49,621 bases of DNA. It comes from Gemmatimonas sp. (GTDB taxonomy: Bacteria; Gemmatimonadota; Gemmatimonadetes; Gemmatimonadales; Gemmatimonadaceae). Each line of letters opens with the position of its first letter. Within the stretch, counting starts at the first letter, position 1. The stretch covers positions 1-49,621 of the forward strand of contig JAJKIV010000171.1 of assembly GCA_021154285.1 (NCBI GenBank). The letters run 5' to 3'. The translations under genes and the position numbers were made by a program. Below, one piece after another: positions 1-49,621 of this stretch. Below the pieces are notes generated by a model. That model was not told the DNA's origin. It worked only from the letters and a program-made list of their open reading frames with translations, and did not search any database.

Positions 1-178
1 CCATGAGACCCAGGTCGAAGTACTTGGGCAGCAGCTCCGGATCGAGCTTGGCCGCCCGCTCCATCGCCTGCACGCGCGGCCGAACCTCGTCATTCGCGAA
101 TGCGGCCACCGCGTCGCGGAACAGCTGCTCATCCTCGGAGAAGACGGTGAGCGGTGGGTGCGCGGTCGTTGTGGTCAT
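1..178 (-). CDS. Acyl-CoA dehydrogenase, N-terminal fragment (runs off window start)
   Basis: Reverse complement of 1-178 reads MTTTTAHPPLTVFSEDEQLFRDAVAAFANDEVRPRVQAMERAAKLDPELLPKYFDLGLM, typical acyl-CoA dehydrogenase N-terminus; ATG overlaps the stop of the upstream GT2 gene. Not in the ORF track because it is truncated. Confidence 0.8.
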   Translation of the reverse strand, partial: MTTTTAHPPLTVFSEDEQLFRDAVAAFANDEVRPRVQAMERAAKLDPELLPKYFDLGLM

Positions 179-1284
179 CGGTCGAAGGCTGGTTCTGAAG
201 GTGTTGCGGCGGCGCGTGATGTGGACTGCGTAAGGTAATCGCGAGCCGCCTCGCCCTCCCCCTCGAATCCACGGAGGTCGCCGATGACGTACATCGGCCG
301 CTGCTTCACCTCGTCATAGATCCGGCTCAGGTACTCGCCGACGATGCCGATCATGAGAAGTTGAGCGCCCCCCAGCAACAGGATGACCACGAGTGTCGAT
401 GCCCACCCTCGGACGGTCTGGCTGCCGACAAACCGCTGGTAGATCGCCCAGATCGTCACCAGGATACTGAACGTGGATGCCGTCAATCCCAGATACGTCG
501 CAATGCGCAACGGCACGCGTGAGAACCCGACAATGCCATTGATGCCGAGGCCGAGTGACTTGAAGAACGTGTACTTCGGCTCACCCGCGACCCGCGGCGG
601 TCGCTCGAACGGAACGGCGGTCTGCCGGAAGCCAAGCCAGGCCCGCATCCCGCGGAGATATCGATTGCGCTCCGGCATTCGGTTGAGCAGATCGACGACC
701 CGACGATCCATCAGGCAGAAATCGCCAGTGTCCGCCGGAATGTCGACGTCCGTGAGGCGCCGGAGCAGCCGGTAATACGCGAACGCGATCCCGCGCTTGA
801 GCATGCCCTCCGCGTGCCGCTTGACGCGCTGCGCGTAGACCACGTGATACCCCTCACGCCATCGGGCCACCATTGCCGCGAGAAGCTCGGGTGGGTCCTG
901 GAGGTCCGCATCCATGACCACGACAGCGCTGCCGCGAGCGAAGTGCAGGCCGGCCGTCACGGCCGACTGATGGCCGAAGTTCCGTGAGAAGTGGACGCTG
1001 CGAAACCGCGGGTCGCGCCGCGTCATCTCCGCGATCATTTCCCCGGTCCGATCCCGACTGCCGTCATCGATGAGCACGACCTCGTACGACACGCCAAGCC
1101 CCGCGAGCCGGTCGCGCAGCGTCGCGAAGAGTGCGTCGAGCGTGGCCTCCTCGTTGTAGACGGGGATCACCAGCGAGACCAGCACGGGTTCGTCGCGCGG
1201 TTGGGTTCCGCCCGCGAGCGGCTCCCGCGAGTGGTCGGCGCCACGAGCGTCGACCGGTCGAGCCGTGACCGGAGACTCGATCAT
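175..1284 (-). CDS. Glycosyltransferase family 2 (polyprenyl-phosphate sugar transferase, GtrB/ArnC/DPM1-like)
   Basis: VSLVIPVYNEEATLDALFATLRDRL...VVMDADLQDPPELL plus two C-terminal TM segments. Confidence 0.88.
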   Translation of the reverse strand: MIESPVTARPVDARGADHSREPLAGGTQPRDEPVLVSLVIPVYNEEATLDALFATLRDRLAGLGVSYEVVLIDDGSRDRTGEMIAEMTRRDPRFRSVHFSRNFGHQSAVTAGLHFARGSAVVVMDADLQDPPELLAAMVARWREGYHVVYAQRVKRHAEGMLKRGIAFAYYRLLRRLTDVDIPADTGDFCLMDRRVVDLLNRMPERNRYLRGMRAWLGFRQTAVPFERPPRVAGEPKYTFFKSLGLGINGIVGFSRVPLRIATYLGLTASTFSILVTIWAIYQRFVGSQTVRGWASTLVVILLLGGAQLLMIGIVGEYLSRIYDEVKQRPMYVIGDLRGFEGEGEAARDYLTQSTSRAAATPSEPAFDR

Positions 1285-2963
1285 CCCGGCGACGCGTTAG
1301 GCGCCGGGGCGGCTGCGGGCGACACGCTGGCCGACCCGCCAGACCGCGCCTGCTTGAGCACCCGAACCAGCCCCATCACGTTTTCGCGGAAGAAAAGCCA
1401 GATCGCCGCGGCGTACGCGAGTGCTCCCACGGCAACCTTCAGTGCCAACATGACCAGCAGCGGTAAGTCGCCCGGAATCGCCGCGCTCACGCCAAGCACC
1501 GTGACCGCCATGAGTGTCGTCGACACCAGCGCCGGGGCAATGGCCGGTACGTAATCCCGAATACCGATGCCCAGGTGGCGCGAGACGCGGTGCAGCATTG
1601 GGAAGAGTACGACCGGCGCATGCACGATGATCCACGCCGTCGCGATGCCGACAATCCCCCATCGCGAGCCGACAAAGAACCCGATCGGGAGGCAGATCGC
1701 GGCGGAGATGTTCCGGCGCATCGTGTAACGCGTATCGCCGGTGATCGTGAGCGCCTGTGCGAGAATCGGAGTCAACGAGCGCACCCCCGCGTAGAGCACG
1801 AGCAGACGCAGCGGCACGATTGCCGCCTGCCATTTCGCTCCCACCGCTGCTAGGACGAGCTCACGTGAAACCAGCGCGACTCCGGTGGTGGCCGGGAGGA
1901 GTATCAGCGCAAGCGCTCCCATGATGCGCGTGATGTATCGCGTGAGGAGCGCGCGATCATGCTTCGACGCGGAGAAGATCGATGAGGTGACGCCGTTCAC
2001 GAGCGACACCACCTTGTCCACGATCGAGTAGGCGAGGCTCCACGCAAAGGTGTAGTTCCCGAGCGCTGCCTTGCCGAGCACCTTGCCGGCGACGAAGAAG
2101 TCGGCGCTCTGGGAGATGTACCAGGCAGCGCTCCCGATGAGGATTTCTCGGCTCGTCTTGAGCGTGCCGCGCAGCTCGTGAAACTGCGGCCATCGGAACC
2201 CGAGTGGTTTCCAGAACGTCGCAAGCGTCGTGGCCATGAGTCCTCCAGCCACCGTGCTGATGACGAGTGACCAGTACCGCGCTCCCGCAAATGCGAGCGT
2301 AACAGACGCGGCCGCGGTGACGAGCGCGTTCACTCCGTCCAGTATCGCATACCGGTGGAACTCAAGCTCTCGCTGCATCACGGCCTGTGGGACCGTTCGG
2401 AGCGAGACGAGAATGAAGTTCACGCTCATCACGACGATGATCCACTTGAGGGCGGGTGCGCCGAAAAAGCTCGCGATGAGTCCCGAAACGAGACAGGACA
2501 GCATGAACCCGCCCACCCCGACCAGGGCGGCGAACGTATGCACTTCCGCCAGCGTGGTTCCCCGAAGCTCGCGGAGCGCGATCACGGTCGTGCCCATGCC
2601 GGCCTCGCTGACGAGGATCAGGAAGCCGTAGTAGACGGCGGCCATGCCGACGAGCCCGTAGTCGTCTGGCGAGAGGATCCGTGCGACGACGAGCGTGGAC
2701 GCCCACGCTGCGACCTGGGTGAGCCACTTCACGCTCCCCGTCCAGGCCACGCCCCGCACCAGGCTTCGGTCGAGCGACGCTCGATCGAGCGGCCGATGCC
2801 CGCGGGTGTCCCCGTCGGCGACCGGTATGGGTTGTGAAAGCGAAGGGTCCGTCACGTCTGCTTGAAAGAGAGTCGGCGACGTCGTCGTCGCTCGCGCGTC
2901 GTATGTAGTCGAACCCGCTGGTCGCACCGCGCGGCGGTCCAGCGGCGGCGCACCGATATGCAC
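1281..2963 (-). CDS. Oligosaccharide flippase family protein (Wzx-like, MATE/MOP fold); start uncertain
   Basis: Multi-TM protein, SVKWLTQVAAWASTLVVARILSPDDYGLVGMAAVYYGFLILVSEAGMGTTVIA; 4-bp overlap with downstream GT2. Confidence 0.85.
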   Translation of the reverse strand: MHIGAPPLDRRAVRPAGSTTYDARATTTSPTLFQADVTDPSLSQPIPVADGDTRGHRPLDRASLDRSLVRGVAWTGSVKWLTQVAAWASTLVVARILSPDDYGLVGMAAVYYGFLILVSEAGMGTTVIALRELRGTTLAEVHTFAALVGVGGFMLSCLVSGLIASFFGAPALKWIIVVMSVNFILVSLRTVPQAVMQRELEFHRYAILDGVNALVTAAASVTLAFAGARYWSLVISTVAGGLMATTLATFWKPLGFRWPQFHELRGTLKTSREILIGSAAWYISQSADFFVAGKVLGKAALGNYTFAWSLAYSIVDKVVSLVNGVTSSIFSASKHDRALLTRYITRIMGALALILLPATTGVALVSRELVLAAVGAKWQAAIVPLRLLVLYAGVRSLTPILAQALTITGDTRYTMRRNISAAICLPIGFFVGSRWGIVGIATAWIIVHAPVVLFPMLHRVSRHLGIGIRDYVPAIAPALVSTTLMAVTVLGVSAAIPGDLPLLVMLALKVAVGALAYAAAIWLFFRENVMGLVRVLKQARSGGSASVSPAAAPAPNASPG

Positions 2964-3112
2964 GGCGTGCGCCGGTACCAGCTGCCTTCACGTCGGATCC
3001 AGAGGCGTCCGGTGGATCCGTGTTGCAGGGCTGCCACATACAATGTGCACAGTCGGCCATCCCGAGTCACGCCCTCCCAGGCGCCAGGGTATGGTCGTTA
3101 CCGTACTCCTCG

Positions 3113-4831
3113 ATGCCACCCACGCCAAACTCCAGACCGCCGCTCCGAGTCGGGCTGCTCCTCGACTCGTACCAACAGCCGGCCTGGGTGTTGGCCACCA
3201 TCGATGACATCCAAAAGTCGTCCGTCGCAACGATCTCGCTGATCGTGAGAAACGCTTCACCCGGGGCGGTCGTGGGGCCGCGCGGGTCGGCGGCAACGAG
3301 ACTTTCCCGGTGGTACGCCAACCGCCACAGCCTGCTCTTCGCGCTCTATGAGCGGCTCGACCTGCGCAGGTTCGCCGCGGCCGACGATCCGATCCGCATG
3401 ACCGACGCGTCGTCAGCGCTGGCCTCCGTTCCAGCGGTGGACGTCACACCACGCGAAAAGAAGTTCTCGGATTACTTCGACGACGCTGACGTCGATCGCA
3501 TTCTCGCGTACGACCTGGATGTCGCGCTGCGCTTCGGTTTTCGCATCCTGCGCGGCCGCTCGCTCCGCATCGCACGGTATGGTGTGTGGTCGTATCACCA
3601 TGGCGACAATCTCGCCAATCGCGGCGGACCTCCGGGATTCTGGGAAGTCATGGAGGGCGTTCCGACCACCGGCTCGGTTTTGCAGGTCCTGTCCGAGGAC
3701 CTGGACGCCGGCCGGGTGATCTACCGCTCGCAGGCGCGGACGCAGCCGCTGTCGGTGACGAAGAACCGCGCCGGGTACTTCTGGAAGACGTCGGAGTTCG
3801 TGATCCGCAAGCTTCGCGACCTCTACGAGGATGGCGAGAGCGCGCTCGTCGATCCGGAACCCATGGCTCGCCACCCGCAGGCGTACTCGCATCGCCTCTA
3901 CGTCACGCCGAAAAACGCGGAGCTCGCGCCGCACCTCGGTCGCCTCGTGACTCGTTATGCAGGCGTGAAGCTCCGCGAGCTCGCGACGGTCGATCAGTGG
4001 GCGCTCGCCTACCGCTTCGGGTCGAAGACCTCCACGGACCACGTACCCGATCTCGCGCCGTTCCGGTTCAAGCCGATCATCCCGCCGATCGATCGGTTCT
4101 GGGCCGACCCGTTCCCGATGCAGATCGACGGCCGCTTCTACGTGTTATTCGAGGAGCTCAAGTTCCGCTCTCCAAAGGGCACGATCCGCGGCTTCGAGCT
4201 TGGCGAGCAGGGCATGATCGGCGACTCCGTGCCGGTGCTCGAGTGCGACTATCATCTCTCGTATCCGTACACGTTCGAGTGGCGCGGCGAGCGCTTCATG
4301 ATTCCGGAGTCGGTCGCGAATCGGACAGTGCAGCTCTACCGGGCCGTGAAGGCGCCGTACGAATGGGCGCTGGAGCGCGTGCTGCTCACCGACGTGCGGC
4401 TCGTCGACTCATCGGTCGTCGAGATCGACGGGCGCTGGTGGATGTTCGCGGGGACGGTGTCGCGAGGCGGCTCGCGGTGCGATGAGCTGAACATCTACTA
4501 CGCGGATTCTCCGCTCGGGCCCTGGTGCGCGCACCGGAAGAATCCGGTGATCTCCGACGTTAGGCATGCGCGTCCCGCCGGTCGACCGTTTCAGGTTGGC
4601 GATACCTGGTATCGCCCCGCGCAGGACTGCTCGCGCCGCTATGGTTGGGGGGTGACGCTGCGTCGTGTCGTGCGCCTCGATCCGAGCGAGTTCGTGGAGG
4701 AGACCGTGACCAGGTTGACGCCGGACTGGGACCGATCGCTTCTCGCCACACACACGGTCAATGCCGTGAACGGTCTGACGCTGATCGACATGGAGCGACG
4801 GCGGCGCAAGGCGTGGCTGGGCGGCAAATAG
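3113..4831 (+). CDS. Formyltransferase-like N-terminal domain fused to a C-terminal GH43-like/GINT1-N-type beta-propeller domain
   Basis: Start at MPPTPNSRPPLRVGLLLDSYQQ (ORF 3020..4831). N-half: KKFSDYFDDADVDRILAYDLDVALRFGFRILRG...GVWSYHHGDNLANRGGPPGFWEVMEG (formyltransferase-like). C-half: RFWADPFPMQIDGRFYVLFEEL...RFMIPESVANRTVQLYRA...WWMFAGT repeats (propeller-like). Confidence 0.7.
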   Translation: MPPTPNSRPPLRVGLLLDSYQQPAWVLATIDDIQKSSVATISLIVRNASPGAVVGPRGSAATRLSRWYANRHSLLFALYERLDLRRFAAADDPIRMTDASSALASVPAVDVTPREKKFSDYFDDADVDRILAYDLDVALRFGFRILRGRSLRIARYGVWSYHHGDNLANRGGPPGFWEVMEGVPTTGSVLQVLSEDLDAGRVIYRSQARTQPLSVTKNRAGYFWKTSEFVIRKLRDLYEDGESALVDPEPMARHPQAYSHRLYVTPKNAELAPHLGRLVTRYAGVKLRELATVDQWALAYRFGSKTSTDHVPDLAPFRFKPIIPPIDRFWADPFPMQIDGRFYVLFEELKFRSPKGTIRGFELGEQGMIGDSVPVLECDYHLSYPYTFEWRGERFMIPESVANRTVQLYRAVKAPYEWALERVLLTDVRLVDSSVVEIDGRWWMFAGTVSRGGSRCDELNIYYADSPLGPWCAHRKNPVISDVRHARPAGRPFQVGDTWYRPAQDCSRRYGWGVTLRRVVRLDPSEFVEETVTRLTPDWDRSLLATHTVNAVNGLTLIDMERRRRKAWLGGK

Positions 4832-4998
4832 AGCTTCTTGAACGGCATCACTGAGCTTCGCCGAATTCAGTGTTAGGTCTTGCCGTTACCCCCACGGTCC
4901 CGGTCGTGTGCCAACGTGGTGCAGTCCTGTGACCTCCGTGGTTCATTCATTTCTTTTTTGCGTCGACCGTGTCGACCAAGGTCGGGGGAGCCATCCCG

Positions 4999-6939
4999 TT
5001 AGGCTGGAGTGTGATCGCGGAACACGTCGAGCGCGAGCTCCACCTTCCCGAACGGCGCCGACACCTGGACGCCCTGCACGGCCGACTTTACACACGCGAG
5101 CATCTCGCGCGCGATCATGATCCCCTCGGCCACCGCGTGCTCTTTCGACTTCTCGTTGGCGCGACGCATCCGCGTGATCACGCTCTCCGGCACCACCACG
5201 CCGGGCACCTCGTTCGCCAGGAATTCCGCGTTGCGGACGGACACGAGCGGCCAGATACCAGCGATCACGGGGATGCGGACGTGATCGATCTCGCCGAGGA
5301 AGCGCTCGAGCTGCGCGACATCGAATACCGGCTGCGTGATCGCATACTCGGCCCCCGCTTCGACCTTGAACTCGAACCGCTTGAGCTCGAGGGCCGGGTC
5401 GACCGCCGCGGGGTTCACCCCAACACCGATCGCATACCGCGTCGGGGCGCCGATGGGGTTGCCGCCCGGGTCGAGCCCGTGATTGAGGTTGCGAACGAGG
5501 TTGGTGAGCCCGATGGAGTCGATGTCGAAGACCGCCGTGGCGTCGGGGTACGGGCCCATCTTCGGCGGGTCGCCCGTAATGACCAGGATGTTTCTGAGCC
5601 CCATCGCCGACGCGCCTAACAAGTCGCTCAGCATGCCGAGCAGGTTGCGGTCGCGGCAGCAGTAGTGTGTGACGGTCTCGATGCCGACCTGCTGCTCGAT
5701 GAGGAGGCTGGTCATGACCGCGCCCATGCGGCTCTGCGCGCGTGGCCCGTCGGGCACATTGACCGCGTCGACGCCTTCGCGCTTCAGGGCTGCGACGTCG
5801 GACAGCATCTTGCTCGCGTCGACCCCGCGCGGCGGAACGATCTCGACGGAGGTGACCATCTCGCCCTTCGCGATCTTCGCAGCGAAATGCGAGCGGTCCG
5901 CCAGCGGAACTGGTGTACAGCCCTTGGACGGGGAACCGGGAACAGGGAACGGGGAACCGCGGCTCCGAGACGCTTCTGTTCCCGGTTCCCCGTTCCCTGT
6001 TCCCGCCGTTCCGGTTCCCGGTTCCCGGTTCCTGGTGCCCGTTATGCGCGGCGCTAACGGCCGGACTCCGGAGACGATCGACCGGATATGATCCGGAGTC
6101 GTCCCGCAGCACCCGCCGATGAGCTTCGCGCCTGCCTGGATGAGATGCCGCGCATACGACGCCATGTATTCAGGGCTCGCCATGTACATGCTGCGCCCGC
6201 CGACATCGCGCGGCATGCCGGCGTTAGGCTGGGCGCTCAGCTTCTTCCGCGTCACGGTCGCCATCTTCTCGATCGCTTCGAGAATGGCCTGCGGGCCGAC
6301 CGAGCAGTTGAGTCCGATGACGTCGACGTCCAGCTGCTCGAGCGTGCGGGCGACATCGTCCGGGCTCGCGCCATACGGCGTGCGCCCGTCGACACCGATC
6401 GTCATCTGCGCGATCACCGGCATCGTCGGGTCGACCGCCCGGGCGGCACGAATGCCCTGGCTGATCTCCGCGAGGTCGCCGAACGTCTCGAGCAGGAAGA
6501 GATCGACCCCACCGTCCCTGAGCGCCTGCATCTGCTCGTGGAACGTCAGGTAGGCCTCTTCGACGCTCGTTGGCCCGTAGGGCTCGATGCGCACGCCTAA
6601 CGGCCCGACGGCGCCAGCCACGAGGTGGTCGTCACCGGCCACCTCGCGCGCGATACGTGCCGCCTCCCGGTTGATCTCCCGGACCTGCGACTCGAGCCCG
6701 TATTGCGAGAGCTTCAGCCGATTCGCGCCGAACGTGTTCGTCTCGAGAACTTCAGCCCCCGCCTTCGCGTACGCGGCGTGGACACCGCGCACGAGATCCG
6801 GCGTCTTGAGGTTGAGCTCATCGTAGCACTGGTTGATGAACACGCCTTTGGCGTACAGCATCGTCCCCATCGCGCCGTCGAAGACGACGACGCGCTCGGG
6901 ATCGAGCAGGCGATTCAACAACCCGGCTCGCGTGGTCAC
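4999..6939 (-). CDS. Bifunctional homocysteine S-methyltransferase / methylenetetrahydrofolate reductase (YitJ-type fusion)
   Basis: N-term VVFDGAMGTMLYAKGVFINQCYDELN...GGCCGTTPDHI (Hcy methyltransferase); C-term VTSVEIVPPRGVDASKML...ILVITGDPPKMGPYPDATAVFDIDSIGL...QPVFD (MTHFR). Overlaps metH by 4 bp. Confidence 0.92.
   Translation of the reverse strand: MTTRAGLLNRLLDPERVVVFDGAMGTMLYAKGVFINQCYDELNLKTPDLVRGVHAAYAKAGAEVLETNTFGANRLKLSQYGLESQVREINREAARIAREVAGDDHLVAGAVGPLGVRIEPYGPTSVEEAYLTFHEQMQALRDGGVDLFLLETFGDLAEISQGIRAARAVDPTMPVIAQMTIGVDGRTPYGASPDDVARTLEQLDVDVIGLNCSVGPQAILEAIEKMATVTRKKLSAQPNAGMPRDVGGRSMYMASPEYMASYARHLIQAGAKLIGGCCGTTPDHIRSIVSGVRPLAPRITGTRNREPGTGTAGTGNGEPGTEASRSRGSPFPVPGSPSKGCTPVPLADRSHFAAKIAKGEMVTSVEIVPPRGVDASKMLSDVAALKREGVDAVNVPDGPRAQSRMGAVMTSLLIEQQVGIETVTHYCCRDRNLLGMLSDLLGASAMGLRNILVITGDPPKMGPYPDATAVFDIDSIGLTNLVRNLNHGLDPGGNPIGAPTRYAIGVGVNPAAVDPALELKRFEFKVEAGAEYAITQPVFDVAQLERFLGEIDHVRIPVIAGIWPLVSVRNAEFLANEVPGVVVPESVITRMRRANEKSKEHAVAEGIMIAREMLACVKSAVQGVQVSAPFGKVELALDVFRDHTPA
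5931..6034. repeat. Heptanucleotide tandem repeats GGGAACN and their inverted copy GTTCCCN, in-frame in the interdomain linker
   Basis: GGGAACC GGGAACA GGGAACG GGGAACC at 5931-5958; GTTCCCG GTTCCCC GTTCCCT GTTCCCG at 5978-6005; further units 6014-6034. Perfect 23-bp inverted repeat 5937-5959 / 5983-6005. Confidence 0.95.
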
Positions 6940-9900
6940 GCCGCCGACTCTCCCGCCGCCGTTTGAGCTGATGGCTGATGGCTGATGGCGGATGGCTCAC
7001 CACCCGATGTACCACGCACCGCGTAGTATTTCGCCTCCGGGTGGTGTACGATCATCGCCGCAGTCGACTGTTCAGGCACAAGCTGATACGCACTCGTTAG
7101 GGTCATCCCCAGCGCCTGCTCGACGGGCAGCAGCTTGAACACCTGTGCGTGATCGTCGAGATCCGGGCAGGCTCCATAGCCCCAGGAGTAGCGCTTCCCC
7201 TGCGCGCCCGAGATCCCGAGCTCGCGACGGATCCGCCGATGCATCCACTCGGCCGTTGCTTCCGCCGCTTCGACCGCGAGACCGTGCGAGTAGAACGCCT
7301 CGGTGTACTCACCCGCCTGCTGTAGCTCGTCGAATCGGCGCGCGGCCGCATCGCCAACCGTCACTACCTGCAGCGCGACAACGTCCACGTCCGATGACTG
7401 CGTCGACCGGAAATAGTCCGCGAGGCAGAGCCGATCGCGTCCTTCCTGACGCGGAAAGTGAAATCGCGCGATCTCACGAAGTGATGCGCCATCGCTCTCA
7501 TACGCCGCCGGATCGTAGACGACGAGGTCGTTCCCGTCGCTCTGCACCGGGAAGAACCCGTACACTGCCTGCGCCGCGAGCCAGCCATCACGCTTCGCTT
7601 CCGACGTTAGGCGGTCGAGCGTTGGCTTGAACTCGTTGCGAACGGTCGCCTCATACTGCTCGCCCGACCCACGGCCGCCCCACTGCAGGCGATAGAGCTC
7701 ATCGAGGTCGAGCAGCTCGAAGACTTCGTCCAGCGGGATGTCACGCACGACGCGCACGCCGAAAAACGGAGCGACGGGCAGGGCATTGTCCGCGCGGACA
7801 TCGCTGCGCTGGCCGCCCCGGTCGCCGACTGCGATGTCCTTGCCCACCGTGGTGCGCAGGAAGACGTCGTTCCGCGCGGCCTCGAGCGCCCCCGCAACGA
7901 ACTGCGAGCGACGGTCGACGTCCTGGAGTACGTCCATCGTCTCGAGCCCTTCGAACGCGTCCTTGCAGTAGAACACCCCGGGTCCGTATGGGCGCTCGCC
8001 GTCCACGAAGAGCGCCCGTCGCCCGAATCGCCGGTTGATCGCCGCGCCTCCGATCAGCACGGGGATCTGCATCCCGCGGCGATCGAGCTCCTGAACGCAG
8101 AGCGGCATCTGCTTGGATGTCGAGACGAGCAACGCGGAGAGACCGATTGCGTCGGCGCCGACCTCGATGGCCTTGTCGAGAATCGTGTTCACCGGCACCT
8201 GCTTGCCGAGGTCGAACACGGTATAGCCATTGTTGGAGAGGATGGTATTGACGAGCGACTTCCCGATGTCGTGCACGTCGCCGTACACGGTCGCGAGCAC
8301 GACCTTGCCCTTCGTGTAGCCCTCTTTGCGTTCCAGGAACTGCTCGAGGTGCTTCACGGCCTTCTTCATCACCTCGGCCGACTGCAGCACGAACGGCAGA
8401 ATGAGCTCTCCGGCTCCGAACTTGTCCCCGACCTCCTTCATGGCGGGGAGCAGCACTTCGTTCAGCACGCGAACCGGGTTTTCGCGAACGCCCGCTGCGT
8501 CGAGCGCCGCCTCGACGCCGTCCTTCTTGCGGTGCAGAACCATCCAGTGAACCCGGGCTTCCGGCATCTCGAACTGCGGACCGGATTCCGCTTCTTTCCC
8601 GCTTCCCTCCTCCTTCCCGCTTCCCTCGAAGTGCTCGATGAATTTCTGAAGGGCGTCGGGAGACTTGTTGAACACCAGGTCATCCGCCAGGCGTCGCTCA
8701 TCGTCGGGCACTTCGAAATACGGCCGAACGTGCGCTGGATTCACGATCGCCGCGTCGAGCCCCGCCTGCACGCAGTGGTGCAGGAACACCGAGTTGAGCA
8801 CCGCGCGCGCCTCGGGCGTGAGCCCGAAGCTCACGTTCGACACGCCGAGGATCGTGAACACGCCCGGGAGCTCGCGCTTGATGAGTCGGATGCCCTCGAT
8901 CGTCTCCTTGGCACTCTCGATCCACTCGGCATCGCCGGTCGCGAGCGTGAACGTCAGCGCGTCGTAGATGAGATCCGATGGCGAGAGCCCGTACTCATCG
9001 ACGACGATATCGTGAATCTTCCGCGCGACCTCGAGCTTCCGTTCGCGCGTCTTCGCCATGCCGATCTCGTCGATCGTCAGCGCGACGAGCGCGGCGCCAT
9101 GCTTCTTTGCGAGCGGCACCACGGCGTCGATGCGTTTCCGGCCGTTCTCCATGTTGATGGAGTTCACGATCGCGCGTCCCGGCACGTGCTCGAGCGCCTT
9201 CTCGATCACGGACGCTTCCGTCGAGTCGATCATGAGCGGTGTCTCGACGGTCATCGAGAGCAGCTTCACCACCTTCGACATCTGCTCGGCCTCGTCGGCG
9301 CGCTCCGTGAGCGCAACGCACACATCGAGCACGTGTGCGCCCGAGTCGACCTGCTCCCGCGCGACGTCCACGATCGATTCGTAGTCGTCGGCGAGGAGCA
9401 GCCGCTTCACCTTCCGGGATCCCTGCGAGTTGACCCGTTCCCCGACGAGCAGGGGAGGGGGATCCTGGTGAAGGGTGATGGCCCGCATCGCGCTGCTCAC
9501 GCGCGCTACGCGCGCGTGCCTCCCCGTTCCCGCCTTTGCCCGTTCCCCGTTCCCGGTTCCCGCGCCGCGAATAGCCTGAACGACGGCGGAAAGGTGCTCG
9601 GGGCGCGTTCCGCAGCATCCGCCGACAATCCTGACGCCGAATTCGTGAACGAATTCGGCCAACGCACGCGCCATGGGCTCCGGCTCGAGCGGGTACACCG
9701 CCTCCCCGACGCCCGTGTTGATCGGCAGCCCCGCGTTAGGTATCACCGAGATCGGATGCGTCGCGTGCTGCGTGAGGTAGCGCACCGGCTCGCGCATGTG
9801 CTCCGGACCCGTCGAGCAGTTGAGCCCCAGCACCTCGATGTCGAGCGCCTCGATCGTCGTCATCGCGCTCGCGATGTCGGTCCCGAGCAACATTCGGCCG

Positions 9901-10544
9901 CTCGTGTCCAGCGTCACCTGCGCCTGGACCGGAACGCGGAACTCGAGCTCCTTGAACAGTCGCTCGAACCCCGCCAGCGCCGCTTTCACCTCGAGAATGT
10001 CCTGCGACGTCTCGACGAGCAGTACATCGACGCCGCCCTCGATGAGATACTTCGCCTGCTGATAGTAGTTCTCGCTCAGCTCCTCGAACGTGATGTTCGA
10101 GAGCACGGGATCGCTGCTCGACGGCAGCATGCCGGTCGGACCGATCGATCCCGCGACAAATCGCGGTCGCTCCGGCGTCGCGAACTTGTCGCACGCGGCT
10201 CTCGCGAGCCGCGCTGCAGCGACGTTCATCTCCCGAACCTTGTCGCCCAGCCCCCACTCCTCGAGCCGCCGTGGGGTCGACTGGAACGTGCACGTCTCGA
10301 CGACGTCGCAGCCCACGGCGAGAAACGATTCGTGAATTGCCTGAATGACATCGGGGCGCGTGAGAACCAGATGGTCGTTGCACCCCTCCAGCGATTTTCC
10401 GCCGAAGTCGTCGGCCGTCAGGTTGTAGCGCTGGATATTCGTCCCCATCGCACCATCGAACACGAGGACGCCGGCGGCGAGGGCGTCGAGGTAGCCCGTA
10501 TCGCGATAGGGGAGTCGAGTGCTGCTCTTCGCTGTATCAGTCAT
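6936..10544 (-). CDS. metH: Cobalamin-dependent methionine synthase
   Basis: Full modular architecture: Hcy domain (VLVFDGAMGTNIQRY...GGCCGTRPEHL), pterin-binding (VGERVNSQGSRKVKRLLL...MIDSTE), B12-binding (GDVHDIGKSLVNTILSNNGY), SAM activation domain (RYSWGYGACPDLDDHAQVFKLLP). Start taken as MTDTAKSS. Confidence 0.95.
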   Translation of the reverse strand: MTDTAKSSTRLPYRDTGYLDALAAGVLVFDGAMGTNIQRYNLTADDFGGKSLEGCNDHLVLTRPDVIQAIHESFLAVGCDVVETCTFQSTPRRLEEWGLGDKVREMNVAAARLARAACDKFATPERPRFVAGSIGPTGMLPSSSDPVLSNITFEELSENYYQQAKYLIEGGVDVLLVETSQDILEVKAALAGFERLFKELEFRVPVQAQVTLDTSGRMLLGTDIASAMTTIEALDIEVLGLNCSTGPEHMREPVRYLTQHATHPISVIPNAGLPINTGVGEAVYPLEPEPMARALAEFVHEFGVRIVGGCCGTRPEHLSAVVQAIRGAGTGNGERAKAGTGRHARVARVSSAMRAITLHQDPPPLLVGERVNSQGSRKVKRLLLADDYESIVDVAREQVDSGAHVLDVCVALTERADEAEQMSKVVKLLSMTVETPLMIDSTEASVIEKALEHVPGRAIVNSINMENGRKRIDAVVPLAKKHGAALVALTIDEIGMAKTRERKLEVARKIHDIVVDEYGLSPSDLIYDALTFTLATGDAEWIESAKETIEGIRLIKRELPGVFTILGVSNVSFGLTPEARAVLNSVFLHHCVQAGLDAAIVNPAHVRPYFEVPDDERRLADDLVFNKSPDALQKFIEHFEGSGKEEGSGKEAESGPQFEMPEARVHWMVLHRKKDGVEAALDAAGVRENPVRVLNEVLLPAMKEVGDKFGAGELILPFVLQSAEVMKKAVKHLEQFLERKEGYTKGKVVLATVYGDVHDIGKSLVNTILSNNGYTVFDLGKQVPVNTILDKAIEVGADAIGLSALLVSTSKQMPLCVQELDRRGMQIPVLIGGAAINRRFGRRALFVDGERPYGPGVFYCKDAFEGLETMDVLQDVDRRSQFVAGALEAARNDVFLRTTVGKDIAVGDRGGQRSDVRADNALPVAPFFGVRVVRDIPLDEVFELLDLDELYRLQWGGRGSGEQYEATVRNEFKPTLDRLTSEAKRDGWLAAQAVYGFFPVQSDGNDLVVYDPAAYESDGASLREIARFHFPRQEGRDRLCLADYFRSTQSSDVDVVALQVVTVGDAAARRFDELQQAGEYTEAFYSHGLAVEAAEATAEWMHRRIRRELGISGAQGKRYSWGYGACPDLDDHAQVFKLLPVEQALGMTLTSAYQLVPEQSTAAMIVHHPEAKYYAVRGTSGGEPSAISHQPSAQTAAGESAA
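6967..6994. repeat. Heptanucleotide tandem repeat GCTGATG x3 + GCGGATG
   Basis: gctgatg gctgatg gctgatg gcggatg; encodes EPSAISHQPSAQ in the C-terminal tail of MetH. Confidence 0.93.
8596..8627. repeat. Heptad repeat TTCCCGC TTCCCTC, two copies
   Basis: ttcccgc ttccctc ctcc ttcccgc ttccctc; encodes EGSGKEEGSGKE linker in MetH. Confidence 0.85.
9541..9561. repeat. Heptad repeat CGTTCCC CGTTCCC GGTTCCC
   Basis: Three adjacent 7-mers, encodes part of GAGTGNGERAKAGTG linker in MetH. Confidence 0.85.
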
Positions 10545-10557
10545 GTTCGAGGCAATG

Positions 10558-10588
10558 AAAACGGCCCGGATGCGTGAGCGCCGGGCCG
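10558..10588 (-). terminator. Intrinsic-terminator-like hairpin between riboswitch aptamer and metH start
   Basis: Minus strand CGGCCCGG-CGCTCACGCAT-CCGGGCCG-TTTTC: perfect 8-bp stem followed by T run. Confidence 0.65.
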
Positions 10589-10640
10589 GCGCTTTAGCGG
10601 ATGTTTTACGTGGCCGCAAGTTGCCCTAAATCGCCACGAT
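10588..10640 (-). promoter_or_regulatory. SAM-II riboswitch aptamer (metA/metX motif type)
   Basis: Minus strand CGTGGC-GATTTAGGGCAACTTGCG-GCCACG-TAAAACATCCGCTAAAGCGCC: 6-bp P1, conserved GAUUUA, UUGC and GCUAAA in correct order and spacing for SAM-II; lies before metH. Confidence 0.88.
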
Positions 10641-10749
10641 TCTGTTGTCTCAGTCGACTTCGTCGTACGTCGACCGGCTCTGCATACATAGCCTTCGACG
10701 ACTCGAACGGCAAGCGGAATGCCGCCTTGACAAGCGGCGCTGACCCTCG

Positions 10750-11154
10750 CTATACCGCCCGATCCTCCGGCGGCGTGTTGCGAGGCGCCCGACCTGTAGC
10801 GACCGCGCGTTCGGTAACTCGTTGCACCATCGTGATCAGGCGCTGTCGCTCCCATGGGAGGATCAGATCGGCGAGTGTCTGCCGCTGCACGCTGGCCGGC
10901 AGCGAGGGCACCGGCCCGTCGTCGTGTCGATACAACACAATGGCACACCCAGGCGGCAATCGAAGGCGGAGAAACTCGGGATCCGCGGCACAGGTTCGAT
11001 CGACCATGGTCACGAGCGGCTGAATCTCCGAGAGCACCGCCGCTGCCTCGGCCATCGAACGCACGACGTGGGCTCGATGCCCCGCCGCGGCCAGCGCCTG
11101 CGCGATGCCTTCCAGGACGCCTTCGTCCGAGCCAATTACGAGCGACGTTGTCAT
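10750..11154 (-). CDS. Response-regulator receiver-like domain protein (apparently degenerate)
   Basis: TSLVIGSDEGVLEGIAQALAAAGHRAHVVRSMAEAAAVLSEIQPLVTMVDRT; receiver-like beta/alpha pattern but the C-terminal K-P is replaced (LILPWERQRL). Confidence 0.5.
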   Translation of the reverse strand: MTTSLVIGSDEGVLEGIAQALAAAGHRAHVVRSMAEAAAVLSEIQPLVTMVDRTCAADPEFLRLRLPPGCAIVLYRHDDGPVPSLPASVQRQTLADLILPWERQRLITMVQRVTERAVATGRAPRNTPPEDRAV

Positions 11155-11453
11155 CGTTTGCCTCCCTCCACGCCTTCCTCGGCAAGCCGTTCCACGGCCG
11201 CCGTTGAAACGCCTTCGACCTCGATCATCTTCGTCCTGCTCGTCGCCCCCGTGACGATGCGAACCCCCCGCCGAGAAATCGCCAAACGATCGGCGAGGAA
11301 CGCGACAAGCGCCTGGTTTGCTGCACCGTCGACCGGTGGAGCGTGAAGCCTCACGCGCAGCGCTCCGCCCACGACACCAGTAATCTCGTCTCGCGACGCG
11401 CGCGGTTGGAGCCGGACCTGGAATCGTACTATCGTCCCGTGAGATTCCACAGC
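11151..11453 (-). CDS. DUF167/YggU family protein (start inferred, GTG)
   Basis: FQVRLQPRASRDEITGVVGGALRVRLHAPPVDGAANQALVAFLADRL, classic YggU signature; ORF 11151..11831 is extended upstream over yggT. Confidence 0.85.
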   Translation of the reverse strand, partial: AVESHGTIVRFQVRLQPRASRDEITGVVGGALRVRLHAPPVDGAANQALVAFLADRLAISRRGVRIVTGATSRTKMIEVEGVSTAAVERLAEEGVEGGKR

Positions 11454-11461
11454 GAACTGCG

Positions 11462-12062
11462 TCACAGTGGCAGCGCGTTCACAACCAGGCCCGACAACAG
11501 CGTGATGATGAAGTACGCTACAAGTGGTGTCAGGTCGAGCATCCCGCCGACGGGCGGAATGAATCGTCGCAGCGGGCGCAGCAGCGGTTCGGTCAGGGTG
11601 TACGACCAGCGGACCCACCAGCTGGACCCCGACGTGCGAATCCATGACGCGATCACGCGCGCGAACAGTGCGATCTGCAGGATCCCGAAGATCCACTGAA
11701 TCACCAGCCGGAGGATCCCGCGAGATCCGGCGCCCGCCGCGAATGCTGCGGACTCGACCTGTGCCCGAATGAATCCGAGCAGCCAGATGACGACAATGCC
11801 GCCAATGACGACCGCGGCAAGTGCCCACCACGGTGCGTTCGATGGGATGCCCCCGCCTCGAACGAGTCGGCGCTCGATGGGCGCCATGAGCGGGTCGATC
11901 GATCCGCGAAAAAACCGTGCGACGCCGGAGAATGGGCTAATACGTCTCGTGCGGACCGCCCAGTCGACGACACAGATCGCCGCGGCCGCCACGGCCGATA
12001 CGAGGAACGCATAGCGCGCGACCAAGAGGATCGCATCGAGCGTGGCGATGAATGCACTCACG
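11462..12062 (-). CDS. YggT family integral membrane protein (start inferred, GTG)
   Basis: Duplicated TM-amphipathic pattern, WIRTSGSSWWVRWSYTLTEPLLRPLRRFIPPVGGMLDLTPLVAYFIITLL. Confidence 0.82.
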
Positions 12063-12170
12063 CGCGAATTCTGATCGCGGGCTCCGAGAGCAGCAAGTGC
12101 GGAACACTTGTCCAACGTCGTTTTAACGCCAGCTTTGCTTGAACCGCAAACCCGATTCGATCGCTCAGTC

Positions 12171-13226
12171 ATGTACCTCGTCACCGGCGGTGCCGGCTTC
12201 ATTGGATCGGCCGTCGTCCGGATGCTCATCCGGCGCGGCGCGGCGGTCGTCAACGTCGACAAGCTGACCTACGCCGGCAACCTCGACTCGCTCAGCGAAG
12301 TCGAGGCCGACTCGCGCTACGCGTTCGAGCGGGCTGACATCGGCGACGCTGACGCCATGCGCCGGATCTTCGAGCGATATCGACCCACCGGCGTGTTCCA
12401 TCTTGCGGCCGAGTCGCACGTCGATCGATCGATCGACGCGCCGGCCGATTTCATCGCCACCAACATTGTGGGGACGTCGGTTCTGCTGGGGCAGGCGCGC
12501 CGGTACTGGACGTCGCTTCCCACGGATCGCGCACGCACGTTTCGCTTCGTGCACGTGTCCACGGACGAGGTGTACGGGTCGCTGGGTGCGCACGGCCATT
12601 TCACCGAGCACTCGCCCTATGCGCCGAGCTCTCCGTACTCGGCAAGCAAGGCCAGCGCGGACCATCTCGTGCGCGCGTGGCACCGCACCTACGGCTTCCC
12701 CACGCTCGTCACGAGCTGCTCGAACAACTACGGCCCGTATCAGTTTCTCGAGAAGCTGATTCCGCTCACGATCCTGAATGCGCTCGCGTCGCGGCCAATC
12801 GCCGTGTACGGGCGCGGAGAGAACGTTCGCGACTGGCTCCATGTGGACGATCACGCCGACGCGCTGCTGGCGGTGATGGAGCGCGGCCGGATCGGCGCGA
12901 CGTACGCAATCGGTGCGCGAGCGGAACGCCGGAACATCGATGTGGTCGAGGCGGTGTGCGGAATCCTGGATGAGCTGAGGCCTCGGAGCGGAGGATCTCG
13001 CTACCGAGAGCTCATTGAGTTCGTGGCCGACCGTCCGGGTCACGACTATCGCTACGCCATCGATCCGTCCACGATCGAGCGAGAGCTCTCGTGGCGTCCG
13101 ACCGAATTGTTCGACGCGGGTCTTCGCAAAACCGTGGCGTGGTACCTCGAGAACGAGGCCTGGCTCGACCGCGTTCGCAGCGGCGCGTACCGCGGCGAGC
13201 GCCTTGGCCTGGGCACGGGCGTATGA
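12171..13226 (+). CDS. rfbB: dTDP-glucose 4,6-dehydratase
   Basis: [23 protein letters not shown]...[14 protein letters not shown]...[44 protein letters not shown]. Confidence 0.93.
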
Positions 13227-14116
13227 AGGGCATCGTCCTCGCGGGCGGCTCCGGCACGCGCCTGTACCCCATTACGCGCGCGGTGAGCAAGCAGCTGTTG
13301 CCGGTGTTCGACAAGCCGATGATCTACTACCCGCTGTCGACCCTGATGCTGGCCGGCGTCCGGGACGTGCTCATCATCTCGACACCGGACGAACTGCCGC
13401 GCTTCCAGCTGTTGCTCGGCGACGGCTCGCAGTGGGGCGTCTCGTTCAGCTACGCCGAGCAGCCGGTGCCTAACGGGTTGGCCCAGGCGTTCGTGATCGG
13501 CCGTGAGTTCGTCGGCGGCGATCGTGTCGCCCTCGTTCTCGGTGACAATCTGTTTTACGGCGGCGGCCTGGGGGCGCTTCTCCAGAAGGCAGCCGCCCGG
13601 TCGTTAGGCGCGACCGTGTTCGGCTACACCGTGAGCCATCCGCAGCGGTACGGCGTCATCGAGATCGCCCCGGATGGCCGCGCGCTCGACATTGTCGAGA
13701 AGCCGGAGCACCCGCCGTCGAACTACGCGGTCACGGGCCTGTATTTCTACGACAACGATGTGCTGTCGATCGCGGCCGGCCTCCAGCCATCGCGCCGGGG
13801 AGAGTACGAGATCACGGACGTGAACCGCGCGTACCTGCAGCGTGATCGACTGCACGTCGAGCTGCTCGGGCGCGGGATCGCGTGGCTCGACACGGGCACC
13901 CACGAGTCACTACTCGACGCGAGCAACTTCATCGCGGTGATCGAGCACCGGCAGGGACTCAAGGTCGGCTGCGTCGAGGAGGTCGCGTTTCGCGCTGGGT
14001 ACATCGACGCCGAGCAGCTACAGCGCCTCGCGACACCTCTCTCGGGGAGTGGATACGGTGAATACCTGATGCGGGTGGCGCGAGAATCGAATCCCGAGCG
14101 GCTCACGGACTACTGA
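13223..14116 (+). CDS. rfbA: Glucose-1-phosphate thymidylyltransferase
   Basis: [77 protein letters not shown] overlap with rfbB. Confidence 0.95.
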
Positions 14117-15441
14117 ACCGCATCGGAGACGGCGGCGACGCTCGCGCCGCCGCGTCGGACGAGAAAGCGGGCGCCGCGCGCCTTCCAGAGCCATGCCGCG
14201 CCCGATCCGGCGACCGCGCCCGCCGCTGCACTCGCCCACTCCCACCATGCCGCCGGCGCCGTCCCGGCGAGCATCGGCACGATCGTCAGCCCGACGAGAA
14301 AGGCGATTGCGAGCGCTCCGAGAGCCACGAACGGCCCGCGGGGCCAACCACGTGCTGTCGCCCCGGCCCCGGTTTGTTCTTCCATACCACAGCCGATCCA
14401 GTAACCAGCCGGGAACGCGAGCGCCATCAGCCAGATGGCCCCGAACCAGAGGAACCGAGGCAACGCGAGCGCGAACGGGTCGAGAAGCCGCCAGCCGAGG
14501 GATGGTGATAGTCGCAGTGCTTCCTGACGGTCTTCAGTGGCGGCCACGAGCGAACTGCCCTCGCGAGCGCAGGTGAACCGGACGCGTGTCGGCGACACAC
14601 CCTCGGGCCCGAGCGCGTCCGGCAGCGCCACCCGTGGTGACCGAAAGCGAAAATCGGCCGAGCGCGTCTTCTCTTCGCACGTGAGATCCCATCCGTGCTG
14701 CTCGATCGAAACGAGCACGGTGAACTCCTCGGCGATCCGCGCGATGACCGAGCGCCGCCTTCGAATCCCTTTAGTCTCGAACGAGACGGTGGCGTGCCAT
14801 CCGGGCCTCGCGAGCTTGCGATCGAGGCCGAGCGATCTGGGCGGGAAGAAGGCCGGCGAAAGGTCGATGCCATCCAGCTTGAAGTCGAGCACTCGGCCGG
14901 CGAAGGGCTCGAACGATTCGCGTTCGGGAGTCCACTGTATCCAGAGGCTCCACGGGATTCTCGCCGGACGAAGTCCGAGACTCGTGAGCGTCGTGACAAG
15001 GAGGAACGCCGCCGCGCCGACGGCTGCGAGCACCGTCGCTTCGCGCCCGCGTGGTCGAAGGAGAATCGCCCGCCGCACCGCCAGCTCCACGCCCAGCAGA
15101 CCACCTAACGAATTGGCGAGCAGGTCGCTGAGTGACGAATCCCGGCCCGGAACGATCCGCACCTGCATCGACTCGATGAACGTCGTCACTGCCACGCACG
15201 CGAGCACGCTGCGCCAGCGGTGGCCGGACGCCAGGGCGAACGCGAAGCCAAGCGGCAGAAACAGCACGATGTTGTTCAGCACGTCGAGTCCGCCGAACTC
15301 ACCGCAGGGGATGCACCAGAAGCTGGACGACGACGTGTCGCTGGATGGCGTGAGCGTCGCGAGGAAAACCACCGCGAGCACCAACGCCGAGAGAACGATC
15401 CCTACGCGTCGTGCGCCTGGTTGGCCCCTAGCGCCAAGCAT
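14110..15441 (-). CDS. VanZ-like family membrane protein with large C-terminal extension
   Basis: [72 protein letters not shown]. Confidence 0.75.
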
Positions 15442-17092
15442 CCCCGGCCCCGGCAGTCCTGGCCACCCGCTCGAGCACTCGGCAGGCGGCGCTCTCTGGT
15501 TTCGGCGGCGCGTCCTCTGGTCGCACCGCGAGCAGCAGCGTCTGCGGAGAGAACGCCTGCACGAGGTCGAGCCGTGCGCAATCGCGGAGGCTGAGCCGGA
15601 CCACTGTAGCGCCGTCCGAGAACACAGGCGTCGTTATGATGTACGACACACGCTCTCGCCGAAGTAAGCCATCGAGGGAGTCCGGAGGGAGGCCCACGAC
15701 CTCGTCCCAGTAGAGGGCCTGCCGTCTCGAATGGTAGTAGAGGCTCGGCGCTTTCGGTGCGATTACACGCGCCCCCGGTGCCGAGTGGATGGCCAGGTAC
15801 TGAACGGCGTCCAGGAAATCGAGCTCCCGAGGCAACGCGCAATCAACACGGGCCCGGTCGCAGTCGAGCGCGCGCGTCACGCGGTGCGCGTCTTCGAATA
15901 GCGCGGAGCCGGCCAGGAGCATGGCGACGATGGCGGGCGGAAGCCATCGGCGGTCGCGTGCGAGTACGCTGGACGCGACGCTTGCCCCGATGACGACCAG
16001 TGCGACGAGCAGCGGCAGCACTGGCCCCACAAAACGCTCGATCATCCATGCCCAGACCGAGAGCAGAGCCCCGTACGCACCGAGGTACCATACGGCCGCG
16101 TTCCAGCGCCCCCACGCCGAGATCATTCCAAGGGTCAGCAGCACGCCGATCACGAGCGCCCACCCCACGTTGTCGAGTTGCGTGCGGGGCGTCAGAGGCA
16201 ATGCGAGTTGCTCGAGGACCGTTCGCCCGCCGTACATCGCGACGTTTTCCTTTAGCCGCGTCACCATCGTGCTCCGCAGCGAACCATCGCCCACGCGGAT
16301 GTTCACGGCGTCGTCGACGTATGACCGCCGCACCTCTCGCGCCGGGGCGACGACCGTCCACGCCAGCCACGCACCCACAGTGACGGTCGCCGCGGCGCCA
16401 AACACCATCACCCAGCGGTAGCGTCGCCGGAGGAGCCAATGCACGCCTAACGCGCCGATGAGCGTGACGCCCGCGCTCCGTGTCAACGCCGCCGCAATCG
16501 CGAGACCGCCGGCGGCCAGAGCCGCCCGCGCGCCACGTTGACGGCCGTCACGCTGGCCGACGGCGCGGTCCGCTGCCCACAGCGATGCGAGCGTGAGCGT
16601 CGTGTACAATGTTTCCGACTGCACGCTGCTCGCATTTACAAGCAACTCCGGATTCACGGCCGCGCCGGCGGTCACGAGGAACGCGAGCTCGACCGACCAG
16701 CGGCGTCGCACGACGTCGAACAGAAACAGCAGGCCCGCGATGGAAACCAGAATTCCGGCGGCCGAGATCAGTCCGAAATGCTCTCCGAACGGCGCCGTCA
16801 GCACGGCGAGAAATGCCGGATACCCTGGCGGAAACCGCGCCGCCACCGGGTTCCCGACGAAATACGGCTCGCGGTAATTGAACGCCTGCAGGGATCGGCT
16901 CAGGAGCAGATATGCGGCGTCGTCACCGAAGGTGAAGATGCCGCGGGCGCGTAGTTGCCAGGCGAGCAGTCCGTGTCCCGCGAGCAGGGCGGCGAGCAGC
17001 ATCTTGTGCCGACCGATCATCGTCGCGGGCATCGAAGACTCGAACGCGGACGAGTTGCCGGAATGCCGCATCGGTTGTGACGTGCGCAGCAA
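15428..17092 (-). CDS. GT39/ArnT-like membrane glycosyltransferase
   Basis: Multi-TM, FGDDAAYLLLSRSLQAFNYREPYFVGNPVAARFPPGYPAFLAVLTAPFG. Confidence 0.72.
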   Translation of the reverse strand: MLRTSQPMRHSGNSSAFESSMPATMIGRHKMLLAALLAGHGLLAWQLRARGIFTFGDDAAYLLLSRSLQAFNYREPYFVGNPVAARFPPGYPAFLAVLTAPFGEHFGLISAAGILVSIAGLLFLFDVVRRRWSVELAFLVTAGAAVNPELLVNASSVQSETLYTTLTLASLWAADRAVGQRDGRQRGARAALAAGGLAIAAALTRSAGVTLIGALGVHWLLRRRYRWVMVFGAAATVTVGAWLAWTVVAPAREVRRSYVDDAVNIRVGDGSLRSTMVTRLKENVAMYGGRTVLEQLALPLTPRTQLDNVGWALVIGVLLTLGMISAWGRWNAAVWYLGAYGALLSVWAWMIERFVGPVLPLLVALVVIGASVASSVLARDRRWLPPAIVAMLLAGSALFEDAHRVTRALDCDRARVDCALPRELDFLDAVQYLAIHSAPGARVIAPKAPSLYYHSRRQALYWDEVVGLPPDSLDGLLRRERVSYIITTPVFSDGATVVRLSLRDCARLDLVQAFSPQTLLLAVRPEDAPPKPESAACRVLERVARTAGAGDAWR

Positions 17093-17099
17093 CGAGGGC

Positions 17100-18593
17100 C
17101 TATCGCTGGCGCGCTGTCGCGCTGAGCTCCTCGAGCGCGTCGAACAGGCGCGCCGACTGCGTCGCCCGGTCGAATCGACCGTCGCGGTTCAGCGCGGCCG
17201 GACGGACACCCGCACGGAACTGGGCGAAGCGATTTGCGATCGCGCGCTCCATCGAGTCGACGTCGTCAGGTTGCACGACGTCCGCGTCGGTGTCGGCCAG
17301 CAAGCGAGCCGTCGCGCTGTCCGAATCCGCCAACGCCAACAACCAGGCGTCGAATCGCGTGTACTCGAACAGCTTTGCCGGCAGCGTCATCTCCGTCCGA
17401 AGCGGCAAGCTCACCAACAGCGTCGCGTTCGAGAGCAGCTCGAGGGCCTCGCGGCGCGGCCGGAACCCGTGCGAACGGAAGTGGGCCCCGAGGCCTTCCT
17501 CGCGGGCGATCGTCGTGAGCGGAACCCCTTCGCAGGCGTCACCGCCCATGAACTCGACCGCGAACTCGTTAGGTGCCGCCCCGGTACTGCGCGCAACCCG
17601 CGCGGCGGCGCGAAACAATGGCCGCGGATTTCGACCGAGATAGATCAGGCCAGTGAAGGCGATCACGAACCGGTTTCCGGGTGATCCCTTCGGCAACGGA
17701 TCGGAGTCGGCGCCGTTCATCACCGTGACGATCCTGCCACGAACATCGGGATACTTCGCGAGCTGCAGCTCCTCATGCGCTTGCGACGTGACGACGACCA
17801 AGTTCGCGGCCGAGACGCACGCGCGTTCACGCGCCCGAGTCTCACGCCGCCACACCGCGCCGCGCAGCTCGTCAGGCATCGCACTCTCGTCGGACCACGG
17901 ATCCCGCATGTCCACAACCAACGGTAACCCGGCGCGCGCCGCGATCGTCATCGCGGCCTCGTGTGCGGTGTGAGGCGGGCCGGAGCTGACCACGACATCG
18001 TACTGATTGGCCGCCGTCAGCTCATTCCCGATCGCCGACGCACGACGTGCGAGCGCATCGGCGAGCGCAAAATGTGCGCGGGTGCGAAACAGGCGGCGCC
18101 AGGCGGTGCCGGCCGGGTGATACGGCTCGGCCCCGTTCGTTCGATCGACGCGCGCGGGACCACGAGCGGCTTGTGGCGCGCCGCGCCGGCGGATCCTTCC
18201 CCACGCCGACATCATCGTTCGATACCACGCCGGGCGATCGCCCGAAAATCCGAACACTCGAATGCCCTGCGGAAGCTGGCGCAACCGAGTCGGGTCGACC
18301 GTTCCCATAAACTCCGAGTGGAGTGAAACGACGTCGATCGCCCACCCGCGCTCGGCACCGAACCGAGACAGCGACAGCCATCGGAGCGCGCCCACCTCGG
18401 CGCTCGGCGGGAAGTAGAAAAAGACGAGGAGCAGCCGCCGTGTGGCGTCAGGGTTCGGTTCCGTCTGGAAAAATGGCGTCAGCGAACCCTGACGGATGGT
18501 ATCCTCCCAACTCACCACGCCCAGATCATCGGCGACGCGAGTTCCCACGAGGGTAGTTGCTGTCAGCTGCAGACTACTCTCAGCCGACGGCAT
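17100..18593 (-). CDS. Glycosyltransferase family 4 (start inferred MPSAESS)
   Basis: LLLVFFYFPPSAEVGALRWLSLSRFGAERGWAIDVVSLHSE...VIAFTGLIYLGRNPRPLFRAAARV...LPAKLFEYTRFDAWLLAL. Confidence 0.82.
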   Translation of the reverse strand: MPSAESSLQLTATTLVGTRVADDLGVVSWEDTIRQGSLTPFFQTEPNPDATRRLLLVFFYFPPSAEVGALRWLSLSRFGAERGWAIDVVSLHSEFMGTVDPTRLRQLPQGIRVFGFSGDRPAWYRTMMSAWGRIRRRGAPQAARGPARVDRTNGAEPYHPAGTAWRRLFRTRAHFALADALARRASAIGNELTAANQYDVVVSSGPPHTAHEAAMTIAARAGLPLVVDMRDPWSDESAMPDELRGAVWRRETRARERACVSAANLVVVTSQAHEELQLAKYPDVRGRIVTVMNGADSDPLPKGSPGNRFVIAFTGLIYLGRNPRPLFRAAARVARSTGAAPNEFAVEFMGGDACEGVPLTTIAREEGLGAHFRSHGFRPRREALELLSNATLLVSLPLRTEMTLPAKLFEYTRFDAWLLALADSDSATARLLADTDADVVQPDDVDSMERAIANRFAQFRAGVRPAALNRDGRFDRATQSARLFDALEELSATARQR

Positions 18594-19689
18594 GCGCGCG
18601 AATGACCCTTCGTGGTAGCAGTGCGGACACGCCACTCAGCCAGCTCTCGAACTCGAGCGCCGAGGTCGCGAGCGTGTCGATGAGTCTCGGCAGCATCATG
18701 GGCTTGGACGCGGCCGACGCGAGCCCCGGGAAGCATGTCGTCGCCGACTTGACCCCCAACCGGCCAAGCCGCTCCGGAAACGACGGGTGGGTCACGCCGC
18801 TCGGGTAACAGAAATGCGTCGCGTCCTGGGCGCTCGTGAGGCTTGCGATGATTGTACGATTCTCCACGATCTCCTGTTCGAACGCGCCGGCATCAGTGGG
18901 AACGCGATGCCGATGCGTGTGCAGCTGTACATCCACGAGATCACGCGGGAGCTCCGCTACCTCGTCCGGCGACATCAGATGAAGCAGACGTCTGCGAAGC
19001 ATGTCTTTGTAATCGAACCCCACTCGTGCCGCCGTCTCCACCAAGACGTCATCCTTGTCACGCCCCGTCAGCCCCTGTTTGACGCAGTGATGTCGTACCG
19101 CAACGAATGCCGCGTCACGTTCACTCGCGCTCGCGAGCCGGAACGACTTGCCCTTCGCAGTCAATCCAGTCGTCTCGAACGTCCGGTCTTGGCTCTTCCA
19201 AAGTATGTAGCGGAGCGCGGTGGTGAAAACCGGCCGCTGATGCACACAGTAATAGCTCGTCAAATAGACGGTGGCCGGAAAGCCGAACTCCTGGAGCAAC
19301 GGGAGTGCCATGGAGTGGAAGTCGACCGAGCCGTCGTCGAACGTGAGCGCCACCGCTCGGGGCGGCAGCGATCCATTGTATAAGCGCGTGATGGCCTCGC
19401 CAAGCGGAAGGACCGCGTACCCGCCATCGCGAAGTGCGGAGAATCGCTCGCGGAGCAGCTCGGGGGGGATGTAGAGCTCGGGATCCCATAGATGCTCGTC
19501 CGCCGTCGATATGCCGTGGTACCCAAGGATCAACAAACGACGTCTGCGCCACAATGTCTGGCGGGCAAAGCTCAAGACCCCGGTCTTACGTGCTGCGCCC
19601 AACGTGCCACGCTTGATTCGTTTCAGCATCGAAGCGGGCGCGGATGTGCGAGTCATATCCTCTTTTAAGGTCGAAGAGAAATGCGACAT
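18580..19689 (-). CDS. Polysaccharide deacetylase (NodB homology domain)
   Basis: LILGYHGISTADEHLWDPELYIPPELLRERFSALRDGGYAVLPLGEAI...RAVALTFDDGSVDFHSMALPLLQEFGFPATVYLTSYY. Confidence 0.88.
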   Translation of the reverse strand: MSHFSSTLKEDMTRTSAPASMLKRIKRGTLGAARKTGVLSFARQTLWRRRRLLILGYHGISTADEHLWDPELYIPPELLRERFSALRDGGYAVLPLGEAITRLYNGSLPPRAVALTFDDGSVDFHSMALPLLQEFGFPATVYLTSYYCVHQRPVFTTALRYILWKSQDRTFETTGLTAKGKSFRLASASERDAAFVAVRHHCVKQGLTGRDKDDVLVETAARVGFDYKDMLRRRLLHLMSPDEVAELPRDLVDVQLHTHRHRVPTDAGAFEQEIVENRTIIASLTSAQDATHFCYPSGVTHPSFPERLGRLGVKSATTCFPGLASAASKPMMLPRLIDTLATSALEFESWLSGVSALLPRRVIRAHAVG

Positions 19690-20142
19690 GCAAAATCAGA
19701 GTTAACCGGGCTCAGTCGCAAGTCGGGGACCCCAGGTCGATCGGGTCCGCGCCACGCCTTTGGCTATTCCGCCAAGCTGATTCTCGACCCGGTTTCCTCG
19801 ATGGACGGTGACTTGAGGGCCTCGCGAGGGGCCTAGCGCTCAGTTTGAGACGATCCGGGCGCGCGGCGGGCGTCCGTGATGGTTGGGCTCCCCGGGACCG
19901 ACCTGGGCCTACCTGTGGCGCTCGTGCGGCGGTCGAGTGGCGGGCTCGCGACTCCCACATATCATTCCCGCCAGGTAACGAACCGTTATTACGGTTTGAT
20001 GGTTCGGCGTTGGGCCTGGTGCCGAGGAATTCTGTGGCCTCGGCCGGTCCCCGACGGTCTTACCCTTGCGGTGTAGCGGGCGAAACCGCACGTCGGTGGG
20101 ACTCATCGTCCAGCCGACCGTTGATCAATTCATCGGTGAGAC

Positions 20143-21015
20143 ATGTCCAGTCAGATCGCCACGGCGAACCAGTTCGACCAGCAGGCGCTTGAAGTCACTC
20201 GCGGAGAGCGATTCGAGTTCGGAAAGAACTGGAGCAACTTTCTAAAGGTCGTCGACGAGGAGAAGATCGAGCAGGCCGTGGCGTCGCTGCGGCGCCTGCT
20301 CGGGGTCGAGGCCCTCAGCGGATCGACCTTCCTCGATATCGGATCGGGAAGCGGCTTGTTCTCGCTCGCGGCTCACCGATTGGGTGCGCGCGTGCGATCG
20401 TTCGACTACGACACGCATTCCGTCGCGTGCACGACGGAGATGAGGCGCCGGTTCGCCTCGCCCGGCGCCGATTGGACCGTCGAGCGCGGGTCTGTGCTCG
20501 ACCAGGCTTACATGAGTTCACTCGGCAAATACGACTACGTCTACTCGTGGGGCGTTCTGCACCACACGGGACAGATGTGGTCAGCGATCGAGAACGCGGC
20601 GAGCCTCGTTGCACCCGGTGGCACCTTCGCGATCGCGATCTATAACGACCAGGGCGTGTGGTCGAAGCGATGGGCGGCGCTTAAGCGCTTCTATTGTTCT
20701 GGGCCATTCGGGAAGGCCGTCATGTGCTCGACGTATATCCCGGCCGTGGTGGCTCGTGAGTTCGCCGCCGACGTCTTCTGGCGGCGTAATCCGTTCAAGC
20801 GCTACACCCAATACGGATCGTCGCGCGGCATGTCGGTCTTCTACGACTGGTTCGATTGGCTCGGCGGCTATCCGTTCGAGGTGGCGAAGCCGGAGGAGAT
20901 CTTTCAGTTCGGCCGTCGCAACGGTCTCGAGATGACCAATATGACGACCTGCGGCGGCTCCGTCGGCTGCAACGAGTTCGTGTTTCGCCGGCCGCGGCTT
21001 CATGCGCACGGGTAA
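20143..21015 (+). CDS. Class I SAM-dependent methyltransferase
   Basis: FLDIGSGSGLFSLAAHRLGARVRSFDYDTHSVACTTEMRRRF...YDYVYSWGVLHHTGQMWSAIENAASLVAPGGTFAIAIYND. Confidence 0.88.
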   Translation: MSSQIATANQFDQQALEVTRGERFEFGKNWSNFLKVVDEEKIEQAVASLRRLLGVEALSGSTFLDIGSGSGLFSLAAHRLGARVRSFDYDTHSVACTTEMRRRFASPGADWTVERGSVLDQAYMSSLGKYDYVYSWGVLHHTGQMWSAIENAASLVAPGGTFAIAIYNDQGVWSKRWAALKRFYCSGPFGKAVMCSTYIPAVVAREFAADVFWRRNPFKRYTQYGSSRGMSVFYDWFDWLGGYPFEVAKPEEIFQFGRRNGLEMTNMTTCGGSVGCNEFVFRRPRLHAHG

Positions 21016-21048
21016 CCCGAGCGCCGCTATCGAGTCGATCGACGATCG

Positions 21049-22983
21049 ATGTGTGGAATAGCCGGCTTCGCCGGTAGCCTGGCGGATGGTCCCGATGCGG
21101 CCGAGCGGCTGCGCCGGATGTGTGACGCCATTCGGCACCGAGGCCCCGACGACAGCGGGTATCATGTCGCGCCCGGCGTGGCGATCGGCATGCGCCGGCT
21201 CAGCATCATCGACGTCGCCGGCGGCCATCAGCCGATGACGAACGAGGACGGCACGCTCCACGTCGTCTTCAATGGCGAGATCTACAACTATCAGGCGCTG
21301 CGGGCACGGCTGCTTGCCGGCCGGCATCGCCTAACGACTTCCAGCGATACCGAGACCCTGGTCCACCTGTACGAGGATCACGGGGCAGGGCTCGCGCGGG
21401 AGCTGCGCGGCATGTTCGGCTTCGCCATTTGGGATGATCGGCGGCGGCGCCTGCTCATCGCCCGCGATCGCCTTGGCATCAAGCCGCTCTACTACTGGCC
21501 GACGCGTGACGGAGTCGCGTTCGCGTCCGAGCTGCGCGCGCTCGTCACGCTGCCTGAGTTCCCCCGGGCGCTGGATCCGGACGCCGTCGTGGACTACATG
21601 GCGGTCGGCTACGTGCCGGAGCCGCGAACCATTTTCGCTGGTGTGCACAAGCTCCCGCCTGGGCACCTGCTCGAGTGGACGCGCGAAGGCGGCGTTCGGA
21701 TTGAGCGTTACTGGTCGCCCTCCGTCGCGGAGAACACGCGGATCACGGAGCAGGAAGCCATCGAGGAAACGCGGCGCCTTCTCGACGAATCGGTTCGCAT
21801 TCATCTGCTGTCGGAAGTTCCGCTCGGAGCATTCCTGTCCGGCGGCATCGATTCGTCGGGAGTCGTGGCCACAATGGCGCGCATGTCGGATCGCGCCGTC
21901 CGTACGTTCTCGATCGGATTCGCGGAGCGCGAGTTCGATGAGTCGCGCCATGCCGCCGAGGTGGCGGGTGTGCTGGGCACGGAGCATACACAGCTCGTGG
22001 TGCGCCCGGACGCCGAGCTGCTCTTCGAGCAGGTCGCTCGCGCGCTCGACGAGCCGTTTGGTGACCCGTCGGCGGTGCCGACATTCCTTGTCTCGTATCT
22101 CGCACGTCGCGACGTGACCGTCGCCCTCTCGGGCGATGGTGGCGATGAGCTGTTCGGCGGCTACACGCGCTACTTCGAGCTGAACGGCGCCAGGTCGCTG
22201 CCGCCGCTCGCGCGCTCGGTGCTGCGCAACGTCGCCCTCCGGCTGCCGCACGCGACGTATGGCCGCAACCGGTTGTTGTCGCTTGGTCGTACGATGCGCG
22301 GACGGTACGCCGGCACCGTCGCGCTTCCGCTGCGTGAAGCGGAGGGCGGGCTGCTGCGCGAAGACGTCGCGATGCGTGCGGTCCCGTTCGACGAGACCCT
22401 CGATCGTTGGTTTACAAACGATTCGGCTCGCGACTTCATGACGCAGCTCATGATCGTCGATGTGCAGAGCTACCTGCCCGGCGACATCCTCACGAAGGTC
22501 GACCGCATGAGCATGGCGCACTCACTCGAGGCGCGTGTGCCGCTGCTCGACCACGAGATTGCCGAATTTGCGCTCTCGTTACCGCCGTCACTCAAGTTCC
22601 GTGACGGTGTGGGGAAGTGGGTGCTGCGACGCGCGCTCGGCGATCGCGTGCCGGACGAAGTGTTCCGGCGGCCGAAGCAGGGATTCGACGTTCCACTGCG
22701 GGACTGGTTCCGCGGCCCGCTCGCGCACCGGCTCGACGCGCTCGCGGATCGCTCGTCGGCCGTCTACGATTTCGTCGAGCCGCGCGCAGTCGAGCGTGTC
22801 GTGCAGGAGCATCGCGTCGGGCGTCGCGATCACGCGCGCACCATCTGGCGGCTGGTGATGTTCGACCAGTGGTCACGGCTCTATTCGACCGGAGAGTTCG
22901 TGCGTCCGGTCACGATCACCAGCGATGTCGATGCGCTCCTCGGGCGTGCCATCGCGGACGGAGATCTCGTTAGGTCAAATTGA
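21049..22983 (+). CDS. asnB: Asparagine synthase (glutamine-hydrolysing)-like amidotransferase, paralogue 1
   Basis: MCGIAGFAGSL...RHRGPDDSGYH...FNGEIYNY...VPLGAFLSGGIDSSGVVA...SGDGGDELFGGYTRY. Confidence 0.93.
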   Translation: MCGIAGFAGSLADGPDAAERLRRMCDAIRHRGPDDSGYHVAPGVAIGMRRLSIIDVAGGHQPMTNEDGTLHVVFNGEIYNYQALRARLLAGRHRLTTSSDTETLVHLYEDHGAGLARELRGMFGFAIWDDRRRRLLIARDRLGIKPLYYWPTRDGVAFASELRALVTLPEFPRALDPDAVVDYMAVGYVPEPRTIFAGVHKLPPGHLLEWTREGGVRIERYWSPSVAENTRITEQEAIEETRRLLDESVRIHLLSEVPLGAFLSGGIDSSGVVATMARMSDRAVRTFSIGFAEREFDESRHAAEVAGVLGTEHTQLVVRPDAELLFEQVARALDEPFGDPSAVPTFLVSYLARRDVTVALSGDGGDELFGGYTRYFELNGARSLPPLARSVLRNVALRLPHATYGRNRLLSLGRTMRGRYAGTVALPLREAEGGLLREDVAMRAVPFDETLDRWFTNDSARDFMTQLMIVDVQSYLPGDILTKVDRMSMAHSLEARVPLLDHEIAEFALSLPPSLKFRDGVGKWVLRRALGDRVPDEVFRRPKQGFDVPLRDWFRGPLAHRLDALADRSSAVYDFVEPRAVERVVQEHRVGRRDHARTIWRLVMFDQWSRLYSTGEFVRPVTITSDVDALLGRAIADGDLVRSN

Positions 22984-23184
22984 CCGCGCGCGGCCGCCCG
23001 CCGCGCAATCTAAACAACGCCTAACGTGTTGTGGCGCACGTCGAAACGGTTCGTTCCGGGCGTCGTGACTCCGCGCCGGCCATGTCGTCTACTGGCTGAC
23101 ATTCGGCGTCGCAAACTGCGCGGCACGTGGCAGAATGCGCCGTACATCACACGGCAGGATCGGCCCTCGGGCATCGAGGGCGCG

Positions 23185-23283
23185 ACAAGGGCACACCCGA
23201 TCGAAAGACGGGGCCGCAAAGCCAACGGGGCTACCGCGCGCGGTCGCAAGTCAGCCGCACGCCACGCCGGCCGGGTTGCCGAA
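23185..23283 (+). promoter_or_regulatory. Cyclic-di-GMP-I (GEMM-type) riboswitch
   Basis: acaagggcacacccgatcGAAAgacggggccGCAAAGCCaacGGGGCTACCG...GCCGGGTTGCC; GAAA tetraloop, CGCAAAGCC core, 3' GCCGGGTTGCC receptor; ends about 25 nt before ATG at 23307. Confidence 0.82.
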
Positions 23284-23306
23284 CGCCTTGCGCTGGAGAC
23301 GCATCC

Positions 23307-26300
23307 ATGCCCCGCACTCGTCAGCCGATTGCTCGCGGTTGGGTGCTCGGTTGCCTCATCGCCGTCGGCGCGTGCGCCGGCGGAGAGACAGTTGGCACCG
23401 ACGCGCAACACGATGGCTCGTCCGTCACGGTCCGCATCACGCCGCCCGTCGACTCGTTAGGCGTCGGCGAGACGCGCCGACTCACCATCGCGGTCACGGA
23501 CGAGGACGGGACCCGGCGCTCGGCGATCGTCAAATGGAAGTCGGTGAACCCCGCGATCGCGACGGTCAACGCGACCGGCGATGTCACCGCGCTCGCCGAG
23601 GGCGCTGTTGCCGTCGTCGCGAAAGTCGGGCCGAGAGCCGACACCGCAAGCATCTACGTTCGCCCCGGCAACCTCTCCGTCCAGCCGAACGCCGTCAACA
23701 CGGTCGTCGGTGAGGCCATCCAGTTTTCCGCAACCACCAGCGGTGGCGACGGCGCGTCCGGGATGACCGTGACCTGGTCGTCGTCCAACACCAACGTGGC
23801 GGTCGTCGACCCCGATGGCACCGTCTCGATGGTCGGGCAGGGCGAGGCGATCCTCACCGCGACCGCCGGCAAGCGGACCGGGACGGCCTCCGTGTCGGTG
23901 CGCCAGCGTGATGTCGCCTCGCTCCGGGTCACGCCGTCCACGAGCACGATGTATCCGAACGATACCGCGCAGCTGCACATCGCCGCGTTCGACGACGCGG
24001 GCCATGCAATGGCGCTCGTCGCGGGCAATAGTCAGTGGAGCTCGTCGGACTCCCGCGTGGCCACCGTTAGCGACCGTGGCGTCGTCACCGCGCTGGCCGC
24101 GGGGTCCGCGGTCATGACGGTCCATATCGGCAGCAAGACGGCGACCGCCGCCGTGAACGTTCAGGGACTTCCCGTCGCGTCCGTGTTCGTGTCGCTCGAG
24201 ACCGGCACGCTGGAAGTCGGTCAGGTCACCAAAGCGAAGGCGACGCTCGCCGACGCTGAGGGCACCGCCTTGTCAGGTCGCGCCGTCGCATGGCAGAGCT
24301 CGAACCCCGCGATCGCCACGGTCAACTCGTTAGGTGTCGTGACCGCGGTCGGCCGCGGCAGCGCCACCATCAGCGCGATCGCCGAAGGCAAGACCGGCAG
24401 CGCCGACCTCACCGTGGCCACGAAATCGGTCGCGTCGGTCGTGATCTCGCCGAACCCCGCGTCCGCCGCCGTCGGTCAGAAGGCTCGCCTAACGGCCACG
24501 GCGAAGGATGCCGGCGGCGGTGTCCTCACCGGCCGAACCATCACCTGGACGAGCGGCAACCCGACCGTCGCCTCGGTCTCCGCGAATGGGCTGGTCACCG
24601 CGGTCAGCGCCGGCACGGCAACGATCTCCGCTTCCACCGGCGGCGTGAGCGGCACCTCGCAGTTCCAGGCAACGACGGTGGCCGCGGCGTCGGTCAGCGT
24701 CGCACCGACCGCGCCTAACGTGCGCGTTGGCGAAGACGTGCAGCTGACCGTGACCGCCAAGGACGCCAGCGGGAACGTCCTCGCTTCACGCGTTCCCACT
24801 TGGAGCAGCTCCAACCCGATCGTCGCCACCGTCTCGGCCTCCGGGCGCGTGACCGGCGTCTCGAAGGGAACCGCCACCGTCACCGCCACCGTCGACGGGA
24901 AGAGCGCTCCCGCGAGCGTTTCCGTCGCCAACGCGGCGCCGGCGCCGGTCGCGTCAATCGCCGTGACGTTGAACGCCAGCTCGATCAACGCCGGCCAGTC
25001 GACGCAGGCCGTCGCCGTCACCCGTGACGCCGCCGGCAACGTCGTCGCCGGACGCACGATCACGTGGAGCAGCGGAGCGCCGGCACTCGCTACCGTGTCC
25101 GCTTCCGGCGTCGTCTCCGCGATCGCCGCGGGCTCCGTCAGCATCAGCGCTACCAGCGAAGGCGTGTCCAACTCGGCCACCCTCGTGATCACCGGCTCGA
25201 CGCAGCCGGTCGCGAGCGTGTCACTGAGCGCGCCCTCGGCGTCGATGGTCGCCGGGCAGTCACAGGCAATCGCGGTCACGCTGAAGGATGCGTCAGGCAA
25301 TACGCTCACCGGTCGAACGATCGCCTGGTCGAGCTCCAGCACATCGATAGCGACGGTCTCTCCGTCGGGTCAGGTGACCGCGGTCGGTGCCGGATCCGCA
25401 GTCATCACCGCGACCAGCGAGGGCAAGAGCGGCACGCTCGCGCTCAAGGTGACGGCGGCACCAGTCGATCCACCAACATCCGTCGCGGTCACCGCGCCAG
25501 CGACGACGCTCTCGATCAAGCAAACCACGCAGGCGACTGCGGTCCCGAAGGACAGCAAAGGCACTCCCCTGACCGGGCGTACCGCAACCTGGTCGAGCGC
25601 ATCCCCCAATATCGCCACGGTGTCGGCGACGGGTCTCATTACCGCAGTCGCTGCGGGAACCGTGGCGATCAAGGCGACGGTCGATGGAGTCGTAGGTTCG
25701 CTCGGAATAACGGTCAGCGGTTCCACCACCACAAGTGGCGCAGTTTCAACCGTCAGGGTGACGCTCGCCCAGGCGGTGGTTCAGCCGGGCGGCAGCACAC
25801 AGGCCACCGCGGTCGCGCTCGATGCAAGAAGCGGCGTGATTTCGGCTGGCACGCCGACGTGGTCGAGCTCCAATACGAGTGTCGCCACCGTGTCATCGAA
25901 TGGCGTCGTCACCGCAGTCGCGGCGGGCCAGGCGACGATCAACGCGACGATCTCGGGTGTGTCTGGCTCCGGTACGCTGACCGTTTCCAGTACGACCTCG
26001 GTGAGCGGCACCGCCATCGCCACCGTTCCGACGCTTCCACAGGCACTCCCCTCGACAACAGTCGGCGCGCCGACTCGAGTGGTGCGCCTCCCGGCGGGCG
26101 GTGACCTTCAGGGCGCCCTGAATGCGGCGCGCCCCGGCGACGAGATCCGTCTCGCTGCCGGCGCGACGTGGACCGGCAATTTCGTGATTCCCGCGACGTC
26201 CGCCTGCTCAGTGTCGGAGTGGATTACCGTGCGGTCGGACGTGTCGGATGCACAGCTGCCCGCGTCAGGCGTGCGGATGACCCCAGCCGCGGCGACGGGA

Positions 26301-27590
26301 CTCGCGAAGATCGTGACCAACAACGCCACTGCCGCGCTTCGTACCAACGGCCCGACGTGCGGGTGGCGATTGTTTGGGCTCGAGATCGTTTCGACGAACG
26401 ACCCGACAGTCCTCAACTACGGTATCCTGAAGCTCGGCGACGGTGGCTCGGTCAGCGCCGGCGAGGTTCAGATCTCACTGAGCAAGGTGCCGCAGGACTT
26501 CATTCTCGACCGAGTGTATGTGCACGGCACCAAGACGGCGAACGTGGTGCGCTGCATCGTGCTCAACTCGGGTCGAACCGCGATCATCAACTCGTGGATC
26601 TCCGACTGTCACTCGAAGGGCTGGGACTCGCAGTCGATCGAAGGCTGGAATGGCCCGGGGCCGTATCTCATCGAGAACAATTTCCTTTCCGGCGCGGGCG
26701 AGAACGTCATGTTCGGCGGCGCTGACCCCGGAGTCTACGGACTGTCGCCGAGCGACATCACGATCCGTGGGAACCACATCTGGAAAGACCCGACCTGGAA
26801 GGGCACGTGGACGGTCAAGAACCTGTTCGAGCTCAAAAACGCCCGGCGGGTGCTCATCGAGAACAACGTCTTCGAGAACAACTGGGCCGATGCGCAGCAG
26901 GGCATGGCCATCGTGATCAAGTCGTCGCAGGACTCCTGCGGCACATGCACGTGGCAGGGCACGACCGACGTCACCTTCCGCTACAACATCGTGCGGAACT
27001 CGCCGCGCGGGTTCAACGTGCAGGCGGTCGACTGCACCGGCCAGGCGTGCGTGGACGTCCACGTGCAGCGCGTTCGCGCGGAGAACAACCTCTTCGAGAA
27101 CATCGGGACGTTCAACGGCACGGGAGTCGATGGGTTCCTGACGCTACTAACCCATGACCTCACCGACGTCGCGCTGTTACACAACACCTTCGTTGGCAAC
27201 TTGCCAACCAAGGGCATAGGAACCGTGATGGATTACGGCGCGGGCGCGGCACGACGACTCCAGATCGACGACAACGTCTTCGCCGGGCAGGCCGACTACG
27301 CGGTGTTCTACTCCGGGATGCAGGTCGGCACCGCATCGCTGCAGGCGATGGCGGGATCGTCCTGGTCGTATCAGCGGAACGTCACTGGCAACGTGAACCC
27401 GTCGTACACGTCAAAATTTCCTGTCGAGAGCTGGTACCCAACGCTCGCCGGAATCGGGTTTACGAGCGCTACGGATTACCGCTTGTCCGCGGCAAGTCAG
27501 TACAAGGGCCGCGGGTCCGGCGGCACTGATCCGGGCGCAAATATCGACGAGCTGTCTCGCCGAACCGCCGGTTCAAAGGTTGGGATGTAG
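23307..27590 (+). CDS. Lipoprotein: about 10 tandem Big_2-type Ig-like repeats followed by a right-handed parallel beta-helix domain
   Basis: MPRTRQPIARGWVLGCLIAVGACAGG lipobox; repeated xWSSSNxxVATVxxxGxVTAVxxGxAxIxAT; C-term NAARPGDEIRLAAGATWTGNF...NNVFENNW...VTFRYNIVRNSP beta-helix. Confidence 0.88.
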   Translation: MPRTRQPIARGWVLGCLIAVGACAGGETVGTDAQHDGSSVTVRITPPVDSLGVGETRRLTIAVTDEDGTRRSAIVKWKSVNPAIATVNATGDVTALAEGAVAVVAKVGPRADTASIYVRPGNLSVQPNAVNTVVGEAIQFSATTSGGDGASGMTVTWSSSNTNVAVVDPDGTVSMVGQGEAILTATAGKRTGTASVSVRQRDVASLRVTPSTSTMYPNDTAQLHIAAFDDAGHAMALVAGNSQWSSSDSRVATVSDRGVVTALAAGSAVMTVHIGSKTATAAVNVQGLPVASVFVSLETGTLEVGQVTKAKATLADAEGTALSGRAVAWQSSNPAIATVNSLGVVTAVGRGSATISAIAEGKTGSADLTVATKSVASVVISPNPASAAVGQKARLTATAKDAGGGVLTGRTITWTSGNPTVASVSANGLVTAVSAGTATISASTGGVSGTSQFQATTVAAASVSVAPTAPNVRVGEDVQLTVTAKDASGNVLASRVPTWSSSNPIVATVSASGRVTGVSKGTATVTATVDGKSAPASVSVANAAPAPVASIAVTLNASSINAGQSTQAVAVTRDAAGNVVAGRTITWSSGAPALATVSASGVVSAIAAGSVSISATSEGVSNSATLVITGSTQPVASVSLSAPSASMVAGQSQAIAVTLKDASGNTLTGRTIAWSSSSTSIATVSPSGQVTAVGAGSAVITATSEGKSGTLALKVTAAPVDPPTSVAVTAPATTLSIKQTTQATAVPKDSKGTPLTGRTATWSSASPNIATVSATGLITAVAAGTVAIKATVDGVVGSLGITVSGSTTTSGAVSTVRVTLAQAVVQPGGSTQATAVALDARSGVISAGTPTWSSSNTSVATVSSNGVVTAVAAGQATINATISGVSGSGTLTVSSTTSVSGTAIATVPTLPQALPSTTVGAPTRVVRLPAGGDLQGALNAARPGDEIRLAAGATWTGNFVIPATSACSVSEWITVRSDVSDAQLPASGVRMTPAAATGLAKIVTNNATAALRTNGPTCGWRLFGLEIVSTNDPTVLNYGILKLGDGGSVSAGEVQISLSKVPQDFILDRVYVHGTKTANVVRCIVLNSGRTAIINSWISDCHSKGWDSQSIEGWNGPGPYLIENNFLSGAGENVMFGGADPGVYGLSPSDITIRGNHIWKDPTWKGTWTVKNLFELKNARRVLIENNVFENNWADAQQGMAIVIKSSQDSCGTCTWQGTTDVTFRYNIVRNSPRGFNVQAVDCTGQACVDVHVQRVRAENNLFENIGTFNGTGVDGFLTLLTHDLTDVALLHNTFVGNLPTKGIGTVMDYGAGAARRLQIDDNVFAGQADYAVFYSGMQVGTASLQAMAGSSWSYQRNVTGNVNPSYTSKFPVESWYPTLAGIGFTSATDYRLSAASQYKGRGSGGTDPGANIDELSRRTAGSKVGM

Positions 27591-27619
27591 ACAGCGTCTT
27601 TTTTCGCCAAAGCATTGCA

Positions 27620-27649
27620 GCGGGGCCAGGAATTTCTTCCTGGCCCCGC
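27620..27649 (+). terminator. Intrinsic terminator
   Basis: GCGGGGCCAGGAA-TTTC-TTCCTGGCCCCGC (perfect 13-bp stem) followed by GTTTCTC, 30 bp after stop at 27590. Confidence 0.85.
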
Positions 27650-27884
27650 GTTTCTCATGCGCCAACCGCGCGGCCAGTAGACTGACGATTTGTTTAGTCT
27701 GTGATGCGGATCACCAAATTAGAAGAGCGTAATTCATTGAGGTTAAACGAGATACAGATTGACCACTCGGACAGCATTCGCCCAATAAAGGGCGCTTGAA
27801 CGGGTGGACGCACGTCCCCGGGAATTCGACATTGCCGGCTGAACAATTCGGCAGGATCGCGGACCCTTGCTCTCTGGAGGGTAG

Positions 27885-27978
27885 CGACAAAGGCAAAGCC
27901 GCTCGAAAGGCGGTGACGCAAAGCCATTGGGGCTACCGTGCGCAACGAGGCGCACCACGCTTGCCAGGCCGCCGACCT
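27885..27978 (+). promoter_or_regulatory. Cyclic-di-GMP-I (GEMM-type) riboswitch
   Basis: gacaaaggcaaagccgctcGAAAggcggtgaCGCAAAGCCattGGGGCTACCGtgcg...cttGCCAGGCCGCC; same core as the 23185 element, upstream of a paralogous gene. Confidence 0.85.
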
Positions 27979-27997
27979 AACGGGGAGTACAAAGACG

Positions 27998-30277
27998 ATG
28001 ATGGTCCGCCGCACCCGCACGCTTGCTATCAGCCTTTGCGCCGCCGCGATCGCTGCCTGTGACTCGCCCACCGATCCCGCCACATCGGAAATCAAGGGTG
28101 GCCTCGATCCCGCCGCGCACGAAGTCGCCGCGACTACCTGCGTCACCGGAGCGACCACACTCGTCGTCTCCGTCTACCCGAAAACGATTGCCGTGAATGG
28201 CGCGGCTACGCCCTACGCGAGCGTGTATAGCGCGACCGGGGGCGGCCTGAGTTCGCGGGGGGTCAAGTGGACTATCCAGGACACGACCATCGTGCACGTG
28301 ACGGGTATCGATTCGAACGGGCGGCCGATTCTGACGGGCCGCCGCGGCGGAACGACCAACATCGTCGGCTGGTGCGGTTCCATCAACACGTCGAAGCCGC
28401 TGACCGTCACCGGAATATCGACATCGAGCGCCGACGTCATGTCCGTCAGCTTCTCCGCGCAGTCAGTGCCAATCGGGCAAACGACGCAAGCGGTCGCCAA
28501 GGAGACCACCTCGTCGGGTAGCCCAGTCACCATGGGCACGGTGACTTGGACCAGCTCCAACACGGCAATCGCGACGGTCTCGACCACCGGCCTTGTCACC
28601 GGCAAGGGCACTGGATCGGCTACGATCACTGCCAAGACCTCCACCGCGACCGGATCGAAATCGATCACGATCGGGAGCTCGTCGCCGGTGGCGTCGCCGA
28701 GCGTCTCGGGAATCACCGCCGCCGAACCGGCCGCGCCGCAGACCACGCCGACGTACAGTGCACTCCCGTCTGCGTCTCGCGTAGTTCGCGTCGCCGCGGG
28801 CGGTAACCTGCAGGCTGCGCTGGATAATGCACTGCCGGGCGATGCCATTCTCCTCGCGCCTGGCGCGAAGTACACCGGCAATTTCATTCTCCGCAACAAG
28901 AACATCGCGTCGCCGTGCAGCGCCTGGATCACCGTTCGCACTGACGCCGCCGCGCCCACGCTGGGCCAGCGCACCACGCCGTCCATCGCTGCCGGTTACG
29001 CGAAGCTCGTCTCGACGACCGTCGCTCCGGCGCTGAAGACCGCACCCAAGGCATCGTGCTACCGGGTGTCGGGTCTCGAGATCGTGCTCCCGGTCATCAG
29101 CTCATACAACTACGGTCTCATCTTCCTGGGCGACGGCGGGAACGTGAGCGCGGGCGAGAGCCAGACGACCACAGACATCGCGCCACGCAACCTCGTACTC
29201 GATCACCTCTACGTGCACGGCGAGTCCGGGTCGAACTTCACGCGCTGCATCGCCCTCAACTCCGCTAGCACCGTGATCGCCGATTCGTGTATCAGCGAGT
29301 GTCACGCGAAGGGGTTCGACTCCCAGGCGATTGGCGGCTGGAACGGACCCGGCCCGTACCTGATCCAGAACAACTACCTCGCGGCCGCTGGTGAGAACAT
29401 CATGTTCGGCGGCGCAGACCCGCGTATCACGAACCTCGTGCCGTCAGACATTACCATCCGCGGCAACCACTTCTACAAGAATCCCGCGTGGAAGGGCGTC
29501 TGGACGATCAAGAACCTGCTGGAGCTCAAGAACTCGCGGCGTCTCTTGATCGAGAACAACGTCTTCGAGAACAACTGGATCGCGGCGCAGACGGGGATGG
29601 CCATCATCTTCAAGTCGGCGAACGACGGCGGCACCGCGCCGTGGCAGGGCACGACCGACGTAACGTTCCGCTACAACATCGTACGGAACTCGCCGCAGGG
29701 CCTGGCCATCGCCGCGCACCCCGAGACCAACCCCGCCGTCCACGTCGCGCGCGTTCGAGTCGAGAACAACCTGTTCTACAATATCGGCACCTACAACGGC
29801 ACGTCGTACGGCCGCATGCTGATTCTGCTCCAGGACCCGCACGACCTCACCATCGTGCACAACACGATGATCCATAACTACACCGGCGATGGACAGATGA
29901 TGATTTCCGACGTGTCGAACGGTGCGGCGCGGAACATCGTGCTGAGCAACAACGTGGGTACGAAGGGCGGCCCGTACGGCGCAGTGATGTACTCCGGCGC
30001 CCAGATCGGCACTGCGAGTCTGAACGCGTTCGCTTCGAGCTCTTGGGCGTTCGACCGTAACGTGGTCATTGGGCTCGCCGCCGAGTTCGTCCCATGGCAT
30101 CCGCAGTCGAGCTACTACGCGGCAACGATGGCGGCGGTCGGCTTCGCCACTGCGAGCGGCACCGACTATTCGCTCGGTAGCGCCAGCCCGTATCGTGGCA
30201 AGGCCACCGACGGCAGGGACCCTGGCGCCGACTTCCCGGGGCTCCGGCAGAGAACGAACAGCACGATCGTGCCCTGA
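27998..30277 (+). CDS. Lipoprotein: Ig-like (Big_2-type) region plus right-handed beta-helix domain, paralogue of 23307..27590
   Basis: MMVRRTRTLAISLCAAAIAACDSP lipobox; VTWTSSNTAIATVSTTGLVTGKGTGSATITAKT; NALPGDAILLAPGAKYTGNF...NNVFENNW...VTFRYNIVRNSP. Confidence 0.86.
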   Translation: MMVRRTRTLAISLCAAAIAACDSPTDPATSEIKGGLDPAAHEVAATTCVTGATTLVVSVYPKTIAVNGAATPYASVYSATGGGLSSRGVKWTIQDTTIVHVTGIDSNGRPILTGRRGGTTNIVGWCGSINTSKPLTVTGISTSSADVMSVSFSAQSVPIGQTTQAVAKETTSSGSPVTMGTVTWTSSNTAIATVSTTGLVTGKGTGSATITAKTSTATGSKSITIGSSSPVASPSVSGITAAEPAAPQTTPTYSALPSASRVVRVAAGGNLQAALDNALPGDAILLAPGAKYTGNFILRNKNIASPCSAWITVRTDAAAPTLGQRTTPSIAAGYAKLVSTTVAPALKTAPKASCYRVSGLEIVLPVISSYNYGLIFLGDGGNVSAGESQTTTDIAPRNLVLDHLYVHGESGSNFTRCIALNSASTVIADSCISECHAKGFDSQAIGGWNGPGPYLIQNNYLAAAGENIMFGGADPRITNLVPSDITIRGNHFYKNPAWKGVWTIKNLLELKNSRRLLIENNVFENNWIAAQTGMAIIFKSANDGGTAPWQGTTDVTFRYNIVRNSPQGLAIAAHPETNPAVHVARVRVENNLFYNIGTYNGTSYGRMLILLQDPHDLTIVHNTMIHNYTGDGQMMISDVSNGAARNIVLSNNVGTKGGPYGAVMYSGAQIGTASLNAFASSSWAFDRNVVIGLAAEFVPWHPQSSYYAATMAAVGFATASGTDYSLGSASPYRGKATDGRDPGADFPGLRQRTNSTIVP

Positions 30278-30295
30278 GCCGATCGCGGACAAACG

Positions 30296-30330
30296 ACGAG
30301 GGCGGCGACCTGACAGGTCGCCGCCCTCGT
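30296..30330. terminator. Bidirectional terminator-like perfect inverted repeat between convergent genes
   Basis: ACGAGGGCGGCGACCTG-A-CAGGTCGCCGCCCTCGT: 17-bp perfect arms. Confidence 0.8.
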
Positions 30331-30349
30331 GGCATCCAGACCTCTCGCG

Positions 30350-31435
30350 TTAGGCCGGCCGCCCGTCGGCTTTGCCTCTCGCCGCGAGGGCCTCGACAAT
30401 GCGCCTGGACGCCTGGCCGTCCCACCCTTCCGGCACACGTCCGACACGCTTCTGCGAGCGTAACGACTCGACTCGAGCCACGAGCTGGTCGGGATCGGGG
30501 ACGAGCTCGTTCGTCCCCTCGGTGATCGTCACCGGGCGTTCCGTGTTGGCGCGAACGGTGAAGCACGGTACGCCGAGCGCCGTCGTTTCTTCCTGAAGCC
30601 CGCCTGAATCGGTGACCACCGCGTACGCGCCCTGCACGAGATCGAGCATGGCGAAGTAGCTGATGGGCTCGAGCACCTGAACGCGTCCGAGGTCCGCCCC
30701 CGTATCTCGCAGTCGCTGCTGCGTGCGCGGGTGTACCGGAAACAGCACCGTGTGCTGGTCGGCCAGCCGGCGGAGCGCAGTCGCGATACGCGTTAGGCGC
30801 GCCGGCTCATCGACGTTGGAGGGGCGGTGCAGGGTGACGACGATTGACTCGGCCCCGGCACCGATGCGATCGCGAAACCCCGTCGCGCGGGCGGTCGGGA
30901 GCGAATGGACCAGCGTGTCGATCATCACGTTGCCGACGAACTCGATCTCGTCCTCGGGTTCCCCCTCGTTTCGGAGCGTTTCACTCGCGTCGCGAGACGG
31001 CGTGAGCAGCAGATTCGCGAGGCGATCAGTCACGAGCCGGTTGATCTCCTCCGGCATCGTCCGATCATAGCTGCGAAGCCCCGCCTCGACGTGAGCGAGC
31101 CGGATTCCGAGCTTCGACGCGACGAGCGCCGCGGCCACCGTCGAATTCACATCGCCGTACACGAGCACCCAGTCGGGCCGTCGCGCATTCAGAATCGGCT
31201 CGAGCCGCTCCATGATCCGCGCCGTTTGCACGGCATGCGTCGCCGACCCGACCTCCAGGTTCTCGTCCGGATGCGGGATCGAGAGCTCCTGGAAAAACTG
31301 ATCTGACAGAGCGGCATCGTAGTGCTGGCCGGTGTGCACGATGGTCTGCTGCCACCCGGCCCCGCACGCTGCCCGATGGACGGGCGCCAGCTTGGGAAAG
31401 TTCGGGCGTGCCCCCGCGATGTGGAGAAGATGCAT
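30350..31435 (-). CDS. wecB: UDP-N-acetylglucosamine 2-epimerase (non-hydrolysing)
   Basis: MHLLHIAGARPNFPKLAPVHRA...IVHTGQHYDAALSDQFFQELSIPHPDENLEVGS...GDVNSTVAAALVASKLGIRLAHVEAGLRSYDRTMPEEINR. Confidence 0.95.
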   Translation of the reverse strand: MHLLHIAGARPNFPKLAPVHRAACGAGWQQTIVHTGQHYDAALSDQFFQELSIPHPDENLEVGSATHAVQTARIMERLEPILNARRPDWVLVYGDVNSTVAAALVASKLGIRLAHVEAGLRSYDRTMPEEINRLVTDRLANLLLTPSRDASETLRNEGEPEDEIEFVGNVMIDTLVHSLPTARATGFRDRIGAGAESIVVTLHRPSNVDEPARLTRIATALRRLADQHTVLFPVHPRTQQRLRDTGADLGRVQVLEPISYFAMLDLVQGAYAVVTDSGGLQEETTALGVPCFTVRANTERPVTITEGTNELVPDPDQLVARVESLRSQKRVGRVPEGWDGQASRRIVEALAARGKADGRPA

Positions 31436-31442
31436 TGCGGCG

Positions 31443-32669
31443 TTAGGTCCCCGTTCGACGCTGCGCTGCCGACGGCCGGCCAGCCGAGGCATCGACGAGT
31501 CGCGCGATCTCCTCGCATCGGTACGCCCAGTCCTCGTGCGCGACGCGTCGCGATTGAGCTCCGCGTGCCGCCGGATCCTGTCCATGCTCGACCGCCGTGC
31601 GCAGGGCGTCCACCCACTCGTCGAACGACGACGCGCAGGTCGCGATGTCCGCGCACTTGAGGACTTCCGGGAGCGGCGATGACACAATGGGCAGCCCAGC
31701 GGCCGCATACTCTCGCAGCTTGATCGGATTCACCGAATGCGTGAGCTCCGTCATCTTGAACGGCACGATCGACGCGTGGAAGCCGCGACTGTACGCCGGC
31801 AGCTCCGCATACGGCCGCCGTCCGAGGACGAAGACGTTAGGCTTGCCTTCCACCGGGCTCATGTCCGTCTTGGCCGACCCGATGACGACGAACGAGTACG
31901 GCAGCACGTCCGCCAGCTTCCCGATCAGCTCCACATCGACCCACTCGTGAATCAGCCCGAAAAAGCCGACGCGCGGTTCCGGGATGCTCGCGAGGTCCGC
32001 CGGCAGCGGCCCCGCCGCCAGTGCCGACGCGAAGTGGTCGTAGTCGACGCCGTGCGGAACGTAGTGAACGTTGTTCGAGAATCGTGCGCATCGCTCGGCG
32101 AGGTCCTGCGCCGAGGCGATCACCAGATCGGCGGCCTCACACAGCTCGCGCTCCCCGCGCTCCATCGTCGCCGGATCGAACCCCTCGAATGCCGACCACT
32201 TGTCCACACAGTAGTAGATGAGGAGCTCGCGCGGGATGCGTCGGATGTACGGAGCGCACTGCGGCACGAACGAGCAGAGCACGGGCCGCCGATCCATGCC
32301 GAGGCGATCGAGCTCTCGCGAGATCGTGTACTGGTAGAGAAACGCGTTCGCCTGCTGCGCGATCGCCGAGTGCGGGTAGGGAAGCGCCGGGGGTGACAGG
32401 ACATGCAGTCGCTCGAGCGCGGGACGCGACTTGCGGAGCATTGCCTTCGCCTTCGTGAGCAGTCGTTTCCGGTCGTACGCGCTCGCCAGAAGCTTGGGCG
32501 CCCGCATCCCGGCTGCTTCGACCCAGAGCACATCGTTCGTCCGGGCGAACCGCCGCATGATATGATGCTTGCTCGTCGGGTCCGCGTTCCAATCGTTCGC
32601 GAATGTGACGAGGTCGAGACCGCCGAGGAGCGGCGGCGCAACCGTAATGGGCATGAGCTGAGGAGCCAT
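31443..32669 (-). CDS. Glycosyltransferase family 1/4-like (TuaH-like)
   Basis: VTFANDWNADPTSKHHIMRRFARTNDVLWVEAAGMR...LIYYCVDKWSAFEGFDPATMERGERELCEAADLVIASAQDLAE...VHYVPHGVDYDHF. Confidence 0.85.
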   Translation of the reverse strand: MAPQLMPITVAPPLLGGLDLVTFANDWNADPTSKHHIMRRFARTNDVLWVEAAGMRAPKLLASAYDRKRLLTKAKAMLRKSRPALERLHVLSPPALPYPHSAIAQQANAFLYQYTISRELDRLGMDRRPVLCSFVPQCAPYIRRIPRELLIYYCVDKWSAFEGFDPATMERGERELCEAADLVIASAQDLAERCARFSNNVHYVPHGVDYDHFASALAAGPLPADLASIPEPRVGFFGLIHEWVDVELIGKLADVLPYSFVVIGSAKTDMSPVEGKPNVFVLGRRPYAELPAYSRGFHASIVPFKMTELTHSVNPIKLREYAAAGLPIVSSPLPEVLKCADIATCASSFDEWVDALRTAVEHGQDPAARGAQSRRVAHEDWAYRCEEIARLVDASAGRPSAAQRRTGT

Positions 32670-32671
32670 CG

Positions 32672-34570
32672 TTAGGCCACCGCTGCCCGGACGTCCGCCG
32701 GCGCCGCCAGGAGCTCACGACGCCACACCTGAAACGCCAGCACTCGCCACAGCCGCGCGGTGTGGTCTCGACCGCCGCGGTGCTCGTCGAGCAGGCGGCG
32801 TACGTAGGCGGACGAAACGAGCGAGTCGTTGGACTCGGGCATGTATTCTCCAAAAATGTCCTGGCCGCGATCGCGCAGCCAGCGCGTGAGGGGAACGAGG
32901 AATCCGCGCTTCTTCGCGTGCGTGATCGATCGAGGCAGCACGCGCTCCGCAGCCAGACGGACGAGTGCCTTGCCACTGCCGCCCCGCAGCTTGACGTCGG
33001 GCGGAAGCTGCGCAGCCCACTCGATCAAATGATGGTCGAGAAACGGGACGCGGCTCTCGAGGGATGCGGCCATGCTCATCTGGTCCTGCTTCGCCAGCAG
33101 CTCCTCCATGTACGTGACCTGATCGAACCGGAGCATCGCTTCCAGCGGGTTCACCGCCAAAAGCTTCCGGTCGATGAGCGGTCCGAGCTCGGAGTAGGCG
33201 CCACCTGCGTGCCCGTTGAGAACGAGCGCGCGATGCGCTGCGTCGAAGTCGGCGAACGGCTCGAGGTAGGACTCCTCGAACGACGACGCGCGGGCGAGGA
33301 ACGACCGCTTGAGACGACTGCCGACGTAGTCGTCTCCCAGCCGCCGGATCGCGCGCGCGAGGGACCCGCGTGCGGCGTTAGGCAGCACCGAGTCGAGGGC
33401 ACCGCCGGCTCGGAGGTTGAGCAGCGCGCGCGGATACCGTCCGTAACCCGCGAACAGCTCGTCGCTGCCCTCGCCCGTCAGCACGACCTTCACGCTCGAG
33501 ACCGCGAGCTCCGAGACGAAAAAGAGCGGAATGCTCGCCGAGAACGTGAGCGGGTGGTCACGATGCCGTGTCAGCCGGGGCAGCGCGTTGAAGAAGTCGT
33601 CCGCCGTGCACGCGACCTCGTGATGCTCCGTCTCGAACGTCTTCGCGACAATACGCGCGAACGGCAGCTCGCTCGCTTCCGCCTCGGCAAATCCGACTGA
33701 AAAGGTCCGCAGCTCGGACACGCCGCGCTCGCGCATGGCCGCGACGATCAGACTCGAGTCCAGCCCGCCGCTGAGAAACACTCCGAGCGGGACATCGCTC
33801 ATGAGCGTGATGTCGACCGCTTCGACGAATCGCCGCCAGAACTCGTCCGCTGCGTCGGCAAGGTCGCGAACGACGACGCGCCCGGGCTCGTACGCCGGCG
33901 GTGACCAGTAACGCTCGATAGAGACACGGCCATCCTTCCACGTCAGCGTGTGCCCCGGCTCGAGCTTCTTCACGCCTCGAAACAGCGTGCGACTTCCGCT
34001 CACGGTGCCCAGCGCGAAGTACTCGGCGACCGCCGCGTCGTCCACCTCGGGCGTGACCATCCCGCTCGCGAGAATCGCCTTGATCTCGGAGCCGAACACG
34101 AGGTCACCGCCGGGCGTCGTCGCGAAGAACATCGGCTTGATGCCACTGCGATCGCGCGCCAGGAGCAGAGCCCGCCGCTTTTCATCCCAGATGGCGAATC
34201 CGAACATGCCGCGCAGCTTGCGCGGGCACGCGCTACCGTACTCCTCATAGAGATGGACGATCGCTTCGGTATCGGATCGCGTGCGGAACTGATGCCCGCG
34301 CGCCTCGAGCGGCGCCCGGTGCTCGGCGTGGTTGAAGATCTCGCCGTTGTACGCGATCCAGACTGTTTCGTCCTCGTTGGCCATCGGCTGATGGCCGCCA
34401 CTCAGATCGATGATGCTCAGCCGACGGAAGCCGAGTCCAACGTTTCCGTTCACGTACTGACCGTCGTCGTCCGGGCCGCGATGGGCTATCGCGTCGCTCA
34501 TCCGCTCGATCACACGCGGATTCACGCGAGCATTCGGATCGGACAGCACGATCCCGCAGATGCCGCACAT
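32672..34570 (-). CDS. asnB: Asparagine synthase (glutamine-hydrolysing)-like amidotransferase, paralogue 2
   Basis: MCGICGIVLSDPNARVNPRVIERMSDAIAHRGPDDDGQY...YNGEIFNH...VPLGVFLSGGLDSSLIVAAM...LTGEGSDELFAGYGRYP; start placed at 34570 (TAATG overlap with upstream gene). Confidence 0.93.
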   Translation of the reverse strand: MCGICGIVLSDPNARVNPRVIERMSDAIAHRGPDDDGQYVNGNVGLGFRRLSIIDLSGGHQPMANEDETVWIAYNGEIFNHAEHRAPLEARGHQFRTRSDTEAIVHLYEEYGSACPRKLRGMFGFAIWDEKRRALLLARDRSGIKPMFFATTPGGDLVFGSEIKAILASGMVTPEVDDAAVAEYFALGTVSGSRTLFRGVKKLEPGHTLTWKDGRVSIERYWSPPAYEPGRVVVRDLADAADEFWRRFVEAVDITLMSDVPLGVFLSGGLDSSLIVAAMRERGVSELRTFSVGFAEAEASELPFARIVAKTFETEHHEVACTADDFFNALPRLTRHRDHPLTFSASIPLFFVSELAVSSVKVVLTGEGSDELFAGYGRYPRALLNLRAGGALDSVLPNAARGSLARAIRRLGDDYVGSRLKRSFLARASSFEESYLEPFADFDAAHRALVLNGHAGGAYSELGPLIDRKLLAVNPLEAMLRFDQVTYMEELLAKQDQMSMAASLESRVPFLDHHLIEWAAQLPPDVKLRGGSGKALVRLAAERVLPRSITHAKKRGFLVPLTRWLRDRGQDIFGEYMPESNDSLVSSAYVRRLLDEHRGGRDHTARLWRVLAFQVWRRELLAAPADVRAAVA

Positions 34571-36768
34571 TATCGGATCACTGGGAGGGAAGAGGCCGGC
34601 GCGTCCATCGCTTCGAGCGACGGCGCTTGCGCGGCACGGATCGAGAGGATTCGGGCCGGTCCAGTCACGCCGTCCGGAAGCTCGAGGCGCACCGAGTCGC
34701 CGTCGTGCAGATGACGACCGAGGCGGGTTGCCGGATTCGTGAAAGAAGTGATGACGGACACCGGTAGCGGCCCGCGGTAGCCGAGGCGCAGCAGTGCCGC
34801 GTCGACCTGACGTGCGTACCCGGGTGCTCGCGTGGTCGACTCTACCGATGCATCGAGCGGCCCCACAGCTCCGCTCCACGCGATCTGATAGTGCGGCGTT
34901 GTCGCCGCGGATCCCGACAGCGACACTTCGTTAGGTGGGATCCCGAGGGGCCAGTGGACCGCGATCGGGCCATCCGTCACCCCGGCGATCCAGTCGCAGA
35001 TGATCACGCCCACGCCGCGGACGAGCAACACCTGCCGCCGATGCGTCAACCGTCCGCCCACGGCATCACGCTCGTAGGCGAGGTCGCACCACCAAACCTG
35101 CCCGTCATCGCCGAACCGATGCGTTGGCGTAGGCGCCAGCCGCGCCCACGAGAACGAGCCAGCGGGTTCGGCAAGCGGCGACCGTTCGATCACAAGGCAG
35201 GCATGGGCAGCTTCCGAGCGGGCGTGATCGCGCGCAGGGCGACCGATCGTGTAGCCCGCGCAACCCGGGTCGACGACGATGTGGGTCGCGCCGCGGGCGA
35301 TTTCCACATGTCCCAGGTCTGTGTGCGCGTGGCCCGTGCGATCTCCGCCGTGCGGCCCCGCATCTACGAGACACCACCACGCGTCCGCTCCCTCGCTCTC
35401 GCGCCCGACGAAATAGCCGGCCGCGGGAAGGGCGCCCGAGTCGCGCTCCATTGCCGGCTCGCGTCGCGTTCGCGTCGCGACGTACTTACCGTTGCTGCCT
35501 GACGAGGCACGGTCCGCCATATCGCAGAGCCACAGCCACGCCGGCTCGTCGACGAGCCACCACGCGGCCGCGCGATGAGCATCCGTCGTGAAAGGCACGA
35601 GATCTGGATCACGAAACAGACTCGCCCCGAGGGCGAGTACGGGTCCCTGATCCTGTGGGTCGACGGGAGCCAGAAGGAGTGTGTCACCGCTGTCCTCGTC
35701 GCCGATGACCGGCCAGGTCCCGTCGGGTCGGCGGAGGAGTCGCGCGGCATCCACCTGCGCCCGCACCCGATCACGCGCGGAATCGGGCACGGCGAGGCCG
35801 AACGCACGAGCGAGAAGCAGGTAGTGGAGGTAGAACTCCGCCGTGTACTTGTGGTATCCGACCGAGCGCTCGTAGTGCATGCCGTCGCTCAGCACCTGTG
35901 CATCAAGCTCCGACTCGAGAATCTCCTGCCCGAGGGCCGCCCAATCGGCGGCCCGACGCAGCTCCGGGAACATCAGACCGACGTACAGGAGACCGAGGCC
36001 TTCACCTGTGAGGTGAGTGTTCGGGCTGTGGTGAATCGAGTCGAATCGCTCGATGTGCCGCGCGTGGTGCCACAGTGAGACGAGAAAGCACTCCACCCGC
36101 GCTGGGGTCCAGGCCGGCGACTGACACGTCAACGCCCAGATCCAGCACCACGCGATCGCCCGGAACGCCACCTCCAGGCTGCTGGTCCAGTTGATTCCGA
36201 TGCCGTGTGGATTCTCGGCGATCCAGGAGTCGAGCAGCGCCATCAGTCGCTCGGCCGTTCCTTCGTCTCGGTCGAGGAAGTAGCCCTGTGCCAACCGAAC
36301 GAGATGGTGGTGGCGGCTGAGCTCCCAGATCACCTTCACGTCGCCGCCGGCGATCCCGTCCATGTAGCGGACCCGACTCCAGTGTAGGCGTGAGACGACG
36401 GCCCGTGAAGTGGGGTGCCGGTTCCACTCGTGCCGGGCCGGGTCGATCGCCAGCGGCATCCCGAACACCGACCACCGGCCGCTCGCGGCATCGTCGACCG
36501 ATCGCTCCAGTGCCTCGCGTGCGGGGAGCGATCCGACCGCGCGCCCGCGAAGGTGCGGGAGCGGGAACCGATCCTGGGACGCGGCAGCCAGTGCTCGTCG
36601 CAGCGCGTCGCGATCGGAGCTCGAGGCCAGTTCGCCGAGCGTGGACGTGAGCAGGCCCCCAAGCGCCGACGGTCCCCGTAGATACGGGGCAACGCGATCG
36701 AGGCGCTTTTCGACCTCCTGACGAATCCGAATCAGTGTCGCGAGACGGCGGCGAGACGCTTTGGGCAC
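34570..36768 (-). CDS. Heparinase II/III family / alginate-lyase-like protein
   Basis: VIWELSRHHHLVRLAQGYFLDRDEGTAERLMALLDSWIAENPHGIGINWTSSLEVAFRAIAWCWIWAL...HAHTDLGHVEIARGATHIVVDPGCAGY. Confidence 0.9.
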   Translation of the reverse strand: MPKASRRRLATLIRIRQEVEKRLDRVAPYLRGPSALGGLLTSTLGELASSSDRDALRRALAAASQDRFPLPHLRGRAVGSLPAREALERSVDDAASGRWSVFGMPLAIDPARHEWNRHPTSRAVVSRLHWSRVRYMDGIAGGDVKVIWELSRHHHLVRLAQGYFLDRDEGTAERLMALLDSWIAENPHGIGINWTSSLEVAFRAIAWCWIWALTCQSPAWTPARVECFLVSLWHHARHIERFDSIHHSPNTHLTGEGLGLLYVGLMFPELRRAADWAALGQEILESELDAQVLSDGMHYERSVGYHKYTAEFYLHYLLLARAFGLAVPDSARDRVRAQVDAARLLRRPDGTWPVIGDEDSGDTLLLAPVDPQDQGPVLALGASLFRDPDLVPFTTDAHRAAAWWLVDEPAWLWLCDMADRASSGSNGKYVATRTRREPAMERDSGALPAAGYFVGRESEGADAWWCLVDAGPHGGDRTGHAHTDLGHVEIARGATHIVVDPGCAGYTIGRPARDHARSEAAHACLVIERSPLAEPAGSFSWARLAPTPTHRFGDDGQVWWCDLAYERDAVGGRLTHRRQVLLVRGVGVIICDWIAGVTDGPIAVHWPLGIPPNEVSLSGSAATTPHYQIAWSGAVGPLDASVESTTRAPGYARQVDAALLRLGYRGPLPVSVITSFTNPATRLGRHLHDGDSVRLELPDGVTGPARILSIRAAQAPSLEAMDAPASSLPVIR

Positions 36769-37191
36769 GACCTGGCAAAAGAGAAACGACCCGCGTGGCC
36801 GGGGTGGCGTTGCGGGGAGAATTCCGACCGAACGATAGCATGCGGCGGAGGCGAGCTGCGCCTCTCGAGACCACCTGCACCGGTATGCAAGTCCCCGACC
36901 GGACTATCCATGGCTCATGGAAGCCACCCTGCCATGGCACCTGAGTCGTCCATGTAGGGATGCCTGGACACGTTGTGGCGTTTCGCCCACAGCGCGCTAG
37001 GTAACTAACTTTGGCCGCGCACGTTGCGGTTACCTGACCCGCCCGGTATGGCGTCCATGTCGTAAGGCGGGACTCTCAGATCGGGAAGGGAAGGACAGCG
37101 GGACGCTGGCCCGTAAGCTGCTTTGACCGATCCGACATCTGCCGATGGGCGGCGTCTCGCCTATGCGGTACGCAAACCGTGATGTCCGTAC

Positions 37192-38406
37192 GTGTCCACT
37201 GATCGCAATGACCCGCAATCAATGACGGGCCTCGCCATAGAATCGCGAACCAACCCCGCCGCCACCACGCAAGGCGACGGCAATCGAAGTCGTCCCGTGC
37301 GCGTGTGCATACTCGCCCCGTCCATCGACGTGCTCGGGGGTCAATCGCGCCAGGCGGAACGCCTGATGAACGGGCTGGCCGCCGAGACGTCCGTCGAGAT
37401 CGGCTTCATTCCGCACGCGCCGCGTCTGCCTCGGCCACTGCGGTTTCTGCAGCGGATCAAGTACGTCCGCACCGTGGTCAATACCGTCGTGTATTGGATC
37501 ATGGCGGTGACCCGGCTCTGGCGGTACGACGTCATACACGCCTACTCGGCGTCGTACTACTCGTACCTGCTGTCGGTGCTGCCGATCATCCTCCTGGCAA
37601 AGCTGTATCGAAAGCGGCTCCTGCTAAACTACCACAGTGGAGAAGCGGAAGATCATCTGGCCAACTGGAAGCTGACGGCGTTGCCGTTCATCCGGCTGGC
37701 TGACCTGATCGTGGTGCCGTCCGGCTACCTCGTCGACGTGTTCGCGAAGTTCGGCCTCAAGGCACGCGCGATTCACAACGTCGTGGAGCTCGACGTCTTC
37801 CGCTACCGCGAGCGCAAGCCGATTCGACCCGTCTTCCTAACGAGTCGCCTCCACGAGCCGCTGTACAACGTACCCTGCGTGCTGCGAGGGTTCGCGGTGG
37901 TGCAACGGCACTACCCGGAGGCGTCGCTGGTGGTGGCCGGCGATGGCTGGATGCGACCGCAGCTCGAGCAGTTGGCGGTAGAGCTCGGCCTGAAGAACAC
38001 GCGGTTCGTTGGACGCGTGCCGTGGGGGGACATGCCGGACCTGTATGATGCGTCCGACGTGTACCTCACCGCGACGAACATCGACAACATGCCGGGTTCG
38101 GTGATCGAGTGTCTGTCGTGTGGCCTCCCGGTCGTCACCACCGATGCCGGCGGCGTTCCCTACATCGTCACGCACGACGAAACGGCGCTGATCGTGCCGC
38201 GTGACGATCACGAGGCGCTCGCCGAGCAGGCGATGCGTCTCCTTCGCGATGCTGATCTCGCGGTGCACCTCGCGCGAAACGGGCGAACCGCCTGCGTGAA
38301 CTACGCGTGGCCGGCAGTTCGCTCGGAATGGCTCGAGGCGTATCACGAGCTCGGTCGACAAGTGATGTCATCCGCCCCCTCCCCGATTCGCTCGGAGATT
38401 CAATGA
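37192..38406 (+). CDS. Glycosyltransferase family 4
   Basis: RVCILAPSIDVLGGQSRQAERLMNGL...VVPSGYLVDVFAKFGLKARAIHNVVELDVFRYRERK...VIECLSCGLPVVTTDAGGVPYIVTHDETALIVPRDD. Confidence 0.9.
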   Translation: MSTDRNDPQSMTGLAIESRTNPAATTQGDGNRSRPVRVCILAPSIDVLGGQSRQAERLMNGLAAETSVEIGFIPHAPRLPRPLRFLQRIKYVRTVVNTVVYWIMAVTRLWRYDVIHAYSASYYSYLLSVLPIILLAKLYRKRLLLNYHSGEAEDHLANWKLTALPFIRLADLIVVPSGYLVDVFAKFGLKARAIHNVVELDVFRYRERKPIRPVFLTSRLHEPLYNVPCVLRGFAVVQRHYPEASLVVAGDGWMRPQLEQLAVELGLKNTRFVGRVPWGDMPDLYDASDVYLTATNIDNMPGSVIECLSCGLPVVTTDAGGVPYIVTHDETALIVPRDDHEALAEQAMRLLRDADLAVHLARNGRTACVNYAWPAVRSEWLEAYHELGRQVMSSAPSPIRSEIQ

Positions 38407-40577
38407 AGCAGGTGTTACGAAAGGGCCTCAAGCACATCGTCGTGGACGAGGTACCGGATCCGGCGCCCGCGCCGCATCACGTCCTCGTTCGCCCGGTGTA
38501 TTCGCTCATCAGCGCCGGCACTGAAACGGCGAGCATTCACAAGGAAAGTCTCCTGAGCAGCGTCGCCGAGAATCCGTCGCACCTACGCAAGATCTACGAC
38601 GCGATGAAGGTGGCAGGGCCTGTCCGGACCGTGGCTGAGGTTCAGGCGAAGTTCTCGGAGTACGCCGCATTGGGCTACTCGGGCGCCGGTTACGTGGTGG
38701 ACCGCCACCCGTCGGTGACGGACCTCGAGATCGGCAGTCGCGTCGCCTATGGCGGCGAGGGCACCGGACATGCCGAGACGGTGCTGTCCGGGCGCCTGCT
38801 GACAGCCCGTATTCCGGATGAAGTGTCGTTCGAGGAAGCCTGCTTTACGACGTTAGGCGCCATTGCCATGCATGGCGTCCGCATGGCGAACCTCGGCGTC
38901 GGCGACGTCGTCGCCGTCGTGGGGATGGGGATGATCGGCCAGCTGGTCGCGCAGATTGCGCGCGCGCAGGGTGCTGTGGTGATCGCGCTCGACCTGCGCC
39001 CGGACCGAATCACGCTTGCCGAGCGACTCGGGGCGGATCACGCATTCGCCCCGGGCGACGAGGCCGAGCGGCGTATCGCGGCGCTCACGGCGGGACGCGG
39101 CGCGGATTGCGTGATCGTCGCGGCCGCCGCCAAGTCATCGGCGCCGGTGGAGTTGGCGCTGCGACTCTGTCGCGAGCGCGGACGGGTCGTGGTCGTGGGC
39201 GCGGTGGAGATGAACCTCTCGCGCGACCTGATGTACGTGAAGGAGATCGACGTCGTCGTCTCGCGCGCCTATGGACCGGGGAGCTATGACCCGGCGTACG
39301 AGCGTCAGGCGCGCGACTACCCGGCTGGGTACGTCCGGTGGACCGAGAACCGGAACATGGAGGAGTTTCTCCGGCTCATCGCGACGAAACGTGTCGACGT
39401 TAGGCCGATGATCAGTCACACGTTCGACCTTGCCCAGGCGTCCGCGGCGTACGACACGATCATGGCGCCGGGGTCGAACAGCCTCGCGGTCGTACTGCGC
39501 TACCCGGACCCCGCGGTGTCTGGTTCGGAGCTGACGTTCACGCCGCGCCGGCGCGTCGATCTGGCGCCGGCGGCGCCGCGAAAATCGGGCGATCTCAAAG
39601 TGGCGTTAGTTGGAGCAGGCAATCTCGCGCGGTGGGCGCACCTCCCGAACATCGCGAAGATCGATGGCGTCTCGCTGCACGCGGTGTATTCCGCGAGTGG
39701 TCCGCGCGGCGCGACGTACGGCAAGCGATTCGGCGCGGCGTACGCCAGCTCGGACTACCAGCAGATCCTCGACGATAAGGACATCGAGATCGTGCTTATC
39801 GTGAGCAGGAACCAGCAGCACGCCGAACAGGCCGAGGCAGCGCTGCGCGCTGGCAAGCACGTATTTCTCGAGAAGCCGATGGCGCTCACGGAGCTCGAGT
39901 GCCGCGCGCTGAATACCGCGGTCGAGGAAAGCGGCAGGCTGCTCACCGTGGGATTCAACCGGCGCTTCGCGCCGTTCTACGTCGAGCAGAAGCGGATGCT
40001 GTCGCGCCGCAGCGGTCCGGCCGTCGTGAACTGCCGCGTGAACTCACCGGGACTCTCGGGCACGTACTGGGCAGCCGAAGCGGCGCACGGCGGAGCGATT
40101 CTCGGCGAGGGTTGTCACTTCACCGACCTGCTCTACTGGCTTCTCGAGTCCGAACCAGTGTGGGTGAGTGGGGCATGTCTACCGACCACCGCGAAGGAGC
40201 CGATCGGCGACCATAACGTGGCGACGACGATCGGGTTTGCCGACGGGTCGGTTGCGAACCTCACGTACTGCACGATCGGCAGCAAGACCTCGGCGGGAGA
40301 GCGCGTGGAAGGCTGGGCGCCCGGCCTCGGTGCGATCGTCGAGGACTTCAAGTGGTTCCAGTCGCGCACGGGAACGCGCAGCACGAAGTCGAAGTGGTGG
40401 CCCGAGAAGGGCTACGAGCAGCAGATGCGTGGGTTCATCGAGTCGATCCGCAAGGGCGCCGCGCCCGCGGTGTCGGTACGCGACGGCGCACGATCGACGC
40501 TCGTGTGCCTCCGCATCCTCGAGTCGGTGCGCGACCGCACGCCGCGCACCGTGGATCTCGACGCGCTGCTGGGTTGA
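38403..40577 (+). CDS. Bi-domain oxidoreductase: zinc-type alcohol dehydrogenase-like domain + Gfo/Idh/MocA domain
   Basis: MKQVLRKGLKHIVVDEVPDPAPAPHHVLVRPVYSLISAGTE...VGMGMIGQLVAQIARAQGA...VALVGAGNLARWAHLPNIAKI...HVFLEKPMALTELEC. Confidence 0.92.
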   Translation: MKQVLRKGLKHIVVDEVPDPAPAPHHVLVRPVYSLISAGTETASIHKESLLSSVAENPSHLRKIYDAMKVAGPVRTVAEVQAKFSEYAALGYSGAGYVVDRHPSVTDLEIGSRVAYGGEGTGHAETVLSGRLLTARIPDEVSFEEACFTTLGAIAMHGVRMANLGVGDVVAVVGMGMIGQLVAQIARAQGAVVIALDLRPDRITLAERLGADHAFAPGDEAERRIAALTAGRGADCVIVAAAAKSSAPVELALRLCRERGRVVVVGAVEMNLSRDLMYVKEIDVVVSRAYGPGSYDPAYERQARDYPAGYVRWTENRNMEEFLRLIATKRVDVRPMISHTFDLAQASAAYDTIMAPGSNSLAVVLRYPDPAVSGSELTFTPRRRVDLAPAAPRKSGDLKVALVGAGNLARWAHLPNIAKIDGVSLHAVYSASGPRGATYGKRFGAAYASSDYQQILDDKDIEIVLIVSRNQQHAEQAEAALRAGKHVFLEKPMALTELECRALNTAVEESGRLLTVGFNRRFAPFYVEQKRMLSRRSGPAVVNCRVNSPGLSGTYWAAEAAHGGAILGEGCHFTDLLYWLLESEPVWVSGACLPTTAKEPIGDHNVATTIGFADGSVANLTYCTIGSKTSAGERVEGWAPGLGAIVEDFKWFQSRTGTRSTKSKWWPEKGYEQQMRGFIESIRKGAAPAVSVRDGARSTLVCLRILESVRDRTPRTVDLDALLG

Positions 40578-40581
40578 TCGC

Positions 40582-42342
40582 CTAACGATCTACGACGACC
40601 CCTTCCAGTCGCTTTTTCAGTCCGTTCAGGTCGGCACCGGGATCGGTGCCGCCTGGACCCCGCTGTTTGAAGTCGCTCTTGGCGCGGAGGCGGAAATCGT
40701 GGCCCTCCTGGTCGACGAAGCCGATGTGCGCGATGGTCGGCGCGTACCAGTTGCCGGTCGGGTGAAGGCGCACGTACTGCGGGTCGACGCCGCCGATGAC
40801 GTTGCGCGCAAACGTCCACGAATCGCCCGCCATCGCGCGCAGGCTCTCCGAGCCGACCTGTTTCCCCGAGTAGAAGACCCCGTAGCCGACGCCGCTCGTG
40901 AACACGTTGTCGGTGATGGTGAGGTGACGCGCCTTGCCGTTTCCGTAGTCCATGACGAGGGGCGTACCGCGGTTCGGTATGTTGCCGACGAACGTGTTGT
41001 GCCGGATCGCCACGTCGCGCAGGTCGTGTGTGAGCAGCATTAGGAAGCCGTCGGATCCTGTTTCGTTGTACGTCCCGATGTTGTAGAACAGGTTGTTCTC
41101 TGCGCGAACGCGCTGCACGTGGACGTCCACGCACGCCTGGCCGGTGCAGTCGACCGCCTGGAGGTTGAACCCGCGCGGCGAGTTCTTCACCATGTTGTAG
41201 CGGAAGGTGACGTCGGTCGTGCCCTGCCACGTACACGTGCCGCAGGAGTCCTGCGACGACTTGATCACGATGGCCATGCCTGACTGCGCGTCGGCCCAGT
41301 TGTTCTCGAAGACGTTGTCCTCGACGAGCACGCGGCGGGCGTTCTTGAGCTCGAAGAGATTCTTCACCGTCCAGCGACCCTTCCAGCGGGCGTCCTTGAA
41401 GAAGTGATTCCGTCGAATGGTGATGTCGCTGGGCGACAATCCCTGAATGCCGGGATCGGCGCCACCGAACATGACGGTCTCGCCGGCGCCGGAGAGGAAG
41501 TTGTTCTCGATCAGGAACGGACCGGGGCCGTTCCACCCCTCGATGGCCTGCGAATCGAACCCCTTCGCGTGGCAATCCGAGACCCACGAGTTCACCACCG
41601 CCGATCGCGCCGAGTTGAGCGCGATGCAGCGCACCAGGTTCGTCGCCGCTGTTCCATGCACGTAGACCCGGTCCAGGATGATGCGGGACGGGACGCGGCC
41701 GGGTGACGTCTGCGTATCGCCGCCCTTGGCCCATCCGCCGTCGCCTAACGCGATGAGCGCGTAATGTATCGCCCCGGGGGCGAGCTCCGACGCGACCGTC
41801 ACCTCGAGCCCGAAGAGCCGCCAGCCGCAGGTCGGGTTCTCCGTGCGAAGCGCCGGCTTGTCGTTGCGCGTCGCGATCTTGGCGAGGCGTGCCGACGCGG
41901 CGGGCGTGATGCGCTCGCCGTCGGCCGGGAGGTCCGAGTCCGGCACGTCGGTGCGCACGACGATTGGTGCGGCGCCACACGGCTTGGTGGGCAGGATGAA
42001 GTTCCCTGCGTACGTCGCGCCGGACGCGAGCCGGATCACGTCCCCCGGCTTCGCGCGGCCTAACGCCGACTGCAGGTTGTCGTTCGCCCCGACGCGGATG
42101 GTCTGACCCGTGGACGGCACCGAGCGGACATCGACCTCCGATCGCGGGAGGTCCGCGACGCTGTCACGCGGGGTGGTGTCGTTCTGCGCCGGCGTTGCGG
42201 CGATCGCCGCGCGCACGTCGCGCAGCGTGGTGGAATCGGCGGTGGGGTTCGATTGCGGTGTGGAACGCTCGGGGCACCCGAGGAGCACGGCGAGGCCAGC
42301 CGCGGCGCCGAGCAGGCGGTGCGTGAATATGACGTTAGGCAT
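40582..42342 (-). CDS. Right-handed beta-helix lipoprotein, third paralogue, lacking Ig-like repeats
   Basis: LLGAAAGLAVLLGCPE lipobox; LGRAKPGDVIRLASGATYAGNFILPTKPCGAAPIVVRTDVPDSDLPADGERITPAA...NNVFENNWADAQSGMAIVIKSSQDSCGTCTWQGTTDVTFRYNMVKNSPRGF. Confidence 0.88.
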   Translation of the reverse strand: MPNVIFTHRLLGAAAGLAVLLGCPERSTPQSNPTADSTTLRDVRAAIAATPAQNDTTPRDSVADLPRSEVDVRSVPSTGQTIRVGANDNLQSALGRAKPGDVIRLASGATYAGNFILPTKPCGAAPIVVRTDVPDSDLPADGERITPAASARLAKIATRNDKPALRTENPTCGWRLFGLEVTVASELAPGAIHYALIALGDGGWAKGGDTQTSPGRVPSRIILDRVYVHGTAATNLVRCIALNSARSAVVNSWVSDCHAKGFDSQAIEGWNGPGPFLIENNFLSGAGETVMFGGADPGIQGLSPSDITIRRNHFFKDARWKGRWTVKNLFELKNARRVLVEDNVFENNWADAQSGMAIVIKSSQDSCGTCTWQGTTDVTFRYNMVKNSPRGFNLQAVDCTGQACVDVHVQRVRAENNLFYNIGTYNETGSDGFLMLLTHDLRDVAIRHNTFVGNIPNRGTPLVMDYGNGKARHLTITDNVFTSGVGYGVFYSGKQVGSESLRAMAGDSWTFARNVIGGVDPQYVRLHPTGNWYAPTIAHIGFVDQEGHDFRLRAKSDFKQRGPGGTDPGADLNGLKKRLEGVVVDR

Positions 42343-42351
42343 CGATGGAAG

Positions 42352-43533
42352 TCAATGAGAATGACCGGCGTCCGCCAACAGCCGCTCGTAGAGCCGCTCG
42401 AGCGATCCAACCACGGCCGCGGCGTGAAACTCTTCACGGGCGCGTTGCGCACCGACCGCGCCCATCCTCCGTCGTAGGTCTGCGTCCCGCAGTAGCACGC
42501 GGAGTGCATCGGCGAAAGCCGGCGCATCGCCGGCCGCCACGAGCAACCCGTTCTCGCCGTTGCGCACCGCGTCGCGCACGCCGCCGACGTCGGTTGCGAC
42601 GATCGGCCGACCAGCCGCCATCGCCTCGACGAGCGAGTTGGGGAATCCCTCGGAGATGGAGCTCAGCACGGAGATGTCGAACAGAAAGTGAAAGCTCGGG
42701 ACCTGCGGCCGCAGCCCCGCGAAACGTACGGCAGGCGCGATCCGGAGCTCGTCGGCGAGCGCGCGGAGGCGCTCCAACTCCGGCCCCTGGCCAACGATGA
42801 CGAGACGCAATGTAGGCCACTCCGGAACGAGTGCTGCCACCGCTCGGAGCAGGGTTGCGTGGTCCTTGATCGGCAGGAGGGATGCGACGATGCCGACCAC
42901 GACGGCGTCCGGTTCGAGGCCAAGTTCCCGGACCCATGCCTGCCTAACGTTGGAGGCGGGGGCGCCGAACGCCGCTTCGTCGACGAAGTTAGGGACCACC
43001 ACCACACGGCCACGTGAGAGCCAATCGTCGCGCTGCAGTGACGCGGCTACGGCGTCACTGTTCGCGATGACGCGCGTCGCGGCGCGAAACCCAACACCAT
43101 TCGCTATGCGATATCGCCATGGCGAGTGGAGCCAGCGTTTGCTCGCGACGATCACCGGGACACGGGCCCACCGCGCTGCCATCGTCGAGAAGAAGTTCGA
43201 GTACTGGTCGTGACAGTGGACCACGGACACCCGCTCGTCGCGCAGGAAACGCGCGAGGCGAACGCCCTGCCGTACCGTCTCGGTTCCGTAAAGGTTTTGG
43301 ATCGGAAAGCGAAGGACCGGCACACCCATCCGCTCGTACCGCTCGGTGAGCGGGCCTTCGCCGCGCAGCGTCACCACGCTCAGCCGATAGCGTTCCTGAT
43401 CAAGACGCTCGGCCGTGCGGACCGCGTTCATCTCCGTCCCACCGACGCTCATGGTGTCGATGGAAAACACGACGTGGACTCGGTCACGCTCTCTCACAGG
43501 GGCCGGGCGGGCGTCAATCACAGCTGAGGACAT
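42352..43533 (-). CDS. Glycosyltransferase family 4
   Basis: VHVVFSIDTMSVGGTEMNAVRTAERLDQERY...VSVVHCHDQYSNFFSTMAARWARVPVIVASKRWLH...EGFPNSLVEAMAAGRPIVATDVGGVRDAVRNGENGLLV. Confidence 0.92.
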   Translation of the reverse strand: MSSAVIDARPAPVRERDRVHVVFSIDTMSVGGTEMNAVRTAERLDQERYRLSVVTLRGEGPLTERYERMGVPVLRFPIQNLYGTETVRQGVRLARFLRDERVSVVHCHDQYSNFFSTMAARWARVPVIVASKRWLHSPWRYRIANGVGFRAATRVIANSDAVAASLQRDDWLSRGRVVVVPNFVDEAAFGAPASNVRQAWVRELGLEPDAVVVGIVASLLPIKDHATLLRAVAALVPEWPTLRLVIVGQGPELERLRALADELRIAPAVRFAGLRPQVPSFHFLFDISVLSSISEGFPNSLVEAMAAGRPIVATDVGGVRDAVRNGENGLLVAAGDAPAFADALRVLLRDADLRRRMGAVGAQRAREEFHAAAVVGSLERLYERLLADAGHSH

Positions 43534-43764
43534 GTAGTGTCAAATGGGACCGGTTCGGATGACGACAACCAGACGGGTGCGACGTCAGAAATGGTACACG
43601 GAACGCGAAGCGACGGTATGAAACGCTTGGTGACACGTACCCGTCCTACCAGCGAGCAAGCGCGGTTCCGTTCGCCTCGGACGGTGCGATGGTTGCATTC
43701 CCCGGGGCGGCCCACGCTACGTTGCAGTGAGGCTTTCCCGAAGCGTCTTGAACCCTCCGTCTGC

Positions 43765-45225
43765 ATGAGACCTCGTCAGGGTGGTTGGCGAAGTGCACGT
43801 CATGTGGTGCCACCACCACAGATGGCGGTCGTCGACGCAACGCCAGCGCAAACGGGCACCGTTGCGCCCGTCACGCGGGCGCAACGGGGACGCGCCCGCG
43901 CCGCGAGCGCCGCCACCAGCGAGTCGCTGGTCGCATCGTTCTTGAGGGGGACGGCGCAGCATCCCGCGACGTGGTCGGTGAGCTTCGTCGGCCTGCTCGT
44001 GTACCTCTTCTCGGCCGTGACGTATCGTCTGCCGCTCGTCATTCCGGCGATGGTACTGGCGCTCCTTGGGCTCCTCATGGAGCGCCGCGTCACGGTTCCG
44101 TTTTTCGTGATGCTGTTTGCTGCCTACTTGGCCTGGGCCGCGGCGAGCTACACGACGAGCGTCGACCCCGCAGGCACTCTCGCGCAGACCATCGTGCTCG
44201 CGAAGGTCTTCGTGATCTGCTTCGTCATCGCCAACGTCACGCGCGACGGTTGGCGCATGCGCGTGTTCATGGTGTTCTTCCTCGCGTGCTTCGCGTTGTA
44301 CCCCGCACGCGGAACGTTCGTGAACTACTTCATCGCGCGGTACACCGTCTTTGGCCGTGCGTTGTGGAATTACATCTACAGCAACCCGAACGACCTCGCG
44401 GCGCTCACGTTCTTTCCCCTCGCGCTCTCGGTCGCGGTCGCGCTCACCGAAACGAACAAATGGATCAAGCGTGCCGCGCTCGCGGGCGTCGCCGGGCTGC
44501 CGCTGATGATCCTGCTGACGCAATCACGTGGGGCTTTGATCGCGCTCGTCGTCTCCGGCATCGTGTTCTTCATCGTGCACACCAAGGGGCGGCGTGTGCG
44601 CTCATTGCTGGTGGCGGCCGCCGCGGCGATTGTCCTTCTGCCGTTCGTTCCGCGATCCGCTTGGCAGCGTTTCGGGGGATTGGGAAAACTGGCCAGCGGG
44701 AACGTGATCGAGGCTGACCCGGAAGGCTCTGCGGACGCGCGCTACAACATCTGGCGCGTCGCGGGGACGATCATCAAGGAAAATCCGGTGTCGGGGATCG
44801 GCCTCGGCGTGTACCCGCGTGGCCACGCCATGTATGCCCCGCGCGTCGGCGTCCCCGACGCCGCGCTCGGATTCCGCGACACGCACAGCACGTATCTCAA
44901 CGTCGCGGCCGAGACGGGAATCCCCGGCCTTCTGCTGTTCCTCGCCACGGTCGGCGTCGTCGCGGTGGCGTCGGAACGCACCCGTCGACTCGCGCGCGGC
45001 TCTCCTCGTGCCCAGCAGCTGTTGGCGCTCGAGCTCGGGCTACTGGGTTTTATGTTGGCCGGCGTCTTCGGCTCGTTCGCGAAGTTGAGCTTTCTCTACA
45101 TGCAGCTGGCGATCATGTGGTCGGTGACGGACATCACGAAACGAGAGCTGGCCGCCGGAGCCGTGCTACCCATGCGAAGCGCGATCCCGCAGGGCCGCCG
45201 TTCGCAACGTCTCGCTGCCCGTTAG
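43765..45225 (+). CDS. O-antigen ligase / Wzy-type polymerase family membrane protein (start uncertain; ORF 43537..45225)
   Basis: Multi-TM; RALWNYIYSNPNDLAALTFFPLALSVAV...LTQSRGALIALVVSGIVFF...GIGLGVYPRGHAMYAPR...RDTHSTYLNVAAETGIPGLLLFL. Confidence 0.88.
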   Translation: MRPRQGGWRSARHVVPPPQMAVVDATPAQTGTVAPVTRAQRGRARAASAATSESLVASFLRGTAQHPATWSVSFVGLLVYLFSAVTYRLPLVIPAMVLALLGLLMERRVTVPFFVMLFAAYLAWAAASYTTSVDPAGTLAQTIVLAKVFVICFVIANVTRDGWRMRVFMVFFLACFALYPARGTFVNYFIARYTVFGRALWNYIYSNPNDLAALTFFPLALSVAVALTETNKWIKRAALAGVAGLPLMILLTQSRGALIALVVSGIVFFIVHTKGRRVRSLLVAAAAAIVLLPFVPRSAWQRFGGLGKLASGNVIEADPEGSADARYNIWRVAGTIIKENPVSGIGLGVYPRGHAMYAPRVGVPDAALGFRDTHSTYLNVAAETGIPGLLLFLATVGVVAVASERTRRLARGSPRAQQLLALELGLLGFMLAGVFGSFAKLSFLYMQLAIMWSVTDITKRELAAGAVLPMRSAIPQGRRSQRLAAR

Positions 45226-45373
45226 GCGCCGCGCCGCGTTTGAACCGACTCGTGCGAAGATGGCTCGGCGAAGTTCCTGGTCCGAGCGCCCCAGAGTTGT
45301 GGCGCCGAGGCAACATGGAAACATCTCGCGCGTCGATTCGCGACTTTGCTCGGCGGCGTATCAGTCCGCTAAA

Positions 45374-45507
45374 CCCGCTCTACGATTTCAGATAGCGGGC
45401 ATGTCCGTGAGTCGCCGCAAACACATGCTGGGGCGCCATCCTTGCACATACGGCTTTCGAAATACACCGGGTCCGGTTGGTAGTTGGCGATTAAATTCTG
45501 CTCACGG
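45374..45507 (+). other. Candidate structured leader RNA upstream of the GT2 triplet
   Basis: Hairpin CCCGCT/AGCGGG (45374-45379/45394-45399) followed by nested inverted repeats CCGTGAG/CTCACGG (45405-45411/45501-45507) and TCGCC/GGCGA (45412-45416/45486-45490). Confidence 0.35.
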
Positions 45508-45564
45508 TAAACCGGGCTCGGCGTTCGTTCTCGAAGTAAAGCAGGGCGGTTTCACCAGATCGCG

Positions 45565-46476
45565 ATGGCCATGTTCGACGTGTCGGTGATCATCGCATCG
45601 GTGGAGTCGGCACGATCGATCGAGCGCTGTATCGAGTCGGTTTGCGCGGCGCTCGAAGGGAGAAGTTCGGAAGTGATCGTCGTCGATGCATCACGCGACA
45701 CGAGCGCGGACATTGCGGAGCGCGATTTCGGACACGCGGCGGTCGTCATACGCTGCGCGCCGGGCACGCTCACGCCCGAGCTCTGGGCAATCGGGATTCG
45801 TCTGTCGACCGGACGTGTGATTGCTTTGACGACCGGGCACTTCGAGGTAGGGCAAGCGTGGGTGGAGAATCTGGAGTCGGCGCTCAGAGCGGGTCACACC
45901 GGCGCAGCCGGTAGACTCGATCTCGCCGATGCGACGTCCGTTACCGACTGGGCAGTGTTTTACCTCCGATATTCGGAGTTTTTGCAAGAACCCAAGGAAG
46001 TGTGGCGCGGTGTTCCGGGGATTCCCGCGGACAACGCGGCTTACGACGGTGAGGCGATTCGGCGATTCGTGATGAATTCAGACGACGGCTTCTGGGAAGT
46101 GGAATTTCACCGCCAGCTTCACGCCGCTGGTGGCTCGCTCGCGGTGGTGCCCGGTGCGACGGCGCGCTACGCGCGCTCGTTCCCCTTTCCAACCATCGCT
46201 CGCCATAGGTTTCACCACGGTCGCCACGCCGGCGCGTGGCGTGCTTCGCGGGCTGGCCGTTCGGCGGCCATGATTGTCGCCGGCACTCCGCTCGTTCCGT
46301 TCGCGCTGGCGCTGCGTGCCTGGCGTCGCGTGCGTCCCATGGTGGAGCACCGCGGTCGATTCGTGCGCGCGCTCCCGGCGTTTCTCGTCCTTGCCACCTG
46401 CTGGGCGGTCGGTGAGGCAGTAGGCGCCATCGGCGGGGCCCCTGCGCCGAGTGGTTCCGTCCCGAGGCGCGCCTAA
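45565..46476 (+). CDS. Glycosyltransferase family 2-like, paralogue A (possibly degenerate)
   Basis: FDVSVIIASVESARSIERCIESVCAALEGRSSEVIVVDAS...ALPAFLVLATCWAVGEAVGAIGG; acidic ED of paralogues B/C replaced by TG. Confidence 0.72.
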   Translation: MAMFDVSVIIASVESARSIERCIESVCAALEGRSSEVIVVDASRDTSADIAERDFGHAAVVIRCAPGTLTPELWAIGIRLSTGRVIALTTGHFEVGQAWVENLESALRAGHTGAAGRLDLADATSVTDWAVFYLRYSEFLQEPKEVWRGVPGIPADNAAYDGEAIRRFVMNSDDGFWEVEFHRQLHAAGGSLAVVPGATARYARSFPFPTIARHRFHHGRHAGAWRASRAGRSAAMIVAGTPLVPFALALRAWRRVRPMVEHRGRFVRALPAFLVLATCWAVGEAVGAIGGAPAPSGSVPRRA

Positions 46477-46478
46477 CG

Positions 46479-47450
46479 ATGTCCTCGCCCAGCCGACTGG
46501 ACAGCGACGTGGCGCGTTCGCTCGGGCGTGGCCCCAAGCGGGGGTCTGGCCCCACGGTGTCGGTCGTCGTCGCGTCCAACCGCGACAAGACGCTCCTGCA
46601 CGCCTGCCTCGGCTCTCTGCTCGGTCAATGTCAGCGACTGAACGCCGAGCTCCTGGTGGCTCGTGCTGGAAGTGCGCCGGACGTCGCTGCGCTGGCGAAG
46701 ACGTACCCCGGCGTCCGATTCGTGACGGCGCCGGCCGACGCCTCGATTCCACAGCTGCGCGCTGTAGGAATGGCGCAGGCGTCGGGTGATGTCGTGGCGC
46801 TCACGGAAGATCATTGCGTCGCCGACGCCAACTGGGTCGAGGCGCTCACGCAGAGCGCCAATAGCGACGCCGATGTGGTCGGTGGCGGAATGGACAACGC
46901 GCGTCGGTCGCGCGTCGTCGACTGGGCCGCGTATTTCGCGGAATACGGATTCTTCTCGACCGACCGACCCGAAGCCCAGCAAGGCGCGCCGCTGCTTACG
47001 GGCGCCAACGTGGCGTACAAACGTCACGTCATTGCGGACGTGATCGGCTGGGCACAGGACGGTGAGTGGGAGAATGTCGCTCATACGCGGCTCGTGGCCC
47101 GCGGGAGCATGCTGCGGTTCGCGAGGACCGCTGCGATCTATCAGAACCAGACCTACAGCGTGGCTGCGTTTTGCACGGACCGCTACGAGCATGGCCGGGA
47201 CTTCGCGCGAAAGCGGTTGGCGGACGAGCCTGGAGCCCGTCGCTGGTTCTTGTTTATGGTGAGTCCGCTCCTTCCGGCGCTGCTCACGTGGCGGGTTGCA
47301 CGTGCGGCGGCGCGCGGACGGTGGGGAACGTTCCTCCGTGCGTTGCCTGCGACGATGTTGTTCCTCACAGCCTGGTCGATAGGAGAGGGCGTCGGATATC
47401 TGCGCGGGCCGGCCGGTGCGCCCGCGCCGAAGCCGGCAGGCGATGACTGA
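46479..47450 (+). CDS. Glycosyltransferase family 2, paralogue B
   Basis: TVSVVVASNRDKTLLHACLGSLLGQCQRLNAELLVARAG...GDVVALTEDHCVADANWVEAL...GANVAYKR...ALPATMLFLTAWSIGEGVGYLRGP. Confidence 0.88.
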   Translation: MSSPSRLDSDVARSLGRGPKRGSGPTVSVVVASNRDKTLLHACLGSLLGQCQRLNAELLVARAGSAPDVAALAKTYPGVRFVTAPADASIPQLRAVGMAQASGDVVALTEDHCVADANWVEALTQSANSDADVVGGGMDNARRSRVVDWAAYFAEYGFFSTDRPEAQQGAPLLTGANVAYKRHVIADVIGWAQDGEWENVAHTRLVARGSMLRFARTAAIYQNQTYSVAAFCTDRYEHGRDFARKRLADEPGARRWFLFMVSPLLPALLTWRVARAAARGRWGTFLRALPATMLFLTAWSIGEGVGYLRGPAGAPAPKPAGDD

Positions 47451-48339
47451 GCCATCGCTCACGGTCGTCGTTCCGTCGGTGAACGGCCTCGGCGACCTGA
47501 TGGACTGTCTCGCGGCGCTTACCCGGCAACGAACGGACGTCGATCTCGAGGTACTCGTCGCTGATCGGTGTGGTGAGCCGCTCCGGCAGGAAGTTCGTGC
47601 GACCTATCCGTGGGTCCGCGTGCTGGAGGCGCCACCGGCGACGACGATCCCCGACCTTCGCGCACTCGCGTTTCGTGAGGCGCGGGGCAGGTCGGTCGCG
47701 GTCATCGAGGATCACGTCATCGTTCCGCCTGGATGGGCGCGCGCGCTCCTCGATGCGCAGGCCGGAGGGGACATCGTCGTCGGCGGAGCCATCGAGAACG
47801 CCGCCGTCGATCGCCTGGTGGATTGGGCGGCGTTCCTGTGTGAGTACAGTCACTGTATAACCCCGCTACCCGAAGGGCCCGCCGACTGGCTGCCCGGCAA
47901 CAACGTGGTGTATCCGCGCGCGTTGCTCGGGCGGTACGAGGCAGTCCTTGGTCGGGGTCAGTGGGAGAATAGACTCCACGATGCGATGCGCCGCGACGGC
48001 GTATCGCTGGTATGCCGACCGCAGATTGCCGTGGGCCACAAGAAACACTACACGATGGGCGAGTACCTCTCGCAGCGATATCTGTACGCGCGGTCGTACG
48101 CAGGCGCGCGGGTTGCTGGCGCGCCGTTGCCGAAGCGACTCGGGTATGGCGCGGCCGCGCTCGCGCTTCCGCCGCTCCTGTTCTTCCGAACCGTGTCGCG
48201 AGTGGTGTCGAAGCGCCGTCACCGTGCTGAGCTGGTGCGATCGCTGCCGCTTCTCGCGGTCTTCGTGGTGTCGTGGGCGCTCGGCGAGATGGTGGGTTAC
48301 GTGGCGGGCCCTGGTGACTCGCTCGCCAAGGTGTGCTGA
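47443..48339 (+). CDS. Glycosyltransferase family 2, paralogue C (start inferred MTEPSLTVVVPS)
   Basis: LTVVVPSVNGLGDLMDCLAALTRQRTDVDLEVLVADRCG...SVAVIEDHVIVPPGWARALL...GNNVVYPR...SLPLLAVFVVSWALGEMVGYVAGPGD. Confidence 0.88.
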   Translation: MTEPSLTVVVPSVNGLGDLMDCLAALTRQRTDVDLEVLVADRCGEPLRQEVRATYPWVRVLEAPPATTIPDLRALAFREARGRSVAVIEDHVIVPPGWARALLDAQAGGDIVVGGAIENAAVDRLVDWAAFLCEYSHCITPLPEGPADWLPGNNVVYPRALLGRYEAVLGRGQWENRLHDAMRRDGVSLVCRPQIAVGHKKHYTMGEYLSQRYLYARSYAGARVAGAPLPKRLGYGAAALALPPLLFFRTVSRVVSKRRHRAELVRSLPLLAVFVVSWALGEMVGYVAGPGDSLAKVC

Positions 48340-48405
48340 GATGTTCGCCGTGTTGACCTCGCGCGCGCTGCGGGCGAACGTGGTTGGAACGGAGGCCGAT
48401 ACCTG

Positions 48406-49581
48406 ATGCGCATCGGGGTGGATGCGACGTGCTGGGCAAATGCCCGCGGGTATGGGCGGTTCGCTCGCGAGCTGCTTCGCGCAATGGTCGTCGAGGGCGC
48501 GTCGCACGAGTTCGTGTGTTTCGTCGACGAGCGCTCGGCGCGGTGCTTCGATCTGGTCGGTGCTGGCGTGCGCACGGTGTTGGTGCGGCAGTCGGCGTCA
48601 CCGACGACCGCGGCGAGCGCGAACGGCAACCGTTCGCTGAGTGACATGTGGCGCATGACGCGAGCGGTTGCGCGCGAGGACCTCGACGTGTTTTTCTCGC
48701 CGTCGGTCTACACGTATTTCCCGCTCCCACCCATGCTCGCCGCGGTGATCACGTTCCACGACGCGATCGCCGATAAGTTTCCCGAGCTGACGCTCCCGTC
48801 ATCACGAGCGCGGCTTTTCTGGCGCATGAAGGTACAGATGGCACTGGCGCAGTCGCGCCTCGTGCTCACGGTGTCGGATTACGCGGCGGCCCAGGTCAGC
48901 CGGACGCTGGGCGTGCGTCGCGATCGCATTCGCATTGCGGTGGAGGCGGCGGCGCCGGCCTACAGGCCGAGCGAGTCGGCAGAGGATGTTCTCGCGGCGG
49001 CGCGGCGCGCCGGGATTCCCGACGGCCGGCGCTGGTTCGCCTACGTGGGCGGCTTCAACCCGCATAAGCACGTCGACGCGATCGTGCGTGCGCACGCGGC
49101 ACTCGTCGGTGATCTCACCGATCCGCCGATGCTCGTGCTCGTTGGCGCGATCGACGACGACCCATTCTTCGGCGCGCAGAAGCGCATCCGTGACGAGATC
49201 GCGCGATGCGGCACGGGTGATCATATCCGCTGGGCGGGGTACGTGCCTGACGATGAGCTGCGCCATCTCTTGTCTGGCGCGCTCGCACTCGTGTTGCCGT
49301 CGGAATCGGAGGGGTTCGGTTTGCCGGCGGTCGAGGCGGCTGCCTGCGGCGTCCCCGTCATCGCGACCACCGAGAGTCCGCTTCCGCAGTTGCTGGCGGG
49401 CGGCGGGATTTTCACCGCGCCGCGGGACGAGATGGCGTTAGGCGCCGCGATGCGGCGCCTTGCGACCGACGAGCCGCATCGCCGCGCGCTCGCGGCCGGC
49501 GCGCTCGCGCGTGCCGGTACGCTGAGCTGGACGTCGAGTGCGAGAGCAGCGCTCGACGCGCTGGTGGAGGCGGCCGCGTGA
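48406..49581 (+). CDS. Glycosyltransferase family 4 (mannosyltransferase-like)
   Basis: MRIGVDATCWANARGYGRFARELLRAMV...FFSPSVYTYFPLPPMLAAVITFHDAIADKFPEL...FAYVGGFNPHKHVDAIVRAHA...ALVLPSESEGFGLPAVEAAACGVPVIATTESPLPQLL. Confidence 0.92.
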   Translation: MRIGVDATCWANARGYGRFARELLRAMVVEGASHEFVCFVDERSARCFDLVGAGVRTVLVRQSASPTTAASANGNRSLSDMWRMTRAVAREDLDVFFSPSVYTYFPLPPMLAAVITFHDAIADKFPELTLPSSRARLFWRMKVQMALAQSRLVLTVSDYAAAQVSRTLGVRRDRIRIAVEAAAPAYRPSESAEDVLAAARRAGIPDGRRWFAYVGGFNPHKHVDAIVRAHAALVGDLTDPPMLVLVGAIDDDPFFGAQKRIRDEIARCGTGDHIRWAGYVPDDELRHLLSGALALVLPSESEGFGLPAVEAAACGVPVIATTESPLPQLLAGGGIFTAPRDEMALGAAMRRLATDEPHRRALAAGALARAGTLSWTSSARAALDALVEAAA

Positions 49582-49621
49582 CCGGCCCGCTGCGCTTCTG
49601 CATGTTCTCCACGTTCTACCC
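49578..49621 (+). CDS. Start of another gene (probable glycosyltransferase), truncated by window end
   Basis: GTGA overlap with previous stop; reads VTGPLRFCMFSTFY. Confidence 0.5.
   Translation, partial: MTGPLRFCMFSTFY

Follow-up and report, generated by a model that had tools for sequence, protein, structure and literature searches.

We asked why one short word, CGTTAGG, is scattered over the 49,621 nt of the window (the whole stretch of DNA that was analysed), which belongs to a Gemmatimonadaceae MAG of 5.69 Mb in 488 contigs, referred to below as the own genome. Exact copies on the two strands number 39, with 24 on the plus and 15 on the minus strand, and the following base is C in 29 of them, T in eight, G in one and A in one; our recount is identical to the figures given in a first-pass annotation of this DNA. 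The enrichment claimed there is real, but its size, put at 6-7 fold, was too low: in 100 dinucleotide-preserving shuffles of the window the heptamer occurred 2.54 times on average and eight times at most, which corresponds to an enrichment of approximately 15-fold. No broader consensus and no conserved arms were visible in the flanks of the 39 sites. In addition to these, the window contains one copy of TGTTAGGC and two of CGTTATGC. The 39 sites and the single TGTTAGGC are located as follows:

1295..1302, plus, word CGTTAGGC
4558..4565, plus, word CGTTAGGC
4997..5004, plus, word CGTTAGGC
5614..5621, minus, accepted variant TGTTAGGC (enriched, 33 observed against 1.7 expected in 384 kb)
6222..6229, plus, word CGTTAGGC
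6595..6602, minus, word CGTTAGGC
7095..7102, plus, variant CGTTAGGG
7605..7612, plus, word CGTTAGGC
9734..9741, plus, dialect-B form CGTTAGGT
13468..13475, minus, word CGTTAGGC
13602..13609, plus, word CGTTAGGC
15103..15110, minus, dialect-B form CGTTAGGT
16445..16452, minus, word CGTTAGGC
17567..17574, plus, dialect-B form CGTTAGGT
21329..21336, minus, word CGTTAGGC
22968..22975, plus, dialect-B form CGTTAGGT
23019..23026, minus, word CGTTAGGC
23455..23462, plus, word CGTTAGGC
24328..24335, plus, dialect-B form CGTTAGGT
24487..24494, minus, word CGTTAGGC
24713..24720, minus, word CGTTAGGC
27975..27982, minus, dialect-B form CGTTAGGT
30348..30355, plus, word CGTTAGGC
30791..30798, plus, word CGTTAGGC
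31441..31448, plus, dialect-B form CGTTAGGT
31835..31842, plus, word CGTTAGGC
32670..32677, plus, word CGTTAGGC
33376..33383, plus, word CGTTAGGC
34929..34936, plus, dialect-B form CGTTAGGT
37835..37842, minus, variant CGTTAGGA
38851..38858, plus, word CGTTAGGC
39398..39405, plus, word CGTTAGGC
40580..40587, minus, word CGTTAGGC
41743..41750, minus, word CGTTAGGC
42058..42065, minus, word CGTTAGGC
42333..42340, plus, word CGTTAGGC
42942..42949, minus, word CGTTAGGC
45220..45227, plus, word CGTTAGGC
46471..46478, minus, word CGTTAGGC
49436..49443, plus, word CGTTAGGC

Across the own genome CGTTAGG was found 4,968 times (2,525 and 2,443 copies by strand), while the reversed word, used as a control, yielded 629 copies (299 and 330). 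The order-2 Markov expectation for CGTTAGG is about 218-220, giving a 23-fold enrichment, and for CGTTAGGC 3,749 copies were observed against 86 expected, or 44-fold; TGTTAGGC and CGTTATGC are over-represented 19-fold and 8-fold, respectively. These genome-wide expectations were scaled up from 384 kb of the same genome, and Markov orders 2-3 were chosen because the word lifts its own sub-words, so that tests of maximal order mask it. The first-pass annotation had named two outcomes that would speak against its claim, namely genome-wide counts close to a Markov expectation and enrichment limited to the window; the observed counts exceed expectation 23- to 44-fold and extend far beyond the window.

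Counts of single-change variants in the 384-kb sample (observed, with expected in parentheses) gave CGTTAGGC 232 (5.8), TGTTAGGC 33 (1.7), CGTTATGC 34 (4.4), CGTTAGGT 60 (2.9), CGTTAGGG 24 (2.9), CGTCAGGC 74 (38) and CGTTAGGA 11 (3.1), with the remaining variants close to expectation, and the consensus of the recognition word is YGTTAGGC, eight bases long and non-palindromic. Intergenic copies show hardly any conservation outside these eight bases, apart from a weakly favoured G at -4 in Gemmatirosa and, 3′ of the word, a weakly favoured R. In 441 kb of Gemmatirosa kalamazoonensis (G016) the corresponding figures were 271 (5.1) for CGTTAGGC, 29 (1.0) for TGTTAGGC and 1 (1.9) for CGTTAGGT. There are two dialects with a common core: one, approximately NGTTRGGC, has a strict final C and raised levels of GTTGGGC (G016, G030 and G021), and the other, approximately CGTYAKGY, has a relaxed final base and raised levels of CGTTATGC and CGTCAGGC (G000, G020/G069, G028/G181 and others). 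Two of the differences between the dialects are significant at Fisher p < 1e-11.

Copies of the word are spread over both strands of the whole genome and lie mostly within genes, which were called with a simple GC-frame ORF caller rather than taken from curated annotation; protein conservation cannot account for the word, as had been argued from the window. In a codon alignment of rpoB it occupies conserved Ala/Pro-Leu-Gly codons, with Leu encoded by TTA in carriers and mainly by CTC or CTG in genomes low in the word; the change from CTC to TTA, which recruits the word in rpoB, takes two synonymous substitutions. Lineages that lie far apart on the tree independently recruited the word at the same columns (2020, 2854, 3835 and 4927). 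The conserved codons that hold the rpoB sites align without gaps or accompanying indels, which excludes an origin as insertion scars. Within the word fall 110 of the 123 TTA codons examined in Gemmatirosa and 104 of 175 in the own genome, but none of 83 in low relatives. Sites encoding PN[VADEG], which fit the reverse word, carry it in 59 of 100 and 53 of 114 cases, as opposed to 0 of 57 in low relatives; moreover, Pro-Asn sites at which the reverse word could be written are more frequent per codon in the own genome, indicating that the proteins have been slightly bent as well. Persistence was assessed between genomes that agree at only about half of their synonymous codons: Leu-Gly sites bearing the word were identical in 12 of 20 cases, compared with 3 of 39 for the remaining Leu-Gly sites (p = 3e-5, with small numbers). 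The comparison of synonymous sites in relatives, which the first-pass annotation had suggested, thus finds the word both recurring and persisting there, and this persistence is maintenance, through either selection or continuing drive.

Such drive could in principle be non-adaptive, a mutation or repair bias resembling Vsr-like conversion that makes the word without any function, as Elhai proposed for some HIP words in describing them as an epiphenomenon of this kind (PMC4390886). Patchiness would then follow the gain and loss of one enzyme. We regard this account as decidedly improbable: none of the neighbouring words shows the consistent depletion expected of a substrate, many sites need two changes (CTC to TTA), the amino-acid sequence is bent too, and the tolerated variants follow a specific pattern (Y at position 1, a dialect-specific position 8) rather than a general decay spectrum. 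That some sequence-specific process acting at the DNA level favours and keeps the word, be it selection or word-specific drive, is in our judgement very likely, and we infer that a protein reads it.

Among 395 genomes of the phylum the word is limited to Gemmatimonadales and is at background level elsewhere. Of 35 genera of Gemmatimonadaceae, about 11 carry it at 72 to 873 copies per Mb (g1, to which the window belongs, g6, g12, g17, g21, g22, g27, g29, g31, g34 and g49), and Gemmatirosa kalamazoonensis is among the carriers; the other genera among 179 further Gemmatimonadaceae have 0 to 70 copies. Outside this family it was found at lower density in f2 (g47, g61 and, weakly, g57) and in one genome of f3 (G040). 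On the RpoB tree word-rich and word-poor genera are intermingled, and the high and low states require eight changes, at least six of them forced by supported branches: G016 (596 per Mb) and G030 (431 per Mb) cluster with G015 (4 per Mb), and within the single genus g22 there are 873 copies per Mb in G021 versus 1 per Mb in its congener G137. RpoB was used because MetH is represented only by a distant paralogue in Gemmatirosa and others; the own MAG lacks rpoB, and its position was taken from MetH, whose named relatives lie in Gemmatimonadaceae/Gemmatimonadetes. One old origin with repeated loss and repeated gain are equally possible, as the change counts cannot separate them. No other prominent dispersed word was found in word-poor relatives, for which single loci of approximately 20-25 kb were searched, a size at which weak words are undetectable.

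The placement of the word bears on what might read it. Its sites are equally divided between the strands, and no orientation relative to the replichores was seen across 20 segments of the Gemmatirosa chromosome, unlike what the suggested parallel with Chi/KOPS would lead one to expect. Chi sites are contiguous, non-palindromic 5-8-mers, and the helicase-nucleases that read them are often lost. YGTTAGGC resembles Chi and KOPS in being short, non-palindromic and over-represented, and on these grounds a helicase-nuclease might read it when double-strand breaks are repaired or once DNA has entered the cell; but the word, in addition to having no replichore orientation, is enriched far above known Chi. 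Ten word-rich genomes (G020, G021, G030, G028, G181, G033, G253, G054, G268 and G040) lack the AddB/RecB-type nuclease domain PF12705, so that an AddAB/RecB Chi reader of the PF12705 type fails as the common factor, and two-gene AddAB-like matches occur mostly in low genomes. A Chi-like role is accordingly quite improbable.

The word is 1.5- to 2.3-fold denser in intergenic DNA, with neither inverted pairs at terminators nor a preference for gene ends seen at its sites, and it is dense on a small plasmid contig of Gemmatirosa. In the own genome the spacing is more even than random (variance/mean 0.67-0.80). This evenness, the density near one per kb and the presence on plasmids would suit a nucleoid-organising or chromosome-maintenance protein needing a site about every kilobase, separately from uptake or repair. 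Such a protein is nevertheless distinctly unlikely, as in Gemmatirosa and the majority of the other word-rich sets the sites are randomly spaced, no candidate protein was found and sister genera live without the word.

The first-pass annotation had called the word HIP1-like, and this holds only loosely. Like the cyanobacterial HIP1 (GCGATCGC), YGTTAGGC is a highly iterated octamer found in genes and patchy among relatives (PMC4390886); unlike it, YGTTAGGC is not a palindrome of the GCGATCGC type, has no GATC/CGATCG core, has dialects and is switched on and off between sisters. The purpose of HIP1 is itself unresolved (PMC4390886). By analogy, an orphan DNA methyltransferase might modify the word, with mismatch repair, a nucleoid function or biased repair accumulating it: HIP1, of comparable density and patchiness, has been linked to orphan methyltransferases (PMC4390886), and one Eco57I-domain protein of approximately 1,070 aa is kept in nearly all genomes tested. 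Besides the non-palindromic form of the word, the distribution of the two methyltransferase types examined counts against this, and we consider it unlikely. PF01555 methyltransferases are missing in word-rich G016, G020, G021, G005, G033, G268 and G040, and Eco57I proteins (PF07669) are missing in word-rich G253 and G268 and occur in low genomes as well, so that neither tracks the word; a search for a co-occurring methyltransferase, which had also been suggested, found none of these two types common to the word-rich genomes.

A coincidence absent from the first-pass annotation is that integron attC sites, those of Gemmatimonadales among them, also have GTTAGGC as their core. The attC sites of this order have CGTTAGGC and TGTTAGGC cores, and many of the scarce word copies present in word-poor genomes are such cores within cassette arrays, which makes YGTTAGGC a common attC core of Gemmatimonadales. 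The word could therefore be imagined as the IntI core site GTTRRRY, seeded or maintained genome-wide by the integrase or by cassette insertion, and among Gemmatimonadaceae of 90% completeness or more, IntI was indeed found in 12 of 12 word-rich and 56 of 96 word-poor genomes (p = 0.003, uncorrected for phylogeny). The same figures mean that IntI, present in many low genomes, does not discriminate, and in word-rich G268, G285, G296 and G262 no IntI match rose above the level of Xer.

The tolerated variants also differ, although the core itself matches GTTRRRY. Among attC cores of high genomes GTTAGAC is frequent (11, versus 16 for GTTAGGC), yet dispersed CGTTAGAC is not enriched in the samples of the own genome and G016 (11 copies in the dialect comparison, the G016 integron region included), and CGTTATGC, which is enriched in the own genome, falls outside GTTRRRY. 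Thus, the dispersed word shares with attC a GTTAGGC preceded by C or T, within the same order, but is stricter at position 7 and accepts CGTTATGC, and occurs as single copies in both orientations inside genes; at these sites neither an attC hairpin with paired R and L boxes nor an attI beside intI was found. An origin from integron scars is ruled out by the gap-free conserved codons, and IntI as the reader is unlikely in view of the mismatch in variant tolerance and distribution. The integron link is already largely refuted, and we consider it very improbable.

DNA uptake sequences, another of the parallels drawn in the first-pass annotation, describe the word better than HIP1 does. Like the DUS of Neisseriaceae and the USS of Pasteurellaceae, it is short, non-palindromic and strongly over-represented genome-wide at roughly 0.1-1 per kb, equally on both strands (PMC3630211, PMC2346458), and mostly genic yet richer between genes, without replication-orientation bias; uptake sequences are under-represented in coding DNA of H. 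influenzae (PMC2346458). Its related dialects in related genera find a counterpart in DUS, for which dialects sharing one core are known (PMC3630211). It is also missing from an integron cassette array: in part of the G016 integron region the cassettes hold the word only in attC, with none over about 5.2-10.4 kb, and the DNA beyond them has the usual density. On the other side, the phylum and the word differ and YGTTAGGC, at eight bases, is shorter; the inverted terminator pairs typical of Neisseria DUS and the gene-end bias of Pasteurellaceae USS were not seen, and both absences count against uptake. The dense word on the small Gemmatirosa plasmid, and even spacing that is clear only in the own genome, were likewise counted against it.

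The DNA channel protein ComEC was found in the own genome and in 16 of 17 word-rich relatives examined, but is equally common in low genomes and hence not discriminating; none of ComEC, PF01555, Eco57I, AddB/RecB-type nucleases and IntI is a common factor of the word-rich genomes. No receptor was identified among these candidates, and no report of experimental competence in the phylum was found in the literature searched; both count against uptake. Enrichment, patchiness, synonymous recruitment and persistence mark YGTTAGGC as a genome-wide recognition word of double-stranded DNA that arises and is retained through single-base changes at largely synonymous or intergenic positions, presumably because a sequence-reading DNA system favours it. 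An uptake signal best fits its density, its equal division between the strands, its excess between genes, its dialects and its lack in the cassette array, and we tentatively suggest, by analogy with DUS and USS, a class of signal known to produce such words (PMC3630211, PMC2346458), that the word may serve self-DNA recognition in natural transformation. In this model a type IV pilus or competence-associated receptor is predicted to bind YGTTAGGC; word-bearing DNA would be preferentially taken up and recombined, a step that is entirely conjectural, and the word would thereby spread and stay in the core genome. Two related receptors could give rise to the two dialects, and receptor loss would let the word decay to background in sister genera.

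Taken as a whole, we judge it probable, at roughly 0.8, that Gemmatimonadales possess a previously undescribed recognition word, YGTTAGGC, which exists in two or more dialects, is upheld by selection, has been repeatedly gained or lost, and is perhaps an uptake signal or the target of a new DNA-reading system that coincides with the integron core. No description of the word was found in the literature searched, a coverage that excluded most subscription journals. To our knowledge, few words are iterated across whole genomes, and those few have a restricted phylogenetic range; self-DNA uptake signals are established in two proteobacterial families. The on/off switching between sisters (873 versus 1 per Mb in one genus), together with the natural dialects, means that the reader gene can be sought by presence/absence comparison, which long-stable systems do not allow. 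The use of synonymous sites and rare TTA codons in word-rich genomes points to a constraint at the level of DNA and not of translation, and this bears on codon-usage and molecular-clock analyses. If the word is an uptake signal, self-DNA recognition would have evolved in a little-studied soil phylum, and would offer a handle for its transformation.

Chromosomal integrons with well-formed arrays of attC, the cassette site whose core can likewise read GTTAGGC in this order, are present in Gemmatimonadales (loci L017, L018, L019, L020, L270 and L277), and an integron integrase scoring above the curated cut-off was found in 93 of 179 Gemmatimonadaceae genomes. At 22968-23026 of the window, two copies of the word (YGTTAGGC, here once in its dialect-B form) face each other in a short intergenic gap, with about 44 bases between them; this is the reverse of the attC arrangement.

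The window also carries an exopolysaccharide-type gene cluster comprising glycosyltransferases, O-antigen ligase, asparagine synthases and heparinase, within which two c-di-GMP-I riboswitch aptamers adjoin two large Big_2/beta-helix surface-type ORFs at their start regions:

23180-23283, plus strand, c-di-GMP-I riboswitch aptamer (49.4 bits)
27882-27976, plus strand, c-di-GMP-I riboswitch aptamer (59.7 bits)

Nearly all Gemmatimonadaceae possess a single conserved Eco57I-domain protein per genome, about 1,070 aa in length, as exemplified by the following domain matches (genome:contig:positions; G016 is Gemmatirosa kalamazoonensis):

G000:C17:20785-21642, Eco57I-domain match
G016:C2:5085172-5086065, Eco57I-domain match

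In another Gemmatirosa contig, L021 (G016:C1; 20,952 bases), the gene pattern recurs at an offset of 14,997; the contig is apparently a circular plasmid, about 15 kb long, whose assembled sequence includes about 6 kb of repeated ends.

Two-gene AddAB-like helicase-nuclease matches occur chiefly in genomes poor in the word (G137, G029, G009 and G031), whereas most word-rich genomes, with the exception of G285, yielded no such two-gene match. G285 aside, the presence of AddAB-like helicase-nucleases and word richness may therefore be weakly anti-correlated.
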